64,000 nucleotides of DNA, from NCBI GenBank assembly GCA_030674185.1, contig CM060315.1:90157637-90221636 (forward strand). The letters run 5' to 3'. Source of the stretch: Monoplex corrugatus (taxonomy: Eukaryota; Mollusca; Gastropoda; Littorinimorpha; Ranellidae). The first letter of the stretch is position 1; every line of letters starts with the position of its first letter. This document shows positions 1 through 64,000 of the stretch, piece after piece. The notes beneath the pieces are model-generated. The model was given only the letters and a program-made list of their open reading frames with translations. It was not told the origin of the DNA and searched no databases. A program made the position numbers and the translations under genes.

Positions 1-223
1 TCATGGGGGAAATCTTAAGACACATTTCTATACAACATTACTTAATTAATTAACACACTTCAATGTATTTACATGGGATATTCAAAGGTACTAATGTAGA
101 AAACAACTGTTGTTTCAAGTAGGCCCCTACGTATGTTCAAAATATCTTTTTCTCTTATTTCAAAAGCAGCGACCAAAAACTTCGCCAGGTTCACTACAGT
201 TCCCGCAGTCATCCATCATTTTT

Positions 224-451
224 CTAATAAAAAAAATCTAAATTATCGCCTTCAGTGACCTCTAAATGATAAGATTGTCTAACCTGGTTGTACAGAGGGC
301 ATTCAAATAGAAAATGTATCTCATTTTCCTGCACATTTGGACACACTGGACATGAAGTGTTGGCAGTGGTAGGCGCAAAGCGATATCTGTGAACGTTTAA
401 CTGGGACACGCCCATCCTAAATTGTGCCATAGCATTCCTAAACACCTGCAC
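224..451 (-). pseudogene. C-terminal zinc-binding tail of a non-LTR reverse transcriptase (fragment)
   Basis: The minus-strand reading frame gives 75 residues containing CPVCPNVQENEIHFLFECP, a C-x2-C...H-x4-C pattern. Many animal LINE polyproteins carry such a finger after the reverse transcriptase, usually with a conserved R-x-C-x2-C...E-x2-H-F-L-x2-C arrangement. No reverse transcriptase palm is present next to it, so this is a fragment. The identification rests on the finger alone; the LINE clade cannot be assigned. Nothing else recognisable lies in 1-223 or 452-800, which are AT-rich. Confidence 0.55.
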
Positions 452-804
452 ATACAGTATTTCAATATACTTTGTTCTTGCAAATAAAGGTTTAAATTTG
501 CCATAGAGTGAACAGCATGCACTGGTATCTAAGTGGTTACACCAGCAATGACAGAAACTGCTACATAATCTTTCTTTCAGTTCTTTACTTCAAATCGTTT
601 TTTGTCGTCACACCCAAAAGCCAAACTTCTTAAAAAACCATTTTCACATAAAATGCTTTTTATCTTGAACACCCAAGTTACATAACCTTTTTCATACATA
701 GTGAATAACATTTTATATGCTTTTTTTTTTAATACCTAGTCTCTGGCTGTTTCAGTAGTCGAAACCAGTATTTAATACATCTAGTAACAGCAATTATCCA
801 GAGA

Positions 805-935
805 AAGCGAGCGAGAGTGAGAGAGACAGACAGACAGACAGAGAGAGAGAGAGAGACAAGAGACAGACAGGCAGCAGGCAGACAGACAGACAGACAGGCA
901 GGTAGGCAGACAGACAGACAGACAGAGACTCGCTC
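805..935. repeat. GA/GACA-rich microsatellite
   Basis: The tract mixes GAGA, GACA and GGCAGACA units and is followed by a GT-rich stretch to 1020. The paralogous segment at 38088-38130 has the same flank but a much shorter tract. Apparent open frames here on both strands (SVCLSVCL-type peptides) are translation of the repeat. Confidence 0.9.
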
Positions 936-1559
936 AGTCTCTGTGTGTATGAATTCATGTGTGTTTCTGTGTGTGTGCCTGTGTATCTGTGTTGGTATGC
1001 GTCTGTGTTTGTGTGTGTGCAATCAAACGGATACAAAGAGACAAGAAGATATAAGAAAATTATCATTCAAATCCAGCAAGTAGAAAATGAGAAGAAAATG
1101 CATTAATATTTACTGTTTTAAAATCAACATACACAAAAAGAATATTAAAACATTGTTTAAAGTCAATATACACAATAACAATAAGAAAATACCCTAAACA
1201 TATTGCTCAATGACAACACACCCTATCACACTGTCACTAACTGTTCATAATCAAAAGCCTTATGTCCTGATGAGGCTCCACATCACCACAAATGGCTGAA
1301 CACACCCATGCACTGCACGTTCAAACTGACACCTTTACCATCTTGTCTCTACAGTCAAAGAGGACCTGACAGCTGAACGATTACTGCAGTGATGATGTCT
1401 CTATCAGCTGACAACAACTCTGCTGACCAACAAGCTCCATGGCTGTTATCAATAACAGAAATATAAAGTTCTCATTCACTGCTAGATGTGTGACTTCACC
1501 CTGTTCCCATAGAACAAAAATGAAGAATACAATAACTGAAAGGAATCAAACATTGTGTA

Positions 1560-1885
1560 AAACTACAGAATAATAACAAACACATTGCAGTATAATACTG
1601 AAAGTAGGGCCTACTATACTATAAGAGCTGAGTAAAAATGTATGATAATCACAAACACATTCCTGTTTCAATACTGAGAACAAAAATACAAAATAATTAC
1701 AAATGTACTCAAATGTCAATACTCAGAGTATTATTAGACTGTAAGAGCTATGTAAAATACAGAATAATTACAAACACATTCCAGTATCAATGCTCAAGAG
1801 TATTTATAAGACATGTAAAAAGACAAAGAAAAATAAAACAAACATACTCCAGTATCACTACTGAAAATATTAGTTTATAAGAGCT
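1560..1885. repeat. Imperfect ~68-bp tandem repeat (copy 1)
   Basis: Units share the order TATAAGAGCT ... TGTAAAAAT ... ATAATTACAAACACATT ... CAGTATCAATACTGA. The paralogous array at 38865-39255 has about six units with different unit content, so the array has changed in number since the duplication. One unit in copy 1 carries TAGGGCCTA at 1605-1613. Confidence 0.7.
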
Positions 1886-1894
1886 GTCTTGTAT

Positions 1895-1930
<36 letters not shown>

Positions 1931-2265
1931 CTATATATATCTATTCTATATTAGTATATAAAAATATCTATCTATATTCACACCCTACACACACACACAT
2001 ATACATGTATGGGAACACACACACGCACACACTCACACAAAAATACACACACTTGCACACACGCACACACCCATGCATGCATACCCACACACACTCACAC
2101 ACGTACCTGTTCATATCCATACACACATTTCTTGCACACAGGCCCCTGAACAATGATATCAATGCACGTATACTTGCCCGGGTAATAAAAAACCCCAAAA
2201 TGAACCAAATAAAATAGTATGATATAGTAAGAACAATAGAACTAAGACCCAAAATTATCAGTTTA

Positions 2266-2268
<3 letters not shown>

Positions 2269-2363
<95 letters not shown>

Positions 2364-2374
2364 ATATATATGTG

Positions 2375-2434
<60 letters not shown>

Positions 2435-2464
2435 TGTGTGTGTGTATGTGTGTGTGTGTGTGTG
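2269..2464. repeat. (CA)n-(TA)n-(TG)n palindromic microsatellite
   Basis: A CA tract is followed by a TA tract and then by TG tracts, so the two flanks are reverse complements around an AT core. The single strand can fold into a long hairpin. Smaller CA-only tracts lie at 1893-1926 and 3184-3202. The long open frame across this stretch (2591 to 1968, minus) is only repeat translation. Confidence 0.9.
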
Positions 2465-2962
2465 TAATATTTATTGTTTCACTGTAACCTTGAGAACAAA
2501 CATCAGCTGAAATCCATAAATCTTGACGTGAAGCAAAGATAATGGCAGACTGACATAAAAAGTAAAAAGAATATAATGTAAAAACTGCCATTTATGAACT
2601 TGTGATGCCTTGGTCTGTATCTTTTAACGTCAATTGGGTAAAGATCCATCCGCTAAAAGCTGAGATCATCTAGTTCACCCTTCTTTTGTTTTGGGGTTTT
2701 TTTTTGGTTTGTTTGTTTGTTTTCTTTTTGTACTACACTGACCAAAGAGCCTTGGACAATTTTTCACAATGCATGTTGATGGGGATGATAATGATGACGC
2801 TATACAGTTCCATTCTGGACTGAGACCATTTGACAAGGCTGTGTTCTACACTTTCTTTCATGATAGAAATACCTTCTGGTGTCAACCGTACTTGAGAAAT
2901 AGAGACATTTGAGCAACACTCTGACTGACATCCATAAAATGGACAAAACTCGACCATCCCAG

Positions 2963-3085
2963 TCTTCCAAATGAACCAACAGCACACTGGATAGGAGCCA
3001 CAACGATTCTGACTAGTCTGTTGGATTCCAAGTGAACCACCAGCACACTGGATAGGAGCCACAATGATTCTGACAATTTTGATTG
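2963..3085. repeat. ~60-bp tandem repeat, two units
   Basis: Each unit contains CCAGCACACTGGATAGGAG followed by ACAATGATTCTGAC or a close variant. The paralogous site at 39899-40082 has three units, so the unit number differs between the two duplicated blocks. Confidence 0.75.
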
Positions 3086-3426
3086 GGTTCAAACCCAGTC
3101 ACTAGTGAGTCAATGTGCAAACCACATAGCCTACCACAGTGACTGGTTTATTGACACTTTTTGGTTACACACACAAACTCTCATACACACACACACACAC
3201 TCGTGTACCCTGTTAATTTCAAACAATTGCAAGTCAAAGGTGGAAACATCAACAAGACAATAAGAGATCAAGACAAATCAAACCGTTGTGAGTAAAATAC
3301 AATAAAAATTACAAACATACCACAACAACAATACTGACAATCTAAAAACAGCGAGAACTGCATTCCATCCACCATTACCTACATTGTCTGGACTTCACAA
3401 CTGGATTGGAAAAACAATCCACAATA

Positions 3427-3460
3427 TATTGAGGGCTGCCTGCATAAAGAGCGTATCTGT
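3427..3460 (+). repeat. Left terminal inverted repeat
   Basis: Begins GAGGGCTGCCTGCATAAAG and continues to CGTATCT. It matches the reverse complement of 8481-8516 at most positions, with transitions in the GGG(C/T)TGCC and GC(A/G)TAAAG parts. A shared GCATATTTT also follows internally on both sides. Confidence 0.75.
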
Positions 3461-4270
3461 TTTGGCATATTTTACACGGCAGTAATCTGAAAGTTTTGGG
3501 CTTTGTTTTACGTGCTTCACTTCATTAAATGATACATTTTTTATGTCATTTGAAGTAAGTTCATAACTTCATTTGTCTTTTATTTGGAATAATTGTCACT
3601 TTATTTACTTTGCCCTAACGTGGGCATTTGATGTTTATAACCACTTTGTGTATAATACGGCTCATAAGCCGTCCAGTATGGTGAGTTCTGGGAAAGACTG
3701 TGGCTGCCATATGGCCGCATATCAGTCTAATTGACGACGGCCGCCAGGTCCGAAGACTTAAATAAACATACTGGCGTGTCTGCCGTGGAGCCGTAACTAG
3801 AGATACCGCTCGGGTGGCTTGTGAAAGAGTCCGTTTCGTTGGCGGCCTATAAGACGTAGCGGGAGTAATAAATGGTTTCCTCTCATCGTAAGTGGGATCC
3901 GCTGCAGCTGAAGGGTTGTACCTCTGCTATACTGTCCTTAGATAGTATAAACCATGGCTACATTTGCTTAATGAGTCGCCCGACAAAAGTCTTATGCAGA
4001 GCAACGGTTAATGAGACGGCAGTAAATCCAGCTGTTTGGGGCTCAGCTTTTCTGCATTATGGCTATTGGTCCGCTTTACAACACAAAAAAACAACAGGGC
4101 GATAGTTTTCAACAACTTAGAAATCCGTCAAACAGCATACTGCATTGTGATATATCTAAAGCAGTCCAATGAGTCTGATGTATAAGATAAATAATAACAT
4201 ACAGAGCAATGAAGAAGAAGAAAACATGCACAACAACGAAGAACAAGCAAAAAAATGGAAATGGGGTGTG

Positions 4271-4342
<72 letters not shown>

Positions 4343-4614
4343 TGTGTGTGTGGTGTGTGTGTGTGTGACAGTGTAAGGAAATTTGAGCAACAAAATAGAC
4401 CATAGCACAGATCACACTTACATAATTTCTGATCATAATATTGTGGGTCACAGATTCTCTGTCTGTAGCACAAATTAAAGTGTGTCAAAAGTCACTGTAA
4501 CACTAGAAATCCAAGACATTGTTCCAAATGAAGAAGAATCTGAGTTCACTGAGAAAGATACAGTGGCAGTCAAGTTCTGCACTCACATGAAATCATCTAC
4601 AAGGAGTCTGCAGT
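3461..4614. other. Transposon interior without recognisable gene; GT microsatellite 4264-4370
   Basis: The part at 3660-3880 has more C and G than its surroundings and contains an AATAAA at 3867. A short plus-strand frame at 3872-4105 begins with SSHRKWDPLQL, faintly like the start of a pipsqueak-type helix-turn-helix, but the motif is not sustained. A (GT)n tract fills 4264-4370. Confidence 0.5.
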
Positions 4615-5007
4615 TCAATTTGAATCGCTGTCTTCCTCATCCTTGTCCGGCTCAGGAAGCCTGTCTTTGCTGCTCTGTGAGGCGGGAGGTCCCTGTAGAA
4701 GCTGTGATGTTCCCCCGGGATGATTCCACTCGGCCTTTTTTGCTTGTGACACTGGCAGTTTGGAAGTGTAGCAATGAGGAATGGCAGCCTTCAGAGGAGC
4801 AGCCTTGCCTCGCTTGCTGGATCCTATAAGTTTCAGGGTCTGAAAGTCTTCCTGGTCGAATGAGTATTTGAAGAACATCATTTCCTCATGGCCCTTGATG
4901 AACCTCAGGTACTTAATGCTCAGCCACTGAACTCGTTGACCAGATAGGTCTGTTTTGGTGTTGCGGACTGCTGATGAAGCCAGGCTTTTGAAGTCCAGGA
5001 TGTCGCA

Positions 5008-5017
5008 GTAGGCCTAC
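5008..5017. other. TAGGCCTA micro-insertion creating a stop in the transposon gene
   Basis: The palindrome GTAGGCCTAC sits where the family pattern expects Lys-Tyr followed by an ILDF motif. Six extra bases turn a TA into TA-GGCC-TA and add an in-frame TAG plus one alanine. Confidence 0.6.
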
Positions 5018-5235
5018 TTGAGGGGAATCACAACATAAGGACGGCCTCATCTGGCCATTCTCAAAATGTTGTCCCACCCACTCGGCGTATAGAGTGGAGT
5101 GTGCTTCTTTGCAAATGTTATCGCAACGTGCATCGAATCACATTCCATTTGTGTATGTCCAGTCTCAAGGTATTTGTGTGTGATGATCTTGATGTTGTCA
5201 ATATTGTTTACGGCGTGGATCAGGCCAGCAGCAAG

Positions 5236-5245
5236 GTAGGCCTAC
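5236..5245. other. Second TAGGCCTA micro-insertion in the transposon gene
   Basis: GTAGGCCTAC occurs directly after the QNRN motif. Without six of its bases the frame reads QNRNQYLAAGL, close to the usual pattern after QNRN in this family. The insertion adds TAG-GCC in frame. Confidence 0.65.
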
Positions 5246-6774
5246 TGATTTCTGTTCTGTCCCGAGCAGCAGTCCGAATATATTGTCACTTCGTCAACAC
5301 ACTTGGGCAGAGATGACAGGTATATATACAAGCAGGTGGCAATTTCACAGGAACCATGCTTTCCCTCCGTCTCATTCCAAGTAAAACAAGTTCCCTTTCC
5401 ATCAGCAAGAGAGTATACGGTGAAATTATAGACGAACAGTTTTCGTTTGTAGTAAAGCTGACTTACAAGGCCACATGGAGCTTGGAGAACTGCTTGTAAG
5501 TCAACAGTGACCACATGTTTTGATGGGTCATGTCTCGCGTCTTCTTTGTCCTTTGCCTTCTCCTGTCTGGCCCGTGTTTTGTGATCCATGTGTAGAGAAG
5601 CAAGACCTTGCTTTACTTTCATATGATAGGTTGTGCAAGTGGCGCACTGGTCCTTTTTCGGAACGTGGAAGGCTAAGTTGAAATATTGGTTGAATATTTG
5701 TCTGTATTTCTTGATGGACAAGCCCCGACATCCCTACTGTTTGCATTCCAGCAGATACAGTTCATACATTTTTTTCAAGGTCAGGTTAGATTGGAGATAC
5801 AAACGTTGAGTGTCTCTTTGAGTGTAATGGGACTCAACAGCTGGGAAGGAAGCAATGTGTGCTTTAGCATGATCAATCGCTTCATCACTGCTTTTATTGT
5901 GAGGGCGAGTTTTACCCCGTTTACCTGGCTCAACGAATGTTCCATTTTGGCTGTTTTTGGTGGAATGATCAACATACGTTTCTCCCACCACCAATGTTGC
6001 CAGGAAGAATTTCTTACAAACTCTCACAGCCTGTCCATCAACTTTCAAGGAGTAGGTTCGGCATGTCTGACGCCTCTTTTTGACTGGTTCTCCATTTTCA
6101 TTGAGAACAGTGATGGTATTTTTCTGTTGTACATGGGGGCACACAAAGTCTTTCTGCTGGCTGCAATTTCTCAAGGCGTAGAATGCGTCAAACAGTTGCT
6201 GTCGCTGTTCTTCGTTGATGGTGTCGCTGCATTTGTATTTGCAGGAGGAACAGTCAATAGGTTTGAGTGTCTTTGCTGGGATAATTTTTCCTGTTTGAGA
6301 CTTCTATTCTTTTCCTTGTAAGTGTAGTGACTTTCTAACGTTCTTCTTCCATTGTTCTGGTCTTGCCTCACGTTTTCTTACCAGTACCTTCTTCGGTGGT
6401 GTGTTGAATGTTCCTTGCTTTCTGGGTGTGATCTGCAGTTAATGACTGTCTGTGTCAGTGACTACTGGTTGATCAGCAGCCGACAGTTGATCTGGGGTCG
6501 TTTCATGACTGGTACGTTGAGCAGAGGAGGCTGATTGATCAGGGGTGGCTAGTTGGTCTGTGGCTGATTGATTAGGGGTGGCTGGTTGATCAGTGGTGAC
6601 TGGTTCATCATTGGTGGCTGGCTGATTACAGTCCATATAATGGGCTGCTGGTTGCTCAGACTGATTCTTGTTTGAGTTTCCAGATTTAATGCACGCATCA
6701 TAATGTTGTGGACTGCAGTCTATGAAGGCAAGAGGAATTGGTTCAGTGGCCTGTTGCGCTTCGACGTTGGTCAT

Positions 6775-8480
6775 CCCTGAGCAAATCTTCAAAATCTTGT
6801 CAGCGTTTGAAACAATTTGCAGTTGTCTGAAAGTAGACCAGTATTCTGATGGGACGGATCCTGAAGCACTCGGCCAGAGACACTCTCTGATTCGGCTAAT
6901 GGGAAATGAATGGAATGTGTCCAACTTAATAATCTGGGAAATGACAGGGTCAAAGTGCAAAGGAAGTTTGTATCAAGGTTCTGACCATCAGCCCCCCCCC
7001 CCCCCCCCCCGACTGTGCGAGTCTGGCAGTAACAAACTAATTGAGCCTGACACCTTGTTAATTGACAGCTCCCATCTGCCTGCCTGGTTAACGGGATATG
7101 ATAGGTGTTTTGATAAGAGGCAGGGTGTTTTGATAAGAAATGCTTAATAGTATTCAAAGTGCGTGAGAGTCAGTGACACTGAGAATCTGGTATCATTTAA
7201 CCTGGAGTTGAAATTACTCTATACACTTGGTCAAGATGGAGGGAGAAGGATCAGACAGCAATCAGTGTTGTGATAATGAGATTTACAAAAATTTACCAGA
7301 TGACTGATCTTATCAACTTAATAGGACAACAGAGGGCAAAGCTTGCAAGTGTGCTGACAGTCCTTACAAAGTGTCTAAAACCACAATGTGTGAGAAGTAC
7401 AGTGTGTATCCATGATGCACCAATCGCAAAGACGGTTTCAAAGCTTGCCACACACATGTGACATGAGTGACATGTAACACATTCTTATATGACATTTCAC
7501 ACAGACATGTGTGTGCTACAACTTCTACATAATTTTTTGTTGTAATATGTAGGGATCTGTAGTGACTGGGCGTTGTGACTGTTGTGAAATGTAATATCTA
7601 CAAAAGGACAGTGGTACCTCATTGTACAGTGTACAGTATGACCCATGAACACAATAAAGAACTTAACAATTTCAGACATGTAGACAGTGACAATCTTCAA
7701 TGTGTTAGCAGTCATTCCGAATTTGATGGACACAATGCTGTGAGTTAGAAACAATTGTGTTGTACTGTTTGTTGTTTGTGCCATAGCATTGACTATCAAC
7801 TAACAATAAGAAAAAGAATAAGTGTCATCAATATTGGCACCTGTGTGTCACCAAACAGACAGCAGGACATCCAAACACTATCACTAGTATCAGAGACTTT
7901 GTCATGCCACTGCTGCACCCAATTATATAGGGTTTAGTATACATATTCTACAGTTTTTCAATCTCTGACAATGATAAAACACCTACTTCACATTTCTAGC
8001 GAATTCCTCCAGAAATCCAGGAATAAAAAAAAGGAACTGCTGTTGCTATGGAATGTAGGAACGAAGGGAGAAAGTTGTCATACATAGGCAGGACTGAAAG
8101 GGTTATTCAACCGGCCTAACGACCCTGAGCCTTCACTTCACCAATCTGCCTTAAGACAGTAGCTGCCGATACAGATCTTTTAAGCAGCCGGCACGAAGGC
8201 AGTGCGTTTCAAGGACCGCTATTCAGCGTAAAAAGAGGAGCTCCCGATAGGGACTTTAGGCTGGCAGCATTGACGCATTTGGTTAATTGTAGGGCCTTCG
8301 CAATGCATGTTTCTATGCGCGTCTTGGGCAGCCCAGTTTTGATGCATTGTGAGATACTGGATTTAAGTTCTGATCAATAACTGCATCATTTTTTATTGAA
8401 CTGGAGAAAGAGTAGGTCAGGATCATTCTACACATCAGTTTCTCCAAAAATATGCAAAAAAAAGAAAAATCATGAAAATC
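6775..8480. other. Transposon interior, no gene recognised
   Basis: Contains a run of 18-19 C at 6991-7009 and AT-rich sequence. The segment 8095-8345 has a higher GC content and may be a separate small repeat, but I could not define its ends. Confidence 0.5.
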
Positions 8481-8516
8481 CGAGATACGGCCTTTACGCT
8501 GGCAACCCTCGATATG
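8481..8516 (-). repeat. Right terminal inverted repeat
   Basis: Read on the minus strand it gives GAGGGTTGCCAGCGTAAAG followed by GCCGTATCTC, the mirror of the left end. It marks the outer limit of the insertion on this side. Confidence 0.75.
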
Positions 8517-8799
8517 TTATAGCTAAATTGTACCAAAAACAAAAATGAAAAAGAAAAGAAACAGGAGACCCTTACAATCTGAACTTGGAAAAAAGGGGCA
8601 AGAAAACAACAACAACAACAAAAAACATTAGATGAGGAAAAAAGTGAAAAAGTAAAGATACTTCTTCTAATCCTTAGGAAAATGAGGTAATACAGACCTC
8701 ACAATTCTCAGGTCAGCTGTTTGAGAGTGGACCTTCCACTTCACTCTCTCTCACTATCAGTCTCACTGCTTCAGCTTCCCCAACTCTGAACAGGGTTAA

Positions 8800-9303
8800 C
8801 TCTTTGATGACGGGCTACTTCGATTGAAGTAACACTAACACCTGAGCTCTGAGGACGGGCTACTTCGATCATAGTAACAGACAGTCTAGGGTATATAACT
8901 CCCTCTACTTTTGTTATGCTAATGATTTAGTAGTTGGTAGTTGCTTCCCTTGTGGAGGAAACTTCCGTTGAACGCTTCAGCTACATTTTGCCGGCTTCTT
9001 TGTTTAAAATTGATAGAAAATAGCTCAAGGCGACAGTTTTCAGTGATTTCACTATGGCAGCCCTAGGCCAGTAGGAGAGCTCAGCTGTGGCAAGTGCAGT
9101 CACAACAGAGTTAACCCTTTGACTCCCGCACCCTATCTACCAACTGCAAAAACTTAACCCTTTGACTCCCTCACCCTTTCCACCAGCTTCCTGCAGGAAG
9201 CTGGTGGAAAGGGTGAGGGAGTCAAAGGGTTAAGTTTTTGCTTTGTTAGCTTGGCTGACGATACAGGATGCTGGTGGACAGTGTGCGGGAGCCAAAGGGT
9301 TAA
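8800..9303. mobile_element. Nested TTAA-flanked MITEs (piggyBac-like) absent from the paralogue
   Basis: The paralogue at 40796-40806 reads GGGTTAAGTAC with nothing inserted. Here the same GGGTTAA and TTAAGTAC flank about 500 bp, so TTAA is the target duplication. Inside are a first unit starting TTAACTCTTTGATGACGGG (8796) and a second unit, 9111-9303, whose ends are TTAACCCTTTGACTCCCGC and its near-complement. Within the second unit, 9154-9233 is a third insertion at another TTAA. TTAA targets and CCC-starting ends are typical of piggyBac elements. There is no coding capacity. Confidence 0.8.
9154..9233. mobile_element. 80-bp perfect palindromic TTAA element
   Basis: The 40 bases 9154-9193 are the exact reverse complement of 9194-9233. 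The ends are TTAACCCTTTGACTCCCTC and the centre is CTTCCTGCAGGAAG. It is inserted in a larger element of the same family, between AAAAAC and GTTTTTG. Related copies are at 23291-23377 (imperfect) and 55460-55500 (half, broken at the centre). Confidence 0.85.
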
Positions 9304-9477
9304 GTACCAACTCACAGCTGGGTGGAATGGAAGCCACCCGCATAAACTTTCTCCAGCCATGGTTCAACACACGGGCACTCTGCCTCTACACAAACCAGGT
9401 CTAAGAGACTTTAGAACTGAACTTGGAGTGGGGGTGGGGGGAGGATGAAAGAGACAGAAAAAGAGAGAACTGAACTT

Positions 9478-9507
9478 GGGGGGGGGGGGGGGGGGCATGG
9501 AGGGGAG

Positions 9508-9546
<39 letters not shown>

Positions 9547-9760
9547 AAGAAAGACAGAGAGAGAGAGAGACAGACAGAGAGAGAGATTTAAGAAAACCCA
9601 AACAGGAGTTTTAAAAATGACCTTAGAAAACGACAAACTTTTATGCTGACAACTCAATTTGGGAAAACTCTACACAAGTCACAATAATAATAATAATGAT
9701 AATAATAATAATAATAATAATATTGATAACAATAATAATAATAATATTGATAACACCACC
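9478..9760. repeat. Low-complexity tracts: G16, GA-rich and AAT-rich
   Basis: A G homopolymer (9478-9494) is followed by (GA)n/(GAAA)n to 9588 and by (AAT)n with ATTGATAAC insets at 9684-9755. The same order with different lengths occurs at 40938-41220 in copy 2. Confidence 0.85.
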
Positions 9761-9958
9761 ACCACCAACACCAACACGCTTAAAATATAGTAAAGCATGG
9801 TAAAAAAGAAATCCACAGCTGACTTTATGTCAACTCAACTAACACTAATAAACAAAGCAAACAAATAAAGTGACTCATACAAGACATCACAACTTTAAAA
9901 GAAAAAGGCAGACTGTGCAACTGATTAAAAAACAATGAAACAACTGACAAAGCAGACT

Positions 9959-11506
9959 TCACAGTATCCTTGGTTGACATTTAACTTTGAACCAGATGGG
10001 TCGGGTCAGCAGGCTGTTGTCTCCAAACTGTGTAACATGCACATCACGGACAAATACACAGTTACCCCCAAGACGTGAGTATGCTGCTGTCTTCAGATTG
10101 GACATTTGTTCCTCCTCAGTTTCTGTGTCAGACTTGGGGAAAGTGATTGATCTCTCCAGAAATTTCAGACCACACCAGTCTCTCAAGGAGATTAGGATTT
10201 TGATGGAAGAGCTGCTGATACATCCATGAAAAAACAAAGTGTCCAGCTCTGGACACTGCTTGACTGTATCAATCAGGATGCTATCCAAGTCGGTCATGCT
10301 GTTGTTACACCAAACAAGGTTTCTGAGAGTTTTAGAGTAGTAGGCTGGCAGTAGTTTCAGCAGCTCTTTCCTAGCACTTTCATTCTCACTGTGGTGTGAA
10401 AACTCTCTTACTTCGACATAGACAACTGGGACGATGGATGGCACTGCTGCTCGAGTAGCTTCCCAGTTCACGCCACACCACACAAGAAGATACACCCTCA
10501 AGTCTGGGATGGCGTTCAGCAGCTGAGGCCACTTTGTAATGTTCTCCGGGAAGACAGTGAAACAGCCTTCAATGTCAAACCGTGCAAACTGAGTTGTCAT
10601 GGATGTGGACAGCGTCTCTAGAAGTTGATCTGTCAGATAAAAAGTATTTATGTTGAGATGTTGTAAGTTCTGGAATCTTCCAATGCATTCTACCACTTGT
10701 GGAATGGCATTGCTCAGATCAGGTGTCTCCGGACTTGTTCTCACTACTCCCAGTACTAGCTTTTTCAGACTGTCAGTAAAGGGGGCAACCTTCAATGCTT
10801 CCAAGATAACTGAACCCCCATCACAATATGCCCAACAACAAATTTGAATGACCAGTTCCTCCAGTCCATTAATTTTCTCTGAGGTCAGACAGTTCCTGAT
10901 TAAATGACTCAGCGCTGACATCCCAGGATACACAATGACAGCTGTTTCACAAAGTATGTTAAGAGATTTTAATGTGAAATTGGTTGTAGCTTTATCCAAA
11001 ACCTGGAAAGACTCGTTGTTCATGCTCAAACCCTGAAAATCGTATATGTTAAATTCCAGTTTCTGAATCTGATGGCTGTGGGACTGTAGCACGGACATTT
11101 CTGTGGAGCTCAATTTTATTTCATCAGTTCTACGCTCGTGATTGCGATTTCCCACATGGATGGCCGCGGAACGCCACAGGATGGACTCTGTCTTACAGAC
11201 ATTGTAGACAGTCCAACAGGTCACAGCTAATACTAGTCTGTCCCGTTCCTCCAAGTTGGACAAGATCATGGTCCAAACTAGTAGTGGTAACTGTGAGAAG
11301 TCAGGTTCTTGATTTTCAGTTATTGATGATTCTATAACATCATATTCATCCTGGTTTATATTTGTTGCATCATTGTGTTGCCTGCCATTTCTTTCACAAC
11401 CGTCATTGACATTTTCACCTTGCACACAACGTCTCTTTTGGAGAGTTACCATCTCTGGCACAGAGTCATTATGGCGCTTATTTCCTGAAAGTCGAGGGAG
11501 TGCCAT
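9959..11506 (-). CDS. F-box and leucine-rich-repeat protein, copy 1 (FBXO33/FBXO39-like)
   Basis: A single uninterrupted minus-strand frame. The F-box lies at about residues 73-116 counted from the ATG at 11506 (LPLLVWTMILSNLEERDRLVLAVTC...LWRS, quoted in part), with the usual LP start, RDRL and C...LW elements. In such proteins this segment binds Skp1 in an SCF ubiquitin ligase. The rest is irregular leucine-rich repeat sequence that would choose the substrate (for example LQHLNIN, LRNLVW), ending in an FVRDV...RPIWFKVKCQPRIL tail shared with copy 2. The frame opens at 11548 with GTG-ACA-CGT where copy 2 has ATG-ACA-CGT. Copy 1 has therefore lost that start, and the next ATG is at 11506. No nonsense codon or frameshift is visible. 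Assignment to FBXO33/FBXO39 is by overall feel; the F-box is secure. Confidence 0.85.
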   Translation of the reverse strand: MALPRLSGNKRHNDSVPEMVTLQKRRCVQGENVNDGCERNGRQHNDATNINQDEYDVIESSITENQEPDFSQLPLLVWTMILSNLEERDRLVLAVTCWTVYNVCKTESILWRSAAIHVGNRNHERRTDEIKLSSTEMSVLQSHSHQIQKLEFNIYDFQGLSMNNESFQVLDKATTNFTLKSLNILCETAVIVYPGMSALSHLIRNCLTSEKINGLEELVIQICCWAYCDGGSVILEALKVAPFTDSLKKLVLGVVRTSPETPDLSNAIPQVVECIGRFQNLQHLNINTFYLTDQLLETLSTSMTTQFARFDIEGCFTVFPENITKWPQLLNAIPDLRVYLLVWCGVNWEATRAAVPSIVPVVYVEVREFSHHSENESARKELLKLLPAYYSKTLRNLVWCNNSMTDLDSILIDTVKQCPELDTLFFHGCISSSSIKILISLRDWCGLKFLERSITFPKSDTETEEEQMSNLKTAAYSRLGGNCVFVRDVHVTQFGDNSLLTRPIWFKVKCQPRIL

Positions 11507-11548
11507 CTCTGCTCTCGAAACATCCAATTTTCCTGTATGACGTGTCAC

Positions 11549-11600
11549 ACAGCCATCCAGTTGAGCCTAGTCATGGGTCAATGAGATGCTGGTACCTGAA
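11549..11600 (-). promoter_or_regulatory. Putative 3' splice site and short uORF ahead of F-box copy 1
   Basis: On the minus strand a TTTTCAG/GTACC acceptor-like sequence precedes the gene, so the coding exon may follow a non-coding first exon. A nine-codon upstream frame starts ATGAC(T) and ends in TGA overlapping the main start region (GTGTGACA here, GTATGACA in copy 2, where uORF stop and main ATG overlap as ATGA). The uORF is conserved in both copies. Function is inferred. Confidence 0.4.
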
Positions 11601-12990
11601 AATGCAAATCAATAAATGAATAAATAAAACAAAGATTTAATTATTTATGATATAACTGGAGTGTTTCAGTCCATAGGGACTAAGGAACTGTGCCGTAGAT
11701 GGACTCCAGGGCACATGCCTGAGCATAGTGATAAGGAAAAACCTTTTGACCATGCAACAGACTTCACCTTCACTACAATAAAGACACTCTTACAGGCAAG
11801 CTCTCAAATTCATTGGCCAGCAACAACATGTCAGTTTTCTCTTCTAATGAAGACCTCCTGAGAAGACTAAAAGTTTGTGAGTGGCTGAAAGTTTCTTCAT
11901 CACTTTAAAGGCTAATTCAGAAAACATCTTTATGCTATGATGTCAATACTGTTATAGACTGAACAACACGTTAAAGTTAAAGCAATATATACTTATAGAG
12001 ATTGGATATATGCAGATGACCACCTGGCTGCGTTGGGTATCTTGGGGTAAAATACTGCATGAGGGTTTCAGCAACTTTACAGTTTTAGTGAGATTTCAAC
12101 CTGCACCTTTTTCTGTATTTATGATAAAAAAACAAACAAAAACAAAAACAAAAAAAGGGCGTCAAACCTGCTGTGCATTCTACTCGAGCTAACTCTGTGT
12201 ACTCTATATTTAAAAAATTCTCATAAAATTAGTTCTGTGAAAGGGAAATAATTCACCTTGTGCTTGGTTACTCCCCCTCCGCCCGCAACTACTGATAGCT
12301 GTTCAGGATATATTTTTTTTCTCTCATATTAATTTACAACAATGTTGGAGTCCATTTCACTGACAATGAAACAGTGCGCATAATCCACTGAGTGATACAC
12401 CATAATCAATAAAAAAAAAATTTTAAATAAAAATAAAAAATAAAAACTTTGATGCTTCTGGCTTGATCAACACTGAATTGAATGCATAAAGCCCTTGTAC
12501 TTCTACGTCGGAAAACGGAGGATGCAGGAAGTCGATAAGTTCAAAGCAAAATCTGATAAGAGCACATAACCATTTGTTGTAAAATTTCCCTCACGTAGGA
12601 ACTGTCAAATTCATGTTAACTTTGGCAATACCCACACAGTAAAAATAATGATTCTTTCAAAAATTAATAAAAGTTCGTTTGGCTTATCCGCAAGAGCGAT
12701 GTGAGGCTTACAGTATGCGCAGTCTGCCATCAAACTCAGCTTCTGCTTTCTGTCATGACCACTACATTATGTCCTGCGTTTTTCACGCAGACTGACCATT
12801 TGGCTTTCTTGCACTAACCGCTTTTGATTAGTCGTTTTATTGATCCTGCTCTCTGCCTTTTGCATCATGAAACATCAAATGCTCAATGGATCAGTATGAT
12901 GAAAAAAAGAAAGAAGCAGATCAAGATTTTGTTGTGAATCATTTTCCCATGTTAAGTACAACAGATATCTAATCTCGAGTCGCCTTGTTT
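11601..12990. other. Upstream flank of F-box copy 1, no gene seen
   Basis: Conserved with 43060-44420. It contains short frames (11661-11861 and 43111-43323) that match each other but with frame-changing differences, so they are not supported as coding. Possible 5' untranslated exons cannot be recognised by eye. Confidence 0.5.
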
Positions 12991-12995
12991 TTTCA

Positions 12996-14220
12996 TTACA
13001 TATATTGGCATGTCCATTGCTTGTTTTTTGATGTTGTTTTTTTTCCATTACTTTAATGATACATCCCTTGCTTGTTTTTTCATAACAGATATTGGCATGT
13101 CTCCTGCTTGTTTTTTCATTACATATATCAGCATATCCATTGCTTGTTTTTTTCATTACAGTTGTTGGCATGTCCATTGGTTGTTTTTTCATTACATATA
13201 TCAGCATGTCCATTGCTTGTTTTTTTCATTACATATATCAGCATGTCCATTGCTTGTTTTTTTCATTACAGTTGTTGGCATGTCCATTGGTTGTTTTTTC
13301 ATTACATATATCAGCATGTCCATTGCTTGTTTTTTCATTACAATATATCAGCATGTCCATTGCTTGTTTTTTCATTTCATATATTGGCATGTCCCTTGCT
13401 TGTTTTTGCAATACATATAATGGCATGTCCATTGCTTGTTTTTTCATTACATATATTGACATATCCCTTGCTTGTTTTTGCAATACATATAATGGCATGT
13501 CCATTGCTTGTTTTTTCATTACATATATTGGCATGTCCATTGCTTGTTTTTGCAATACATATAATGGCATGTCCATTGCTTGTTTTTTCATTACATATAT
13601 TGGCATGTCCCTTGGTTGTTTTTTCATTACATATATTGGCATGTCCATTGCTTGTTTTTTCATTACATATATTGGCATGTCCCTTGGTTGTTTTTTCATT
13701 ACATATATTGGCATGTCCATTGCTTGTTTTTTCATTACATATATTGGCATGTCCATTGCTTGTTTTTTCATTACATATATTGGCATGTCCATTGCTTGTT
13801 TTTTCATTACATATATTGGCATGTCCCTTGGTTGTTTTTTCATTACATATATTGGCATGTCCCTTGGTTGTTTTTTCATTACATATATTGGCATGTCCCG
13901 TGTCTGTGTTTTCATTACATATATTGGCATGTCCCTTGGTTGTTTTTTCATTACATATATTGGCATGTCCCGTGTCTGTGTTTTCATTACATATATTGGC
14001 ATATCCCGTGTCTGTGTTTTCATTACATATATTGGCATGTCCCGTGTCTGTGTTTTCATTACATATATTGGCATGTCCCGTGTCTGTGTTTTCATTTCAT
14101 ATATTGGCATGTCCCGTGTCTGTGTTTTCATTTCATATATTGGCATGTCCCGTGTCTGTGTTTTCATTACATATATTGGCATGTCCCGTGTCTGTGTTTT
14201 CATTTCATATATTGGCATAT
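12996..14220. repeat. 36-bp minisatellite, about 34 units
   Basis: The unit is TATTGGCATGTCC-(A/C)TTG-(C/G)TTG-TTTTTTCATTACATA with sub-variants (CCATTGC, CCTTGG, CCCGTGTCTGTG). Variants are spatially ordered: mixed types at the 5' end, CCTTGG/CCATTGC in the middle and CCCGTGTC toward the end. Because 36 is a multiple of three and the unit lacks stops in several frames, long repetitive open frames appear on both strands (13072-14253, 13092-14228, 13238-14218). They are by-products. The copy 2 block has a single matching unit at about 44413. Confidence 0.95.
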
Positions 14221-14289
14221 ACGAATAATGATTACAAAAAAGTGCTTTGTTAACAGGTTGATGCTCTTGGATTGTTTCAATAATTATTT

Positions 14290-14425
14290 CAGATATTTTT
14301 CATTGATTTTGGACAACGTTTGTGTTCTTTTCATGATGTACATAACATCACATCAGCATCTCCATGGTCTGGATTTTGTGAAGATATAAACATGTGGTAC
14401 TGATGTTAAATCTTATGATGATGAT
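14290..14425 (+). repeat. Remnant of duplicated block next to the minisatellite
   Basis: Matches 49733-49862 with landmarks CATTGATTTTGGACAA, GATGTACATAACATCACATC and GATCTGGATTTTGTGAAG. This shows that block A continued past the minisatellite before LINEs and other DNA entered both copies. Confidence 0.75.
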
Positions 14426-14429
14426 CACC

Positions 14430-14885
14430 ATCATCATGTAGGCCTACCATGGCCCTCCATATGAATCTATCACTTGTCACTGCAAGTACACCTTCCACCC
14501 TGTTTTGTCTTCAGCCACCCTGCAAACCCGTCCAATATTTTCTCCCTGGGTCTACCTGATGTTCTCTTTCCCTCCAACTTTCCTATTGTGAACAAGTGCT
14601 CTCATTCCCCTTTCCTCAGTATACTGAAGGTATTAATTAGTAAATAATCTATTATGAAGTGAAGGTATTAATTAGTAAATAATCTATTATCTTTTAATAA
14701 GAATGCTTTCCATTTTCTTGAATGCTGTTTTAGCTTGGATGATTTTGCTGGCTATTTCTAAAGTGCATTTGCCATCTGGTGAGATGACAGTTCCCAGATA
14801 TTTACACTTATCAACTTGAGTCTGAATGTTGTGTCATTTGCTGTTATTTTGCATTCTATAGCCCCTGCTCTCTTTACAACTTTCA
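14430..14885 (-). mobile_element. RTE-like LINE fragment, 3' portion, minus strand
   Basis: The reverse complement of 14430-14620 matches the last part of the RTE-like copies (compare 16920-17170 and 47890-48140). The segment 14700-14880 matches the reverse complement of about 47490-47700. The order and a gap between the two pieces indicate an internal deletion. The extreme end has GTAGGCCTAC (14449-14458) in place of part of the terminal sequence. It is arranged tail-out relative to the plus-strand copy at 15009. Confidence 0.7.
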
Positions 14886-14896
14886 GCCTATTATAT

Positions 14897-14916
14897 CTAT
14901 ATATATACATATACAT

Positions 14917-15006
<90 letters not shown>
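14897..15006. repeat. (TA)n microsatellite
   Basis: About 35 TA units, 14937-15006, preceded by ATACATACACAC. It separates two oppositely oriented fragments of the same LINE family. Confidence 0.9.
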
Positions 15007-15007
<1 letters not shown>

Positions 15008-15252
15008 CAAAATGCAAAGAAACAGAAGACAGACACAAAACGGTTCCTCAGGGCATGTACAGATGAACTGAAGAAATTGTCCACAGGAAAAAATACATGC
15101 ACATCAACTGGTTGCTTAAAATTGAAAGATTGTGTGCTTATCATGGAAAAAGACAAAAATATTAGACAGATGGGGAAGTACATTAAAGACCTTTTTAAAG
15201 TTGACAGAAACAAGAACACATTATTAGAAAGAACGTTGAAGGACCACCCATA

Positions 15253-16230
15253 ATGAAAGATGAAGTTAGAGCAGCACTGAAAAAGATGAAACCAGGAAAA
15301 GCCCCAGGACTAGACAACATTACTATAGAGATGATTGAAGCCTTGGTGGAATTTGGTATTGAAAAAATAACAGTCTTCCTAAATGAAACTTATGACACTG
15401 GAAAAATCCCCAAAGATGTGTCAAAACCAATTTTCATTGCACTTCCAAAGAAGACAGGGGCTACAGAATGCAAACTCCATCGCACAATCAGTTTGAGGAG
15501 TCATGTAACAAAAATCCTATTAAGAATAATCATGATGAGGACAAGGAATAGAATCAAAAGAGAAATAGCAGAGGAACAGTGTGGATTTGTGAAACGGAAA
15601 GGAACTATTAATGCCATATCCTAAGAACTATCATAGAGAGGTCAATCGAGATGAATGAAGATTTATATTTATGCTTTGTCGATTATACCAAGGCTTTCGA
15701 TCGGGTAAGACATGAAGAATTGATCAACCAACTAGGAAGACTCAATATTGATGGAAAAGATCTACGAATAATCAGAAATATGTATTGGGTACAAACAGCT
15801 GCAATGAGAACAGAAAACGATATAAGCTCTTTCCAGAACATCAAAAGAGGAGTCAGACAGTTGTGTTTTGTCACCAGATCCGTTTTCACTTTACAGCGAA
15901 AACATCATAAGAAACCTAGAGGGAGACCCTGGATTAAAAGTTGGCGGAAAAATGATAACATTTGATATGCAGAAGACACAGTGCTAATTGCAGAAAGTGA
16001 AAGGGACCTACAAAACCTTGTGAATATACTAGAAATAGAAAGCAAAGGTAAGGGGTTGGAACTAAACAGTAGGAAGACTGGAGTCATGGTGATCAGTAAA
16101 AAACATGAAATCCCCTCATGCAAAATAACAGCTAACGGCACAACCTTGAGACAGGTTGATAAGTTTAATTTAAATACCTGGGAACCATCATTTCACCAGA
16201 TGGCAGATGCACATCAGAAATAGCCAGCAG
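15253..16230 (+). pseudogene. Reverse transcriptase fragment of RTE-like LINE copy A
   Basis: The first frame (15253-15624) contains LKKMKPGKAPGLDNI and EEQCGFV, reverse transcriptase blocks with the characteristic K-x-G-K-A-P-G motif. It ends at a four-base deletion (GCCATATCC against copy B's GCCATA...ACATCC). The next frame (15651-15965) has LCFVDYTKAFDRVRH with the first catalytic aspartate. The YxDD box at 15966-15977 reads Tyr-Ala-Glu-Asp, so a catalytic aspartate is lost. Several frameshifts follow. It is a dead copy of an endonuclease plus reverse transcriptase polyprotein. Confidence 0.75.
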
Positions 16231-16345
16231 AATCGGCAAGCCAAAACAGTATTCAAGAAGATTTAAAGCATTCTTACTAACAAGTGCCTATCAATTAACA
16301 CCAGGAGCAGAGTTCCTGAATGTTACACAGAACCAATACTGTTAG

Positions 16346-16780
16346 TGTTATATAATAATAATAATATGTTTTATTTATATAGCGCAAAATCTTGATAAAA
16401 TCAAATCTAAGCGCTGAGCGTATACATGCATACATACCTACATACATATGAGCGTATACATGCATACATACATGCATACATACTTACATACATAAATCTA
16501 AGCTGAGCGCATACATGCATACATACATACATACATAAATCTAAGCGTATACATACATACATACATACATACATACGTACGCACATGCATACATAATAAT
16601 TACAATATTTATATAGCGCAAAATCTCGACAAAATCAAATCCAAGCGCCGAAAAGACACACACGCACACACGCATGCACGCACACACGCACACACACACA
16701 CACACACACGCATGGTCACAAATGGGGAGAAAGAATAAAAGCAATAAAAGCAAGAATAAAACCAATGGAAAACCACAGAG
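16346..16780 (-). mobile_element. L2-like LINE 3' tail(s) inserted in the RTE-like copy
   Basis: Two successive copies of TAGCGCAAAATCTTGATAAA...CAAATC-AAGCGC with an upstream (AAT)n tail on this strand, separated by CATA-rich repeats (16430-16600). The second is followed by CA repeats and a CAAATGGGGAGAAAGAAT segment, as in the 3' end of the longer LINE at 27880-28060. Confidence 0.7.
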
Positions 16781-16881
16781 AGCATGGACAGTCAAACAAG
16801 CAAGGCAGAACAAGACTGAGGCAGCCGAGATGTGGTTTCTAAGAAGAATGTTGAGAGTTCCATGGACAGCAAAGAAAACAA

Positions 16882-17166
16882 ATGAGACAAGTCTTGATCG
16901 AGGCAGACACAAGAAGATCATTCATAAGGAAGATTAGGAAAACACAGGCAACATTTATAGGCCATTTTATGAGGAAAGGGGAATTGGAGCACCTGGTCAC
17001 AACAGGAAAGCTGGCAGGAAAGAGAGCACCAGGTAGACCCAGGGAGAAGACATTGGACGGACTTGCAGAGTGGCTGAAGACAAAGAGGGTGGAAGAGGTG
17101 CTTGAGACAAGAGATAGAAACATATGGAAGGCCATGATTGCCAACGCCATTTGGCAAGGCACCTGA
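16882..17166 (+). pseudogene. C-terminal part of RTE-like LINE polyprotein, copy A
   Basis: Contains [20 protein letters not shown] and [15 protein letters not shown], the basic C-terminal segment that also appears at 47864-48100, 53560-53730 and 62049-62315 (minus). It lies after the L2-like insertion and is in a different frame from the upstream reverse transcriptase. Confidence 0.75.
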
Positions 17167-17184
17167 TGATGATGATATCATTGT

Positions 17185-17191
17185 ATCTATA

Positions 17192-17267
<76 letters not shown>

Positions 17268-17300
17268 CATATGTATGTATGTATGTATACATACACAATG
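17185..17300. repeat. (TA)n followed by (GTAT)n
   Basis: A TA tract of about 80 bases runs directly off the (GAT)n end of LINE copy A, then GTATGTAC-type tetranucleotides. No gene was found from here to 18180. Confidence 0.9.
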
Positions 17301-17659
17301 TATAGGAATGTATATGTATGTAACAGAGTGCCTTGCTCTGTTACAGTCTTTTCCCATTTATCTACGATGCTCAAAGGCAACACAGTGTAGGGTGCTTGTC
17401 TAGATCAAAAATGCCTTGCGTTCTCTCAGCCAAATTATTTTATTTCACGGTCTCTGCCCATTCATAGCCACGCATTGAACATTCGAAAGATCTAACCAAT
17501 GCATTATGCACAGACATTCCTGTCATATCTAAACAATGAGCAGATCTACAATGAGTACATGTCTTCTAAAGCTGGGCTTACGAACTCTGTCGTCATTATG
17601 GTCCCAATCTTCAAACTGTTACACACACTGACACAGTATAACATTGTAGTCCTATACAA

Positions 17660-17880
17660 CCTAGACTGTCTTTATTCCACACTGCCTTCGTAATACTAAT
17701 AGCCAGTACGTAGCTGCCCGCTGAAACACCCAGATAATGACTGCAGGTTGTGTTACGGTTGTGTGGAACCCAGAGCAGACCATCTTCATTCCACATCGCC
17801 TTCAGCATATGTGGCGTAATAGCCAGTACATAGTCATCTGCAAAACCGCTGGACAATGACCAGAGCACCAGTTGTGCATA
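17660..17880. repeat. Diverged ~120-bp direct repeat
   Basis: Two units share ATTCCACA(T/C)(T/C)GCCTTC and AATAGCCAGTAC(G/A)TAG with CTGAAACACC/CAAAACCGC variants after them. No protein similarity was recognised in either. Confidence 0.45.
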
Positions 17881-18179
17881 CTGAAGCGCTGTGCTAAGTA
17901 CAACTGACATGACTTCCATTTTTTTTATCAGAGTTAAGTTTCAGCACACACCAAGTGTACATAGGTGATAACAACTAATAAGATCTTATTATTTGATAGT
18001 ATTGATGGTATGACTATCACGCGTTGTTTGCACCATTGAGATACATATCAGTGGAAAGTGTACATTCTGCTGATTATTTTGGTACTTGAATGAAGCTTGT
18101 CTTAAAAAAAATGTAGATGTTATTATGTATGTTTAAAGTCATTAAGTTGTATGATGGCCATTTTGAGAAAATGGCCTCT

Positions 18180-19145
18180 TTAACTCTTTAATTCCTGAAA
18201 ACTGGTTTTCCAGTTTGCGTAGTCGGTACCCTTCATTCCTGCAGCATGGAAAACCGGTCTGAGGAAAGAAGCTCCTTTCCTTCCTGCAGCCTGGAAAACC
18301 GGGATGCGCCATGACCACTTTGAAGTTCGTGCGAATTGCTTCGTCAATGTACGTCATTTGTCCTTGATCGGATCACTTGCTGGGCACTGTTCATGAATTA
18401 AATGAGTGCCAGACTCCCCACTAATCATGGGAAAGGGGTCAGTTTCTCTCTTCAGTCAGTGTGCTGCTGTCTACGTGACAGTAGTCACTGTAAATGTGTA
18501 CTACAAAAATGGAAGATGCCAGAATTTCGACTCTGATCAATTTTCTGAAGACGATTTGTTCACTTCAAATATACGGATGAAGATTTTGATTTACTACAAT
18601 TGACCGAAGAGGAGAGAGCCGAGTTAGCGGCAGTAGTAAATCGGAAAGAAAATGATGAGAGTGGAGATGAATTAGATGATGAAAACCTGCCACTGTTTTA
18701 CACTCTGCCAAGCTTTGAATGGACAAGCGGAAATTATGTGCCACCTGACGGTAAGACAAGAACCAAGTAGGCTACCAGAGCAGACCTGGGCCTGTGCGTG
18801 TACTTGATACATCTATGATGGTGCTGGAGTATTTTCAGTTATATTATTCGGACATAATTCTGCTAAAACTTGTTCAGTTTACTAATGACAATGCCACCAA
18901 AAAAAGAAGAGAACAACTGGACAAAAACAAAGGTGAGTGGAAGAAGTTGATGCTGGATGAAGGCGAGAACCACACCTGTGTTGTGTGCACGGCGCAACAC
19001 AACAAATATAATGAGGCATACCCTGGCAACCCATTCAAAAAATGCAAGACAACAATTATGTGTGAGAAGTGTGGGGTGTATCTGTGCAGCAACCAGCACG
19101 ACTATTTCAAGGTGTACCGCACACGTGTCACCTATGTGTAACAAA
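18180..19145 (+). pseudogene. Internally deleted piggyBac-like transposase relic
   Basis: A TTAACTCTTTAATTCCTG end-like sequence lies at 18180. An acidic stretch follows (TEEERAELAAVVNRKENDES, then LPSFEWTSGNYVPP, around 18604-18755), typical of piggyBac N-termini. After several stops the frame 18794-19141 carries a Cys-rich tail: CVVC...KKC...MCEKCGVYLC...H. PiggyBac transposases end with this kind of Cys-rich finger, used in transposon end binding. The DDD catalytic core, which should occupy several hundred residues between them, is missing. The element is a non-autonomous deletion derivative. The right terminus was not found. Confidence 0.6.
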
Positions 19146-19599
19146 TGACACAGTGACAGGACACTGATTCCATATGTACATATCTAGGACAAACAGTGAA
19201 GGTGTCGTGTGTGTGTATATAGCTGTGCAAAACATTGTGTGCTTACTGTGTGACTGTTTGTGACAAGAAAAGACAAAAGAGATGTAAGGCTGTTGATACA
19301 CCTGGATTGTATATATTTGTGATAAACGATAGCTGTGACAATTGTGACATGGATATTGCAACAACAGTGCCTCAGCTTGAATGGAATGATGTTACTTTGT
19401 GAGTACAAGCATGCAGAGGACACCCTACACACAAAACAAAGCCATGCATGCATTTGATATTAACACTGCTCTAAAATTTTACTGAAAATTACCTGTTCAA
19501 CACCTGCATGTCATATGATATGTCACATAAAGTGTCAACTTAGTCACAGACAATTTCTCACATCATTTTTGTACACAACGGTATATAACATTCCGGGTA

Positions 19600-20180
19600 T
19601 ACAGCAATGAGTGCTGTCAGTATGTACTGTATAAATCAATGAGTGCTGTCAGTATGTACTGTATAAATCAATGAATGCTGTCAGTATGTACTGTATAAAT
19701 CAATGAGTGCTGTCAGTATGTACTGTATAAAACAATGAGTGCTGTCAGTATGTACTGTATAAATCAATGAGTGCTGTCAGTATGTACAATATAAATCAAT
19801 GAGTGCTGTCAGTATGTACTGTATAAATCAATGTGCTGTCAGTATGTATTGTATAAATCAATGAGTGCTGTCAGTATGTACAGTATAAATCAATGAGTGC
19901 TGTCAGTATGTACTGTATAAATCAATGAGTGCTGTCAGTATGTACTGTATAAATCAATGAGTGCTGTCAGTATGTACTGTATAAATCAATGAGTGTTGTC
20001 AGTATGTACTGTATAAATCAATGAGTGCTGTCAGTATGTACTGTATAAATCAATGAGTGCTGTCAGTATGTACTGTATAAATCAATGAGTGCTGTCAGTA
20101 TGTACTGTATAAATCAATGAGTGCTGTCAGTATGTACTGTATAAATCAATGAGTGCTGTCAGTATGTACTGTATAAATAA
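19600..20180. repeat. 32-bp minisatellite, about 18 units
   Basis: The unit is GAGTGCTGTCAGTATGTACT + GTATAAATCAAT. Nearly all units are identical, with only single-base variants (TACAAT, TACAGT, TGTATT, GTTGTC) and one lost GAGT, so recent homogenisation is likely. It lies just downstream of the piggyBac relic. Confidence 0.95.
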
Positions 20181-20616
20181 GTACCCTGATTTTTTAGTTT
20201 CTCTCTTTCTGCTAAAGCCGGGAATGAAGGGAATAGAAGAGCTCAGGAAGTCAGGAACAAGGGGAAGTAATAAGTCAAGGAAGCCAGGAATGAAAGATGA
20301 CATGATGTGGAATCGGCCAACAACACGCTCGACGTTGTGGGGTGGTCCCAGAAATGAGTGATTTATTTAAAGTTATTGGAGCTAACTCATCTTCATCATC
20401 ATGACAAAAGTATTACAAGAAAGAGACTTTTCATTTATTTTATTCATATATTTAGTAAAACATCATTTCTTTTTAGAAGGATTGAATGTTTTTATTTAGT
20501 CACGTGAATTGACCTAGTGCAGTACTTTTGGTTTCACAGTTCTTGCAATGTGGTCGAACTTCCATCAGTTGAATCAGTTAAGCTTCAACAGAAACAAAAC
20601 TATATATTATATATAT

Positions 20617-20647
<31 letters not shown>

Positions 20648-21115
20648 TCAAACGTATAAAACGTATACTCACATTTTGTTCTGAATTTCATACAGTTATA
20701 TTAATATGCATTGTGAAATAAATGTGTAATCACAAGATTTGGTGCCAATAAGTGAATAACAGACTGAACTCATTCTCTTAGTCTTACTGATTCAACTTGT
20801 AAGCTGAAAACTTAGCGACATGACAATACTGGAAATTATTGAATTAGTCTGCAAACTGGTTGACATAGAAATATGACTTAGAGAACAATAACTACAGGAA
20901 ATGTGGCTGTTTTCAGCTGATGAAACCAACAACTGACTGAGAAGCTTTCTGCCTGGAAGGGAAGACCGACATTGTTGCCAGCTGTATCCCTGACAAACCG
21001 TCTCCTGCTGCAGTTAAGAGGACTTCAGTTGGAAGGAAAGAAGTATTCAAAACAGGTAGTGCAATTCTGCTTCCAGGATTAGATGGGTTGTCAACATAAA
21101 AAAAAAAGGCTCCCT
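20181..21115. other. No gene recognised; AT-rich with (TA)n at 20605-20647
   Basis: 20210-20320 has repeated GGAATGAAGG/AGGAATGAAAG motifs that resemble the inverted subterminal sequence near 18190-18300. This may be the other end of the piggyBac relic, but no TTAA boundary was identified. Confidence 0.35.
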
Positions 21116-21620
21116 AAAAATGACAGGGTCACTGGAGGATCTCAGACTAGTTTTTCAACACCATCTCCTCACAGAAAGACCTATTCCTTCTGCAGACTGT
21201 CTTGTGGCTGCCTGTTCTACTACTGCAACACATCCTGAAGGAGATATATCTGCTGCTGACATGAATGAAGACACTGTTGAAGCAGCCCCATTTCAGTTCA
21301 CCAAGCAGGGCCTGTGGATGGCTGTTTATTTTGTAGAAAGATTCTATGTTGGACAGGTGTTGGAGGTGAAGGAGAATGGCAGCTGCGCGTCAGTCCAGTG
21401 CCTGAACAGGTCAGGGGTCGTAAGGACTGTTTCTGCTGGCCTTCACAGGAGGATATTTTTGAAAACAACATGCTGAAGATGTTTTCTACTGGTACTTTGA
21501 TAGTCTTCCAGTTACTTATGATGGTCGAGTGTGACGAGTAGATGATGTGGAGGAAATCACCGCTGCATACACAAGAGTGTTATCCATCTACTGTGAGTAC
21601 GCAAACTGCCACAAAGCAAG
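21116..21620 (+). pseudogene. Degenerate transposon-type protein fragment
   Basis: Frame 21120-21476 gives TKQGLWMAVYFVERFYVGQV followed by LEVKENGSCASVQCLNRSG. A frame change then leads to GRKDCFCWPSQEDIFE, and a further one to WYFDSLPVTYDGRV and VEEITAAYTRV. The order W-x-A-V...F-x-G-x-V...CWP...ED...Y is one I associate with the C-terminal domain of uncharacterised invertebrate transposon proteins. At least two frameshifts and a stop are present. Function unknown. Confidence 0.4.
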
Positions 21621-22021
21621 CGGTATGGCTGACATATGTGCAACCATCCGTGTTATTACAAATGCACCAAGTATCCCTTGTTGATTCTTGGGATTCTGAC
21701 CTGTCAATTGCAAATGACAGATCTCAGCTAGTTACAGTATATCACACTTAAGTCAGTTAAGACTCAGACTGTTTATCATTTCAGAGCATAGTGGTCAGTA
21801 CCGTTGTCTAGTCTGCTCACATTCATTCTGTTTCAGTGAACTCCCAAGTACAGAACAAAAATGTTACTTAGTTGAAGCTACAGCAAGTCACACCTGAGAC
21901 TGTGGTTTATCCATCTGAAGTACAGTGGCTACAACAGCGTCACCTTGCCATGTTGTGATGAATCCTGTATGCGGTTAATGGAAACTTTGGGACTTTTTAG
22001 TCCACACACATTCACTACACT

Positions 22022-23526
22022 GATGATCTCTGGACAGGAACAATGATAGCCATGCTAATTGTGATATTGGTCATCTACTGCTTTAAGATCTTGACTGGCA
22101 CTTGAAGTCAAGACACTATCCAGATGGGTGACTGAGTTTTGCAATTTGTGAGTATTAAAACAATTATTAATCAATGTCAAATAAATGTGTATTGTTTCAT
22201 TTTTACAGTTCTGAAAGTGTGCTGGTTGAGTGTCTTTTTTTTCCTTTACGGATTCCAGTGATACCAAAACCATTTTTCTAGCTCAATGGAAAGAAAAGTT
22301 ATGAAAATGTGTCTCCGGCATGTTTTTGTGTTATACTTTTTATCAGTTGGGCACTGGCATAAACGCTGATTTCTGGTTTTTGATAGCAAATTTTATCACT
22401 TTCCCTTTTTAAGAATTACCTGAAAAAAATCAGACATCATCTATGCATCAGGAATGTCAAAAAAATGTAAAACTGATCACGAAAAACACATCAGTTCTGT
22501 TGTATACCCTGCTGAACATGACAATTTTGTTAATTTGCGCATTGGTGCAGAAATACATGTGAAAATTAAATCTGTAAAAATTCGTAACTTTTTTTTTTCC
22601 TAATTAAGACACAGAAATGATGTTGGTATCATTAGAATCACAATAAAAAGATCTGTTTATTGGTACTAGTAGCTTCTCCAAACAGATTTTGAGATTTACC
22701 TATAGATTTTTTAAACTATTACCAACAAACAGATCTTTTTATTGTGATTCTAATGATACCAACAGCATTTCTGTATCTCAATTAGGAAAAAGGTTGCGAA
22801 TTTTTAAAGATTTAATTTTCACGCGCATTTCTGTGCCAAATCGCAAATCAACAAAATTGTCATTTTCAGCAGGCTATACAACAGAACTGATGTGTATTTT
22901 CTGATCAGTTTTGCATTTTTCTTGACATTCCTGATGCATAGATGATGTTTGATTTTTTTCAGGTAGTTCTTACACAGGGAAAGTGATAAAATTTGCTATC
23001 AAAAACCAGAAATATCACTTTATCAGGGTTTTTGCCAATGACCAACTGATACAAAGTATTTAACACGAAAGCATGCCAGAGACACATTTTCATAACTTTG
23101 CTTTCCATTGAGCTAGAAAAATGCTTTTGGTATCACTGGATTCAGCAAAAAAAGACACACTCAACCAGCACACTTTCAAAACTGTAAAAATGAAAAAAAT
23201 TCACATTTATTTGACATTGATTAACCCTTTGACTCCCTCACCCTAACCACTAGCATTCTGTATCGTCACCAGAGATATCAAATCAAAAACTTAACCCTTT
23301 GAATTCCTCACCCCATCCACCAGCTTCCTACAAGAAGTTGGTGGATAGGGTGAGGAAGTCGGGAGTCAAAGGGTTAATAATTTTCTTAATACTCACAAAT
23401 CGCAAAACTCAGTCACCCATCTGGATAGTGTTTTGACTTCAAGTGCCTGTCAATATCTAATGCAGCAGATGACCAATATCACAATTACATGTAGCATGGC
23501 TGTCATTGTTCCTGTCCACAGATCAT
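22022..23526. repeat. Large inverted repeat (~0.65-kb arms, ~55-bp centre)
   Basis: The arm at about 22022-22665 is the reverse complement of about 22720-23526. Matching landmarks are CTGGACAGGAACAATGATAG versus its complement at 23500-23518, ACCCATCTGGATAGTG, ACACATTTTCATAACTTT and AACAGATCTTTTTATTGTG. The centre is near 22690. The right arm contains the TTAA-flanked insertion at 23221-23377; the left arm does not. No coding sequence is supported in the arms. It is either a foldback transposon or an inverted duplication. Confidence 0.85.
23221..23377. mobile_element. TTAA-flanked MITE in one arm of the inverted repeat
   Basis: The left arm of the inverted repeat supplies the empty site: its complement reads CATTGATTAATAATTG, while the right arm reads CATTGATTAA-CCCTTTGACTCCC...AAAGGGTTAA-TAATTTTC. 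The insertion again targets TTAA. Internally it is a hybrid of the larger family member and the 80-bp palindrome, which begins at a second TTAA (23291). Confidence 0.8.
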
Positions 23527-24116
23527 CCATGTAATGAATGTGTGCACCTCATAAAAAGGATCATCTTGTCCAACTGGAACATTTTGCAATCCAGTCCCAC
23601 TACAGGTGAAACCTTTGACAAGCGCCCTTTGATCGTCTACAAGAGAGACACAAATCTCCGCGACTTGCTGGTGCATTCAAATCTCAGCAAACCAGTCAGC
23701 CAACCTCCAGGAACCTCTCCATGCAAAAACCTAAATGCAAGACTTGTCCTTTCTTGTGCTCAGCCACCACAGTCAAAGGCCCCAAATCTCATATGAGAAT
23801 TACAAAACATTTCAACTGTCAAACTTATAACATTGTCTACTTGATCAGCTGCTCTAAATGTTCCCAATTGTATATTGGTGAAACTGGACGCACCCTTGAC
23901 ACACGTTTCAAAGAACACTTGGCTGATATCCGCCACCAAAGGGATAAAACTATCCCCAATCACTTCAACCAATCAGACCACTCAATCAATGACATCCGAG
24001 TGAAAGGTCTGTGGCTTCTACACAATAACAGCACCATAGACAGGAAAGACAGAGAATCCCACCTCATAAATAAACTTGGAACACGCAAACCACATGGTCT
24101 TAATGACAAACCATAA
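23524..24116 (+). pseudogene. Penelope-like reverse transcriptase C-terminus and GIY-YIG endonuclease
   Basis: The first frame (to about 23722) has PLIVYKRDTNLRDLLVHSNL, the conserved end of the reverse transcriptase thumb and linker. A one-base shift then opens 23721-24116 with a CPF...C zinc-binding linker, YNIVYLISCSKCSQLYIGET (GIY-YIG core), the arginine of GRTLDTRFKEH and the downstream conserved DRKDRESHLINKLGT. The endonuclease domain makes the target nick for reverse transcription. The frameshift and 5' truncation mean the copy is inactive. Confidence 0.8.
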
Positions 24117-24500
24117 GCAATCCATTGCGCAACAGAATTCAGACATGCTGTTTCATGTCTCTTCCTGTTCCCACGCCTACCAGATTCTTGGCACCGGGCA
24201 CAATCTACTCCCTTATCTCTTGGCTCTTGCCCTGTGCCTTCTTCAGAACAGGGCTATACCGATATAGCATGGCCACTTCTCAAAATTGCAGAACTCATCT
24301 CACTTCCCTTTTGACATCATAGTTGCCTCCCCTCTCCCCATTTCTTACTACTGCTCATGACGACATGGGCATTCCATTTCTTACCCACTGGACGAGGCGG
24401 CAGGGAAGTTTTTAGTCCCGTTTTTATTATCCATTGTTTGGTGTCTGTGATCTGTCTGTGACCGTGCGTTCGCGCTTGACAAAGGCTAGTTGGCCGAAAA
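23524..24500 (+). mobile_element. 5'-truncated Penelope-like retroelement
   Basis: Begins immediately after the inverted repeat, inside the end of the reverse transcriptase, continues through the GIY-YIG endonuclease and ends near 24500. The terminal part, CTTGACAAAGGCTAGTTGGC followed by CGAAAATTTGCGC, resembles the hammerhead-like ends found in Penelope-like elements but has lost core bases. Confidence 0.75.
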
Positions 24501-24602
24501 TTTGCGCTTTGTTTTGTTTTGTCTTGTTGGATACGCGCTTACATCGGTTTTCTTGTTCTTCTGGTTTGTGTTTGCTTGGGCGCGGGCAGTCAAACTTGTT
24601 TT

Positions 24603-24860
24603 GGATCTCTTCCTGGTGTTAATTGATAGACATCTGTTGGTAAGAATGCTTTTCATCTTCTTGAATGCTATTTTAGCTTGGCTGATTCTGCTGGCTATAT
24701 CTGATGTGTATCTGCCATCTGGTGAGATAGCCATTCCCACAGTATATTTGAACTTAACCTGTTTCAATGTTGTTCAATTTGCTGCTATTTTGCATCAGGG
24801 GATGTCTTGTTTTTCATTTATTACCATGATTATTTAGCTCCAGCCCTTAATTTTTGCTTT
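24603..24860 (-). mobile_element. RTE-like LINE fragment, minus strand
   Basis: The minus frame contains ISPDGRYTSDIASRISQAKI and AFKKMKSILTNRCLSI, which match the RTE-like copy B at 47587-47700 (ISPDGRCTSEIASRIGKAKT). Only the region downstream of the reverse transcriptase palm is present. Confidence 0.75.
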
Positions 24861-24869
24861 CTATTTCTA

Positions 24870-25103
24870 GTGCATTCACAAAATTTCATGGCAACCATTC
24901 TTCTAGGAAAAACAGTGGCAACAAGGAAGACAAGCAGACCTCCAGTCTCATACATCGAGAACATAACCAACATCAGTGAACTAAATATTCAAGAAATTGC
25001 CCACAAAAATCAAGACGGAGTGACCTGGAGGGAGATTGTGGTGTCTAGGTGTGTAGCGGCCAACACTGAACCCATGGCACCAGCAGATGAGGTGAGGTTG
25101 TGA
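24870..25103 (+). pseudogene. Possible C-terminal fragment of another LINE polyprotein
   Basis: The frame gives TATRKTSRPPVSYIENITNI-type sequence (LLGKTVATRKTSRPPVSYIE and later GVTWREIVVSRCVAAN). The RGRPP..Y.DNI...W..IV pattern is common at the ends of LINE endonuclease-reverse transcriptase proteins. It is short and without catalytic motifs, so support is limited. Confidence 0.35.
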
Positions 25104-25104
25104 G

Positions 25105-27660
25105 ATTATACATGATCATTACCAGTAGGCCTACCATAATCTGCAAACCTGAAGTAAATTTTACAAACACACTGATTAAAAAGATGGTATTTCATGAGAA
25201 AACTGTAACTTATTATTGCATAATGAGCTTAATGATATTGAGGAACTTATAATTTATCATAACTACCTTGAGGCTTTACTTAACAATTTTCAGAACTTGA
25301 TTGTTTTGGAAGCTGTCAGGATTTTAGGAATCTCAGTTAATTTTCATTTTAGACAATTGAGCCAATTAATAATTAACATTTTATTAATCACTCAATTACT
25401 GCAAGGCCTAGTGATTTATGAAGGTCTTAATCATCTTAGGTAAACAAGGACCTTTCTTCTACTGATTTTTTTTCAATCAGTTCAGCCATTTGAAACTTAT
25501 GGTGCTCTTTGTGAAGAAATGGCACACACACGGTCATAGTTCCTGCTATGTAATCCAATAAAGAAAGATGTAAAAATTTTAATTAGTCAAAAAATTGTAA
25601 CTTTCGTCACTCAAAGACAACCAATCTAACAACTTTTTATACCATTTTAAAGTTGTTTTTGTTGTTGTTGTTTTTCTTTTCAATTATGGTAATTACACAT
25701 TTAATAGAAATACTTGAAACATTTTGTAACATACCTAGTACGTGAAAGAGGAAGGGAGAATGAAAGTTCCGAGCAGATGGTCCAAAAACACCAACAGAAC
25801 ACTGGTCAACAGTTGATAGTTTAAATCGAGGAACCTGACGGGAAAGAGTATCATATTTAAGTAAACATAGAAACACCGCATACACATACATACACACACA
25901 ATTATACACGTGCACGGACGCACATGCACACGCATGCACGCGCACACACACACACGTTCTGGTGTAGTACGGTACTTAGAAGTACTTACACCTCTTTACC
26001 GATTTAGACAAATAAACCCTTTTAAATGAGAAACAGATTACAGGTCAAAATGCCCAAGGGCCTGTAGTGTTAGTGTTATATATATATATATACACACACA
26101 CATACATACATACATACATATATGCATATGTACACTTATAACACATATACCCACACAGATATTTACATAAATAACACATTATCTTTCATGTTGTATGACA
26201 GCTTATGAGAAAGTGTGTGTTTACGCAAGAAAAAAAATTATTACTTTTTTTTTTTAAGTTTGCTTGTTTGGGTAAATAATTGAAAAGATACACTGTCCTT
26301 ACTACCAGCAGAATTTTTAAATCAAAATTGCAAGATGAAATTTCCAGAAGAGCAAGTTATAAACCAATTCAGTCTGTGAATCTTTTTTACCCTCAGAACA
26401 GCTTAATTAGTAATTAATCTGTAATCTCTTAGTCTTTATCTAAGTCTAAGTCTAAGTCAATATCTAAGTTACTAGGAAACTTGAGAGGTCTTTTCAGTGA
26501 AATATTCAATTTTCGTTTCTGTTTTTTAAAGGTTTTTATACTACCATCACAGGCTCTCAATTTTTTTTAAATTTTAGTTAATCAACATGAATATATTTAA
26601 ATTACATACATCTATACACACATATATAATAAATATGATATATAATAATACACACAAATATTATTTATAATTAGAAACATATATATAATCCAAGAGTAAA
26701 TACTTAGGCCTAATATTATAGTAATAAAAAATAAAAATGCACAAGTTGACTTCTTGTTTAAAGGCGGTTTTTCATGAAAAACTGTAATTAATTGATTATT
26801 ACATAAAGATTGAACCTAATGGTATTGAATAACTGTTGTAATTTATCATGATAATTATCTTGAGGCTTTACTCAACAATTTTCAAGTCAGAAATTTGATG
26901 ATTTTGGAAACTAAAGATTTTACTATTTTTAGGTAATTATCAGTCACGACAGTTGATCTTCGCTTCAGCCAGTTAAGGCAATTAATTAATGCATGGACTC
27001 AGAGATTCATGAAGGTCTTAATCATCTTGGCTAAACAAAGACCTTTCTACTGATATTTGATTTTTTTTCAATCGGTTCAGTCGTTCCAAAGTTATGGTGC
27101 TTTTTGTGATGATAAACGGCACACACGCGGTCAGTTTTTGGTATGTAATCCAATGAAGGACAACGTCGAAAATTTAATTATTCAAAAAATCATAACTTTC
27201 GTCACAGATAATCAAACGAAGAACTTTTAATACCATGTTAAAGTTCTTTTTTTGCTCTTTTCAATGATGGTAATTGCATATTTAATAAAAAATATTTGAA
27301 ATTTTTTGTAACATACCTACAACTACAACAAGTTACTCAGTTACTGTGGCTAAGTTAAATTACATCGTACGTGGAATGTTTCAAAGCTACCGCTTTTCAG
27401 CAAGCTAAAATCGCAGTTCCTACACAAATTCTTGTATTTAAACAGTAGCAATCATGTAACGGAAGTCAATGAATAATATTCACTGAAAAAATGCAAACCT
27501 TGCGGTTAACAATCGCGGAATTTTCGCCGATTTGGTGTACGCCTGCTTCTCCACGACCGTTCTGTGAAACATGTGGCTTGTTTGCCCTTTGACCCGATTT
27601 CCAGACATGGGAAGTAACTCGATGATTTTTTTTTTTCTAGATAAGGGTGGTCAATGATGC
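25105..27660 (+). repeat. Segmental duplication block B1
   Basis: Collinear with 52195-54370. Landmarks are ATCTGCAAACCTGAAGTAAA, TAATGAGCTTAATGATATTG, TTTCAGCAAGCTA and GGGAAGTAACTC. A related ~570-bp copy of part of the same sequence lies within the block at 26750-27320, so the block also contains an older internal repeat. No coding sequence is supported. TAGGCCTA at 25126-25133 is absent from copy 2. Confidence 0.85.
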
Positions 27661-27663
27661 CGT

Positions 27664-27667
<4 letters not shown>

Positions 27668-27704
<37 letters not shown>

Positions 27705-27768
27705 CACCACACACACACACGCACACACGCACACACACACACACACAAAACACACACATACACTGTGA
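27668..27768. repeat. (CA)n microsatellite
   Basis: CA runs interrupted by CACCACAC and CACGCAC. Located at the right end of block B1. Confidence 0.95.
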
Positions 27769-27879
27769 GGAACCGAGTCCGTTGTGTTTACGTTCGTTGC
27801 TCTGTCCTGCGCATGCGTGACCTTTGGTCTGAGCTTATGAATATTAATTAGTAATCGTCACATCCCTTTCCGTATAATA

Positions 27880-30560
27880 ATAATTAATAATTACAATATT
27901 TATACAGCGCAAAATCTTGATAAAATCAAATCTAAGCGCTGAAACACACACACACACGCACGCACACGCACCACGCCAAAACGCACAGCACACACACGCA
28001 CCCACGCACACACACACACACGGCTATAAATGGGGAGAAAGAATTAAAAAAATGGAAAATTATAGAGAGCATATTATATACAATTATATATTGCGATTCC
28101 CCTCCGAGTGGAGACAGGCTGCAGAGGGGATTGAGTGAGATCAGGATTTTATGCAGAGGAGAAAAGGTGAGTTTTGAGAGCGGACTTGAAGGAGACAAAA
28201 GTAGGTTGCTGACGGACTGAGAGAGGAAGTTTGTTCCAGGAAAGTGGACCAGAAACAGAGAAGGCTCGTGGACCATAGGTATTGAGCTTAGTGCGTGGAA
28301 AGCGAAAAGTCAGAGGATCGGAGGCAGAGCGGAGGGTACGTGAGGGAACATAGATCTCAAGTAGGTTTGACAGGTAATCGGGGGCTGCGTTATTGAGGCT
28401 TTTGTAGCACATGGTGTCTAGTTTGTACTGTATGCGCTTTGATACAGGGAGCCAGTGAAGTTGTGCCAGGAGAGGAGATATGTGGTCAGCTTTTTTCTTT
28501 TTGAGTACAAGGCGTGCAGCATTGTTTTGAATGCGCTGTAGGATGTGAGTGGTGGAGGCAGGAAGACCGACAGGAGTGAATTGCAATAGTCAATGCGAGA
28601 AATTATGAAGGAGAGAACGAGTTTTACAGTTGTTTCCACAGAGAGATACTTCCTGATCAGGCTTATACAATGGAGGTGATAGTGGCAAGATCTGGCAGTT
28701 TGAGAAACAAAGTTGTTCATGGAGAGGGTAGAGTCAATGCAGACACCAAGGTTTTTAGCTGAATCAGAAATTGGGACTGATGTGTTACATAATGGGAGAG
28801 AAAGAGGAGGCAGCTGAGAAAGTTTCTGACGGGTGCTAATGAGAATAGCTTCTGTCTTGTCATCATTTAGCTGAAGTTTGTTGTATGTCATCCAATTTTG
28901 ATGTCCGAGTAACACTCAGTGGTGTGAGTCAGGAGGCGCTGTATATTGTCAGGTGAGTCACTGTCTTGAAGTTGGGTTGGGTGTCATCAGCATAGAAGTG
29001 GTGTTTTATAGAGTGGGAGTTGATGATGGTGGACAGGGGGGAGGTGTAAAGAGTGAAAAGAACAGGGCCAAGGACAGATCCTTGTGGAACACCACAGGTC
29101 AGGTATGCAGGTTGAGAGTAAGTGCCTTTGATGAGAACAGTTTGTTTTCTGTTTGATAGATAAGAAGTGAACCAGGAGAGAGCAATGTCAGAGATGCCAA
29201 AAGTATGATGAAGTCTAGAAAGGAGAATACCATGATCAATGGTATCAAAGGCTGCAGACAGATCAAGGAGTGTGAGGAGAGAGACTTTGCCAGTATCAGT
29301 TGCAAGGAGGAGATTGTTGAGAATGTGTAGCAAGGCAGTTTCAGTGCTATGGCACTGGCGGTAGGCTGACTGGAAAGGATTGAGGAGATTGTTGGCAGAC
29401 AGGTGAGAGTTCAGTTGGTTGAGGACAACTTTTTCAAGCAGTTTTGACAAGAAAGAGAGATTAGAGATAGGCCGGTAATTTTTCAGTTCATTTGGGTCTA
29501 AATTGTATTTCTTGAGGAGAGGGTGAACAATAGCAGACTTGAAAGAATCTGGGACAGTTCCAGTTTGAAGAGAAGTGTTGATGATGTCAGTGATGAATGG
29601 GAGGAGCGTAGGGAGACAGTCAGAGTAGAGAGAACCTGGAAGAGGATCCAGTTCGCAGGTTTTGAACGACATGGATCTGATTGTGTTGAGAATTTCTTCT
29701 TGTGAGACTGGGGTAAGAGTAGTAAGAGGTGTGCCAGAGAAGGAAGGGTCAGGTGGGCATGGTTGACAGGGTGTCCTGTCGAGCCTGTCACGAAGAGTTT
29801 GTATTTTGGTGGTGAAATACTTGGAGAATACAGATGGGAGTTCTTCATTTGTGTGTTTTGTTGGAAGAGGTAAATCTTTTCGTGTGCCAAGGAGATGATT
29901 CATGGTTGTAAAGAGTTCTTTTGAAGAAGAGGCATTCAGGATTTTGGGTTGGAAATAGTTTGTTTTTGCAGATGCAATGAGGGTGGATACTTTTGTTTTA
30001 GAGGCTTGGAAAAGTTGCCTATGTACAGTGAGTTTGGATTTGCGCCAGCGGCGCTCTGCTCTGCGGTGGGCACGTCTTGCACAGGCAATCTCATGAGTGA
30101 GCCAGGGGGTAGGGGTGTGGTCAGGTAAAAGACGGGTTGTGGCTGGAGCATGAGTGTCCAGAAGATGGTGGAGAGTAGTGTAGAAATCATCGGCAAGGTC
30201 ATGTAACTTTTCAGAAAGGAGACGGAAGGTATCAGATGAAAATGTGGAGAGGTCAATAGATTTGAGATTGCGTCGAGTCACTGTGCGCATGGTACGGGAA
30301 GGAGGAGGAATGTCAAGAGAACAGAGAATTGCAGAGTGGTCAGATGGAAGGGCTGAAGTTAGACGGGTAGAAAGCACTAAGCAGTTATCAGTAGCTGAAT
30401 TGTGGTGATCACGAGACATGATCCAGTCAAGAATGTGACCTTTTTGATGGGTTGGTTCAGAAATGTGTTGAGTCATATTGTGATTGGACAGAGAGTTGAT
30501 GATATGTCTTGTGTCATAACGGTGAGTGTTGTCATAGTGGACATTGATGTCACCTAGAAT
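27880..30560 (-). mobile_element. 5'-truncated L2-like (CR1-group) non-LTR retrotransposon
   Basis: On the minus strand the element runs from a truncated endonuclease at about 30560 to a 3' end carrying AGCGCTTAGATTTGATTTTA and TCAAGATTTTGCGCTGTATA with an AAT-type tail (27872-27898). The same 3' end occurs alone at 16346-16780 and 36960-37140. Its truncated 5' end abuts the 3' part of a Ty3/gypsy element. Confidence 0.8.
28149..30560 (-). pseudogene. Endonuclease remnant and reverse transcriptase of the L2-like LINE
   Basis: Three frames cover the protein: 30560-28929, then 28915-28418, then 28586-28149, implying frameshifts near 28925 and 28560. The first contains the end of the endonuclease (ILGDINVHYDN and PSDHSAILC), a linker with PWLTHEIACARRAHRRAERR, and reverse transcriptase motifs FKSAIVHPLLKK, NYRPISNLSFLSKLLEK, DLSAAFDTIDH, GVPQGSVLGPVLFTLY and FYADD. 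The other frames give the thumb and C-terminal region ending in LSWNKLPLSVRQQPTFVSFK. Catalytic aspartates are intact in the part that is readable. The disruptions and 5' truncation make it inactive. Confidence 0.85.
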
Positions 30561-30686
30561 ACATAAAGAAAAGAAAATCATACATGGTGAACACAACTAT
30601 AAACTATGGAAAGTCAACACACTTATTCAGAACAGCTAGGATCCTCAATCAGTTCACAGATCAAGCCGAAGGGGCGAACGTACTAC

Positions 30687-33600
30687 TCATCCGGATCGAG
30701 TTTCGTACTGCCCAGCCGAATCTCTTTCAGTATCTCTCCTTTCAGAAGACAAAGTGGGCGTTTCTGTAACTTCTTGCTGACTGGGAGATTGTAGATCTGA
30801 GGATACTCTCAATTCATCAGTGCCGCGATGTTCCAATGTGATATCTTGTTCCTCTTGTACTGGAGCTTCATTTCCTTTAGATGTAGAGGAGCGCAAGTGT
30901 TGTCTGTTCCGCCGGTACTTCTGATTTCCGGACTGGACGATGTATGACCCGAGGAGATGGGTGACGTCCCAGGACGACAGCTGGTTGCCATTTTTTAGAT
31001 CCAGGGAGTGGTGTCATACGCACATGTTCGCCAGGCAGGAATGGGATAAGACTTTTTGTGTGATGTTTGTCATGGTAATATTTCTGTTTTGCCTTTTCCA
31101 GACAAAGACACTGTTTAATGATTTCCTGACTGTATGAAGTAGGAATGAGCAAACTTCTTGAAGTTGGCAGCTTGTTTCGTGGTCGACGCCCCATTAGTAG
31201 TTGTGCTGGAGAAATGTTTATTCCTTCAAGTGGAGTTGTTCTGTAATCAAGTAGTGCAAGGTATCTGTCTGTGTTCTTTCTCCGTAGCCATTTCACCGTC
31301 TGCACAGCACGCTCAGCTTCGCCATTGCAGCTTTGAAAGTAAGGGCTTGACGTTTGATGTTTGATTCCATAATCCTTGCAGAACTTTGAGAATTGTTCAC
31401 TCGTAAATTGTGATCCACAGTCACTTCGCAGTTTCTCAGGAATACCATGGCGGCTGAATTGACTTTTCAATTTATCTATCACTTCACTGGTGCTCAAGTT
31501 CTTCAGTTCATCTACTTCTATATATCTTGAGAAATAGTCAACAACAATGAGGTAGTTTTTTCTTTCAAAGTCGAAAATATCAACTGAAATTTCAGCAAAT
31601 GGGTAGGTGGGAACTTCTGTTGGCATCAGTGGTTCTGCTGAGTTTTTTCTTTGGTATTCTGCGCACTTGACGCAATTCTTAACAGTTTCCTCTATCTCAG
31701 CACTCATTGAAGGCCAGTACATAACTTCTCTTGCTGTCTGTTTGCATTTCATGATTCCAAGATGAGATTCGTGGATGATTTTCAACATGTACTTGTGAAG
31801 ACTTGGAGGGATGACGATTCTCATTCCTTTGTAGATAACTCCATCTGAGACTGTTAGTTCTGTTTTTGAATCCCAGTAAGGTCTGAGCGAGGTTGCAAGA
31901 TCAGCACGCCTATCTGGCCATTCTTCCAGGATGACTCGCTGGAGATGATCCAGTTCTTGCTGGGTTTTCTCTTTGATTTCTTCATACTTTTCTTTAGTGA
32001 CTGAAATGAAATCAAGTGCACTGATTGTTTCTAATTGTGGAATTTCTGGTTTTCCATCAGGCAGATGTGCTCGTGACAGAGTGTCTGGAAGATTCATAGT
32101 TGTGCCCTTCCGATAATAGACATGGAGGTCATACCACTGCAAATTAAGCAACATTCTCTGCAGACGCATAGGAGCTGATAGTAAGGGCTTTTTGGAGATA
32201 GTTTCCAATGGTTTATGGTCATTGATGACTGTAACTTCTTTGCCCAGTATATAGCAGTGGAATTTTCTGCAAGCAAATACAATAGAAAGCATTTCCTTTT
32301 CTATTTGCGTATATCTCAGCTCAGTGTCCGTAAGTGACCTGGGGGCATAGAACACAGGCTTTCCGTCTTGCAAGAGAACAGCTCCTAAGCCATGTTGACT
32401 TGCGTCACACTGGATTTCAACTGGCTTATTGACATCATAGTATTTGAGGACTGGAGGACTGCTGCAAAGGTTTTTTAGTCGTTGAAAAGCTGCTTCTTGA
32501 GGTGGCTGCCAATCAAAGAGTACATCTTCTTTCATCAGTATTCTCAGTGGGCTGCTTTCCTGACTAAGGTTTGGAATAAATTTCCCAAGGTACGTGATGA
32601 AGCCAAGAAATCTTTTTAAATCTTCTTTGTTTTTCGGCATTGGCATTTTCTGAAGTGCACAGACTTTTTCAGGGTCTGGTTTCAGTCCTTCTGCTGTAAG
32701 TAGATGGCCAACATAAGGACCACTGGACTGTCTGATGTGGAGTTTCTCAGGGTTCAGTTTGAGGTTGTAGCTCGTAGCTCTCTCTGTTACTTGCTTCAGT
32801 ATTTGGTCATGATGTTCTGTATTACGACCAGCAATAATAATGTCATCCATAACTGCATATGCTCCTTTGATTCCTTCCAGCATATGGTCCATTATTCTTT
32901 GGAACACTTCAGGAGCACAAGAGACGCCAAAGGGTAATCTCAGCCATCTGAATCTACCTATAGCCTAGGTGTATTAAAAGTTGTCTGGTATGATGATTCT
33001 TCATCTAGTTTTATTTGGAGAAATCCGCTTTTTGCATCAAGTTTTGAGAATACTGTAGCATTTGGAATTTCAGCAACAATCTCTTCCACTGTGCGCATAG
33101 GATAGTGTTCTATTTCAATAGCATTGTTAAGGTCTCTTGGATCTAAACATATGCGCACCTTGCCGTTCCTGACAGACACTACTATTGAACTCACCCATTC
33201 AGTTGGTTCTTCTACCTGCTTGATATGGTCATCATTTTCCATTTCTAGCAGTTTTTCAACGATTTTCTGACGCATTGCTGCAGGCTGTCGGCGCAGGGGA
33301 TGAATGACTCCTCAGGCACCTGGCTTCAGTTTTATTGTGTACTCTCCTGGAAGAGTGCCTGTAGTATTTTTTTAAATCAGGAAACTCTGCCCATACATCA
33401 GGTTGAACATTCAGATTCATTGGTTGTTGTGAGGTTGATGAAGCTACCTCTTCACTGACAGTAGCTAGTCGTGCTATCAGACCTAGTGCTTCAGCTGTTT
33501 GACCAGAAAGAACGTTCTCTTGTTCAATATTCACAATCTCAAACTGTGTTTTTATGGTAGTGTTATTATACTTGATGCTTAAAGTGCTGGTGCCCACTGG

Positions 33601-33855
33601 ATAGATACGATTATTTGATTTTGAGTATGTGCGCAAAACGCATTTTGAGGTGTACAGATTGCTACTATCAGATATTTTCTGATAATCACTCAGCTTCATG
33701 GAGTTGCACTTAGCACCTGTGTCGATCTTGAAGTGAATATTTTCTCCATGTATGACTGTTGTTTGATTCCACTTGTCATTCATGTCTGTTGACATGTGAA
33801 TGTCTAAATCTTCAGTTTCACTTTCAGTTTCTGAAGAATATTGGACTTGATGCAT
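30687..33855 (-). pseudogene. Pol of the Ty3/gypsy element (protease, RT, RNase H, integrase)
   Basis: Protease: FKIDTGAKCNSM (33720 region). Reverse transcriptase: RICLDPRDLNNAI and VFSKLDAKSGFLQIKLD before a break at 32961-32967, then LPFGVSCAPEVFQRI and VMDDIII. RNase H: QCDASQHGLGAVLLQ. Integrase: an HHCC finger (HESHLGIMKCKQT...CVKCAEY) and catalytic residues in SVDIFD, RSDCGSQF and NGEAERAVQ. Disruptions are a frame change between protease and RT near 33270, the TAGCCTA five-base insertion at 32961-32967 and an extra G near 30945 just before the final Q-K-Y-R-R-N segment. Otherwise the domains are continuous. Confidence 0.85.
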
Positions 33856-34786
33856 GCTATCTTTCTTTCTCTTTCTTGCCCAATGATTTGGTTTGTGGCA
33901 GTAAGCACATGTTGTGCCAATGGCCGGGCATTTACCTCCAGTGCGTGCATGTTGTTGATCTTTTCCACAACGATTACACTTGGATTATTTGCTAGGCCTA
34001 GATTTGACCTGACTTGGTTGGCGACTGTGCCTAGGTCGACTAATTGCGTCATTACAGTGCTGACGTGATTTATCGTTCTCTTTGTTGTGCTCTGCTCTCA
34101 AAGGACTGTCCTTGTGTTTGTTTTTACCATTGGATCTAGACGTTAGCACATTGACATTCATGTCCTCATCTCTCACAATACGAATTTGCTTTTGGGATAA
34201 CTCATATTGTTGCCCGATCTCAATAGCCTTTGCCAAAGTGAGATTTTCCCCTCTGTCGAGCAGTCTTTCCTGAACTTTCGTATCACGCACACCATCAATT
34301 ATACAGTCAATCAGAATATCATCAGGTTGTGTGTACTCACAGTCCATGAGAATGAGGCGTAGATCCTTGACAAAATTGTCGAACGTCTCGTCAGACACCT
34401 GTCTTCTCTGTTTCAGCTTATGGCGAGCTATACGTTTGTTCTTTCTGCCTAATGTAGATTTCCAGCTTGTCCAATACCTTAGCTGGATATTCTTTCTCAC
34501 CTTCTTCCCAAGCTAGGGTTTTGTATACTTCTCTTCCGTGCGCACCAATCCATGTGCCAAGCCATCCTGCCTTTTCCTTGTTCGTGAGTGTAGACAACGG
34601 ACCGTCGAATACAAACTCGATGTGATTTTTGAAGCGCTGGAATTCCTGATATAGATCAGGTGCATTCCAATCGATCGATGGATGCTCAAAATTCATGGGA
34701 GACATATTTTGTCGTCGTTTAATGGTGTGTTTTAAAGAATGCCGTAATTTCTCCCTACAATACCAGGCATCCAGTGTGATCAACAT
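33816..34786 (-). pseudogene. Gag of the Ty3/gypsy element
   Basis: The frame 34786-34418 starts a capsid-like protein (YQEFQRFKNHIEFVFDGPLS, NKEKAGWLGTWIG). A frame change leads to 34500-33985 with FDNFVKDLRLILMDCEY and DCIIDGVRDTKVQERLL, conserved in gypsy Gag. After a stop at 33985 the same frame gives two Cys-rich knuckles: CNRCGKDQQHARTGGKC, then CAYCHKPNHWARKRK. The protein would package RNA in virus-like particles. It has at least one frameshift and one stop. Confidence 0.75.
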
Positions 34787-34839
34787 CGTGAGAGTATAAA
34801 AATGTTACTCTGACCCTTTGAGCTCTTTGCCACGTGTTA

Positions 34840-35170
34840 TTTATTGATTGATTGATTTATTATTTTCATTTGTTTATTTATTTATTTATTCGTTTGTTTA
34901 TTTATCTCTATACTTATGGACTTCTTTCTTTTTTCTGTATTCATTTATTTATTTTTTCGTTCTCTTTCTTTCTTTACTTCTTTATTCATTATTTCTTGAT
35001 TGTATGTTTGCTTGTTTATCTAATCTGAATAATAATTCATGTCATATATAAACATACAATAAATAAATGAATAAAGAAGTAAGTAAATAAAGAAAGAGAG
35101 AAAGAAAGAAGTCCCTCGTAGATACATGAAATAATTAATGAAATGAATAAATGAATAAATACCATTTCAG
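34840..35170. other. TTTATT-rich low-complexity DNA
   Basis: Imperfect (TTTATT)n on the left and (AATAAATG)n on the right form a loose inverted pattern around 35045. No gene is visible here or in 35290-35800. Confidence 0.7.
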
Positions 35171-35174
35171 AAAA

Positions 35175-35290
35175 CAATGATTATTGCGGGGTACAGGGGC
35201 AGAGCCCTTGTTGAGGGTTCAGGGGGCAACGCCCCCCTGAAGCTGAAAGAAAATTAGCCTTTTTATGATGATTTGGGGGGTCTCTCCTTT
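35175..35290 (+). repeat. Dispersed repeat with CAGGGGCAGAGCCC motif
   Basis: Shares GGTACAGGGGCAGAGCCCTT, GTTCAGGGGGCAACGCCCCC and AAGCTGAA with 48595-48665. The imperfect inverted pairs (AGGGGC/GCCCCT) could fold. The family is unknown to me. Confidence 0.55.
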
Positions 35291-35899
35291 AATCTGAGCA
35301 TGAACAAATGAACAGAAAAATTGACATATTTCTACCTTACATGGTAACAGAATAGCAGTGTTACCATCAGTACTAACCATGATAGATTACTAGTTAATCA
35401 TGAAAGAAAAATCTAGAAGAAGCAACAGCTGAATAATTCTGTCAAAGTCAGTCTTAAGAATACAGAAACCAGTCCAGTCAATATCACTCTTTTGCTCCAA
35501 TCCTCCTCACAGTTTATCTGCCAAACAGTATCCTTGTGTTTATAACACAGGTCCAAACTGACCATAAGGCATAACACAGTATCTGACAATCCTCTAAGTG
35601 ATGAGGAGACAGAATTCATTTGAACTAATTGAAGATTAGCACTAGTCATTACTAAGGTGTTTCCAGGCCAACATGAGTGTAGCTTTTGTTCATAAAATCA
35701 ATAACATCAGTAACAGTTCAGACACATTATTGTTTAAAAAAAAGTGGAAGATGGTTAAATGTCCATTCTAGATTTCTTCAGAAACTGTCTAATCAAAGAC
35801 TAATGTCTTGTGATGACTTCATGGCAGCTCTTTTGCCACCTTTTGGCACTGTGTAGATGCTGGAACTGGGTTGTGCAGAAGTGGCCTGTGCAGAAATAG

Positions 35900-36225
35900 C
35901 ATGAAAACGTAACTAACCATCACATTTTCCTTGTGGCTGGGATGATCGGCATGTTCCTTTAGTTTTTTCTTCCCACTCGTGCCGTAGGCTAGGCTACTTG
36001 ATTTGCTTAGAGCAAACTGTGCAGAAACATGTTCCTGGTAAGTCAAGTTTCCGACACCACTCTCCATACTCTTTGTCCTGCTCGTCTTTCTGCTTCAGCC
36101 ACTCCCACCTCCACTTGTTTTTCACCCCTTCCTCCACCTTCGCAAGACGCGAAAAATCTGCTTCCGTGAGATAATGCATACTCAAACGTCGAACGAAAAG
36201 TCGCCTGCTAATTCCGGTCACGTGC
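35900..36225 (-). pseudogene. First exon of a BED-like zinc-finger protein, frame-disrupted
   Basis: From a plausible ATG near 36181 the minus frame reads MHYLTEADFSRLAKVEEG, NKWRWEWLKQKDEQ and GEWCRKLDLPGTCFCTVCSK. It then stops at TAG inside TAGCCTAGCCTA (35985-35996). Beyond the insertion another frame continues GTSGKKKLKEHADHPSHKEN, completing a C-x2-C...H-x4-H finger. In related proteins the second cysteine pair is soon followed by Y-G-x-x-G-K, so ten bases appear to have been added. A GT dinucleotide right after the finger (GTGATG/GTTAGT) could be a splice donor. It is either a host gene exon or a transposon-borne gene. Confidence 0.5.
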
Positions 36226-36255
36226 TTCGGATCTTCTGTACCTCCAACACAGGAG

Positions 36256-36415
36256 AGCTCCAATCACTTTGTTTACGAACACTCCGAGCGAAAGCGGAGT
36301 TGCTCACTGTATCGAAGGATTTAATCGGCATTTTTTTCCCAATCGCTTTGCTTACGAACACTCCGAGCAGAAGCGGAGTTGCTCACTATATCGAAGGATT
36401 TTAATCGGCTTTTTT
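36256..36415. repeat. ~85-bp direct duplication upstream of the zinc-finger exon
   Basis: Two units carry TACGAACACTCCGAGC and AAGCGGAGTTGCTCACT and CGAAGGATTT(T)AATCGGC. They lie just 5' of the minus-strand exon, in its likely promoter region. Confidence 0.75.
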
Positions 36416-36959
36416 GTTTGTTTTTTCTTGTCAAATTTTCAAAAACCGGATCTGTCCGCTCGACCGTTTTTTTCAAAAACCGGATTCCGGTCTGTAGCCG
36501 GAGGAGTTGCGCCCATGCCCCATGCAAGGAAGATGAAGTGCATTTCTCTTTTCAATGTGTTGGTTCCAAGCAGAAAATAATTTCGCAATATTCCCACCAA
36601 GCCTTTTCCTTACTGAGTGAATATGATGACTATTATTCTTCCTCTGGCAAAATTGGTCTTTGAAATGTAAAAATAAAGCTTCATCAACAAAACATGTGTT
36701 GTCTCTATGGACAACACATGTCCAGACCAGCTTCTTTCAGTCTATAGATTATGTGTAAGATTGTATTCAAGTTTGTTATTTTTTTTTTTTAACCCTTGAT
36801 AATACATCGAGGGGAATGGTTAGGGTCAGGATATATGCTTAGGTTATGCGTGCAGAGGCATTGACATACATGTGCTTAATTTTCCTTTTCAGATTTTTTT
36901 CTTCAGGGTGAGGTTTCATGAGATGGTTTTAACCCAGCACGGTTGGCTGGACTTCAATA

Positions 36960-37140
36960 ATAGTAATGATGATAATGATAATAATGATGACTATAATTTT
37001 CCATTGCTTTTATTCTTTCTCCCCATTTATAGCCGTGTGCGTGTGTGTGCGTGCGTGCGTGTGTGTCTGTTTTAGCGCTTAGATTTGATTTTATCAAGAT
37101 TTTGCGCTATATAAAATATTGTAGGCCTATATTATTATAT
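36960..37140 (+). mobile_element. L2-like LINE 3' tail, plus strand
   Basis: Has CTTTCTCCCCATTTATAGCC, a GT-rich stretch, AGCGCTTAGATTTGATTTTA and GATTTTGCGCTATATAAAAT, then an ATT-rich tail. A TAGGCCTA at 37122-37129 interrupts the ATATTGTAATTATTA consensus seen in the other copies. Confidence 0.7.
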
Positions 37141-38031
37141 ATTATATTATGTTATATATGATGACGACGCCTTGGTTAATATGTCTGAAACTGAAATGTT
37201 ATTTTCGGTCTTATTGTTATTATGAAATCAGAACCCCATTTTGTTTGAGCTAAATGCTTTTAAAGACATAAAATTGTCAAAATGTCAAGTTATCAACTCT
37301 CTCTGTCTCTCATATGCACACACACAGTGACACACACACACGCACAGACACTCTGTGTGTGTGTGTTTTTCTCTCAAGCACAAACACACACACACACACA
37401 TTGGCACACATACTACACATACACTCATCCACATCTATGACGTGATGAGTGACTGTGTGTATGTTTGTCTGTGTGTGTGTGCACGCGCGCATGTGTGTGC
37501 GTACGTGTGTGTGTGTGTGTTTGTAAATTTTGAGCCATTGTTGTTTTAGCAGAGTATTCCTTAAATTTACGCCTGTAGGCTATTTCAGTTCTTACTTGAA
37601 ATCAGAAACAAAAAGTGAATGAAACTTGACTGTGTGGTCTGTTGTCCCAAACAGCTCATAGCATGCGGAACACGTCATTGTAACCAGTTGGGACTGGAAA
37701 ATCCAACACTGCTTTTGAGAGGAAAACTGAGAGGATTCAAACCCATGACCTCTCTGTTCTTAGTCCATTATACTGGTCACTTGGCCACGATGACTGGTTT
37801 ATTATTCATACTTTCTCACACACTTAACGATGACAATTGTAGACTTTGTGACAACACTGTATATGTCTCCATCACAAAATGATGATAATTCTAGTTTTCG
37901 TGACAATGCCGACCGTTTCATACTGTGCTGGTGCAAGGGAAACAACTCAGCTTAAGTGACAAACTATTCTTCCGTGGGCTGTTTCCACTTGTCCAGCCAG
38001 TGCATCTTGAGCACAGCAGTTTTAAATGGCG

Positions 38032-38034
<3 letters not shown>

Positions 38035-38086
<52 letters not shown>
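38035..38086. repeat. (GT)n microsatellite
   Basis: Pure GT tract followed by GAGA/GACAGACA. Another GT tract lies at 39289-39308. The third block (63470-63505) looks like a fusion of the two. Confidence 0.9.
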
Positions 38087-38091
<5 letters not shown>

Positions 38092-38864
38092 TGAGAGAGA
38101 GCAAGAGAGACAGACAGACAGAGAGACTCACTCAGTCTCTGTGTGTATGAATTCATGTATGTGTTTCTGTGTGTGTGCCTGTGTATCTGTGTTGGTATGT
38201 GTCTGTGTTTGTGTGTGTGCAATCAAAAGAACAGAAAGAGAGAAGAAGATGTAAGAAAATTATCATTCAAATCCAGCAATTAGAAAATGAGAAGAAAATT
38301 CACTAATAAGTAATATTTATTGTTTTAAAATCAGCATACACAAAACCAATATGAAAACACTGTTTAAAGTCAACATACACAAAAACAATCTGAAAACACT
38401 GTTTAAGTCAACATACACAACAACAATCTGAAAATACTGTTTAAGTCAACATACACAACAACAATAAGAAAATACCCTAAACATATCGCTCAATGACAAC
38501 ACACCCTATCACACTGTCACTAACTGTTCATAATCAAAAGCCTTATGTCCTGATGAGGCTCCACATCACCACAAATGGCTGGACACACCCATGCACTGCA
38601 CGTTCAAACTGACACCTTCACCATCCTGTCCCTACAGTCAAAAGAGGACCTGACAGCTGAACGATTACTGCAGTGATGATGTCTCTATCAGCTGACAACA
38701 ACTCTGCTGACCAACAAGCTCCATGGCAGTTATCAATAACAGAAATATAAAGTTCTCATTCACTGCTAGATGTGTGACTTCACCCTGTTCCCAATGAACA
38801 AAAAAGAATACAATAATGACAAATGAAAGAAATCAAATGTTGTGTAAAACTACGGAATAATCAC

Positions 38865-39255
38865 AAACACATTGCAGTATCACTACTGAAAGTATTACTA
38901 TTAGACTATAACAGCTATGTAAAAATGTATATTAATCACAAACATATTACAGTATCAATACTGAAAGTATTAGACTCTAAGAGCTGTGGAAAAATGTATA
39001 ATCACAAACATATTCCTGTTTCAATAATGAGAATATTAGATTATAAGAGCTGTGTAAAAATACAAAATAATTACAAATGTACTCAAGTGTCAATACTCAG
39101 AGTATTAGACTATAAGAGCTATCTAAAATACAGAATAATTACAAACACACTTCAGTATCAATGCTCAGGGCACAAGACTATAAGATGTGTAAAAAGACAG
39201 AAAAATAAAACAAACATACTCCAGTATCACTACTGAAAATATTAGTTTATAACAG
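38865..39255. repeat. Imperfect ~68-bp tandem repeat (copy 2), about six units
   Basis: Units carry AGTATTAGACTATAAGAGCT, TGTAAAAAT and ATTACAAACACA(C/T)T. The small open frame 38823-39236 is translation of the array. Confidence 0.75.
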
Positions 39256-39898
39256 CTGCCTTGTATCCACAAATATATATATATATTAGTGTGTGTGTGT
39301 GTGTGTCATATTTATTGTTTCACTGTAACCTTGAGAAGAAACGTCAGCTGAAATCCATAAATCTTGAAGTGAAGCAAAGATAATGGTAGACTGACATAAA
39401 AAGTAAAAAGAATATAATGTGAAAACAGGTTGTTAAGAAAGTCCTGTTCACACACAAGCCTGAATAAATACTGATTCTAGGCAATGTTGTGGTCCTGTGA
39501 CCTTATCACCCTGACTTCTACATTTATAAACTTGTGATGTCTTGGTCTGTATCTTTAACTTCAACTGGGTAAAGATCCATCCACTGAAAGCTGAGATCAT
39601 CTTGTTCACCCTTCTTTCGTTTTGTTTTTGGTTTTTTGGTTTGTTTGTTTTCTTTTTGTGCTATGCTGACCAAACAGCCTTGGACAATTTTTCACAATGC
39701 ATGTTGATGTGGATGATAATGATGATGCTATACAGTTCCATTCCGGACTGAGATCGTGTGACAGAGCTGTATTCTACGCTTTTTGCATGATAGTAATACA
39801 TTCTGGTGTCAACAGTACTTGAGAAATAGAGACATTTGAGCAACCCTCTGCCTGACAGTAACACATTCATAAAATGGACAAAACTTGACCATCCCAGT

Positions 39899-40082
39899 CT
39901 TCCAAATGAACCACCAGCACACTGGACAGGAGCCACTATGATTCTGACAAGTCTGATTGGATTCCAAATGAACCACCAGCACACTGGATAGGAGCCACAA
40001 TGATTCCGACAAGTCTGTTGGATTCCAAATGAACCACCAACACACTGGACAGGAGCCACAGTGATTCTGACAAGTCTGATTG
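39899..40082. repeat. ~60-bp tandem repeat, three units
   Basis: Units start CCAAATGAACCACCAGCACA and contain AGGAGCCAC(A/T)(A/G)TGATTC. There is one unit more than in copy 1. Confidence 0.8.
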
Positions 40083-40208
40083 GATTCAAACCCACAACCT
40101 TCCAGTCGCTAGTCACTGTGCAAACCACATACCATAGTGACTGGTTTATTGACACTTTTTGGTTACACTCTCTCTCTCTCTCTCTCTCACTCTCACAGAC
40201 ACGGACAT

Positions 40209-40209
<1 letters not shown>

Positions 40210-40288
<79 letters not shown>
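40210..40288. repeat. (CA)n microsatellite, about 39 units
   Basis: Pure CA tract preceded by (CT)n at 40168-40188. The equivalent in copy 1 (3184-3202) is far shorter. Confidence 0.95.
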
Positions 40289-40290
<2 letters not shown>

Positions 40291-41414
40291 GTATGGTGTG
40301 CCATGTTAATTTCAAACAGTTGCAACAGTCAAAGGTGGAAACATCGACAAGACAATAAGAAATCAAGACAAATCAAACCGTTGTGAGTAAAATACAATAA
40401 AAACTACAAACATACCACAACATCAATACTGACAATCTAAAAGCAGCGAGAACTGCATTCTATCCACCATTGCCTACATTGTCTGGAATTCACAACTTGG
40501 AAAAAAGGGCAAGAAGAAGACAAACTTTAAAAAGAAAAACCCAGCAGACTTCAGCTCTGAACTGAACCCCCCCCCCAAAAAAAAAAAAACCCAACAAAAA
40601 ACCAACACAAAACAAAACAAAAAAACCACACACACAGCAGGCAAGACGGAAAAAAGTGAAAAAGTAAAGATACTTAGAACTTCTAATCTTTAGGAAAATG
40701 AGGTAATACGGACCTCACAATTCTCAGGTCAGCTGTTTGAGGGTGGACCTTACTCCTCTCTCGGTCTCACTGCTTCAGCTTCCCCAACTCTCAACAGGGT
40801 TAAGTACCAACTCATAGCTGGGTGGAATGGAAGCCCCCACATAAACTTTCTCCAGCCATGGTTCAACACACGGGCCCTCTGCCTCTACACAAACCAGGTC
40901 TAAGAGACTGTAGAACTGAACTTGGAGGGAGTGGGGGTGACAGGGGGGGGGGGGGAGACATTAAAAAAAGAGAAAGAACTGAACTTCAGGGGTGGGGGGG
41001 GGGGAGAGAGAGGGAGACAGAGACAGAGAGGGACATAGAGGCAGAGAGAGACAGAGACTGAGAGAGACAGAGAGAGAGAAAGTTAAGAAAACCCAAACAG
41101 GAGTTTAAAAACTGACCTAAGAAAACAACATACTTTTATGCTGACAACTGAAGCTGGGAAAACTCTACACAAGTCACAATAATAATGATAATAATAATGA
41201 CAATAATATTGATAACACCACCAACAACACGCTTAAAATATAGTGAAGCATGGGAAAAAAGAAATCCACAGCTGACTTTATGTCAACTCAACTAATAAAC
41301 AAAACAAACAAATAAAGCAACTCATACAAGACATCACAACTAAAAAAAAAGGCAGACTGTGCAACTGAATTAAAAAGCAACGAAACAAATCCAAAGACAC
41401 TGACATAGCAGACT

Positions 41415-43007
41415 TCACAGTATCCTTGGTTGACATTTAACTTTGAACCAGATGGGTCGAGTCAGCAGGCTGTTGTCTCCAAACTTTGTGACATGCACAT
41501 CACGGACAAATACACATTTACCCCCAAGATGTGAGTATGCTGCTGTCTTCAGCTTGGACATTTGTTCCTCCTCAGTTTCTGTGTCAGACTTGGGGAAAGT
41601 GATTGATCTCTCCAGAAATTCCAGGCCACACCAGTCTCTCAAGGAGACTAGGGTGTTGATGGAAGAGCTGCTGATACGTCCATGAAACCACAATCTGTCC
41701 AGCTTTGGACACTGCTTGACTGTATCAGTCAGGACAGTATCAAAGTCTGTCTTGCTCTCGTCAAGCCAAGCAAGGTTTCTGAGAGTTTTAGAGTAGGCTG
41801 ACAAAAGTTTCAGCAGCTCTTTCCTATTGTTATTCTCACTGGTGTCAGTAAGCCCTTTTGTTTCGAAATAATCAACTGGAACAATGGATGGCAATGCTGC
41901 TTGCATTGCTTCACAGTTCAGGTAAGACCGTACAATAAGATACACTTTCAGGTCTGGGAAGGCACTGAGCAGCTGAGGCCACTTTGTAATGTCCTCCTGG
42001 AAGTCAACGAAACAGCCTACAATGCCCAACTTTGTAAACTGAGTGGTCATGGATGTGGACAGTGTCTCTAGAAGTAGATCTGTCAGATTTAAAGGATTTA
42101 TGTTCAGATGTTGTAAATTCTGGAATCTTCCAACGCTTTCTACCACTTCTGGAATGGCATGGCTCAGATCAAATCTATTCTGATTTGTTGTGACTTCTCC
42201 TAGCATTAGCGTTTTCAGACTGTCAGTAAAGGGGGCAACCTTCAATGCTTCCAAGATAATTGAATCCCCATCACTATATGACCACTGACAATTAGGAATG
42301 ACCAGTTCCTCCAATTCATTAATTCTCCCTAAGATCAGACAGTTCCTGATTAACCGACTAATATCATTCAGCATTGGCTTCTCAGAACACACACTAACAT
42401 CTCCTTTAAAAAAAATGTAAAGATATTTTAGTGGTAAGTTGGTTACAGCCTTATTCAAAATCTGGTAAGACTTGTTGCTGAAGCTCAAACCCTGAAGATC
42501 GTATATCTCAAATTCCATTTTTTGAATCTGATGACTGTGGGACTGTAGCACAGACATTTCTGTGGAGCTCAACTTAACTTCACAAGTACTACGCCTGCAT
42601 TTGTGATTTCCCACACGGATGGCTGCGGAACGCCACAAGATCGACTCTCTCTTACAGACATTGTAGGCAGTCCGACAGGTCACAGCTAGTGCTAGTCTGT
42701 CTCGTTCTTCCAAGTTGGACATGATCATGGTCCAAACTAGTTGTGGTAACAGTGAGAAGTCAGGTTCCTGATTTTCAGTTATTGATGATTCCATGACATC
42801 ATATTCATCCTGGTTTACATTTGTTGCATCATTGTGTTGCCTGCCATTTCTTTCACAACTGTCATTGACATTTTCACCTTGCACACAACGTCTCTTTTGG
42901 ATAGTTTCCATCTCTGGCACAGAGTCATTATGGCGCTTATTTCCTGGAAGTCGCGGGAGTGCCATCTCTGCTCTCGAGATGTCCAGTTTTTCTGTATGAC
43001 GTGTCAT
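41415..43007 (-). CDS. F-box and leucine-rich-repeat protein, copy 2 (FBXO33/FBXO39-like)
   Basis: An intact frame of about 530 residues from an ATG at 43005-43007 (MTRHTEKLDISRAEMALPRL). The F-box (LPQLVWTMIMSNLEERDRLA...CRTAYNVC...LWRS) is at about residues 87-130 and would bind Skp1. The leucine-rich remainder would recognise a substrate for ubiquitination. It aligns without a frameshift to copy 1. Similarity is highest in the N-terminus, F-box and last 100 residues, and lowest in the middle (around residues 185-320), where a small indel also occurs. The frame could start seven codons earlier only at a TTG. Expression and the upstream exon structure are unknown. Confidence 0.87.
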   Translation of the reverse strand: MTRHTEKLDISRAEMALPRLPGNKRHNDSVPEMETIQKRRCVQGENVNDSCERNGRQHNDATNVNQDEYDVMESSITENQEPDFSLLPQLVWTMIMSNLEERDRLALAVTCRTAYNVCKRESILWRSAAIRVGNHKCRRSTCEVKLSSTEMSVLQSHSHQIQKMEFEIYDLQGLSFSNKSYQILNKAVTNLPLKYLYIFFKGDVSVCSEKPMLNDISRLIRNCLILGRINELEELVIPNCQWSYSDGDSIILEALKVAPFTDSLKTLMLGEVTTNQNRFDLSHAIPEVVESVGRFQNLQHLNINPLNLTDLLLETLSTSMTTQFTKLGIVGCFVDFQEDITKWPQLLSAFPDLKVYLIVRSYLNCEAMQAALPSIVPVDYFETKGLTDTSENNNRKELLKLLSAYSKTLRNLAWLDESKTDFDTVLTDTVKQCPKLDRLWFHGRISSSSINTLVSLRDWCGLEFLERSITFPKSDTETEEEQMSKLKTAAYSHLGGKCVFVRDVHVTKFGDNSLLTRPIWFKVKCQPRIL

Positions 43008-43060
43008 ACAGCCATCCAGTTGAGCCAAGTCATGGGCCTATCAGATTCTGGTACCTGAAA
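43008..43060 (-). promoter_or_regulatory. Putative 3' splice site and uORF ahead of F-box copy 2
   Basis: A CCTTTTCAG/GTACC sequence resembles a splice acceptor. The uORF ATGACTTGGCTC...GTATGA ends in a TGA that overlaps the main ATG (ATGA), an arrangement that could allow reinitiation. Inferred only. Confidence 0.4.
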
Positions 43061-44744
43061 AGGTAAATCAATAAATCAATAAATAAAACAAGGACTTAAT
43101 TATTATATGATTGGAGTATTTCAGTCCATGGGGACTAAGAAATTGTGTCCATAGATGGATGACTCCAGGGCACATGCCTGAGCATAGTGATAAGGAAACA
43201 CCTTCTTTTGACCATGCAACAGGTTTCACCTTCACTACAATAACGACACTCTTACAGGCAAGCTCTCAAATTCATTGTCCAGCCACAACATGTCAGTCTT
43301 CTCTTCTGATGAAGACCTCCTGAGGAGACTAAAAGTTAATGTCTGGCTGAAAGTTTCTTCATCACTTTAATGACCAATTCAGAAAACCATCTATACGCTT
43401 TGATATCATTATTGTTATACTAACCAATTAAAGTTAAAGCAATATATACTTACAGATACTGGATATATGTGGATGACCAAATGGCTGCGTTGGGTATCCA
43501 TGGGGAAAGTACTGCATGAGGATTCCAGCAAGTTTAGAGTAAGTTTTAGTGAGATCCTAACCTGCACCTTTTTCTGTATTTATGATCTAAACTTCCATAC
43601 ATATGGTCACAGCTAAAAAATGGCGCATTGTACTACAACTAACTCTGTGTACTCTATATTGCAAAAATTATCATAAAATTAGAGTTATGTGAAAGGGAAA
43701 TAATTCACCTTTGTGTCTGGTTACCACCCCCACCCCCCAACAAATGACAACTTCTCAGGATATACATTTTTTCTCATTTATTTACAGCTATGTTGGAGTT
43801 CATTCCTGTGACACTGAAAGAGTGTGCACAATCCACTGAGCAATACACCATAATGAGTAAAAGAAACTTTGATGCTTGCGACTTGATCAACACTGAATTG
43901 AATGCATAAAGCCCTTGTACTTCTACATCAGAAAACGGCGGATGCAGGAAGTTGGTGAGTTCAAAGCAAAATATGGTAAGAGCACATAACCATTTGATGT
44001 GAAATTTCCCTCACACGTAGGAATTGTCGAATTAGTATTAACTTAGGCAAAACCCACAAAGTAAAAACAATAATTCTCTCAAAAATTAATGTAAGTTCAT
44101 TTGTCTTATTCACAAGAGCGATGTGAGGCTTACAGTATGAGCTGTCTGCCATGAAACTCAGCTTCTGCTTTCTGTCATGACCACTACATTATGTCCTACA
44201 TTTTTCATGCGGACTGACAATTTGGCTTTCATGCACTAACCACTTTTAATCAGTCGTTTTATTGATCCTGCTCTCTGCCTTTTGCACCATGAAACATCAA
44301 ATGGTCAATGCATCAGAATGATGAAAAAAAAGCAAATCGAAATATTTCTTGTCAAATCATTTTCCCATGTTATGCACAACAGAATTCTGACTCAAGTCAC
44401 TTCGCGTTTTCATTTCAGATACTGGCATGGCCGTTGCTGTCCTCTTATCATTGTTATACCCAATAACTTAGGGCCGCTTCAGCCATATTCCTTCATTTCG
44501 GTAACTTAGTCCTTCAGTTTTGTGTTTGTTTTGTTTTTGTGGGGACTGATCAGTCTGATTGTGATGATGGTGATGTGCACCTGTGACTTCTCAATTTATC
44601 GTTTACAACAGGCATGTCAAATGGCAGATGTGCTGCATCTAGTGTGTTGGCTAGTGACTGCGTGCTTGTCTGCTTTCACTTTTAGTCTGCACTGCTGGCT
44701 AGCACTGCTGCTTGCAGCTATGCAAAAAAGTGAGCAGAATGCGT
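43061..44744. other. Upstream flank of F-box copy 2, no gene seen
   Basis: Matches 11601-12990 up to 44420. The single copy of the 36-bp progenitor, ATACTGGCATGGCCGTTGCT, lies at about 44419. The sequence from 44430 to 44744 is unique in the window. Confidence 0.5.
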
Positions 44745-45240
44745 AAGTCTCTCTCTGTCAGTACATAGCCACTGCATCAACAAGCCCTACGTCATGCCTC
44801 CTTGTGGCAACATATGGTAACTGGGCACCTCACGGAATCGGGCTAAAACTTGAGGGACCGAGAGAAGGTCTGGCCCCCAGACGTGAAGCACGCAGACTCA
44901 CCAGTGTGTGGATAAGCCCTGGTGCCCACGAACCAGACCCCCAGCTATGGGTAAACAGCTCCACTGCCTTGTGGACATCTCGGGAGAGAATAAGGATAAG
45001 TGAGTAAACCCTGAAAAGAAATCACCCTGCTGCCTTGTAGGTTGTCATGGGAACGGCAAAGGCTAATGGAGAGACCAAAAAAAAAAAAAAAAATGATGGA
45101 AGGCAACGGGAAACCACCATCGTACTTTCTCCAGAACGATTATGGCCAGACAAAAGAAAAATAAAGATAACGCAAGTGACACCAAACCGTCAGCAAGCCA
45201 CTGCATTAAATCTAAGAGAAAAATCGCAACATAGAATGTC

Positions 45241-45999
45241 ATGACATTGTTGCAAAAAGGAAAATTAGATAATGTTAAAATGGAGATGGAAAGGCTTAAC
45301 ATTACTATTTTAGAACTAGGGGAAGTGAGATGGAAGGGGGCAGGCATGACAACATCAGGAGAGCATACAATACTATATTCTGGTGGAAACTCACATGAAA
45401 GAGGAGCAGGCATCATAACTGACAGGGACAAAACAAAAGCAATTAAGGGATATTGGGCTGTGTCCGACAGAGTTTTGCTGGTTAAATTGGATGGCAAGCC
45501 ATTTGATATCAACATTATTCAGGTGTGTGCACAAACATCCGCAAGTACTCAGGACGAAATTGACAACTTCTACGAAGCATTACAGATGGCCAAGGCCCAA
45601 TGTAAATCACAAGATGTTACAATAATAATAGGACATTTTAATGCTAAAGTGGGAAATAATAGGGTGGAGGATAGTTTGGACCTCATGGCCTTGGTACACA
45701 AAATGAGAGGAGAGAAACTTGTAGAATGGGCACAGATGAATGAGTTCATAGTAGGACACACCTGGTTTGAGCAGCCTAACAGAAGAAAATGGCCATGAAT
45801 GAGTCAAGGAGATAATACCAAAATTCAGACTGACTACATCCTGATCAACAAAACATTTAGTAATTCTTTGCTGACAGCAAAAACACTACCAGGCGTAGAC
45901 TGCAACAGTGACCACAATCCTGTAGTGGGAAGATTTAGGTTGAAATTAAGGAAAAGGAAACAAACCAAAAGCAACATCAAACTAAATCTTGGACTTTAA
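45241..45999 (+). pseudogene. Apurinic-type endonuclease of RTE-like LINE copy B
   Basis: The frame has ILELGEVRWKGAGMTTSGEH, GYWAVSDRVLLVKLDGKPFD, NIIQVCAQTS, VTIIIGHFNAKVGNNR and, after a TGA at 45796-45798, QTDYILINKTF and VDCNSDHNPVVG (SDH motif). These are the conserved blocks of the endonuclease that nicks target DNA. Similar domesticated sequence is known as the BovB-derived part of CFDP2-type proteins. The TGA replaces an expected tryptophan (KWPWMS pattern). The usual P-T-S reads Q-T-S and G-D-F-N reads G-H-F-N, so catalytic function is doubtful. Confidence 0.8.
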
Positions 46000-46016
46000 A
46001 GTTAAAGACAGATGAA

Positions 46017-46526
46017 GTGATTCGTAAAAAAGTTGACATACATGTTCCAAACAAATTCAGTGCTCTGGAAGACGTTGGTGACAGTGAGGAACAATGGACA
46101 AAGTTAAGAAACTTGATAAATGAAGCTTGTGAAGAAATCCCTGTAGTAGATAGAAAAGCCAAAAAGAACTGGATGACAAAAGAAATTCTAGGTTTGATGG
46201 AGGAACGGAGGAAGGCAAAGAGAAAGGAAATATACAGGAAGATAAGCAAAGAAATCAGGAATAGGTGCAATGAAGCTAAGGAAGCTTGGCTGAAAAAAAA
46301 TGCAAATAGAAGACCAACACAAAACGGATCCTCAGGGACCGACACAAAACGGATCCTCAGGGACCGACACAAAACGGATCCTCAGGGACCGACACAAAAC
46401 GGATCCTCAGGGACCGACACAAAACGGATCCTCAGGGACCGACACAAAACGGATCTTCAGGGTACGTACAGAAGAACTGAAGAAATTTTCCATAGGAAAA
46501 ATACATGCACATCAATTGGTTCTTAA
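46017..46526 (+). pseudogene. Linker region of LINE copy B with internal 25-bp tandem repeat
   Basis: A frame offset from the endonuclease gives KNWMTKEILGLMEERRKAKR and the usual basic linker. It then runs through six units of a 25-bp repeat (46314-46461), whose length forces a rotation through all three frames and yields TQNGSSGTDTKR / ILRDRHKTDPQGP. Copy A has one unit only (about 15027-15051). Confidence 0.75.
46314..46461. repeat. 25-bp tandem repeat, six units
   Basis: The unit is GACACAAAACGGATCCTCAG followed by GGACC. Units are almost identical, so amplification came after LINE insertion. Confidence 0.9.
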
Positions 46527-46650
46527 AATCAAAACAAGGTACGCTTATCATGGAAAAAGACAAAATATTAGATGGGGAGAGTACATTAAAGACCTTATTC
46601 GAAGATGACAGAAACACACTGTAAGAAAGAACAATGAAGGACCACCCATA

Positions 46651-48100
46651 ATGAAAGATGAAGTTAGCGCAGCACTGAAAAAGATGAAACCAGGAAAAGC
46701 CCCAGACAATATTACTACAAAGATGATTGAAGCACTGGAGGAATTTGGTATTGAAAAAATATCAGACCTCCTAAATGGGATATATGATACTGGAAAAATC
46801 TCCAAAGACATGCCAAAATCAATTTTCATTGCACTCCCGAAGAAAACAGGGACTATAGAATGCCAACTCCATCGCACAATCAGCTTGACGAGTCATGTAA
46901 TAAAGATCCTATTAAGAATAATCATGATGAGGACAAGGAATAGAATCAAAAGTGAAACAGTGTGGATTTGTAGAAGGGAAAGGAACTATTAATGCCATAT
47001 AGGCCTACATCCTAAGAACTATCATAGAGAGGTCAATCGAGATGAATAAGGATTTACATTTATGCTTCATTGATTATACCAAGGCTTTTGATCGGGTAAG
47101 ACACAAAGAACTGATCAACCAACTAGAAAGACTCAGTATTGATGGAAAAGATCTACAATTAATCAGAAATATGTATTGGGAACAAACAACTGCAATGAGA
47201 GTAGAAAACGATATAAGCTCTTCCAATATATCAAAAGAGGAGTCAGAAAAGGATGTTTTGTCACCAGATCTGTTTTCACTTTACAGTGAAAACATGAGAA
47301 ACCTGGAGGAATACCCTGGATTAAAGATTGGAGGAAAAATGATAAACAATATTCAATACTTAGTGACACCGTGCTAGTTACAGAAAATGAAAGGGACCTA
47401 CAAAACCTTGTGAATATACTAGAAATAGAAAGCAAAGGTAAGGGGTTAGAGCTAAACAACAAGAACTTTTAGAAGACTGAAGTCATGGTAATCAGTAAAA
47501 AACATGAAATCCCCTCATGCAAAATAACAGCAAATGACACAATCTTGAGACAGATTGATAAGTTTGAATATCTGGGAACAATCATTTCACCAGACGGCAG
47601 ATGCACATCAGAAATAGCCAGCAGAATCGGCAAAGCCAAAACAGCATTCAAGAAGATGAAAAAGCATTCTTGCCAACAAATGCCTATCAATTAACATCAG
47701 GAAGAGAGGTGTTGAATGTTATATAGAACTGATAATGTTATAAGGTTGTGAGGCATGGACAGTCAACAAGCAAAGGCAGAACAAGATTGAGGCAGCTGAG
47801 ATGTGGTTTCTACGAAGAGTGTTGAGAGTTCCATAGACAGCAAAGAAAACAAACTAGACAATCTTGATGGAGGCAGACACAAGAAGATCATTCATAAGGA
47901 AGATAAGGAAAAGACAGGCAACATTTATAGACCATTTTATGAGGAAAGGGGAATTGGAGCATCTGATCACAACGAGAAAGCTGGAGGGAAAGAGAGCACC
48001 AGATAGACCCAGGGAAAAAATATTGAACGGACTTGCAGAGTGGCTGAGGACAAAGATGGTGGAAGATGTGCTTGCGGCAACAAGGGACAGATGCATATGA
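46651..48100 (+). pseudogene. Reverse transcriptase and C-terminus of RTE-like LINE copy B
   Basis: Blocks in order: LKKMKPGKAP (with the following Gly-Leu deleted), LHRTISLTSHVIKILL, then a 13-base deletion against copy A before QCGFV. A TAGGCCTA insertion at 47000-47007 adds a stop. LCFIDYTKAFDRVRH gives the first catalytic Asp (47042-47377). The YADD box near 47360 is destroyed by a small deletion. Downstream are ISPDGRCTSEIASRIGKAKT (47584-47643) and [20 protein letters not shown] (47905-47970). It is multiply disrupted. Confidence 0.75.
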
Positions 48101-48149
48101 AGGGCCATGATCGCCAGCACCATGTGGCAAGGCACTTGATGATGATGCT

Positions 48150-49220
48150 GATGATATAGGCCAAAAACGCACATTCACCTTTTCACATACACTGTTTACT
48201 ATTTAGCAGAAAACGTACATTCATCTTTTTACATACACTAACTGACTAAGCTAATAATAATAAAAGTCATTACTGATGCTTAGTCACTGCATGAGCTGGC
48301 CTTGTTCACAGCAATTGAAAATGGGCAGATTTTGCCTGTTTAGTTTCTGCCATCCACACGGTCCCACCCCCCTCCTCTTAGGGGGAAGCCACAGCCGCAG
48401 CCCTTTCCCTCTATTTCCCCTATGTAAAAAGTGTTGTCAGTGACTGTGTTTCCCACCTAATTTTATTTACATCAGACGTATTTCAGACCCAATTGTTGCC
48501 TCTTTAATCCAGTGTCTTTGCTGATTACATCCATATTACAATAGTCTAGATCCAGGCAATCCATTCAAGCAACAATGTGTTTCAAGGAAAAAAATGGCGG
48601 GGGTCCAGGGGCAGAGCCCCTGGTGGGTGTCTGGTGGCGTTTCCCCCAGAAGCTGAAGCATTTTAGTCTAGTAAATGGAAATTCAACCCCCTCTGGTGAA
48701 AGATAAATCAAGTATTTCAATAAAAGAAAAAAAGGGCACAAGCATTCTTAACAATGAACAAAACATGCAAATACTCCCCTTTCACGGATTCGGACATTTG
48801 GATTGCCTGAGATCCCACTTCATACTGTGCTGTAAAAATAAAATAAAAAGAAAATAAAAACCACCACTTAATTTATTGGCACTGACTGAGTGTGTGCTGT
48901 TGCTAGCAGCCATCTGGCACTCTGCACATTGATATGGATAACTGAAAGAATGTGAATAGGCCTACAGACCACGCTTGACCCAGCTCACATGCAGTCCGTG
49001 ACAGTAAATAAAGTGGTCTTGTTATTTTCTTTGTTCTTCCTTTTGCATTTATCATCTGCTTTCTGTGATTGTTCAGCAACTTATTTTTCTCATCACTGTG
49101 CTTTCTGGCCCCAGTCTGAGTGTATGTTTAGTTTGGCTTTCTTTGCTTCTTCTTGTGCGGAGAAAAAACAAACAACAACAAACATACAAGGCTTAAGCTG
49201 GTTGGTGTTTTACTACATGA
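48150..49220. other. No intact gene; dispersed CAGGGGCAGAGCCC repeat at 48580-48680
   Basis: The repeat GGGGGTCCAGGGGCAGAGCC matches 35175-35290. A short plus frame from 48989 has a hydrophobic start that mimics a signal peptide, but it has no recognisable continuation. Confidence 0.4.
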
Positions 49221-49229
49221 TGTTGGTTT

Positions 49230-49615
49230 ATACACCACTAGACTGTGCCTGTAAAAAATGTGTTGTACTCAGAGACTTAATGCACTATGTAGAATCTGTG
49301 GTGAGAGATCAAAGAAAGCTCGTGAGACGAAACCTGCAAAATCATGCAAAAACTACGTACCAGACTTCACAACATTTTTCGGGATAACTGTGTTCACTGG
49401 GTACAGCAACGGGGATTTGGGCTTGGCTTACACGGCAAACAGGGTCAGGAGGGGGTTCATGCCACTGTCAACATGCTGAAAAGGCAGGCCTGGGGAATAA
49501 GAAATAACAGTGACAGACTGAATATACTGATGAAAGAACAACTGACACCAGCGTCTCCACTGATACAGATAACCCCACCAAGAAAGAAAGAAAGAAAAAA
49601 CCAACCTGATGTGAC
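49230..49615 (+). pseudogene. Degenerate zinc-finger/transposon-type protein fragment
   Basis: Frame 49258-49479 gives LCRICGERSKKARETKPAKS + CKNYVPDFTTFFGI, a C-x2-C...C motif of a type I know from uncharacterised invertebrate transposon proteins. Another frame (49344-49619) gives GFGLGLHGKQGQEGVHATVN and RQAWGIRNNSDRLNILMKE, resembling the E-x-x-H-x-x-x-N segment at the C-terminus of such proteins. The two parts are adjacent and in different frames, so the middle of the gene has been lost. Function unknown. Confidence 0.35.
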
Positions 49616-49732
49616 TTGAGTTCAGACAGCAGAATATATACATGCAGATAACTAAATGTAAACAGACCTATATTTGTCATTACATATCAACTTCATTGCA
49701 TCATCATTTTCATACACCTATTATGTCAGACT

Positions 49733-49862
49733 TTTTTCATGGATTTTGGACAATGTTATGTTCTTTTCCTGATGTACATAACATCACATCAACATCTTCA
49801 TGATCTGGATTTTGTGAAGTTATGAACATATGGTACTGATATTAAATCTTATGATACTAAAG
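49733..49862 (+). repeat. Remnant of block A2 beyond the LINE insertion
   Basis: Matches 14290-14425. It locates the position where copy 2 continued before LINE copy B and the 48150-49700 DNA were inserted. Confidence 0.75.
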
Positions 49863-50959
49863 TTAAATCTGCTTAAAATGCCTTGTGTAGGTTACTTCTG
49901 AGATTTTTGAGAATTTCTGAATACAACATTTTATGCCTTAAAATTTGCTAACAACTTGCATGATACACCTGATCTCATACAAAAATGTAGTATGATCATC
50001 TGTTGTGATGTTATAAACAAAAAAAGAAATTAAAGTGGATGTTTTCAGTACAAACACATGCATGCTACTGGGTGTATAGTTTGTACTGTTTTAAGTAAAT
50101 CATAGTTTCATACGTATATTTTTAAAAATTATTTATCACAATGGTCTGAGCTTTTTAGCCTGCAGTGTTGTGAAAGAGGTCATTTACTGCATGTGAAGTT
50201 ATGAACATTTTATAGAACAGCTGTTTTTATTCTGAAATAACTTTCTATTAATCTCAGACATATTCAAAACATACATATTCGATGCTTATATCTTCTTTAT
50301 ACCTTTTTTGTGAAAATTATCAATAGATTTGCTGGGGGGTTTTTTATGAGGAAGTGGTAGATTCTTTCTCAAAATGTTGTAAAGTTATGTTCTAATGAGA
50401 TCTTTACTGTTACTGATATTTTTGATTACGCCTAGATTGCGCAGAGTCAAATCAGGACTGTAACCATTTCAAAACATACACAATACTTCAATGGGAAAAA
50501 AAGGAAAAGAAAATTAAGTACACATATTAATGCATTCACGCACATACTCTAAGGAAATACCCCTGGCACTGACCACTCTGTTCAATTTATCATACGTAGG
50601 ATTTAAAAACCATACCTGAATACAAATTCAAATACAACTAAGGACAGTAAAGCATATATAAAAATGGGCCTACCTTACCTAAAATTGCTTCCACACATCA
50701 CATTTCCCTACAGCTAAAAATGCACTTAATACATGTACCAATTATCAATCCTAAGTAAGAGAAAATAGGTAAGACTTTATCAAACACATACAGGTGAATG
50801 GACCAGTAAGGCAGAAAATGATAGGAAGAAATGACAAAAAGCAAAGGAACAAGGCAGAAACAAAGAGAGTGACAAAAAAGAACTTCCTAGCACAGATTTT
50901 CCAGAAGGTGGGAATACTATTTACATGTAACTGAAAGAACCCCTGCATCCCCATGGGGG

Positions 50960-51490
50960 AAGATCTTTACTGGATTTAGCAAGACACAGTTCACTTAAAG
51001 TGAGTATCTTATGCGATAGATGGTTTCATTATTTTAAATGACGGATGGTTTGATGCCATATTTTGCTTTTTAGAGGAACATTGTAGAACAGTATTAAGTT
51101 GTGACTGTTGTGAAGTTACCAACTGTTAAGTTATGAATATTCTATAGAATAGTCCCCCCCCCCCCCCCTCATTTATCAACTTTGTCAACCCCAAATGCAA
51201 TCAAAACATGCTGATACAATCCCCTGATCTCCTTTACCCCTGTTTCTGTGGAGATTAATCAATACAATTACTGTTTTCTTAAAGAAAAGGAAGATTATCT
51301 CTGAGAATGTCAAGTTATGTACTTTAGAGATCTTTACTAAATTTAGCAAGCCACACTTCACTTCAATAGAAACTGCCTTGTGTGGTGCATGGTTCTTATT
51401 TCAAATGACAGATGTGTGATACTATGTTTTGCTTGTTAGATGATGTTGCGGTACAATATTAGTTATGATTGTTGTGAAGTTATGAACAAC
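50960..51490. repeat. ~365-bp direct repeat
   Basis: Segments 50966-51125 and 51330-51490 share GATCTTTACT(A/G)(A/G)ATTTAGCAAG, TTAAATGAC(G/A)GATG-type sequence, CATATTTTGCTTTTTAGA/TATGTTTTGCTTGTTAGA and GACTGTTGTGAAGTTA. A further partial match with GTGAAGTTATGAACATTTTA lies at 50200. No coding potential is visible in 49870-52190. Confidence 0.6.
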
Positions 51491-52194
51491 AATCATTTGG
51501 GTGTTATTCTAGTAAGCCTATATATTCTTGCAACATTTTCATTTTCATACCTTGTATTTGTTTGCAACACATCTTCTGAGTGACCTGTGACCTGTGTTTT
51601 GCAGTTCAACAATGTTAATTTTCTGCTTTTGAGACCTTTTAAAAGTTGGAGGTGGGTGGACATTCCACTAATGCACATATAGTAAGGCTCAATATGAAAA
51701 TATTCGCAATTAAGTGTTACTTGAGTGGTTCTCAATCTCATAATTATTTTTTCAGCTCTCTTTATACTGCATGCTTTTACAGCACAAGTAGTCTGTTTTA
51801 TCTTCCTTGGTAAAGCTCTAAAATCTACAAACTAATGTGAAATTACGTACAAAATCTTTTTTCATTTTCTTGTATTTAGTGTGAGTGAGTCAGCTGTCCA
51901 GCCTTCAGGTGTATCACCTGGACCTGTTGTTAATGTGTTCACATTATTTTGAGCAAAGTATGTTCTTCTCAGGGTTTTCTTTACAAAGTTGTGTGACATT
52001 GTGTGATTTTTCTGTACAATGGAACGCCATATTTTATCTGTTTAAAGGACTAGGAAAGGTCCAATTGACTTGCAAGTTGGATTATCTGTCATGGTTTGTG
52101 TTTGGTTTGTAAAATATTTTTTTTACAAACAGGTGTTTCATTTCGTTGCTTATGTGTCATACTTTCTAGACACCACTTAGTAACCATGACCATG

Positions 52195-54370
52195 ATAGAT
52201 AGATATATGGTCATTACCAGTATCAAAATCTGCAAACCTAAAGTAAATAAATAAGTACACAGGTCGAAAAGATGGTTAGTCATGAGAAAACTGTCGGTAA
52301 CTAATTATATATAATGAATGAGCTTAATGATATTGAGTAGCATGTATATCATCATGATAATTATCTTGAGGCTTTACTTAATAATTTTCAGAAACTTGTT
52401 TGTTTTGGAAGCTGCCAGGATTTTAGGAATCTGAGTTAACTTTCATTTTAGCCAGCTGAAGCAATTAATTATTTAATTATGAATTGCTCATTCGCTGCAA
52501 GGTCTAGAGATTTATGAAGACCTGTCTTTGTCATCTTAGGCAAACAAAGACCTTTCTATACTAAGTAATCCAATATATAAACAAAAACAAAAACAAAAAC
52601 AAAACAAAAAAATCAAAATTTTAATTATTGAAAAAATCCATAACTTTGTCACTCATAGACCACTAATCTAAGGTTTTAAACTATTTTAAAGGTTTTTTTT
52701 CAATGATGGTAGTTACTTACTGAACAGAAATATTTTAAATGTTTTGTAACATACCAAGTAGGTGATAAGATGAGGGTAGAACTAATGTTCCACGCAGAGA
52801 GTCCCAAGACACCAAAAGCTGGCCCACAGTTGATCATTTAAATCTATGAACCTGAAGGGACAGAGTATCATCATATTTAAGTAAAAAAAAATCATACAAA
52901 CACCGCATACATACACATATACATATAAAAGTCATACACTGCGTGCATGTGCATGCTAGCGTGCGCGCGCATGCACACACACACACACACACAACACATG
53001 TAACTACTCCCTATTTGTGGCACTAGTAACTTGCTCCAGTGGCACAGCATTTTCAGTGTATTCAGTGACACTTAGAAATCTTCTATTTATAAAACTACTG
53101 AACAAATCATATGAAAAGTATACATTTTCTTGAAGCTTATAAATGTTCACACGCAACTGTATACATTTTATTGTGGTGACACTGCTGTGGTGATCATGTG
53201 ACTCAAAATGGCCACTGACTGAAATGAGGTCAAAGAGTATTTGCTGGGGGACACCTCATTTTCTCAAAAACAAACCTGCCACTGACCATAAAAACTACAC
53301 CAATTTGAAGAAAAACATGTAAGCTTTCCAAAAAGCATACACTTGCCACTCAATGTATTTTGTGTATACATACACTGCAATAAAACTAAAAGCGCACCCA
53401 TAGCTTCTGTGATGTCTTGTTTTTCCATTGTCTTTGGACAAACCCTTTGAATTGGCCCTAACTGTCCCTGTCACAAATGTTTTTTGTTCAAACAGTGTCA
53501 GCTAACGTTGGTTTGATGTAAAAATTGTCAGTGAACAAATGCTATCCTTAGCGCCTGGTCACGGTGGGGGGGCTGGAGGGAGGGAGAGCACTGGGTGGAC
53601 CCGGGGAGAGAATGCTGGACGGACTTGCTGAGTGGCTGGGGATGAGGAGGGTGGGGGAGATGGTGAGGGCAACGAGAGATAGAGATGGTTGGAAGTCCAT
53701 GGTCGCCAACGCCATGCGGCAGGGCACCTGATGATGATGATGACCCCTTTTCAGTTTACTACGTCACAGAACAAACCTCTAACCAATCACAGCCAAAGGC
53801 AAGCAATCAAAAAATGGGCCGATCTGATTGGCCCGTGCCACAAATGGAGTTTTAAAATTTAACAGTTTGACAAATAAACCTTTTTAATGAGAAAGTTCAG
53901 GAGGGCTTGTGAAGATCAGGGTTTTAAACGCTAAATAACAATTAATTGTCATACTTAGAACGACTACACTAGACTGGAATTTGCAATTAAGTTGACGAAA
54001 CAATTTCTGATTTAAAAACCACGCCATTGATTGTGACTGTCGCTGTCTGGCTGTGCCTTCGTTAGTTCGTACGTGACTTTGTTTCAAAGCTACAGCTTTT
54101 CAGCAAGCTACAATCGCATTTCCTACACAAGTTTTTTTGTATTTAAACAGTAGTTATCATACAACGGATGTGAATGAATAATATTCTCTGAAAAAGTGCA
54201 AACCTTGCGATAAAAACTCGTGGAATTTCCGCTGATTTGGTGTTGGTCCGCTCCTCCCCGACTGTGGTGTGACTTGCCTGCCCTTTGATACGATTTGCAT
54301 ATCGAGGGAAGTAACTCAATTATTTCTTTTAGGTAATTTCTTTTAGGTAAGGGTTGTCAACGATGCCGTC
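52195..54370 (+). repeat. Segmental duplication block B2
   Basis: Collinear with 25105-27660 (for example TTTGGAAGCTGCCAGGATTT, GGTGTTGGTCCGC versus GGTGTACGCCTGC, GATGCCGTCC at the right end). It lacks the TAGGCCTA of copy 1 and has a LINE tail at 53545-53745 that copy 1 lacks. Confidence 0.85.
53545..53745 (+). mobile_element. Solo 3' end of the RTE-like LINE
   Basis: GAGAGCACTGGGTGGACCCG, GACTTGCTGAGTGGCTGGGG and GGCAGGGCACCTGATGATGA are the terminal part of the family. It is only about 200 bp, a very short 5'-truncated insertion. Confidence 0.75.
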
Positions 54371-55100
54371 CTATGTGAGTGGGTTGGGGATATAGTGGTG
54401 GCAGCACTGCCGTTAAGCATATAAAATCATGTTCTGTACAGATCGTAGTTAAGAATGCCCGCTCGTATGCAGTTATGACCACAAAGAATCATGTTAGTGT
54501 CAGAAATACAGGGGGGGGGGGGGGGCAAAAGCAGGTATTATTATAATGCTTAATTCCGCTCTCGATTAGAGGAGTGTGTGAATACCGACGGCAAGCAGTT
54601 TGAGTATCTGAGGGATTAAGGCTGTGCTTGTTATTACGTGTACATGCAATACTCATTTCTGTATATAATAAATGCATTGAGTATTGTACGTGTTTTCTTT
54701 TTTTCATAATTGTATGCCTACTTTTGCACTCCCCTGTATATTGGCAGTGCTTCGAAAACGATTGAATCTGTGTGTGTGTGCGTGTGTGTGTGTGTATGTG
54801 TGCGCGCGCACGCGCGCGTGCGTGCGTGTGTGTGTGTGTGCGTGCGTTCGTGCGTACGCGTGTGTGTGTGTGTGTGTATGTGTGTGCCTCTGTGTGTGTG
54901 TGAATTTGACTTTTTGTTTGTTTCTTTGTTTTTATTCACATAAAATGTGTCTGTATACTTTTTGTGTCTGCATTTTGGTGTATGCACAATTGTTCAGGAA
55001 TACCTTTTTCATGTCATACTCAAACCATACTGATGTTTTCTTTCCTGTTACATATCACTCTTGTATTATTGATGTGTTGTTGATTTATATCTGTATGTAT
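54371..55100. other. No gene recognised; G17 run and GT-rich tract
   Basis: A run of 17 G lies at 54510-54526. (GT)n/(GC)n alternating purine-pyrimidine DNA covers 54766-54905, including CGCGCGCACGCGCGCGTGCG. Confidence 0.7.
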
Positions 55101-55104
55101 ACAT

Positions 55105-55152
55105 CCTCTGTAAAATACCAAGCGCTTAGGAGCTGGCTTCCTGAGATGCATA
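55105..55152. repeat. Short dispersed repeat, inverted partner at 58610-58657
   Basis: CTGTAAAATACCAAGCGCTT and GGAGCTGGCTTCCTGAGATG are reverse-complemented at 58610-58657. Both are joined to CA/GT microsatellites. It may be a SINE or LINE tail. Confidence 0.6.
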
Positions 55153-55416
55153 CACACACATACACATACACACACACACACACACCTTCCAGTTTTCGTA
55201 ATGACCATCTCATTGCCGAACCTTTTCCACAAGACTGATGCATTCAGCTTGCGTTTTGACCCTATGCTCCACAGAACTGGTACTGGTACCGTCGGGAGTA
55301 CCCATCCCCTTCCATGGAGCAAACGTTTGGCTTCTGGACCTGCCAGGTGGAGTGACGAACTGAACTGCTGGCTTTGGCTCACTGAAGCACAAATAGTGGT
55401 GGAGGTAGGCCTACCA

Positions 55417-55500
55417 TTAATCCTTTGACTCCCGCATCCGATCCACCAACTGCAAAAACTTAACCCTTTGACTCTCTCACCCTTTCCACCAGCTTCCTGC
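55417..55500. mobile_element. Broken TTAA MITE ending at its palindrome centre
   Basis: Begins TTAATCCTTTGACTCCCGC, continues to the inner TTAACCCTTTGACTCTCTC and stops at CAGCTTCCTGC, which is the exact midpoint of the 80-bp palindrome at 9154-9233. The rest of the element is missing. TAGGCCTA lies just upstream at 55406-55413. Confidence 0.7.
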
Positions 55501-57570
55501 TTGTATGAGACCATAAACTGAAGTCCTTGTGGCAGCGCGCATCCGATGCACATCAATAAATAAATAAATAGATAAGTAAGTACGAATAGTTGTCCGTAGC
55601 AAATGTTTGAAGAAAAATCCACTTTCGTAGGTAAACACGAAAACGTGCTTACAGAACAAATGGGTGGCGCTGCACAGCGGCGACGCGTTCTTCCCGAGGA
55701 CAGCAGCCCGAATTTTGTATGGTAAACCCACTGTGACCAAAAAAGCAAAAACAGAAACAAAACAAACAAAACCATTAACAAAGAGAAAAGAAAAGGAAAG
55801 AAAAAAAAAGAGAAAGAAAGAAAATGTAGCCGTGCACACCCAACGGCGTGTAGCAGACGTCTTTTCTTCTCAAACGATTTTGAGTAGGCCCTACAGTTAA
55901 CTCCCTTGGTTCAGCGATTCTCAAAAATATTAGGAAATTCTATTATTTAAACCCTTAAAAGTTAAGAAATTAATAACTTGTGCACTCTAATTCAGCAGAA
56001 GAGTATGTATTTCTTGTAGGAAATGTCCTCGAGGCGAAGTTTCCCCTCGTTTGCCTGAAATCAATAATTTTTGTTGTCCGATCTTTCGGTACTATTCAAA
56101 TTTCCTACTAGTGAGCCGTGATGATGATCGGAAATTTGTATAATAATGAAATAAATTGTGGAAATTTTAAGATCGCGATTAGAATGTTGGTATTCTAATC
56201 TTTCATTTGGACCACATCACACCTTTAATCATTAGATATTAAGCTTGCATTAAAGAAAGTTCAGGCCAAGTCAAAGTGTGACAAACCGCCAAAATGACCG
56301 CCATCTTGCCGGGATGTAGAATCGAATTCTTAATATTTAAAATCGGACTTAGAATACATAGAATCTAATTACATTTACCTTTTTGCTCCTTTTATAAACA
56401 GAAATGATATTGCAATGAACTATTGCTAAGCAGTAAAGTATTAGAAGAGATCTTGGCATTCCGTATTGTGGTCGAACTATGCGTGTCCAAATTAGGATCA
56501 TTGTGTTTTTCTATTGCCTGTTCACCGATCTATTTCTGCACTGAGAGATTGATTTACCTATTCAAAGTATGTCCACATAAACTTATCGATCATCGTGTAT
56601 TCACTCATTTGTTTGATATTTTTCATAGACTAATATTGATTGATTAAATACGTAAAAATACGGCTAAAATCCCTTTCAGCAGAGTGTAAACATTGACTTA
56701 AATCACTTAGATCTATAGTTTCGATCTGTGTGAATGTTGTGCACAATGATGTAGAATACAACAATCTGTATGCTGTGTAGAATTTTCTGATATATGATAT
56801 GTTGGTATTTGTTATGTGGACTGCAAGATAAGCACAGCTAAGCTTGCTCGAAGAAACACAAATCTGGCCCCTAAGGGTTTCCAGAGAGTCGTTTTGCCTG
56901 CGGGCTCGCGGTGCGGTCAATGCGGTTCACATGCGGAGTATAAACGGATGAGTGCGAGTGCCATGTATACAAAACAAGAACAAGTGCCATGTATGCCTTT
57001 CTCCTCTGGTCTGGTCTTGAACGTTTGGGTCAGAATAAAGAGAGAAACACCATCTCTGTCTTCCCTGGGTCTTCTTCGTCAGGCTGCATTACCATCTGCG
57101 CTCCTCTGCTCTTCTGCCTCCTGTCTTCACCTTCACCCTTACCACCACACCATCACAAAAAGAAAAAGAAAGAAAAAAAGAAACAATTTCAAATACTCCT
57201 CTCCTTTTCCTCATATTTTCTTCATCTCTCTTTCCTTCACCTTATCTCCTTCTTCTCCTCTCTTTCTCCTTCCCCTTTTCTTCTTCTCCCCAAGTTCTTC
57301 CCCTCTCTTTCTCTTCGTGTCTCTCCTTTTCCTCTCTTTTTTCCTCATGTTCTTCTCCTACATTCCTTCTACACCTACTCTCTTTCTCGTCCTCTCTGTC
57401 TCTGTCCTCTTCCTCAACTCCGTCTCCTCCTCCTCTGTCTCCGTCTTCTCCTTACCTCTGTCCTTCTCCTACTCTCTGTCTCTCTTCTTGTCTTCCTCTT
57501 CTTCTCCATGTTCAAGGACTAGCTGTACGATACGTCCACTGGGACCTGATGCTACTATCTTTGAGTAATA
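55501..57570. other. No supported gene; pyrimidine-rich tract at 57090-57520
   Basis: Long open frames on either strand (for example 55781 to 55020 and 56816-57568) lack conserved motifs and run through CT-rich or GT-rich DNA. 57090-57520 is strongly biased to C and T on this strand. Confidence 0.6.
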
Positions 57571-57845
57571 GAGAGTTCTGAAGTCTGAGTGTTCTGAAGT
57601 CTGAGTGTTCTGAAGTCTGAGTGTTCTGAAGTCTGAGTGTTCTGAAGTCTGTTGTGAAGTCTGAGTGTTCTGAAGTCTGAGTGTTCTTTAGTCTGAGTGG
57701 TCTGAAGTCTGAGTGTTCTGAAGTCTGAGTGTTCTGAAGTCTGAAGTGTGAGAGTTCTGAAGTCTGAGTGTTCTGAAGTCTGAATGTTCTAAAATCTGAA
57801 GTCTGAGTGTTCTAAAGTCTGAATGTTCTGAAGTCTGAAGTCATG
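57571..57845. repeat. 16-bp minisatellite, about 17 units
   Basis: The unit is GTTCTGAAGTCTGAGT, with partial units (GTTGTGAAGTCTGAGT, AAGTCTGAAGT) breaking the phase. It lies directly after the pyrimidine-rich tract. Confidence 0.95.
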
Positions 57846-58389
57846 TTGTTCTCGTTCCACCCTGTCTCCTCTCTTTCCTTTTCCTTTTTCACGTCCTTCT
57901 CTTCCTATTCTTCATCGTCTCATGATTCCTCTTTGCTGTTCTCCATTTTACTTATCTGTATTGGTCAGAAGGGCTTGGCCAAGCTGATCTTCTGACTGAA
58001 AATGACCGTATGGTGTGAAGGAATGCACCAACACATACCACAGTCATTTATCATCACGTTCAGTATCACATTGCCACTGGCTTCATCTTTTTTCCATACA
58101 AGTCTTCTCACTATAAACGTATACGCGTGACGGTACATTTACGCGTGCATGCATGCACGCGCACACTCACACAGATGGGTAGGAAGAGGCGCGCACTTAC
58201 GCGCGTGTGCACACAGAAACACACGTATGCCCATGCGTGTGTGGAAGTGCACACACACACACATACACACACACACTCTCTCTCTCTGTGTCTCTTTCTC
58301 ATTAACAGGTATGCAATAGAGTGGAAGAGATTTAGATCTCTGTGTTTGTGCAGGCACGTGAGTGTCTATGTGCGAGTGTGCATGTAAGC

Positions 58390-58479
58390 CTTACTTTCGC
58401 GACCGCGCGCGCGCGCGTGTGTGTATGTGTGTGTCTATATGTGTGTGTGTGTCTATGTGTGTGTTGTGTGTGTGTGTGT

Positions 58480-58518
<39 letters not shown>

Positions 58519-59180
58519 TGTCTATGTGTGTGTGTGTTTATGTGTGTGTGTGTGTGTATGTGTGTCTATGTGTGTGTGTGTATGTGTGTGTCTATGTGTA
58601 TGTGTGTGCATCTCAGGAAGCCAGCTCCAAAGCGCTTGGTATTTTACAGAGGAAGGTCTGTGGTGTGTGTGTGTATGTATGTGTGTGCGCGCGCGTGTGT
58701 GTGTGTGACATTGTTGAAACAATGGGCATCTCTCTCTCTCTCCCTCTTTCTCGCTGTCACTCTCCCCCCTCTCTTTCTCTCTTGTTGCTTGTCCTCTCTC
58801 TCTTTCTCTCTCTGTCTTTCTCGTTCTGTCTCTCTGTTCTCGTTCTCTCTCTCCTCTTCCACCCCTCTCTCTCTTTCGCTTTCTTCTCTCCCCTCTCTCT
58901 CACACCCTCATTTTCTCTCCCTCTCTTTCTGTCTGTCGTCTGCTCTGTCTGTCTGCATCCTTCTGTCTCTTCTATCTCGTTTTTCGTGCTCTCTCTCTGT
59001 CTCTCTTCCGCCCCTCTATCCTGTGTTCAAATGTGGCATGGTATTTGTGTGCTCGTTCTCTTCTGTCCGTCCGTCTTCTGTCGTCTGTCCTCTTCCGTTC
59101 TATGTGTAGATGTATTTAATGCACGTTGTCCGTCTTCGTCTCTGTCTGTCTCTCTTTCCGTTCTCTGTGTAGATGTGATT
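58390..59180. repeat. GT-rich then CT-rich low-complexity DNA
   Basis: 58405-58610 is (GT)n with GTATGTGTGT and GTCTATGTGT variants, starting with GCGCGCGCGC. 58725-59010 is (CT)n rich. The large frames 58342-59109 and 58362-59183 are translation of these tracts. Confidence 0.9.
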
Positions 59181-59343
59181 TAAATGCAACGTGTCCGTCT
59201 TTCTACATGTCTGTTTCTGCCGAACATCTACCAAGAAAGAATAAAAAAAAACTGGCACCATCATCAGTCAGACAACTATTGGTAACTAGCACTGTGCAGA
59301 CTCCTGCAGTGTGAAATGGAAAGAGTTTGGGCTTTTCCTTTAA

Positions 59344-59472
59344 CACAAATGATAATGATGATAATAATAATAATAACAATAATGATAATAATAATGATGA
59401 TGATAATAATAATAATGATAATATAGTAATAATAATAACTATAACAACAACAATAATAATAATAGTAGTAGG
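59344..59472. repeat. (AAT/GAT)n tail of the minus-strand LINE
   Basis: An AATAATGATAAT-type tract adjoins the 3' end of the LINE at 59475. It is best read as the LINE's own 3' simple repeat. Confidence 0.75.
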
Positions 59473-59514
59473 CCTCCTTCGGTCATGACTGACCATGGAC
59501 AAAGTACATCCGTT

Positions 59515-61968
59515 CTAATGTCTAAATGGGCTGTCTGCTTGGTCCAAGCAGCGTCGCCTGTGACTGTACAGACCAATGCGAGAGAGGCAGTCTCTGTCGC
59601 AGCGGTCGCATGTGTATGCTGATGCTGGTCTGTTGGCTGTCATCCCTTTTCTGCGAACTCGCTTTTCTGCTGCAGCAGCTGACAGTTTGTCCTCACCAAT
59701 CCGCAGCTGTTTCTTGAGAGTAGTTCTCCAGCTGTTGCGGTCGTCTGCGAGGTCCTCCCAGGACTCAGTGTTGATCTCAAGCGCCTTCATGTCACGCTTG
59801 CAAACGTCTTTGTATCTCAGCTGTGGGCAGCCAATGTTTCTCTGCCCTGTGGCAAGCTCACCATAAAGGATGTCTTTTGGGATGCGACCATCTTCCATGC
59901 GGCGAACGTGGCCCAACCAGCGCAGCCAACGCTGTCTCAGCATGGTATGCATGGTTGGGAGGTCCAGCGCAGGTTAGGACTTCGGTGTTGGTCACCTTGT
60001 CTTGCCAGGAAATGCCAAGTATGCGCCGTAGGCTTCTCAGGTGGAAGGTATTGAGCCTTTTCTCCTGATGAGCATGCGTGGTCCACGCCTCGCTGCCATA
60101 CAGCAAGGTGCTGAGGACACAGGCGTTGTACACAGCCATCTTTGTCTTTGTGGTCAGCTTGGGATTTGTCCACACCCTTTGTGTGAGGCGGGCTAGTGTT
60201 GTGGCTGCCTTCCCGATCCTCTTGTCGACCTCTGTGTCAAGGGAGAGGTTATCGGTGATGGTGGACCCAAGATATGTGAATTGATGGATGGCTTCAAGCT
60301 CGTAGTCATCAATGGTGATGGCTGGTGGAGATGGCGTGTCTTGGCCCAGGACGTTTGTCTTCTTAAGACTGATGGTCAGACCAAAATCTTTGAAGGCCTG
60401 GGAGAAGCGGTCCATTAGTGACTGCAAGTCCCGCTGAGTATGGGTCACAACTGCAGCATCGTCGGCAAATAGCATGTCTCTGATGAGGGCTTCACGGACC
60501 TTTGTCCTTGCTCTGAGGCGGGCGAGGTTGAAGAGCCTGCCATGTGATCTGGTCCGCAGGTGGATCCCTTCTTGCGCTGTGCTGAACGCATGCCTCAGGA
60601 GGAGAGCGAAGAAGATTCCAAAGAGGGTTGGGGCCAGGACGCAGCCTTGTTTCACACCGCTGCGTACGTCGAAGGGCTTGGAGAGGTTTCCGTTGAACTG
60701 CACCATCCCTTTCATGTTGGAGTGGAAGGACTCAATTAAGCTGTGCAGTTTGGGGGGGCAGCCGATTTTTCGGAGAGCCCTGAAAAGGCCATCTCTGCTG
60801 ACTAGGTCAAAGGCCTTGGTGAGGTCAATGAATGCCACATACAGGGGCATCCGCTGCTCTCTGCACTTCTCCTGGATTTGGTGAAGGGAGAAGACCATGT
60901 CTACCGTGGATCTATCTGCTCGAAAACCACACTGTGATTCCGGGTAGACGCGTTCAGCCAGTTTCTGCAGGCGGATTAGGAGGACCCGAGCATAGACTTT
61001 GCCAACAATGCTGAGGAGCGAGATACCTCTGTAGTTGTTGCAGTCGCTCCTTTCGCCCTTGTTTTTGTACAGGGTGACGATCTTGACGTCCCTCATGTCC
61101 TGTGGTACAGCTCCCTCATTCCAACACTGACAGAGAACTGCGTGCAAAGGGTGCAGAAGAGAAGTCTTGCAGTGCTTGATGAGGTCTGGGGGAATTCCGT
61201 CGTTGCCAGGTGCCTTCCCTGATGCCAGGCTATCAATGGCCTTGCTGAGTTCGTCCGCAGTTGGCTCTGCGTCAAGTTCTTCCATTACCGGCATGCACTT
61301 GATGGCATCGAGGGCTGAGGGGGACACCATGTTCTGTGTGGAGTAGAGGTCGGAGTAGTGTTCCGCCCATCTTTCCATCTGTTGGCTAGGATTGCTGATT
61401 ACTTCCCCAGTGGAGGATTTGAGGGGGGCGATCTTGCTCTGTGTTGGTCCCAGTGCCTTCTTGATGCCATCATACATTCCTTGGATGTTGCCTCTTTCAG
61501 CAGCACTCTGTATCTCTTCGCTGAGCTCTGTCCAGTACTCGTTTGCGCAGTGCCTGGCGTTAAGCTGAACCTTACTTCTGGCAGCCCTGAGGATTTGCAG
61601 GTTCTTCTCACTGGGTGACCGCAAATACTTGGTGAGTGCGGCACGCTTGGCCTCAACAGTGGGAGTCATCTCTGATGATTTGGCCTCAAACCAGTCGTGG
61701 GACTTCACAGTTTTCTTCCCAAAGGTGGCCATAGCAATGCGGTGCATGGTGTCTCGTAGCGTTTTCCATCTCTCAGTGGCAGAGTCTCTGGGCTGCAATG
61801 CATCGTATTCTCTCTGAAAGGCCTCTGCGAACTGTTCTACAAGATCTGGCTGAGACATCTTGCTGACGTCAATGCGAGGGTTCCCTTGTTTCTTTGAGCA
61901 GTGGAACTTCTTTGGTTGTAGCCTGATCTTGCAACATACCAGAGAGTGGTCTGTGTCGCAGTCAGTTA
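59515..61968 (-). pseudogene. Reverse transcriptase polyprotein with C2H2 finger
   Basis: From the truncated endonuclease end (TDCDTDHSLVCCKIRL, with the DH of the SDH motif) the frame goes on without stop to 59858. Motifs: SLASGKAPGNDGIPPDLIKH, VKIVTLYKNKGERSDCNNYR, GISLLSIVGKVYARVLL, ESQCGFRADRSTVDMVF, FIDLTKAFDLVSRDGLF, SGVKQGCVLAPTLFGIFF, DMLFADDAAVV and YLGSTITDN. All three catalytic aspartates are present. A single extra base near 59960 shifts the frame. The rest (59952-59515) has RWLRWLGHVRRMEDGRIPK and a finger, YTCDRCDRDCLSRIGLYSHR. This C-terminal finger is common in such invertebrate elements. The copy would fail through 5' truncation and the frameshift. Confidence 0.87.
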
Positions 61969-62034
61969 TTATAATAATAATAATAACAACAAGAAGAATG
62001 ATAAGAGTAATAATAATAATAATAATATTATCAT

Positions 62035-62350
62035 CATCATCAGATGCCCTACTGCATGGCGTTGGCGATCATGGACTTCCATCTGTCTCTATCTCTCATT
62101 GCCCCTAGCATCTCCCCCACCCTCCTCGTCCCCAGCCACTCTGCAAGTCCGTCCAGCATTTTCTCCCTGGGTCTACCCGGTGCTCTCCTTCCCTCCAGCT
62201 TTCCCGTTGTGACCAGGTGCTCCAAATCCCCCTTCCTCATAAAATGGCCTATAAATGTTGCCTGTCTTTTCCTAATCTTCCTTATGAGTGATCTACTTGT
62301 GTCTGCCTCCATCAAGACTGTCTCGTTTGTTTTCTTTGCTGTCCATAATA
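62035..62350 (-). mobile_element. Solo 3' end of the RTE-like LINE, minus strand
   Basis: The minus frame 62315-62049 has [20 protein letters not shown], then [33 protein letters not shown] and MIANAMQ, and ends at the (CATCAT)n tail. It is the best preserved version of this C-terminus. Its tail side is joined to the truncated end of the next LINE. Confidence 0.8.
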
Positions 62351-62464
62351 ATACTAATAATGATAAATGAAAAAAGGTAAAGGAATGAACAAGACGATTA
62401 GAGGGTTGATGAAGAGGTATGCGGTGGACAGAATGTAATTTGTTGTGGTAGTGGTGTGCTTTTT

Positions 62465-62635
62465 ATGTATGTATGTGTGTATGAATGTATGTATGTATGT
62501 ATATATGTATGTATGTAAGCCTATGTATGTATGCATGTACGTATGTTTTTATGTGTATGTATGTATGTGTGTATGTATGCATGTATGTATGTATGTATGT
62601 CTGAGTATGTATGTATGTATGTAGCCTATGTATGC
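62465..62635. repeat. (GTAT)n microsatellite with TAGCC-type interruptions
   Basis: The tetranucleotide phase is kept on both sides of TAAGCCTA (62516-62523) and TAGCCTA (62622-62628), as if GCC or AGCC plus a TA had been added to the array. Confidence 0.85.
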
Positions 62636-63044
62636 ATGCATTTCTTTTCTTTATTTTATTGGGGTTGGAGAATGGACTATAGCAGCCGTGATGACGGAGA
62701 TGATAAATCGTGTTGGTGAGCTGATGTAGGCTTTGTGTAGAATGTTGGAGATGTGGTTGTGTGGGGCGTTGGTGTGGTCTGTTCGCACTAAGGGATTGTA
62801 CGTGTTTTTAACTGTTTTCACTGTTTTGATGGCCGGTAGACTGGCTGGAAAAGTTGGGTTGTGTTTTCATCCGTTTCCATGTGTGTGTGTGTGTGCATGC
62901 ATATGTGTACAAATGTGTGTGTATGTATGCATGTATGTGTACGTGTGTGTGTGTATGTGTGTGCATGAATATGCGTATGTATTTGTAGGCATGCATGTGT
63001 GTGTGTGTGTGTGTTTGCGAGAAAGAGGAAAGAAACCCTTTCCA
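62636..63044. other. No gene recognised; GT-rich at 62880-63015
   Basis: The open frame 62733-63062 is mainly GT repeat translation and has no conserved motif. Confidence 0.6.
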
Positions 63045-63472
63045 AACCATTTTAAATTTTAAGCCATTGTTAATTTAGCAGAATATTCTTTAAATTCATG
63101 CCTGCATTTCAGTTCAAACTTTCTCCCACACATCATGATGATAATTCTAGTCTTCGTGACAACGCCATAATTTTCTCCCACACATAATGATGGTAGGCCT
63201 AATTCTAGCCTTCGTGACAACGCCGACAGTTTCGTTCTGTGCTGGTGTAAGGGAAACAACTCAGCTTAAATGACAAACTATTCTTGCGTGGGTTGTTCCC
63301 CTTCGTCCAGCAAGTACATCTTGAACACTGCAGTTTTAAATAATGCAGGGTGTGTGCGTGTGTGCGTGCGTATGTTTGTGTGAGTGAGAGTGAGAGAGAG
63401 AGAGAGTTTCTCAGTGACTGTGTCTGTATGAATTCATGTGCGTTTCTGTGTGTGTACCTCTGTATCTGTGTT

Positions 63473-63505
<33 letters not shown>

Positions 63506-63815
63506 TATTTGTTGTTTCACTGTAACCTTGAGAACAAGCATTAGCTGAAATCCATAAATCTTGAAGTGAAGCAAAGATAATGGTAGACCGACATAAAAAG
63601 TAAAAAGAATCTAATGTAAAAACTGGTTGTTGAGAAAGTCCTGTTCACACACAAGACTGAATAAATACTGATTCTTGGCATTGTTGTGGTCCTGTGACCT
63701 TATCATCCTGACTTCTACATTTATGAACTTGTGATATCTTGGTCTGTATCTTTAACTTCAATTAGGTAAAGATCCATCCACTGAAAGCTGAGATCATCTT
63801 GTTCACCACTGTTTT
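63045..63815 (+). repeat. Third copy of block A, partial (A3)
   Basis: Matches 37520-38215 and then, without the intervening ~1.07 kb, 39290-39610. Landmarks are AGCCATTGTTAATTTAGCAG, GGGAAACAACTCAGCTTAA, CATGTGCGTTTCTGTGTGTG and TTTCACTGTAACCTTGAGAA. The join falls in a GT tract. It ends where the DNA at 63816 starts. Confidence 0.85.
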
Positions 63816-64000
63816 GTTTTAATTTATAATGCTACCAATTTTGAAGAACAAGGTCTCCCAACAGTGTAAAAATCGCTACTCACAGTTCCGTAGTTTTCGA
63901 TGGCGTTCTCGCCATCTTCGTCAGCGCTCTAATGCTGTCTGCGTGAATCTCTACTCAGATCTCGCGAACATGGGATGAACCCAGTTCACGAGATCGAATC
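63816..64000 (-). mobile_element. Possible Penelope-like element end with hammerhead-like motif
   Basis: On the minus strand 63924-63895 reads CTGACGAAGATGGCGAGAAC followed by GCCATCGAAA: a CUGANGA box, a six to seven base-pair stem with a four-base loop, and GAAA, which is the hammerhead ribozyme core. Stems I and III are not clear. It runs to the window edge, so its identity remains open. Confidence 0.4.

Follow-up and report, generated by a model that had tools for sequence, protein, structure and literature searches.

The window, a stretch of 64,000 nucleotides from Monoplex corrugatus, holds LINE and SINE copies, a GTAT array and a long, mostly open minus-strand reading frame, and short G/C words flanked by TA occur in all of these. 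A sequence-only reading had interpreted them as recurrent micro-insertions that turn TA into a duplicated TA with GGCC, GGC or GCC between. The motifs TAGGCCTA (11 times), TAGGCTA (four) and TAGCCTA (three) make up 18 occurrences, two of them overlapping at 35985/35990, and the motifs which that reading quoted lie where it had placed them except at 62516-62523, which reads TAAGCCTA. The sites are given below; repeat copies with the added bases are called filled, those lacking them empty.

1605..1613, TAGGGCCTA, a longer variant absent from the list of the sequence-only reading; 7-bp gap against the copy at 38918, two other copies aligning differently
3127..3133, TAGCCTA scar of 5 bp; exact 5-bp gap against the copy at 39974
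5009..5016, TAGGCCTA scar within a frame of the minus strand, DUF7869-like according to the sequence-only reading; in-frame stop (*AY), open on both sides
5237..5244, TAGGCCTA scar; its TAG terminates the minus-strand ORF 5242-5721
14439..14446, TAGGCCTA at a SINE deletion junction
18768..18774, TAGGCTA; motif only
25126..25133, TAGGCCTA scar; 6-bp gap against the copy at 52203
26705..26712, TAGGCCTA; motif only
32961..32967, TAGCCTA; motif only
33993..34000, TAGGCCTA; motif only
35985..35996, TAGGCTAGGCTA, possibly two events in succession; motif only
37122..37129, TAGGCCTA scar within the A/T-rich tail of a repeat; two copies (28077 in the window and L006) show 7-bp gaps, two further copies aligning otherwise
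37576..37582, TAGGCTA scar of 5 bp; against 63101, by eye
47000..47007, TAGGCCTA scar in the LINE frame GTINAI*AYILRT; exact 6-bp gap against L027, L013:6465 and L008
48957..48964, TAGGCCTA; motif only
55406..55413, TAGGCCTA, a few bases beyond a repeat boundary
62516..62523, TAAGCCTA, in a GTAT array shared with 62622
62622..62628, TAGCCTA scar in the GTAT array
63194..63201, TAGGCCTA scar; exact 6-bp gap against the copy at 37805

Filled and empty copies differ by an exact insertion of 6 or 5 bp that duplicates the TA. The gaps are clean at 47000, 63194 and 3127, which bears out the proposed mode of insertion; the filled copy L001 and the empty copy L071 also differ by an exact insertion, by eye. 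At 25126 and 37122 a gap was found together with an additional nearby difference. The site at 37576 fits a 5-base insertion when set by eye against 63101, with one more base differing, and the automated copy comparison gave only a partial match elsewhere. Of the pair claimed in the GTAT array, 62622 interrupts the array phase by eye and 62516 is probably a mutated scar. The motif at 14439 is not a clean insertion because about 27 bp of other SINE copies are replaced there (by eye). No empty copy was found for the motif-only sites or for 55406: no copy in the sequence compared aligned across 26705, 33993, 48957, 55406, 18768, 35985/35990 or 32961. At two filled sites a T in the empty copy is a C just past the scar (25126, where C is the next base, and L076, by eye).

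The motifs at 5009 and 5237 read TAG GCC TAC in frame. No partner copy across 5009 was present in the sequence compared, and ORF 5242-5721 matched 0 Pfam families. Scars introduce TAG stops into the minus-strand frame at 5.0-5.2 kb and into the LINE frame at both LINE sites, from which we conclude that the motif is derived and not ancestral. The TA used is preferentially preceded by G and followed by C: of 50 half-sites, 33 have a G at base −1, compared with 21%.

The excess of the motifs is real. In the window, means over 300 dinucleotide shuffles were 0.36 for TAGGCCTA, 1.83 for TAGGCTA and 1.82 for TAGCCTA (maxima 3, 7 and 7), so that within the window alone the 8-mer is significant and the 7-mers are not. 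A random sample gave six occurrences of TAGGCCTA against 0.52, and little excess for TAGGCTA (5 against 2.6) and TAGCCTA (2 against 2.5). The density of TAGGCCTA is 172/Mb in the window and 39/Mb in the sample (six in about 153 kb of non-N sequence), the window having been noticed because of the motif. Across the genome (3.0 Gb), all three motifs exceed their reversed-pattern controls: TAGGCCTA with 64,628 against 4,160, TAGGCTA with 57,287 against 27,517 (2.1-fold) and TAGCCTA with 57,058 against 27,648 (2.1-fold). The surplus is about 60,000 for GGCC and about 30,000 for each of the two shorter forms, GGC and GCC, a symmetry of the kind expected from two inverted ends. A 37-bp satellite (C1:494-500 kb) carries TAGGCCTA and inflates the 8-mer count in part; as a source of the motif it was rejected, since it cannot account for dispersed sites. 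The same words are probably common in fish and sea-urchin sequence.

A TA in the LINE other than the 47000 site allowed the products to be counted. A whole-genome pattern search found 77 insertions at this TA and 7,497 exact empty copies, and scars occupy about 0.7% of LINE copies there. The insertions comprise GGCC (25), GGC (15), GCC (8), longer G/C runs (4; GGGCC 2, GGCCC 1, GGCCCC 1), CATG (11), which is explicable as a tandem duplication, and 14 others; near-variants were AGCC (2), GGTC (1) and GTC (1), and CATTG, CAGAGAG and CA (one each), which also fit tandem duplication, were set apart. None of the 77 was GC, GG or CC alone. GGC(C) therefore accounts for most short insertions at this TA other than tandem duplications, and duplication or slippage does not explain it, as GGC(C) does not adjoin the site. 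GGC and GCC number 15 and 8 here and 57,287 and 57,058 genome-wide, where an excision footprint would carry the terminal bases of either inverted end about equally often. A non-TA control site in the same LINE gave one match where an equal rate predicts about 13 to 49. Its flank is the less well preserved of the two: among random empties it was exact in 4 of 20, and among young copies in 18 of 39, compared with 20 of 20 (a result of selection) and 23 of 39 for the TA site.

The scars arose many times. In a tree of 20 scarred and 21 empty LINE copies (empties spread along C1, one short-match scar row left out), the two kinds intermingle: 13 changes were required, the shuffled mean was 14.0, and 183 of 500 shuffles were as low. 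Among the contigs C1-C35, 27 carry pure scars, whose letters vary; the neighbouring scars on C2, C3 and C24 probably include some local duplicates. An earlier tree (19 scars, 25 empties) had shown clustering, with 6 changes against a shuffled mean of 14.7 and 0 of 500 as low, and even so rejected a single clade at p 0.003; it was set aside as confounded because its empties were mainly young copies. An apparent LINE hotspot at 47000 was likewise dropped: 9 of the 39 retrieved copies were filled when the best matches to a filled query were taken, but an empty query yielded a single filled copy among 39, L111, which is the same place as L033.

We consider it probable that the motifs are germline repair scars left at TA after excision of a TA-targeting, Tc1/mariner-type transposon with ends 5′-GGC…GCC-3′. 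Such a cut-and-paste element would enter at TA, duplicate it and later depart. Its transposase would cut three bases inside the 5′ ends and leave the 3′ overhang TA-GGC on both broken flanks; pairing of the terminal GC of the two overhangs followed by end joining would give GGCC, and alignment of all three overhang bases with resolution of the central mismatch would give GGC or GCC. The product set fits excision of the Sleeping Beauty/mariner type with 3-nt GGC overhangs, and this reading, though not proved, is the best fit to the spectrum. Of the excision pattern proposed earlier, insertion at TA, derived polarity, recurrence and genome-wide excess are upheld; an element with GGC/GCC ends did not appear in the 241 kb of readable sequence.

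Known systems are similar in part. According to PMC7827188, the nicks made by Sleeping Beauty and mariner lie 3 nt inside, which leaves 3-nt 3′ overhangs and footprints to match; the Sleeping Beauty footprints TACAGTA and TACTGTA described in PMC4378557 are five-base insertions. Those footprints consist of the TA duplication plus the three terminal bases of either end (PMC4378557, PMC7827188). The scars share the TA duplication and, in their shorter form, the five added bases, and would on the footprint reading carry terminal bases as well; they differ in their letters, GGC/GCC, in the lack of a resident element in the 241 kb and at the LINE TA, and in that the six-base GGCC is commonest, which GC/GC overhang pairing could explain. 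This dominance of six bases where Sleeping Beauty gives five speaks against footprints, as do the T to C changes beside two scars and the place of GGCCTA outside the 40 commonest indels when gaps were tallied all against all over the first 288 kb. Somatic excision of Caenorhabditis elegans Tc1 leaves short insertions, typically +4 (78%; as cited in PMC13148408), whereas the scars here are +5/+6, germline-inherited and very numerous. Footprints of Stowaway-like MITEs are described as a small duplication plus short element-end sequence (PMC4561436), and no MITE with matching ends was found here. For ZB a preference for AT repeats has been reported, in contrast to G-TA-C. Literature searches gave no match to TAGGCCTA as a whole word, no title on such insertions among the matches listed for the longer motif forms, and no such motif in titles among the matches listed for footprints and short insertions.

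The sequence-only reading had seen no source element, and none appeared in our searches either. The TA-flanked elements beginning GGC or GG that it suggested looking for did not emerge: the 241 kb of readable sequence, which is a tiny share of the 3 Gb, was scanned for inverted arms next to TA (16 bases with 13 or more matching, separated by 60-5000 bp), and the arms listed included none starting with GGC and one beginning GGGT within a MITE-like repeat. Outside tandem arrays, a shared-downstream search gave four pairs that start with GGC. None of them marks the boundary of an element; they are the end of a LINE following a tail of TAG repeats, the scar of L001/L071, a match continuing through the TA and a paralogue indel. 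At the LINE TA, a search for residents (20 bases past TAGG, tied to one 15-base left flank, T excluded at the last place) returned 23 matches, 17 scars and six that look unrelated, and no GGC-started element. With 52 scars at the LINE TA some resident copies should be seen there, and their lack counts against an element; this absence is weaker evidence than it appears because a classical CAG-type resident, the positive control, was not seen there either (most of the 42 matches reflected a change of T to G). A LINE ORF had no match in a phage-collection search, and the F-box ORF drew two weak hits in a protein search. Tc1-type DDE_3 transposases (PF13358) are abundant, with 6,441 candidates, of which 150 were scored, all those listed being above the cut-off; many have long open frames, of about 387, 404 and 424 codons among others, and scores recur in identical runs. 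They are candidate makers of the scars. The imbalance between abundant scars and no GGC-ended element is surprising.

There is a real if minor chance that a distinct germline process, with no transposon resident at the site, sets GGC(C) as a fixed micro-insertion into TA, most readily into G-TA-C; it could be either a transposase-like nuclease alone combined with templated repair or an element excised essentially every time. A scheme without any transposon, in which a staggered break at TA (preferably G-TA-C) receives a fixed GG or GGC from a polymerase at each 3′ end before joining, seems unlikely to us. The missing element at the LINE TA and in the 241 kb, the high scar frequency at one TA, the palindromic product, and the T to C changes and deletion-junction scar, which suggest break repair, all favour it, and polymerase-templated insertion, the alternative raised by the sequence-only reading, keeps some probability. 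The added letters are, however, constant and not random, and no polymerase adding a fixed GGC is known to us. Random, TdT-like addition, in which each side gains its own number of G, does not fit: one or two G per side predict about 4.8 GC-only insertions where 0 of 77 were seen (Poisson probability 0.008).

A DNA transposon from outside the mariner group, with ends in GG/GGC and TA as a two-base target, for example of a PIF/Harbinger-related lineage, is distinctly improbable. PIF/Harbinger-like superfamilies often have ends starting with GG, which would favour such a source, but the three-base TWA duplication is not seen: the flanks at the LINE TA are G-TA and TA-C, and TTAGGCCTAA occurs at one of the 11 TAGGCCTA sites in the window. 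About as improbable is a developmental or other near-complete excision programme for TA-bounded elements, like that of ciliates except that its end joining leaves GGC(C). In Paramecium, internal eliminated sequences are TA-bounded and are removed from the DNA during formation of the somatic nucleus; such a programme would explain many scars without residents. Unlike those junctions, the scars here carry GGC(C) and are inherited, and scar-like words mutate and multiply in satellite and minisatellite as inherited DNA does, so that scars are not remade in each body. A compositional accident, satellite content or the copying of a single scarred LINE ancestor is hardly credible, despite the satellite copies, the enrichment produced by a filled query and the local duplicates, and is already contradicted by an excess dispersed over unrelated sequence, by scars of varying letters on many contigs that intermingle with empties on trees, and by the TAG in the LINE frame, which makes a scarred LINE a poor master.

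If the scars are footprints, the genome would record the past traffic of a transposon of which the traveller itself is hardly visible, with a recorded surplus above control in the region of 100,000 scars (a figure that includes satellite copies), and its repeat families would offer thousands of identical TA sites at which to assay germline end joining. Otherwise, an unfamiliar insertion process would be operating in the germline of an animal. In both cases, the scars can disrupt reading frames through their TAG stops and are easily scored in relatives.

Every motif position quoted in the sequence-only reading holds except 62516-62523, which reads TAAGCCTA. The eight-base motif TAGGCCTA, in which a TA has gained GGCC and a copied TA, occurs 11 times in the window (expected 0.35 from dinucleotides and 0.24 from trinucleotides), against a mean of 0.36 and a maximum of 3 in 300 shuffles; against the same number of shuffles, the window counts of the five-base forms TAGGCTA (n=4) and TAGCCTA (n=3) were not significant. 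A random sample (20 contigs, 200 kb, of which 47 kb N) contained six TAGGCCTA (expected 0.52), five TAGGCTA (2.6) and two TAGCCTA (2.5). The proposed excess was confirmed across the genome (3.018 Gb in 7,621 contigs, the window lying at C11:90157637-90221636), with 64,628 copies of TAGGCCTA versus 4,160 of the reversed word, and with 57,287 TAGGCTA and 57,058 TAGCCTA versus control counts of 27,517 and 27,648. The excess over control is thus about 60,000, 30,000 and 29,000, respectively; a 37-bp satellite with the 8-mer contributes to the 64,628. A further tandem array (L013:2000-4080, copies about 46 bp apart) is rich in TAGG words and probably inflates the TACCCTA count too.

Repeats carrying the motif and other features
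C1:361300-362500 (locus L070): 27-bp minisatellite; of the 31 units scored, which need not be independent, four have the scar at GTAC (an exact change of TA into TAGGCCTA) and one has GGTG instead
C1:494400-500000 (loci L068, L069): 37-bp satellite; most of the units that were read contain TAGGCCTA, and mutated versions, for example TAAGCCTA, also occur
Window 9959-11548 and 41415-43028, minus strand: two similar ORFs, the second with an F-box domain and only two weak database relatives
Window 14448-14595, 16994-17136, 47964-48109 and 62070-62215: SINE-like dispersed repeat, also in several sample loci
Window 55414-55504, 9111-9305 and 23221-23377: MITE-like dispersed repeat with inverted TTAACCCTTTGACTCC arms
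Genome (G000), at least 150 places: young-looking Tc1-type (DDE_3) transposase families with identical-score runs; their frames stay open for about 387, 404 and 424 codons

Clean empty copies, with a plain TA, together with stops in coding frames, bear out the claim that the motif was inserted at TA rather than being ancestral. Such copies differ by 6 bp from the filled (scarred) copies at window 47000 and 63194, and by 5 bp from those at window 3127 (TAGCCTA) and L013:7325 (TAGGCTA). The 6-bp scar at L008:1501 has empty partners in L027, two L013 copies and one window copy, the alignment being less clean against two further copies, and L001:1765 differs from the empty L071 by 5 bp, judged by eye. 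Also less clean are 25126 and L076, with an extra T to C difference after the scar, and 14439, where about 27 bp of SINE are replaced at the motif. A local all-against-all gap tally showed no striking excess by itself. Within 4501-5721, each of the two motifs is read as TAG GCC TAC in a long minus-strand frame and so introduces a stop; the frame has one other stop between them and further stops near the end of the stretch. Translating the LINE frame across the scar gives GTINAI*AYILRT for the window copy and DRWGE*AYIKDL for L008. Given the empty copies and these stops, the filled state is derived.

The insertion spectrum was surveyed genome-wide at one TA of the LINE, GGAGAGTACATTAAAG, with a pattern of left flank, two to eight free bases, TA and right flank. 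This yielded 77 insertions (control pattern 0 and 1) alongside 7,497 exact empty copies, a scarred fraction of about 0.7%. The commonest were GGCC (25), GGC (15), CATG (11), GCC (8), AGCC, CGG and GGGCC (2 each); CG, GGTC, GGCCC, GTC, GGCCCC, CAGAGAG, CAG, CA, ATCC, CATTG, CGACC and CATAAAC were found once each. CATG, CATTG, CAGAGAG and CA (14 of 77) were set apart, since tandem duplication of the flank accounts for them; the 11 CATG could be either a 6-bp duplication of GTACAT or a Tc1-like TACATGTA scar. The remaining 63 comprise 52 pure G-run/C-run scars, four mutated-looking and seven other insertions. At a non-TA dinucleotide of the same LINE, one insertion of this size class was seen, whereas an equal rate, allowing for lower flank conservation, predicts 13 to 49. 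None of the 77 was GC, GG or CC alone, which speaks against a process in which each end gains G independently of the other.

Of the contigs C1-C35, 27 carry one or more of the 52 pure scars, as do three small contigs, with probable local duplicates on C2 (one pair), C3 (four within 33 kb) and C24 (one pair). For a tree, 20 G/C-run insertions of the 77 were sampled with 20 of the 7,497 empties, spread along C1; adding L008 and L027 and dropping one short scar row gave 20 scars and 21 empties. This tree requires 13 changes (bootstrap 12-14), three forced by the starred branches alone, versus 14.0 with shuffled labels (as low in 183 of 500); scars and empties are intermingled, in line with many independent events. 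Scars were clustered on a previous tree whose empties were mostly young copies (6 changes versus 14.7; 0 of 500 as low), though that tree also rejected a single clade (p 0.003). At a second LINE site, the TA of the window 47000 scar, 11 of 45 copies are filled, a sample biased to filled copies (an empty query gave 1 of 39), with inserts of four kinds and 9 changes (8-11) versus 10.0 shuffled (126 of 500 as low). Flanks were surveyed at 25 TAGGCCTA sites (11 from the window, 8 from motif-search loci, 6 from the sample): G adjoins TA in 33 of 50 half-sites versus 21% at all TAs, with nothing clear farther from TA.

A search of 241 kb of readable sequence for TA-flanked inverted arms gave none that began with GGC, and a shared-downstream search of readable sequence gave four GGC-started pairs outside arrays, none an element: the end of a LINE that has a TAG-repeat tail, the L001/L071 scar, similarity that continues through TA, and an indel that distinguishes two paralogues. 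Reading beyond TAGG at the LINE test TA, no resident element appeared in 23 matches (control 5 and 3), 17 being scars and six unrelated-looking with non-GGC starts; the last-letter restriction of this search masks most GGCC scars. No classical CAG-type resident was seen there either, so this test has limited power. In ordinary transposon families insertions usually outnumber scars, and a genome in which scars number in the tens of thousands while their source is not visible is unlike such a family. Two less probable alternatives are direct micro-insertion at TA breaks and an element whose copies almost invariably leave.

Footprints as such are already known; in a limited look at open-access literature, none of the titles and abstract starts listed named an abundant genome-wide class without its element. 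As to Tc1/mariner-type excision, our main proposal, PF13358 (Tc1-type transposases) has at least 150 stop-free matches over cut-off among 6,441 first-look candidates, and the many identical scores among those listed make it probable that one or more of the families are young. Passages in PMC7827188 describe Sleeping Beauty and mariner transposases as nicking 3 nt inside the element, leaving 3-nt 3' overhangs on the flanks from which the footprint arises by end joining, and a passage in PMC4378557 gives the Sleeping Beauty footprints as TACAGTA and TACTGTA, with five added bases. By the same route, an element with GGC ends would leave TAGGCTA and TAGCCTA, and two-base pairing of the last two overhang bases, the self-complementary GC, would give TAGGCCTA. 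We infer that the scars are probably footprints of such GGC overhangs; this model accounts for all three products, for their symmetry across the genome and for the absence of anything shorter.
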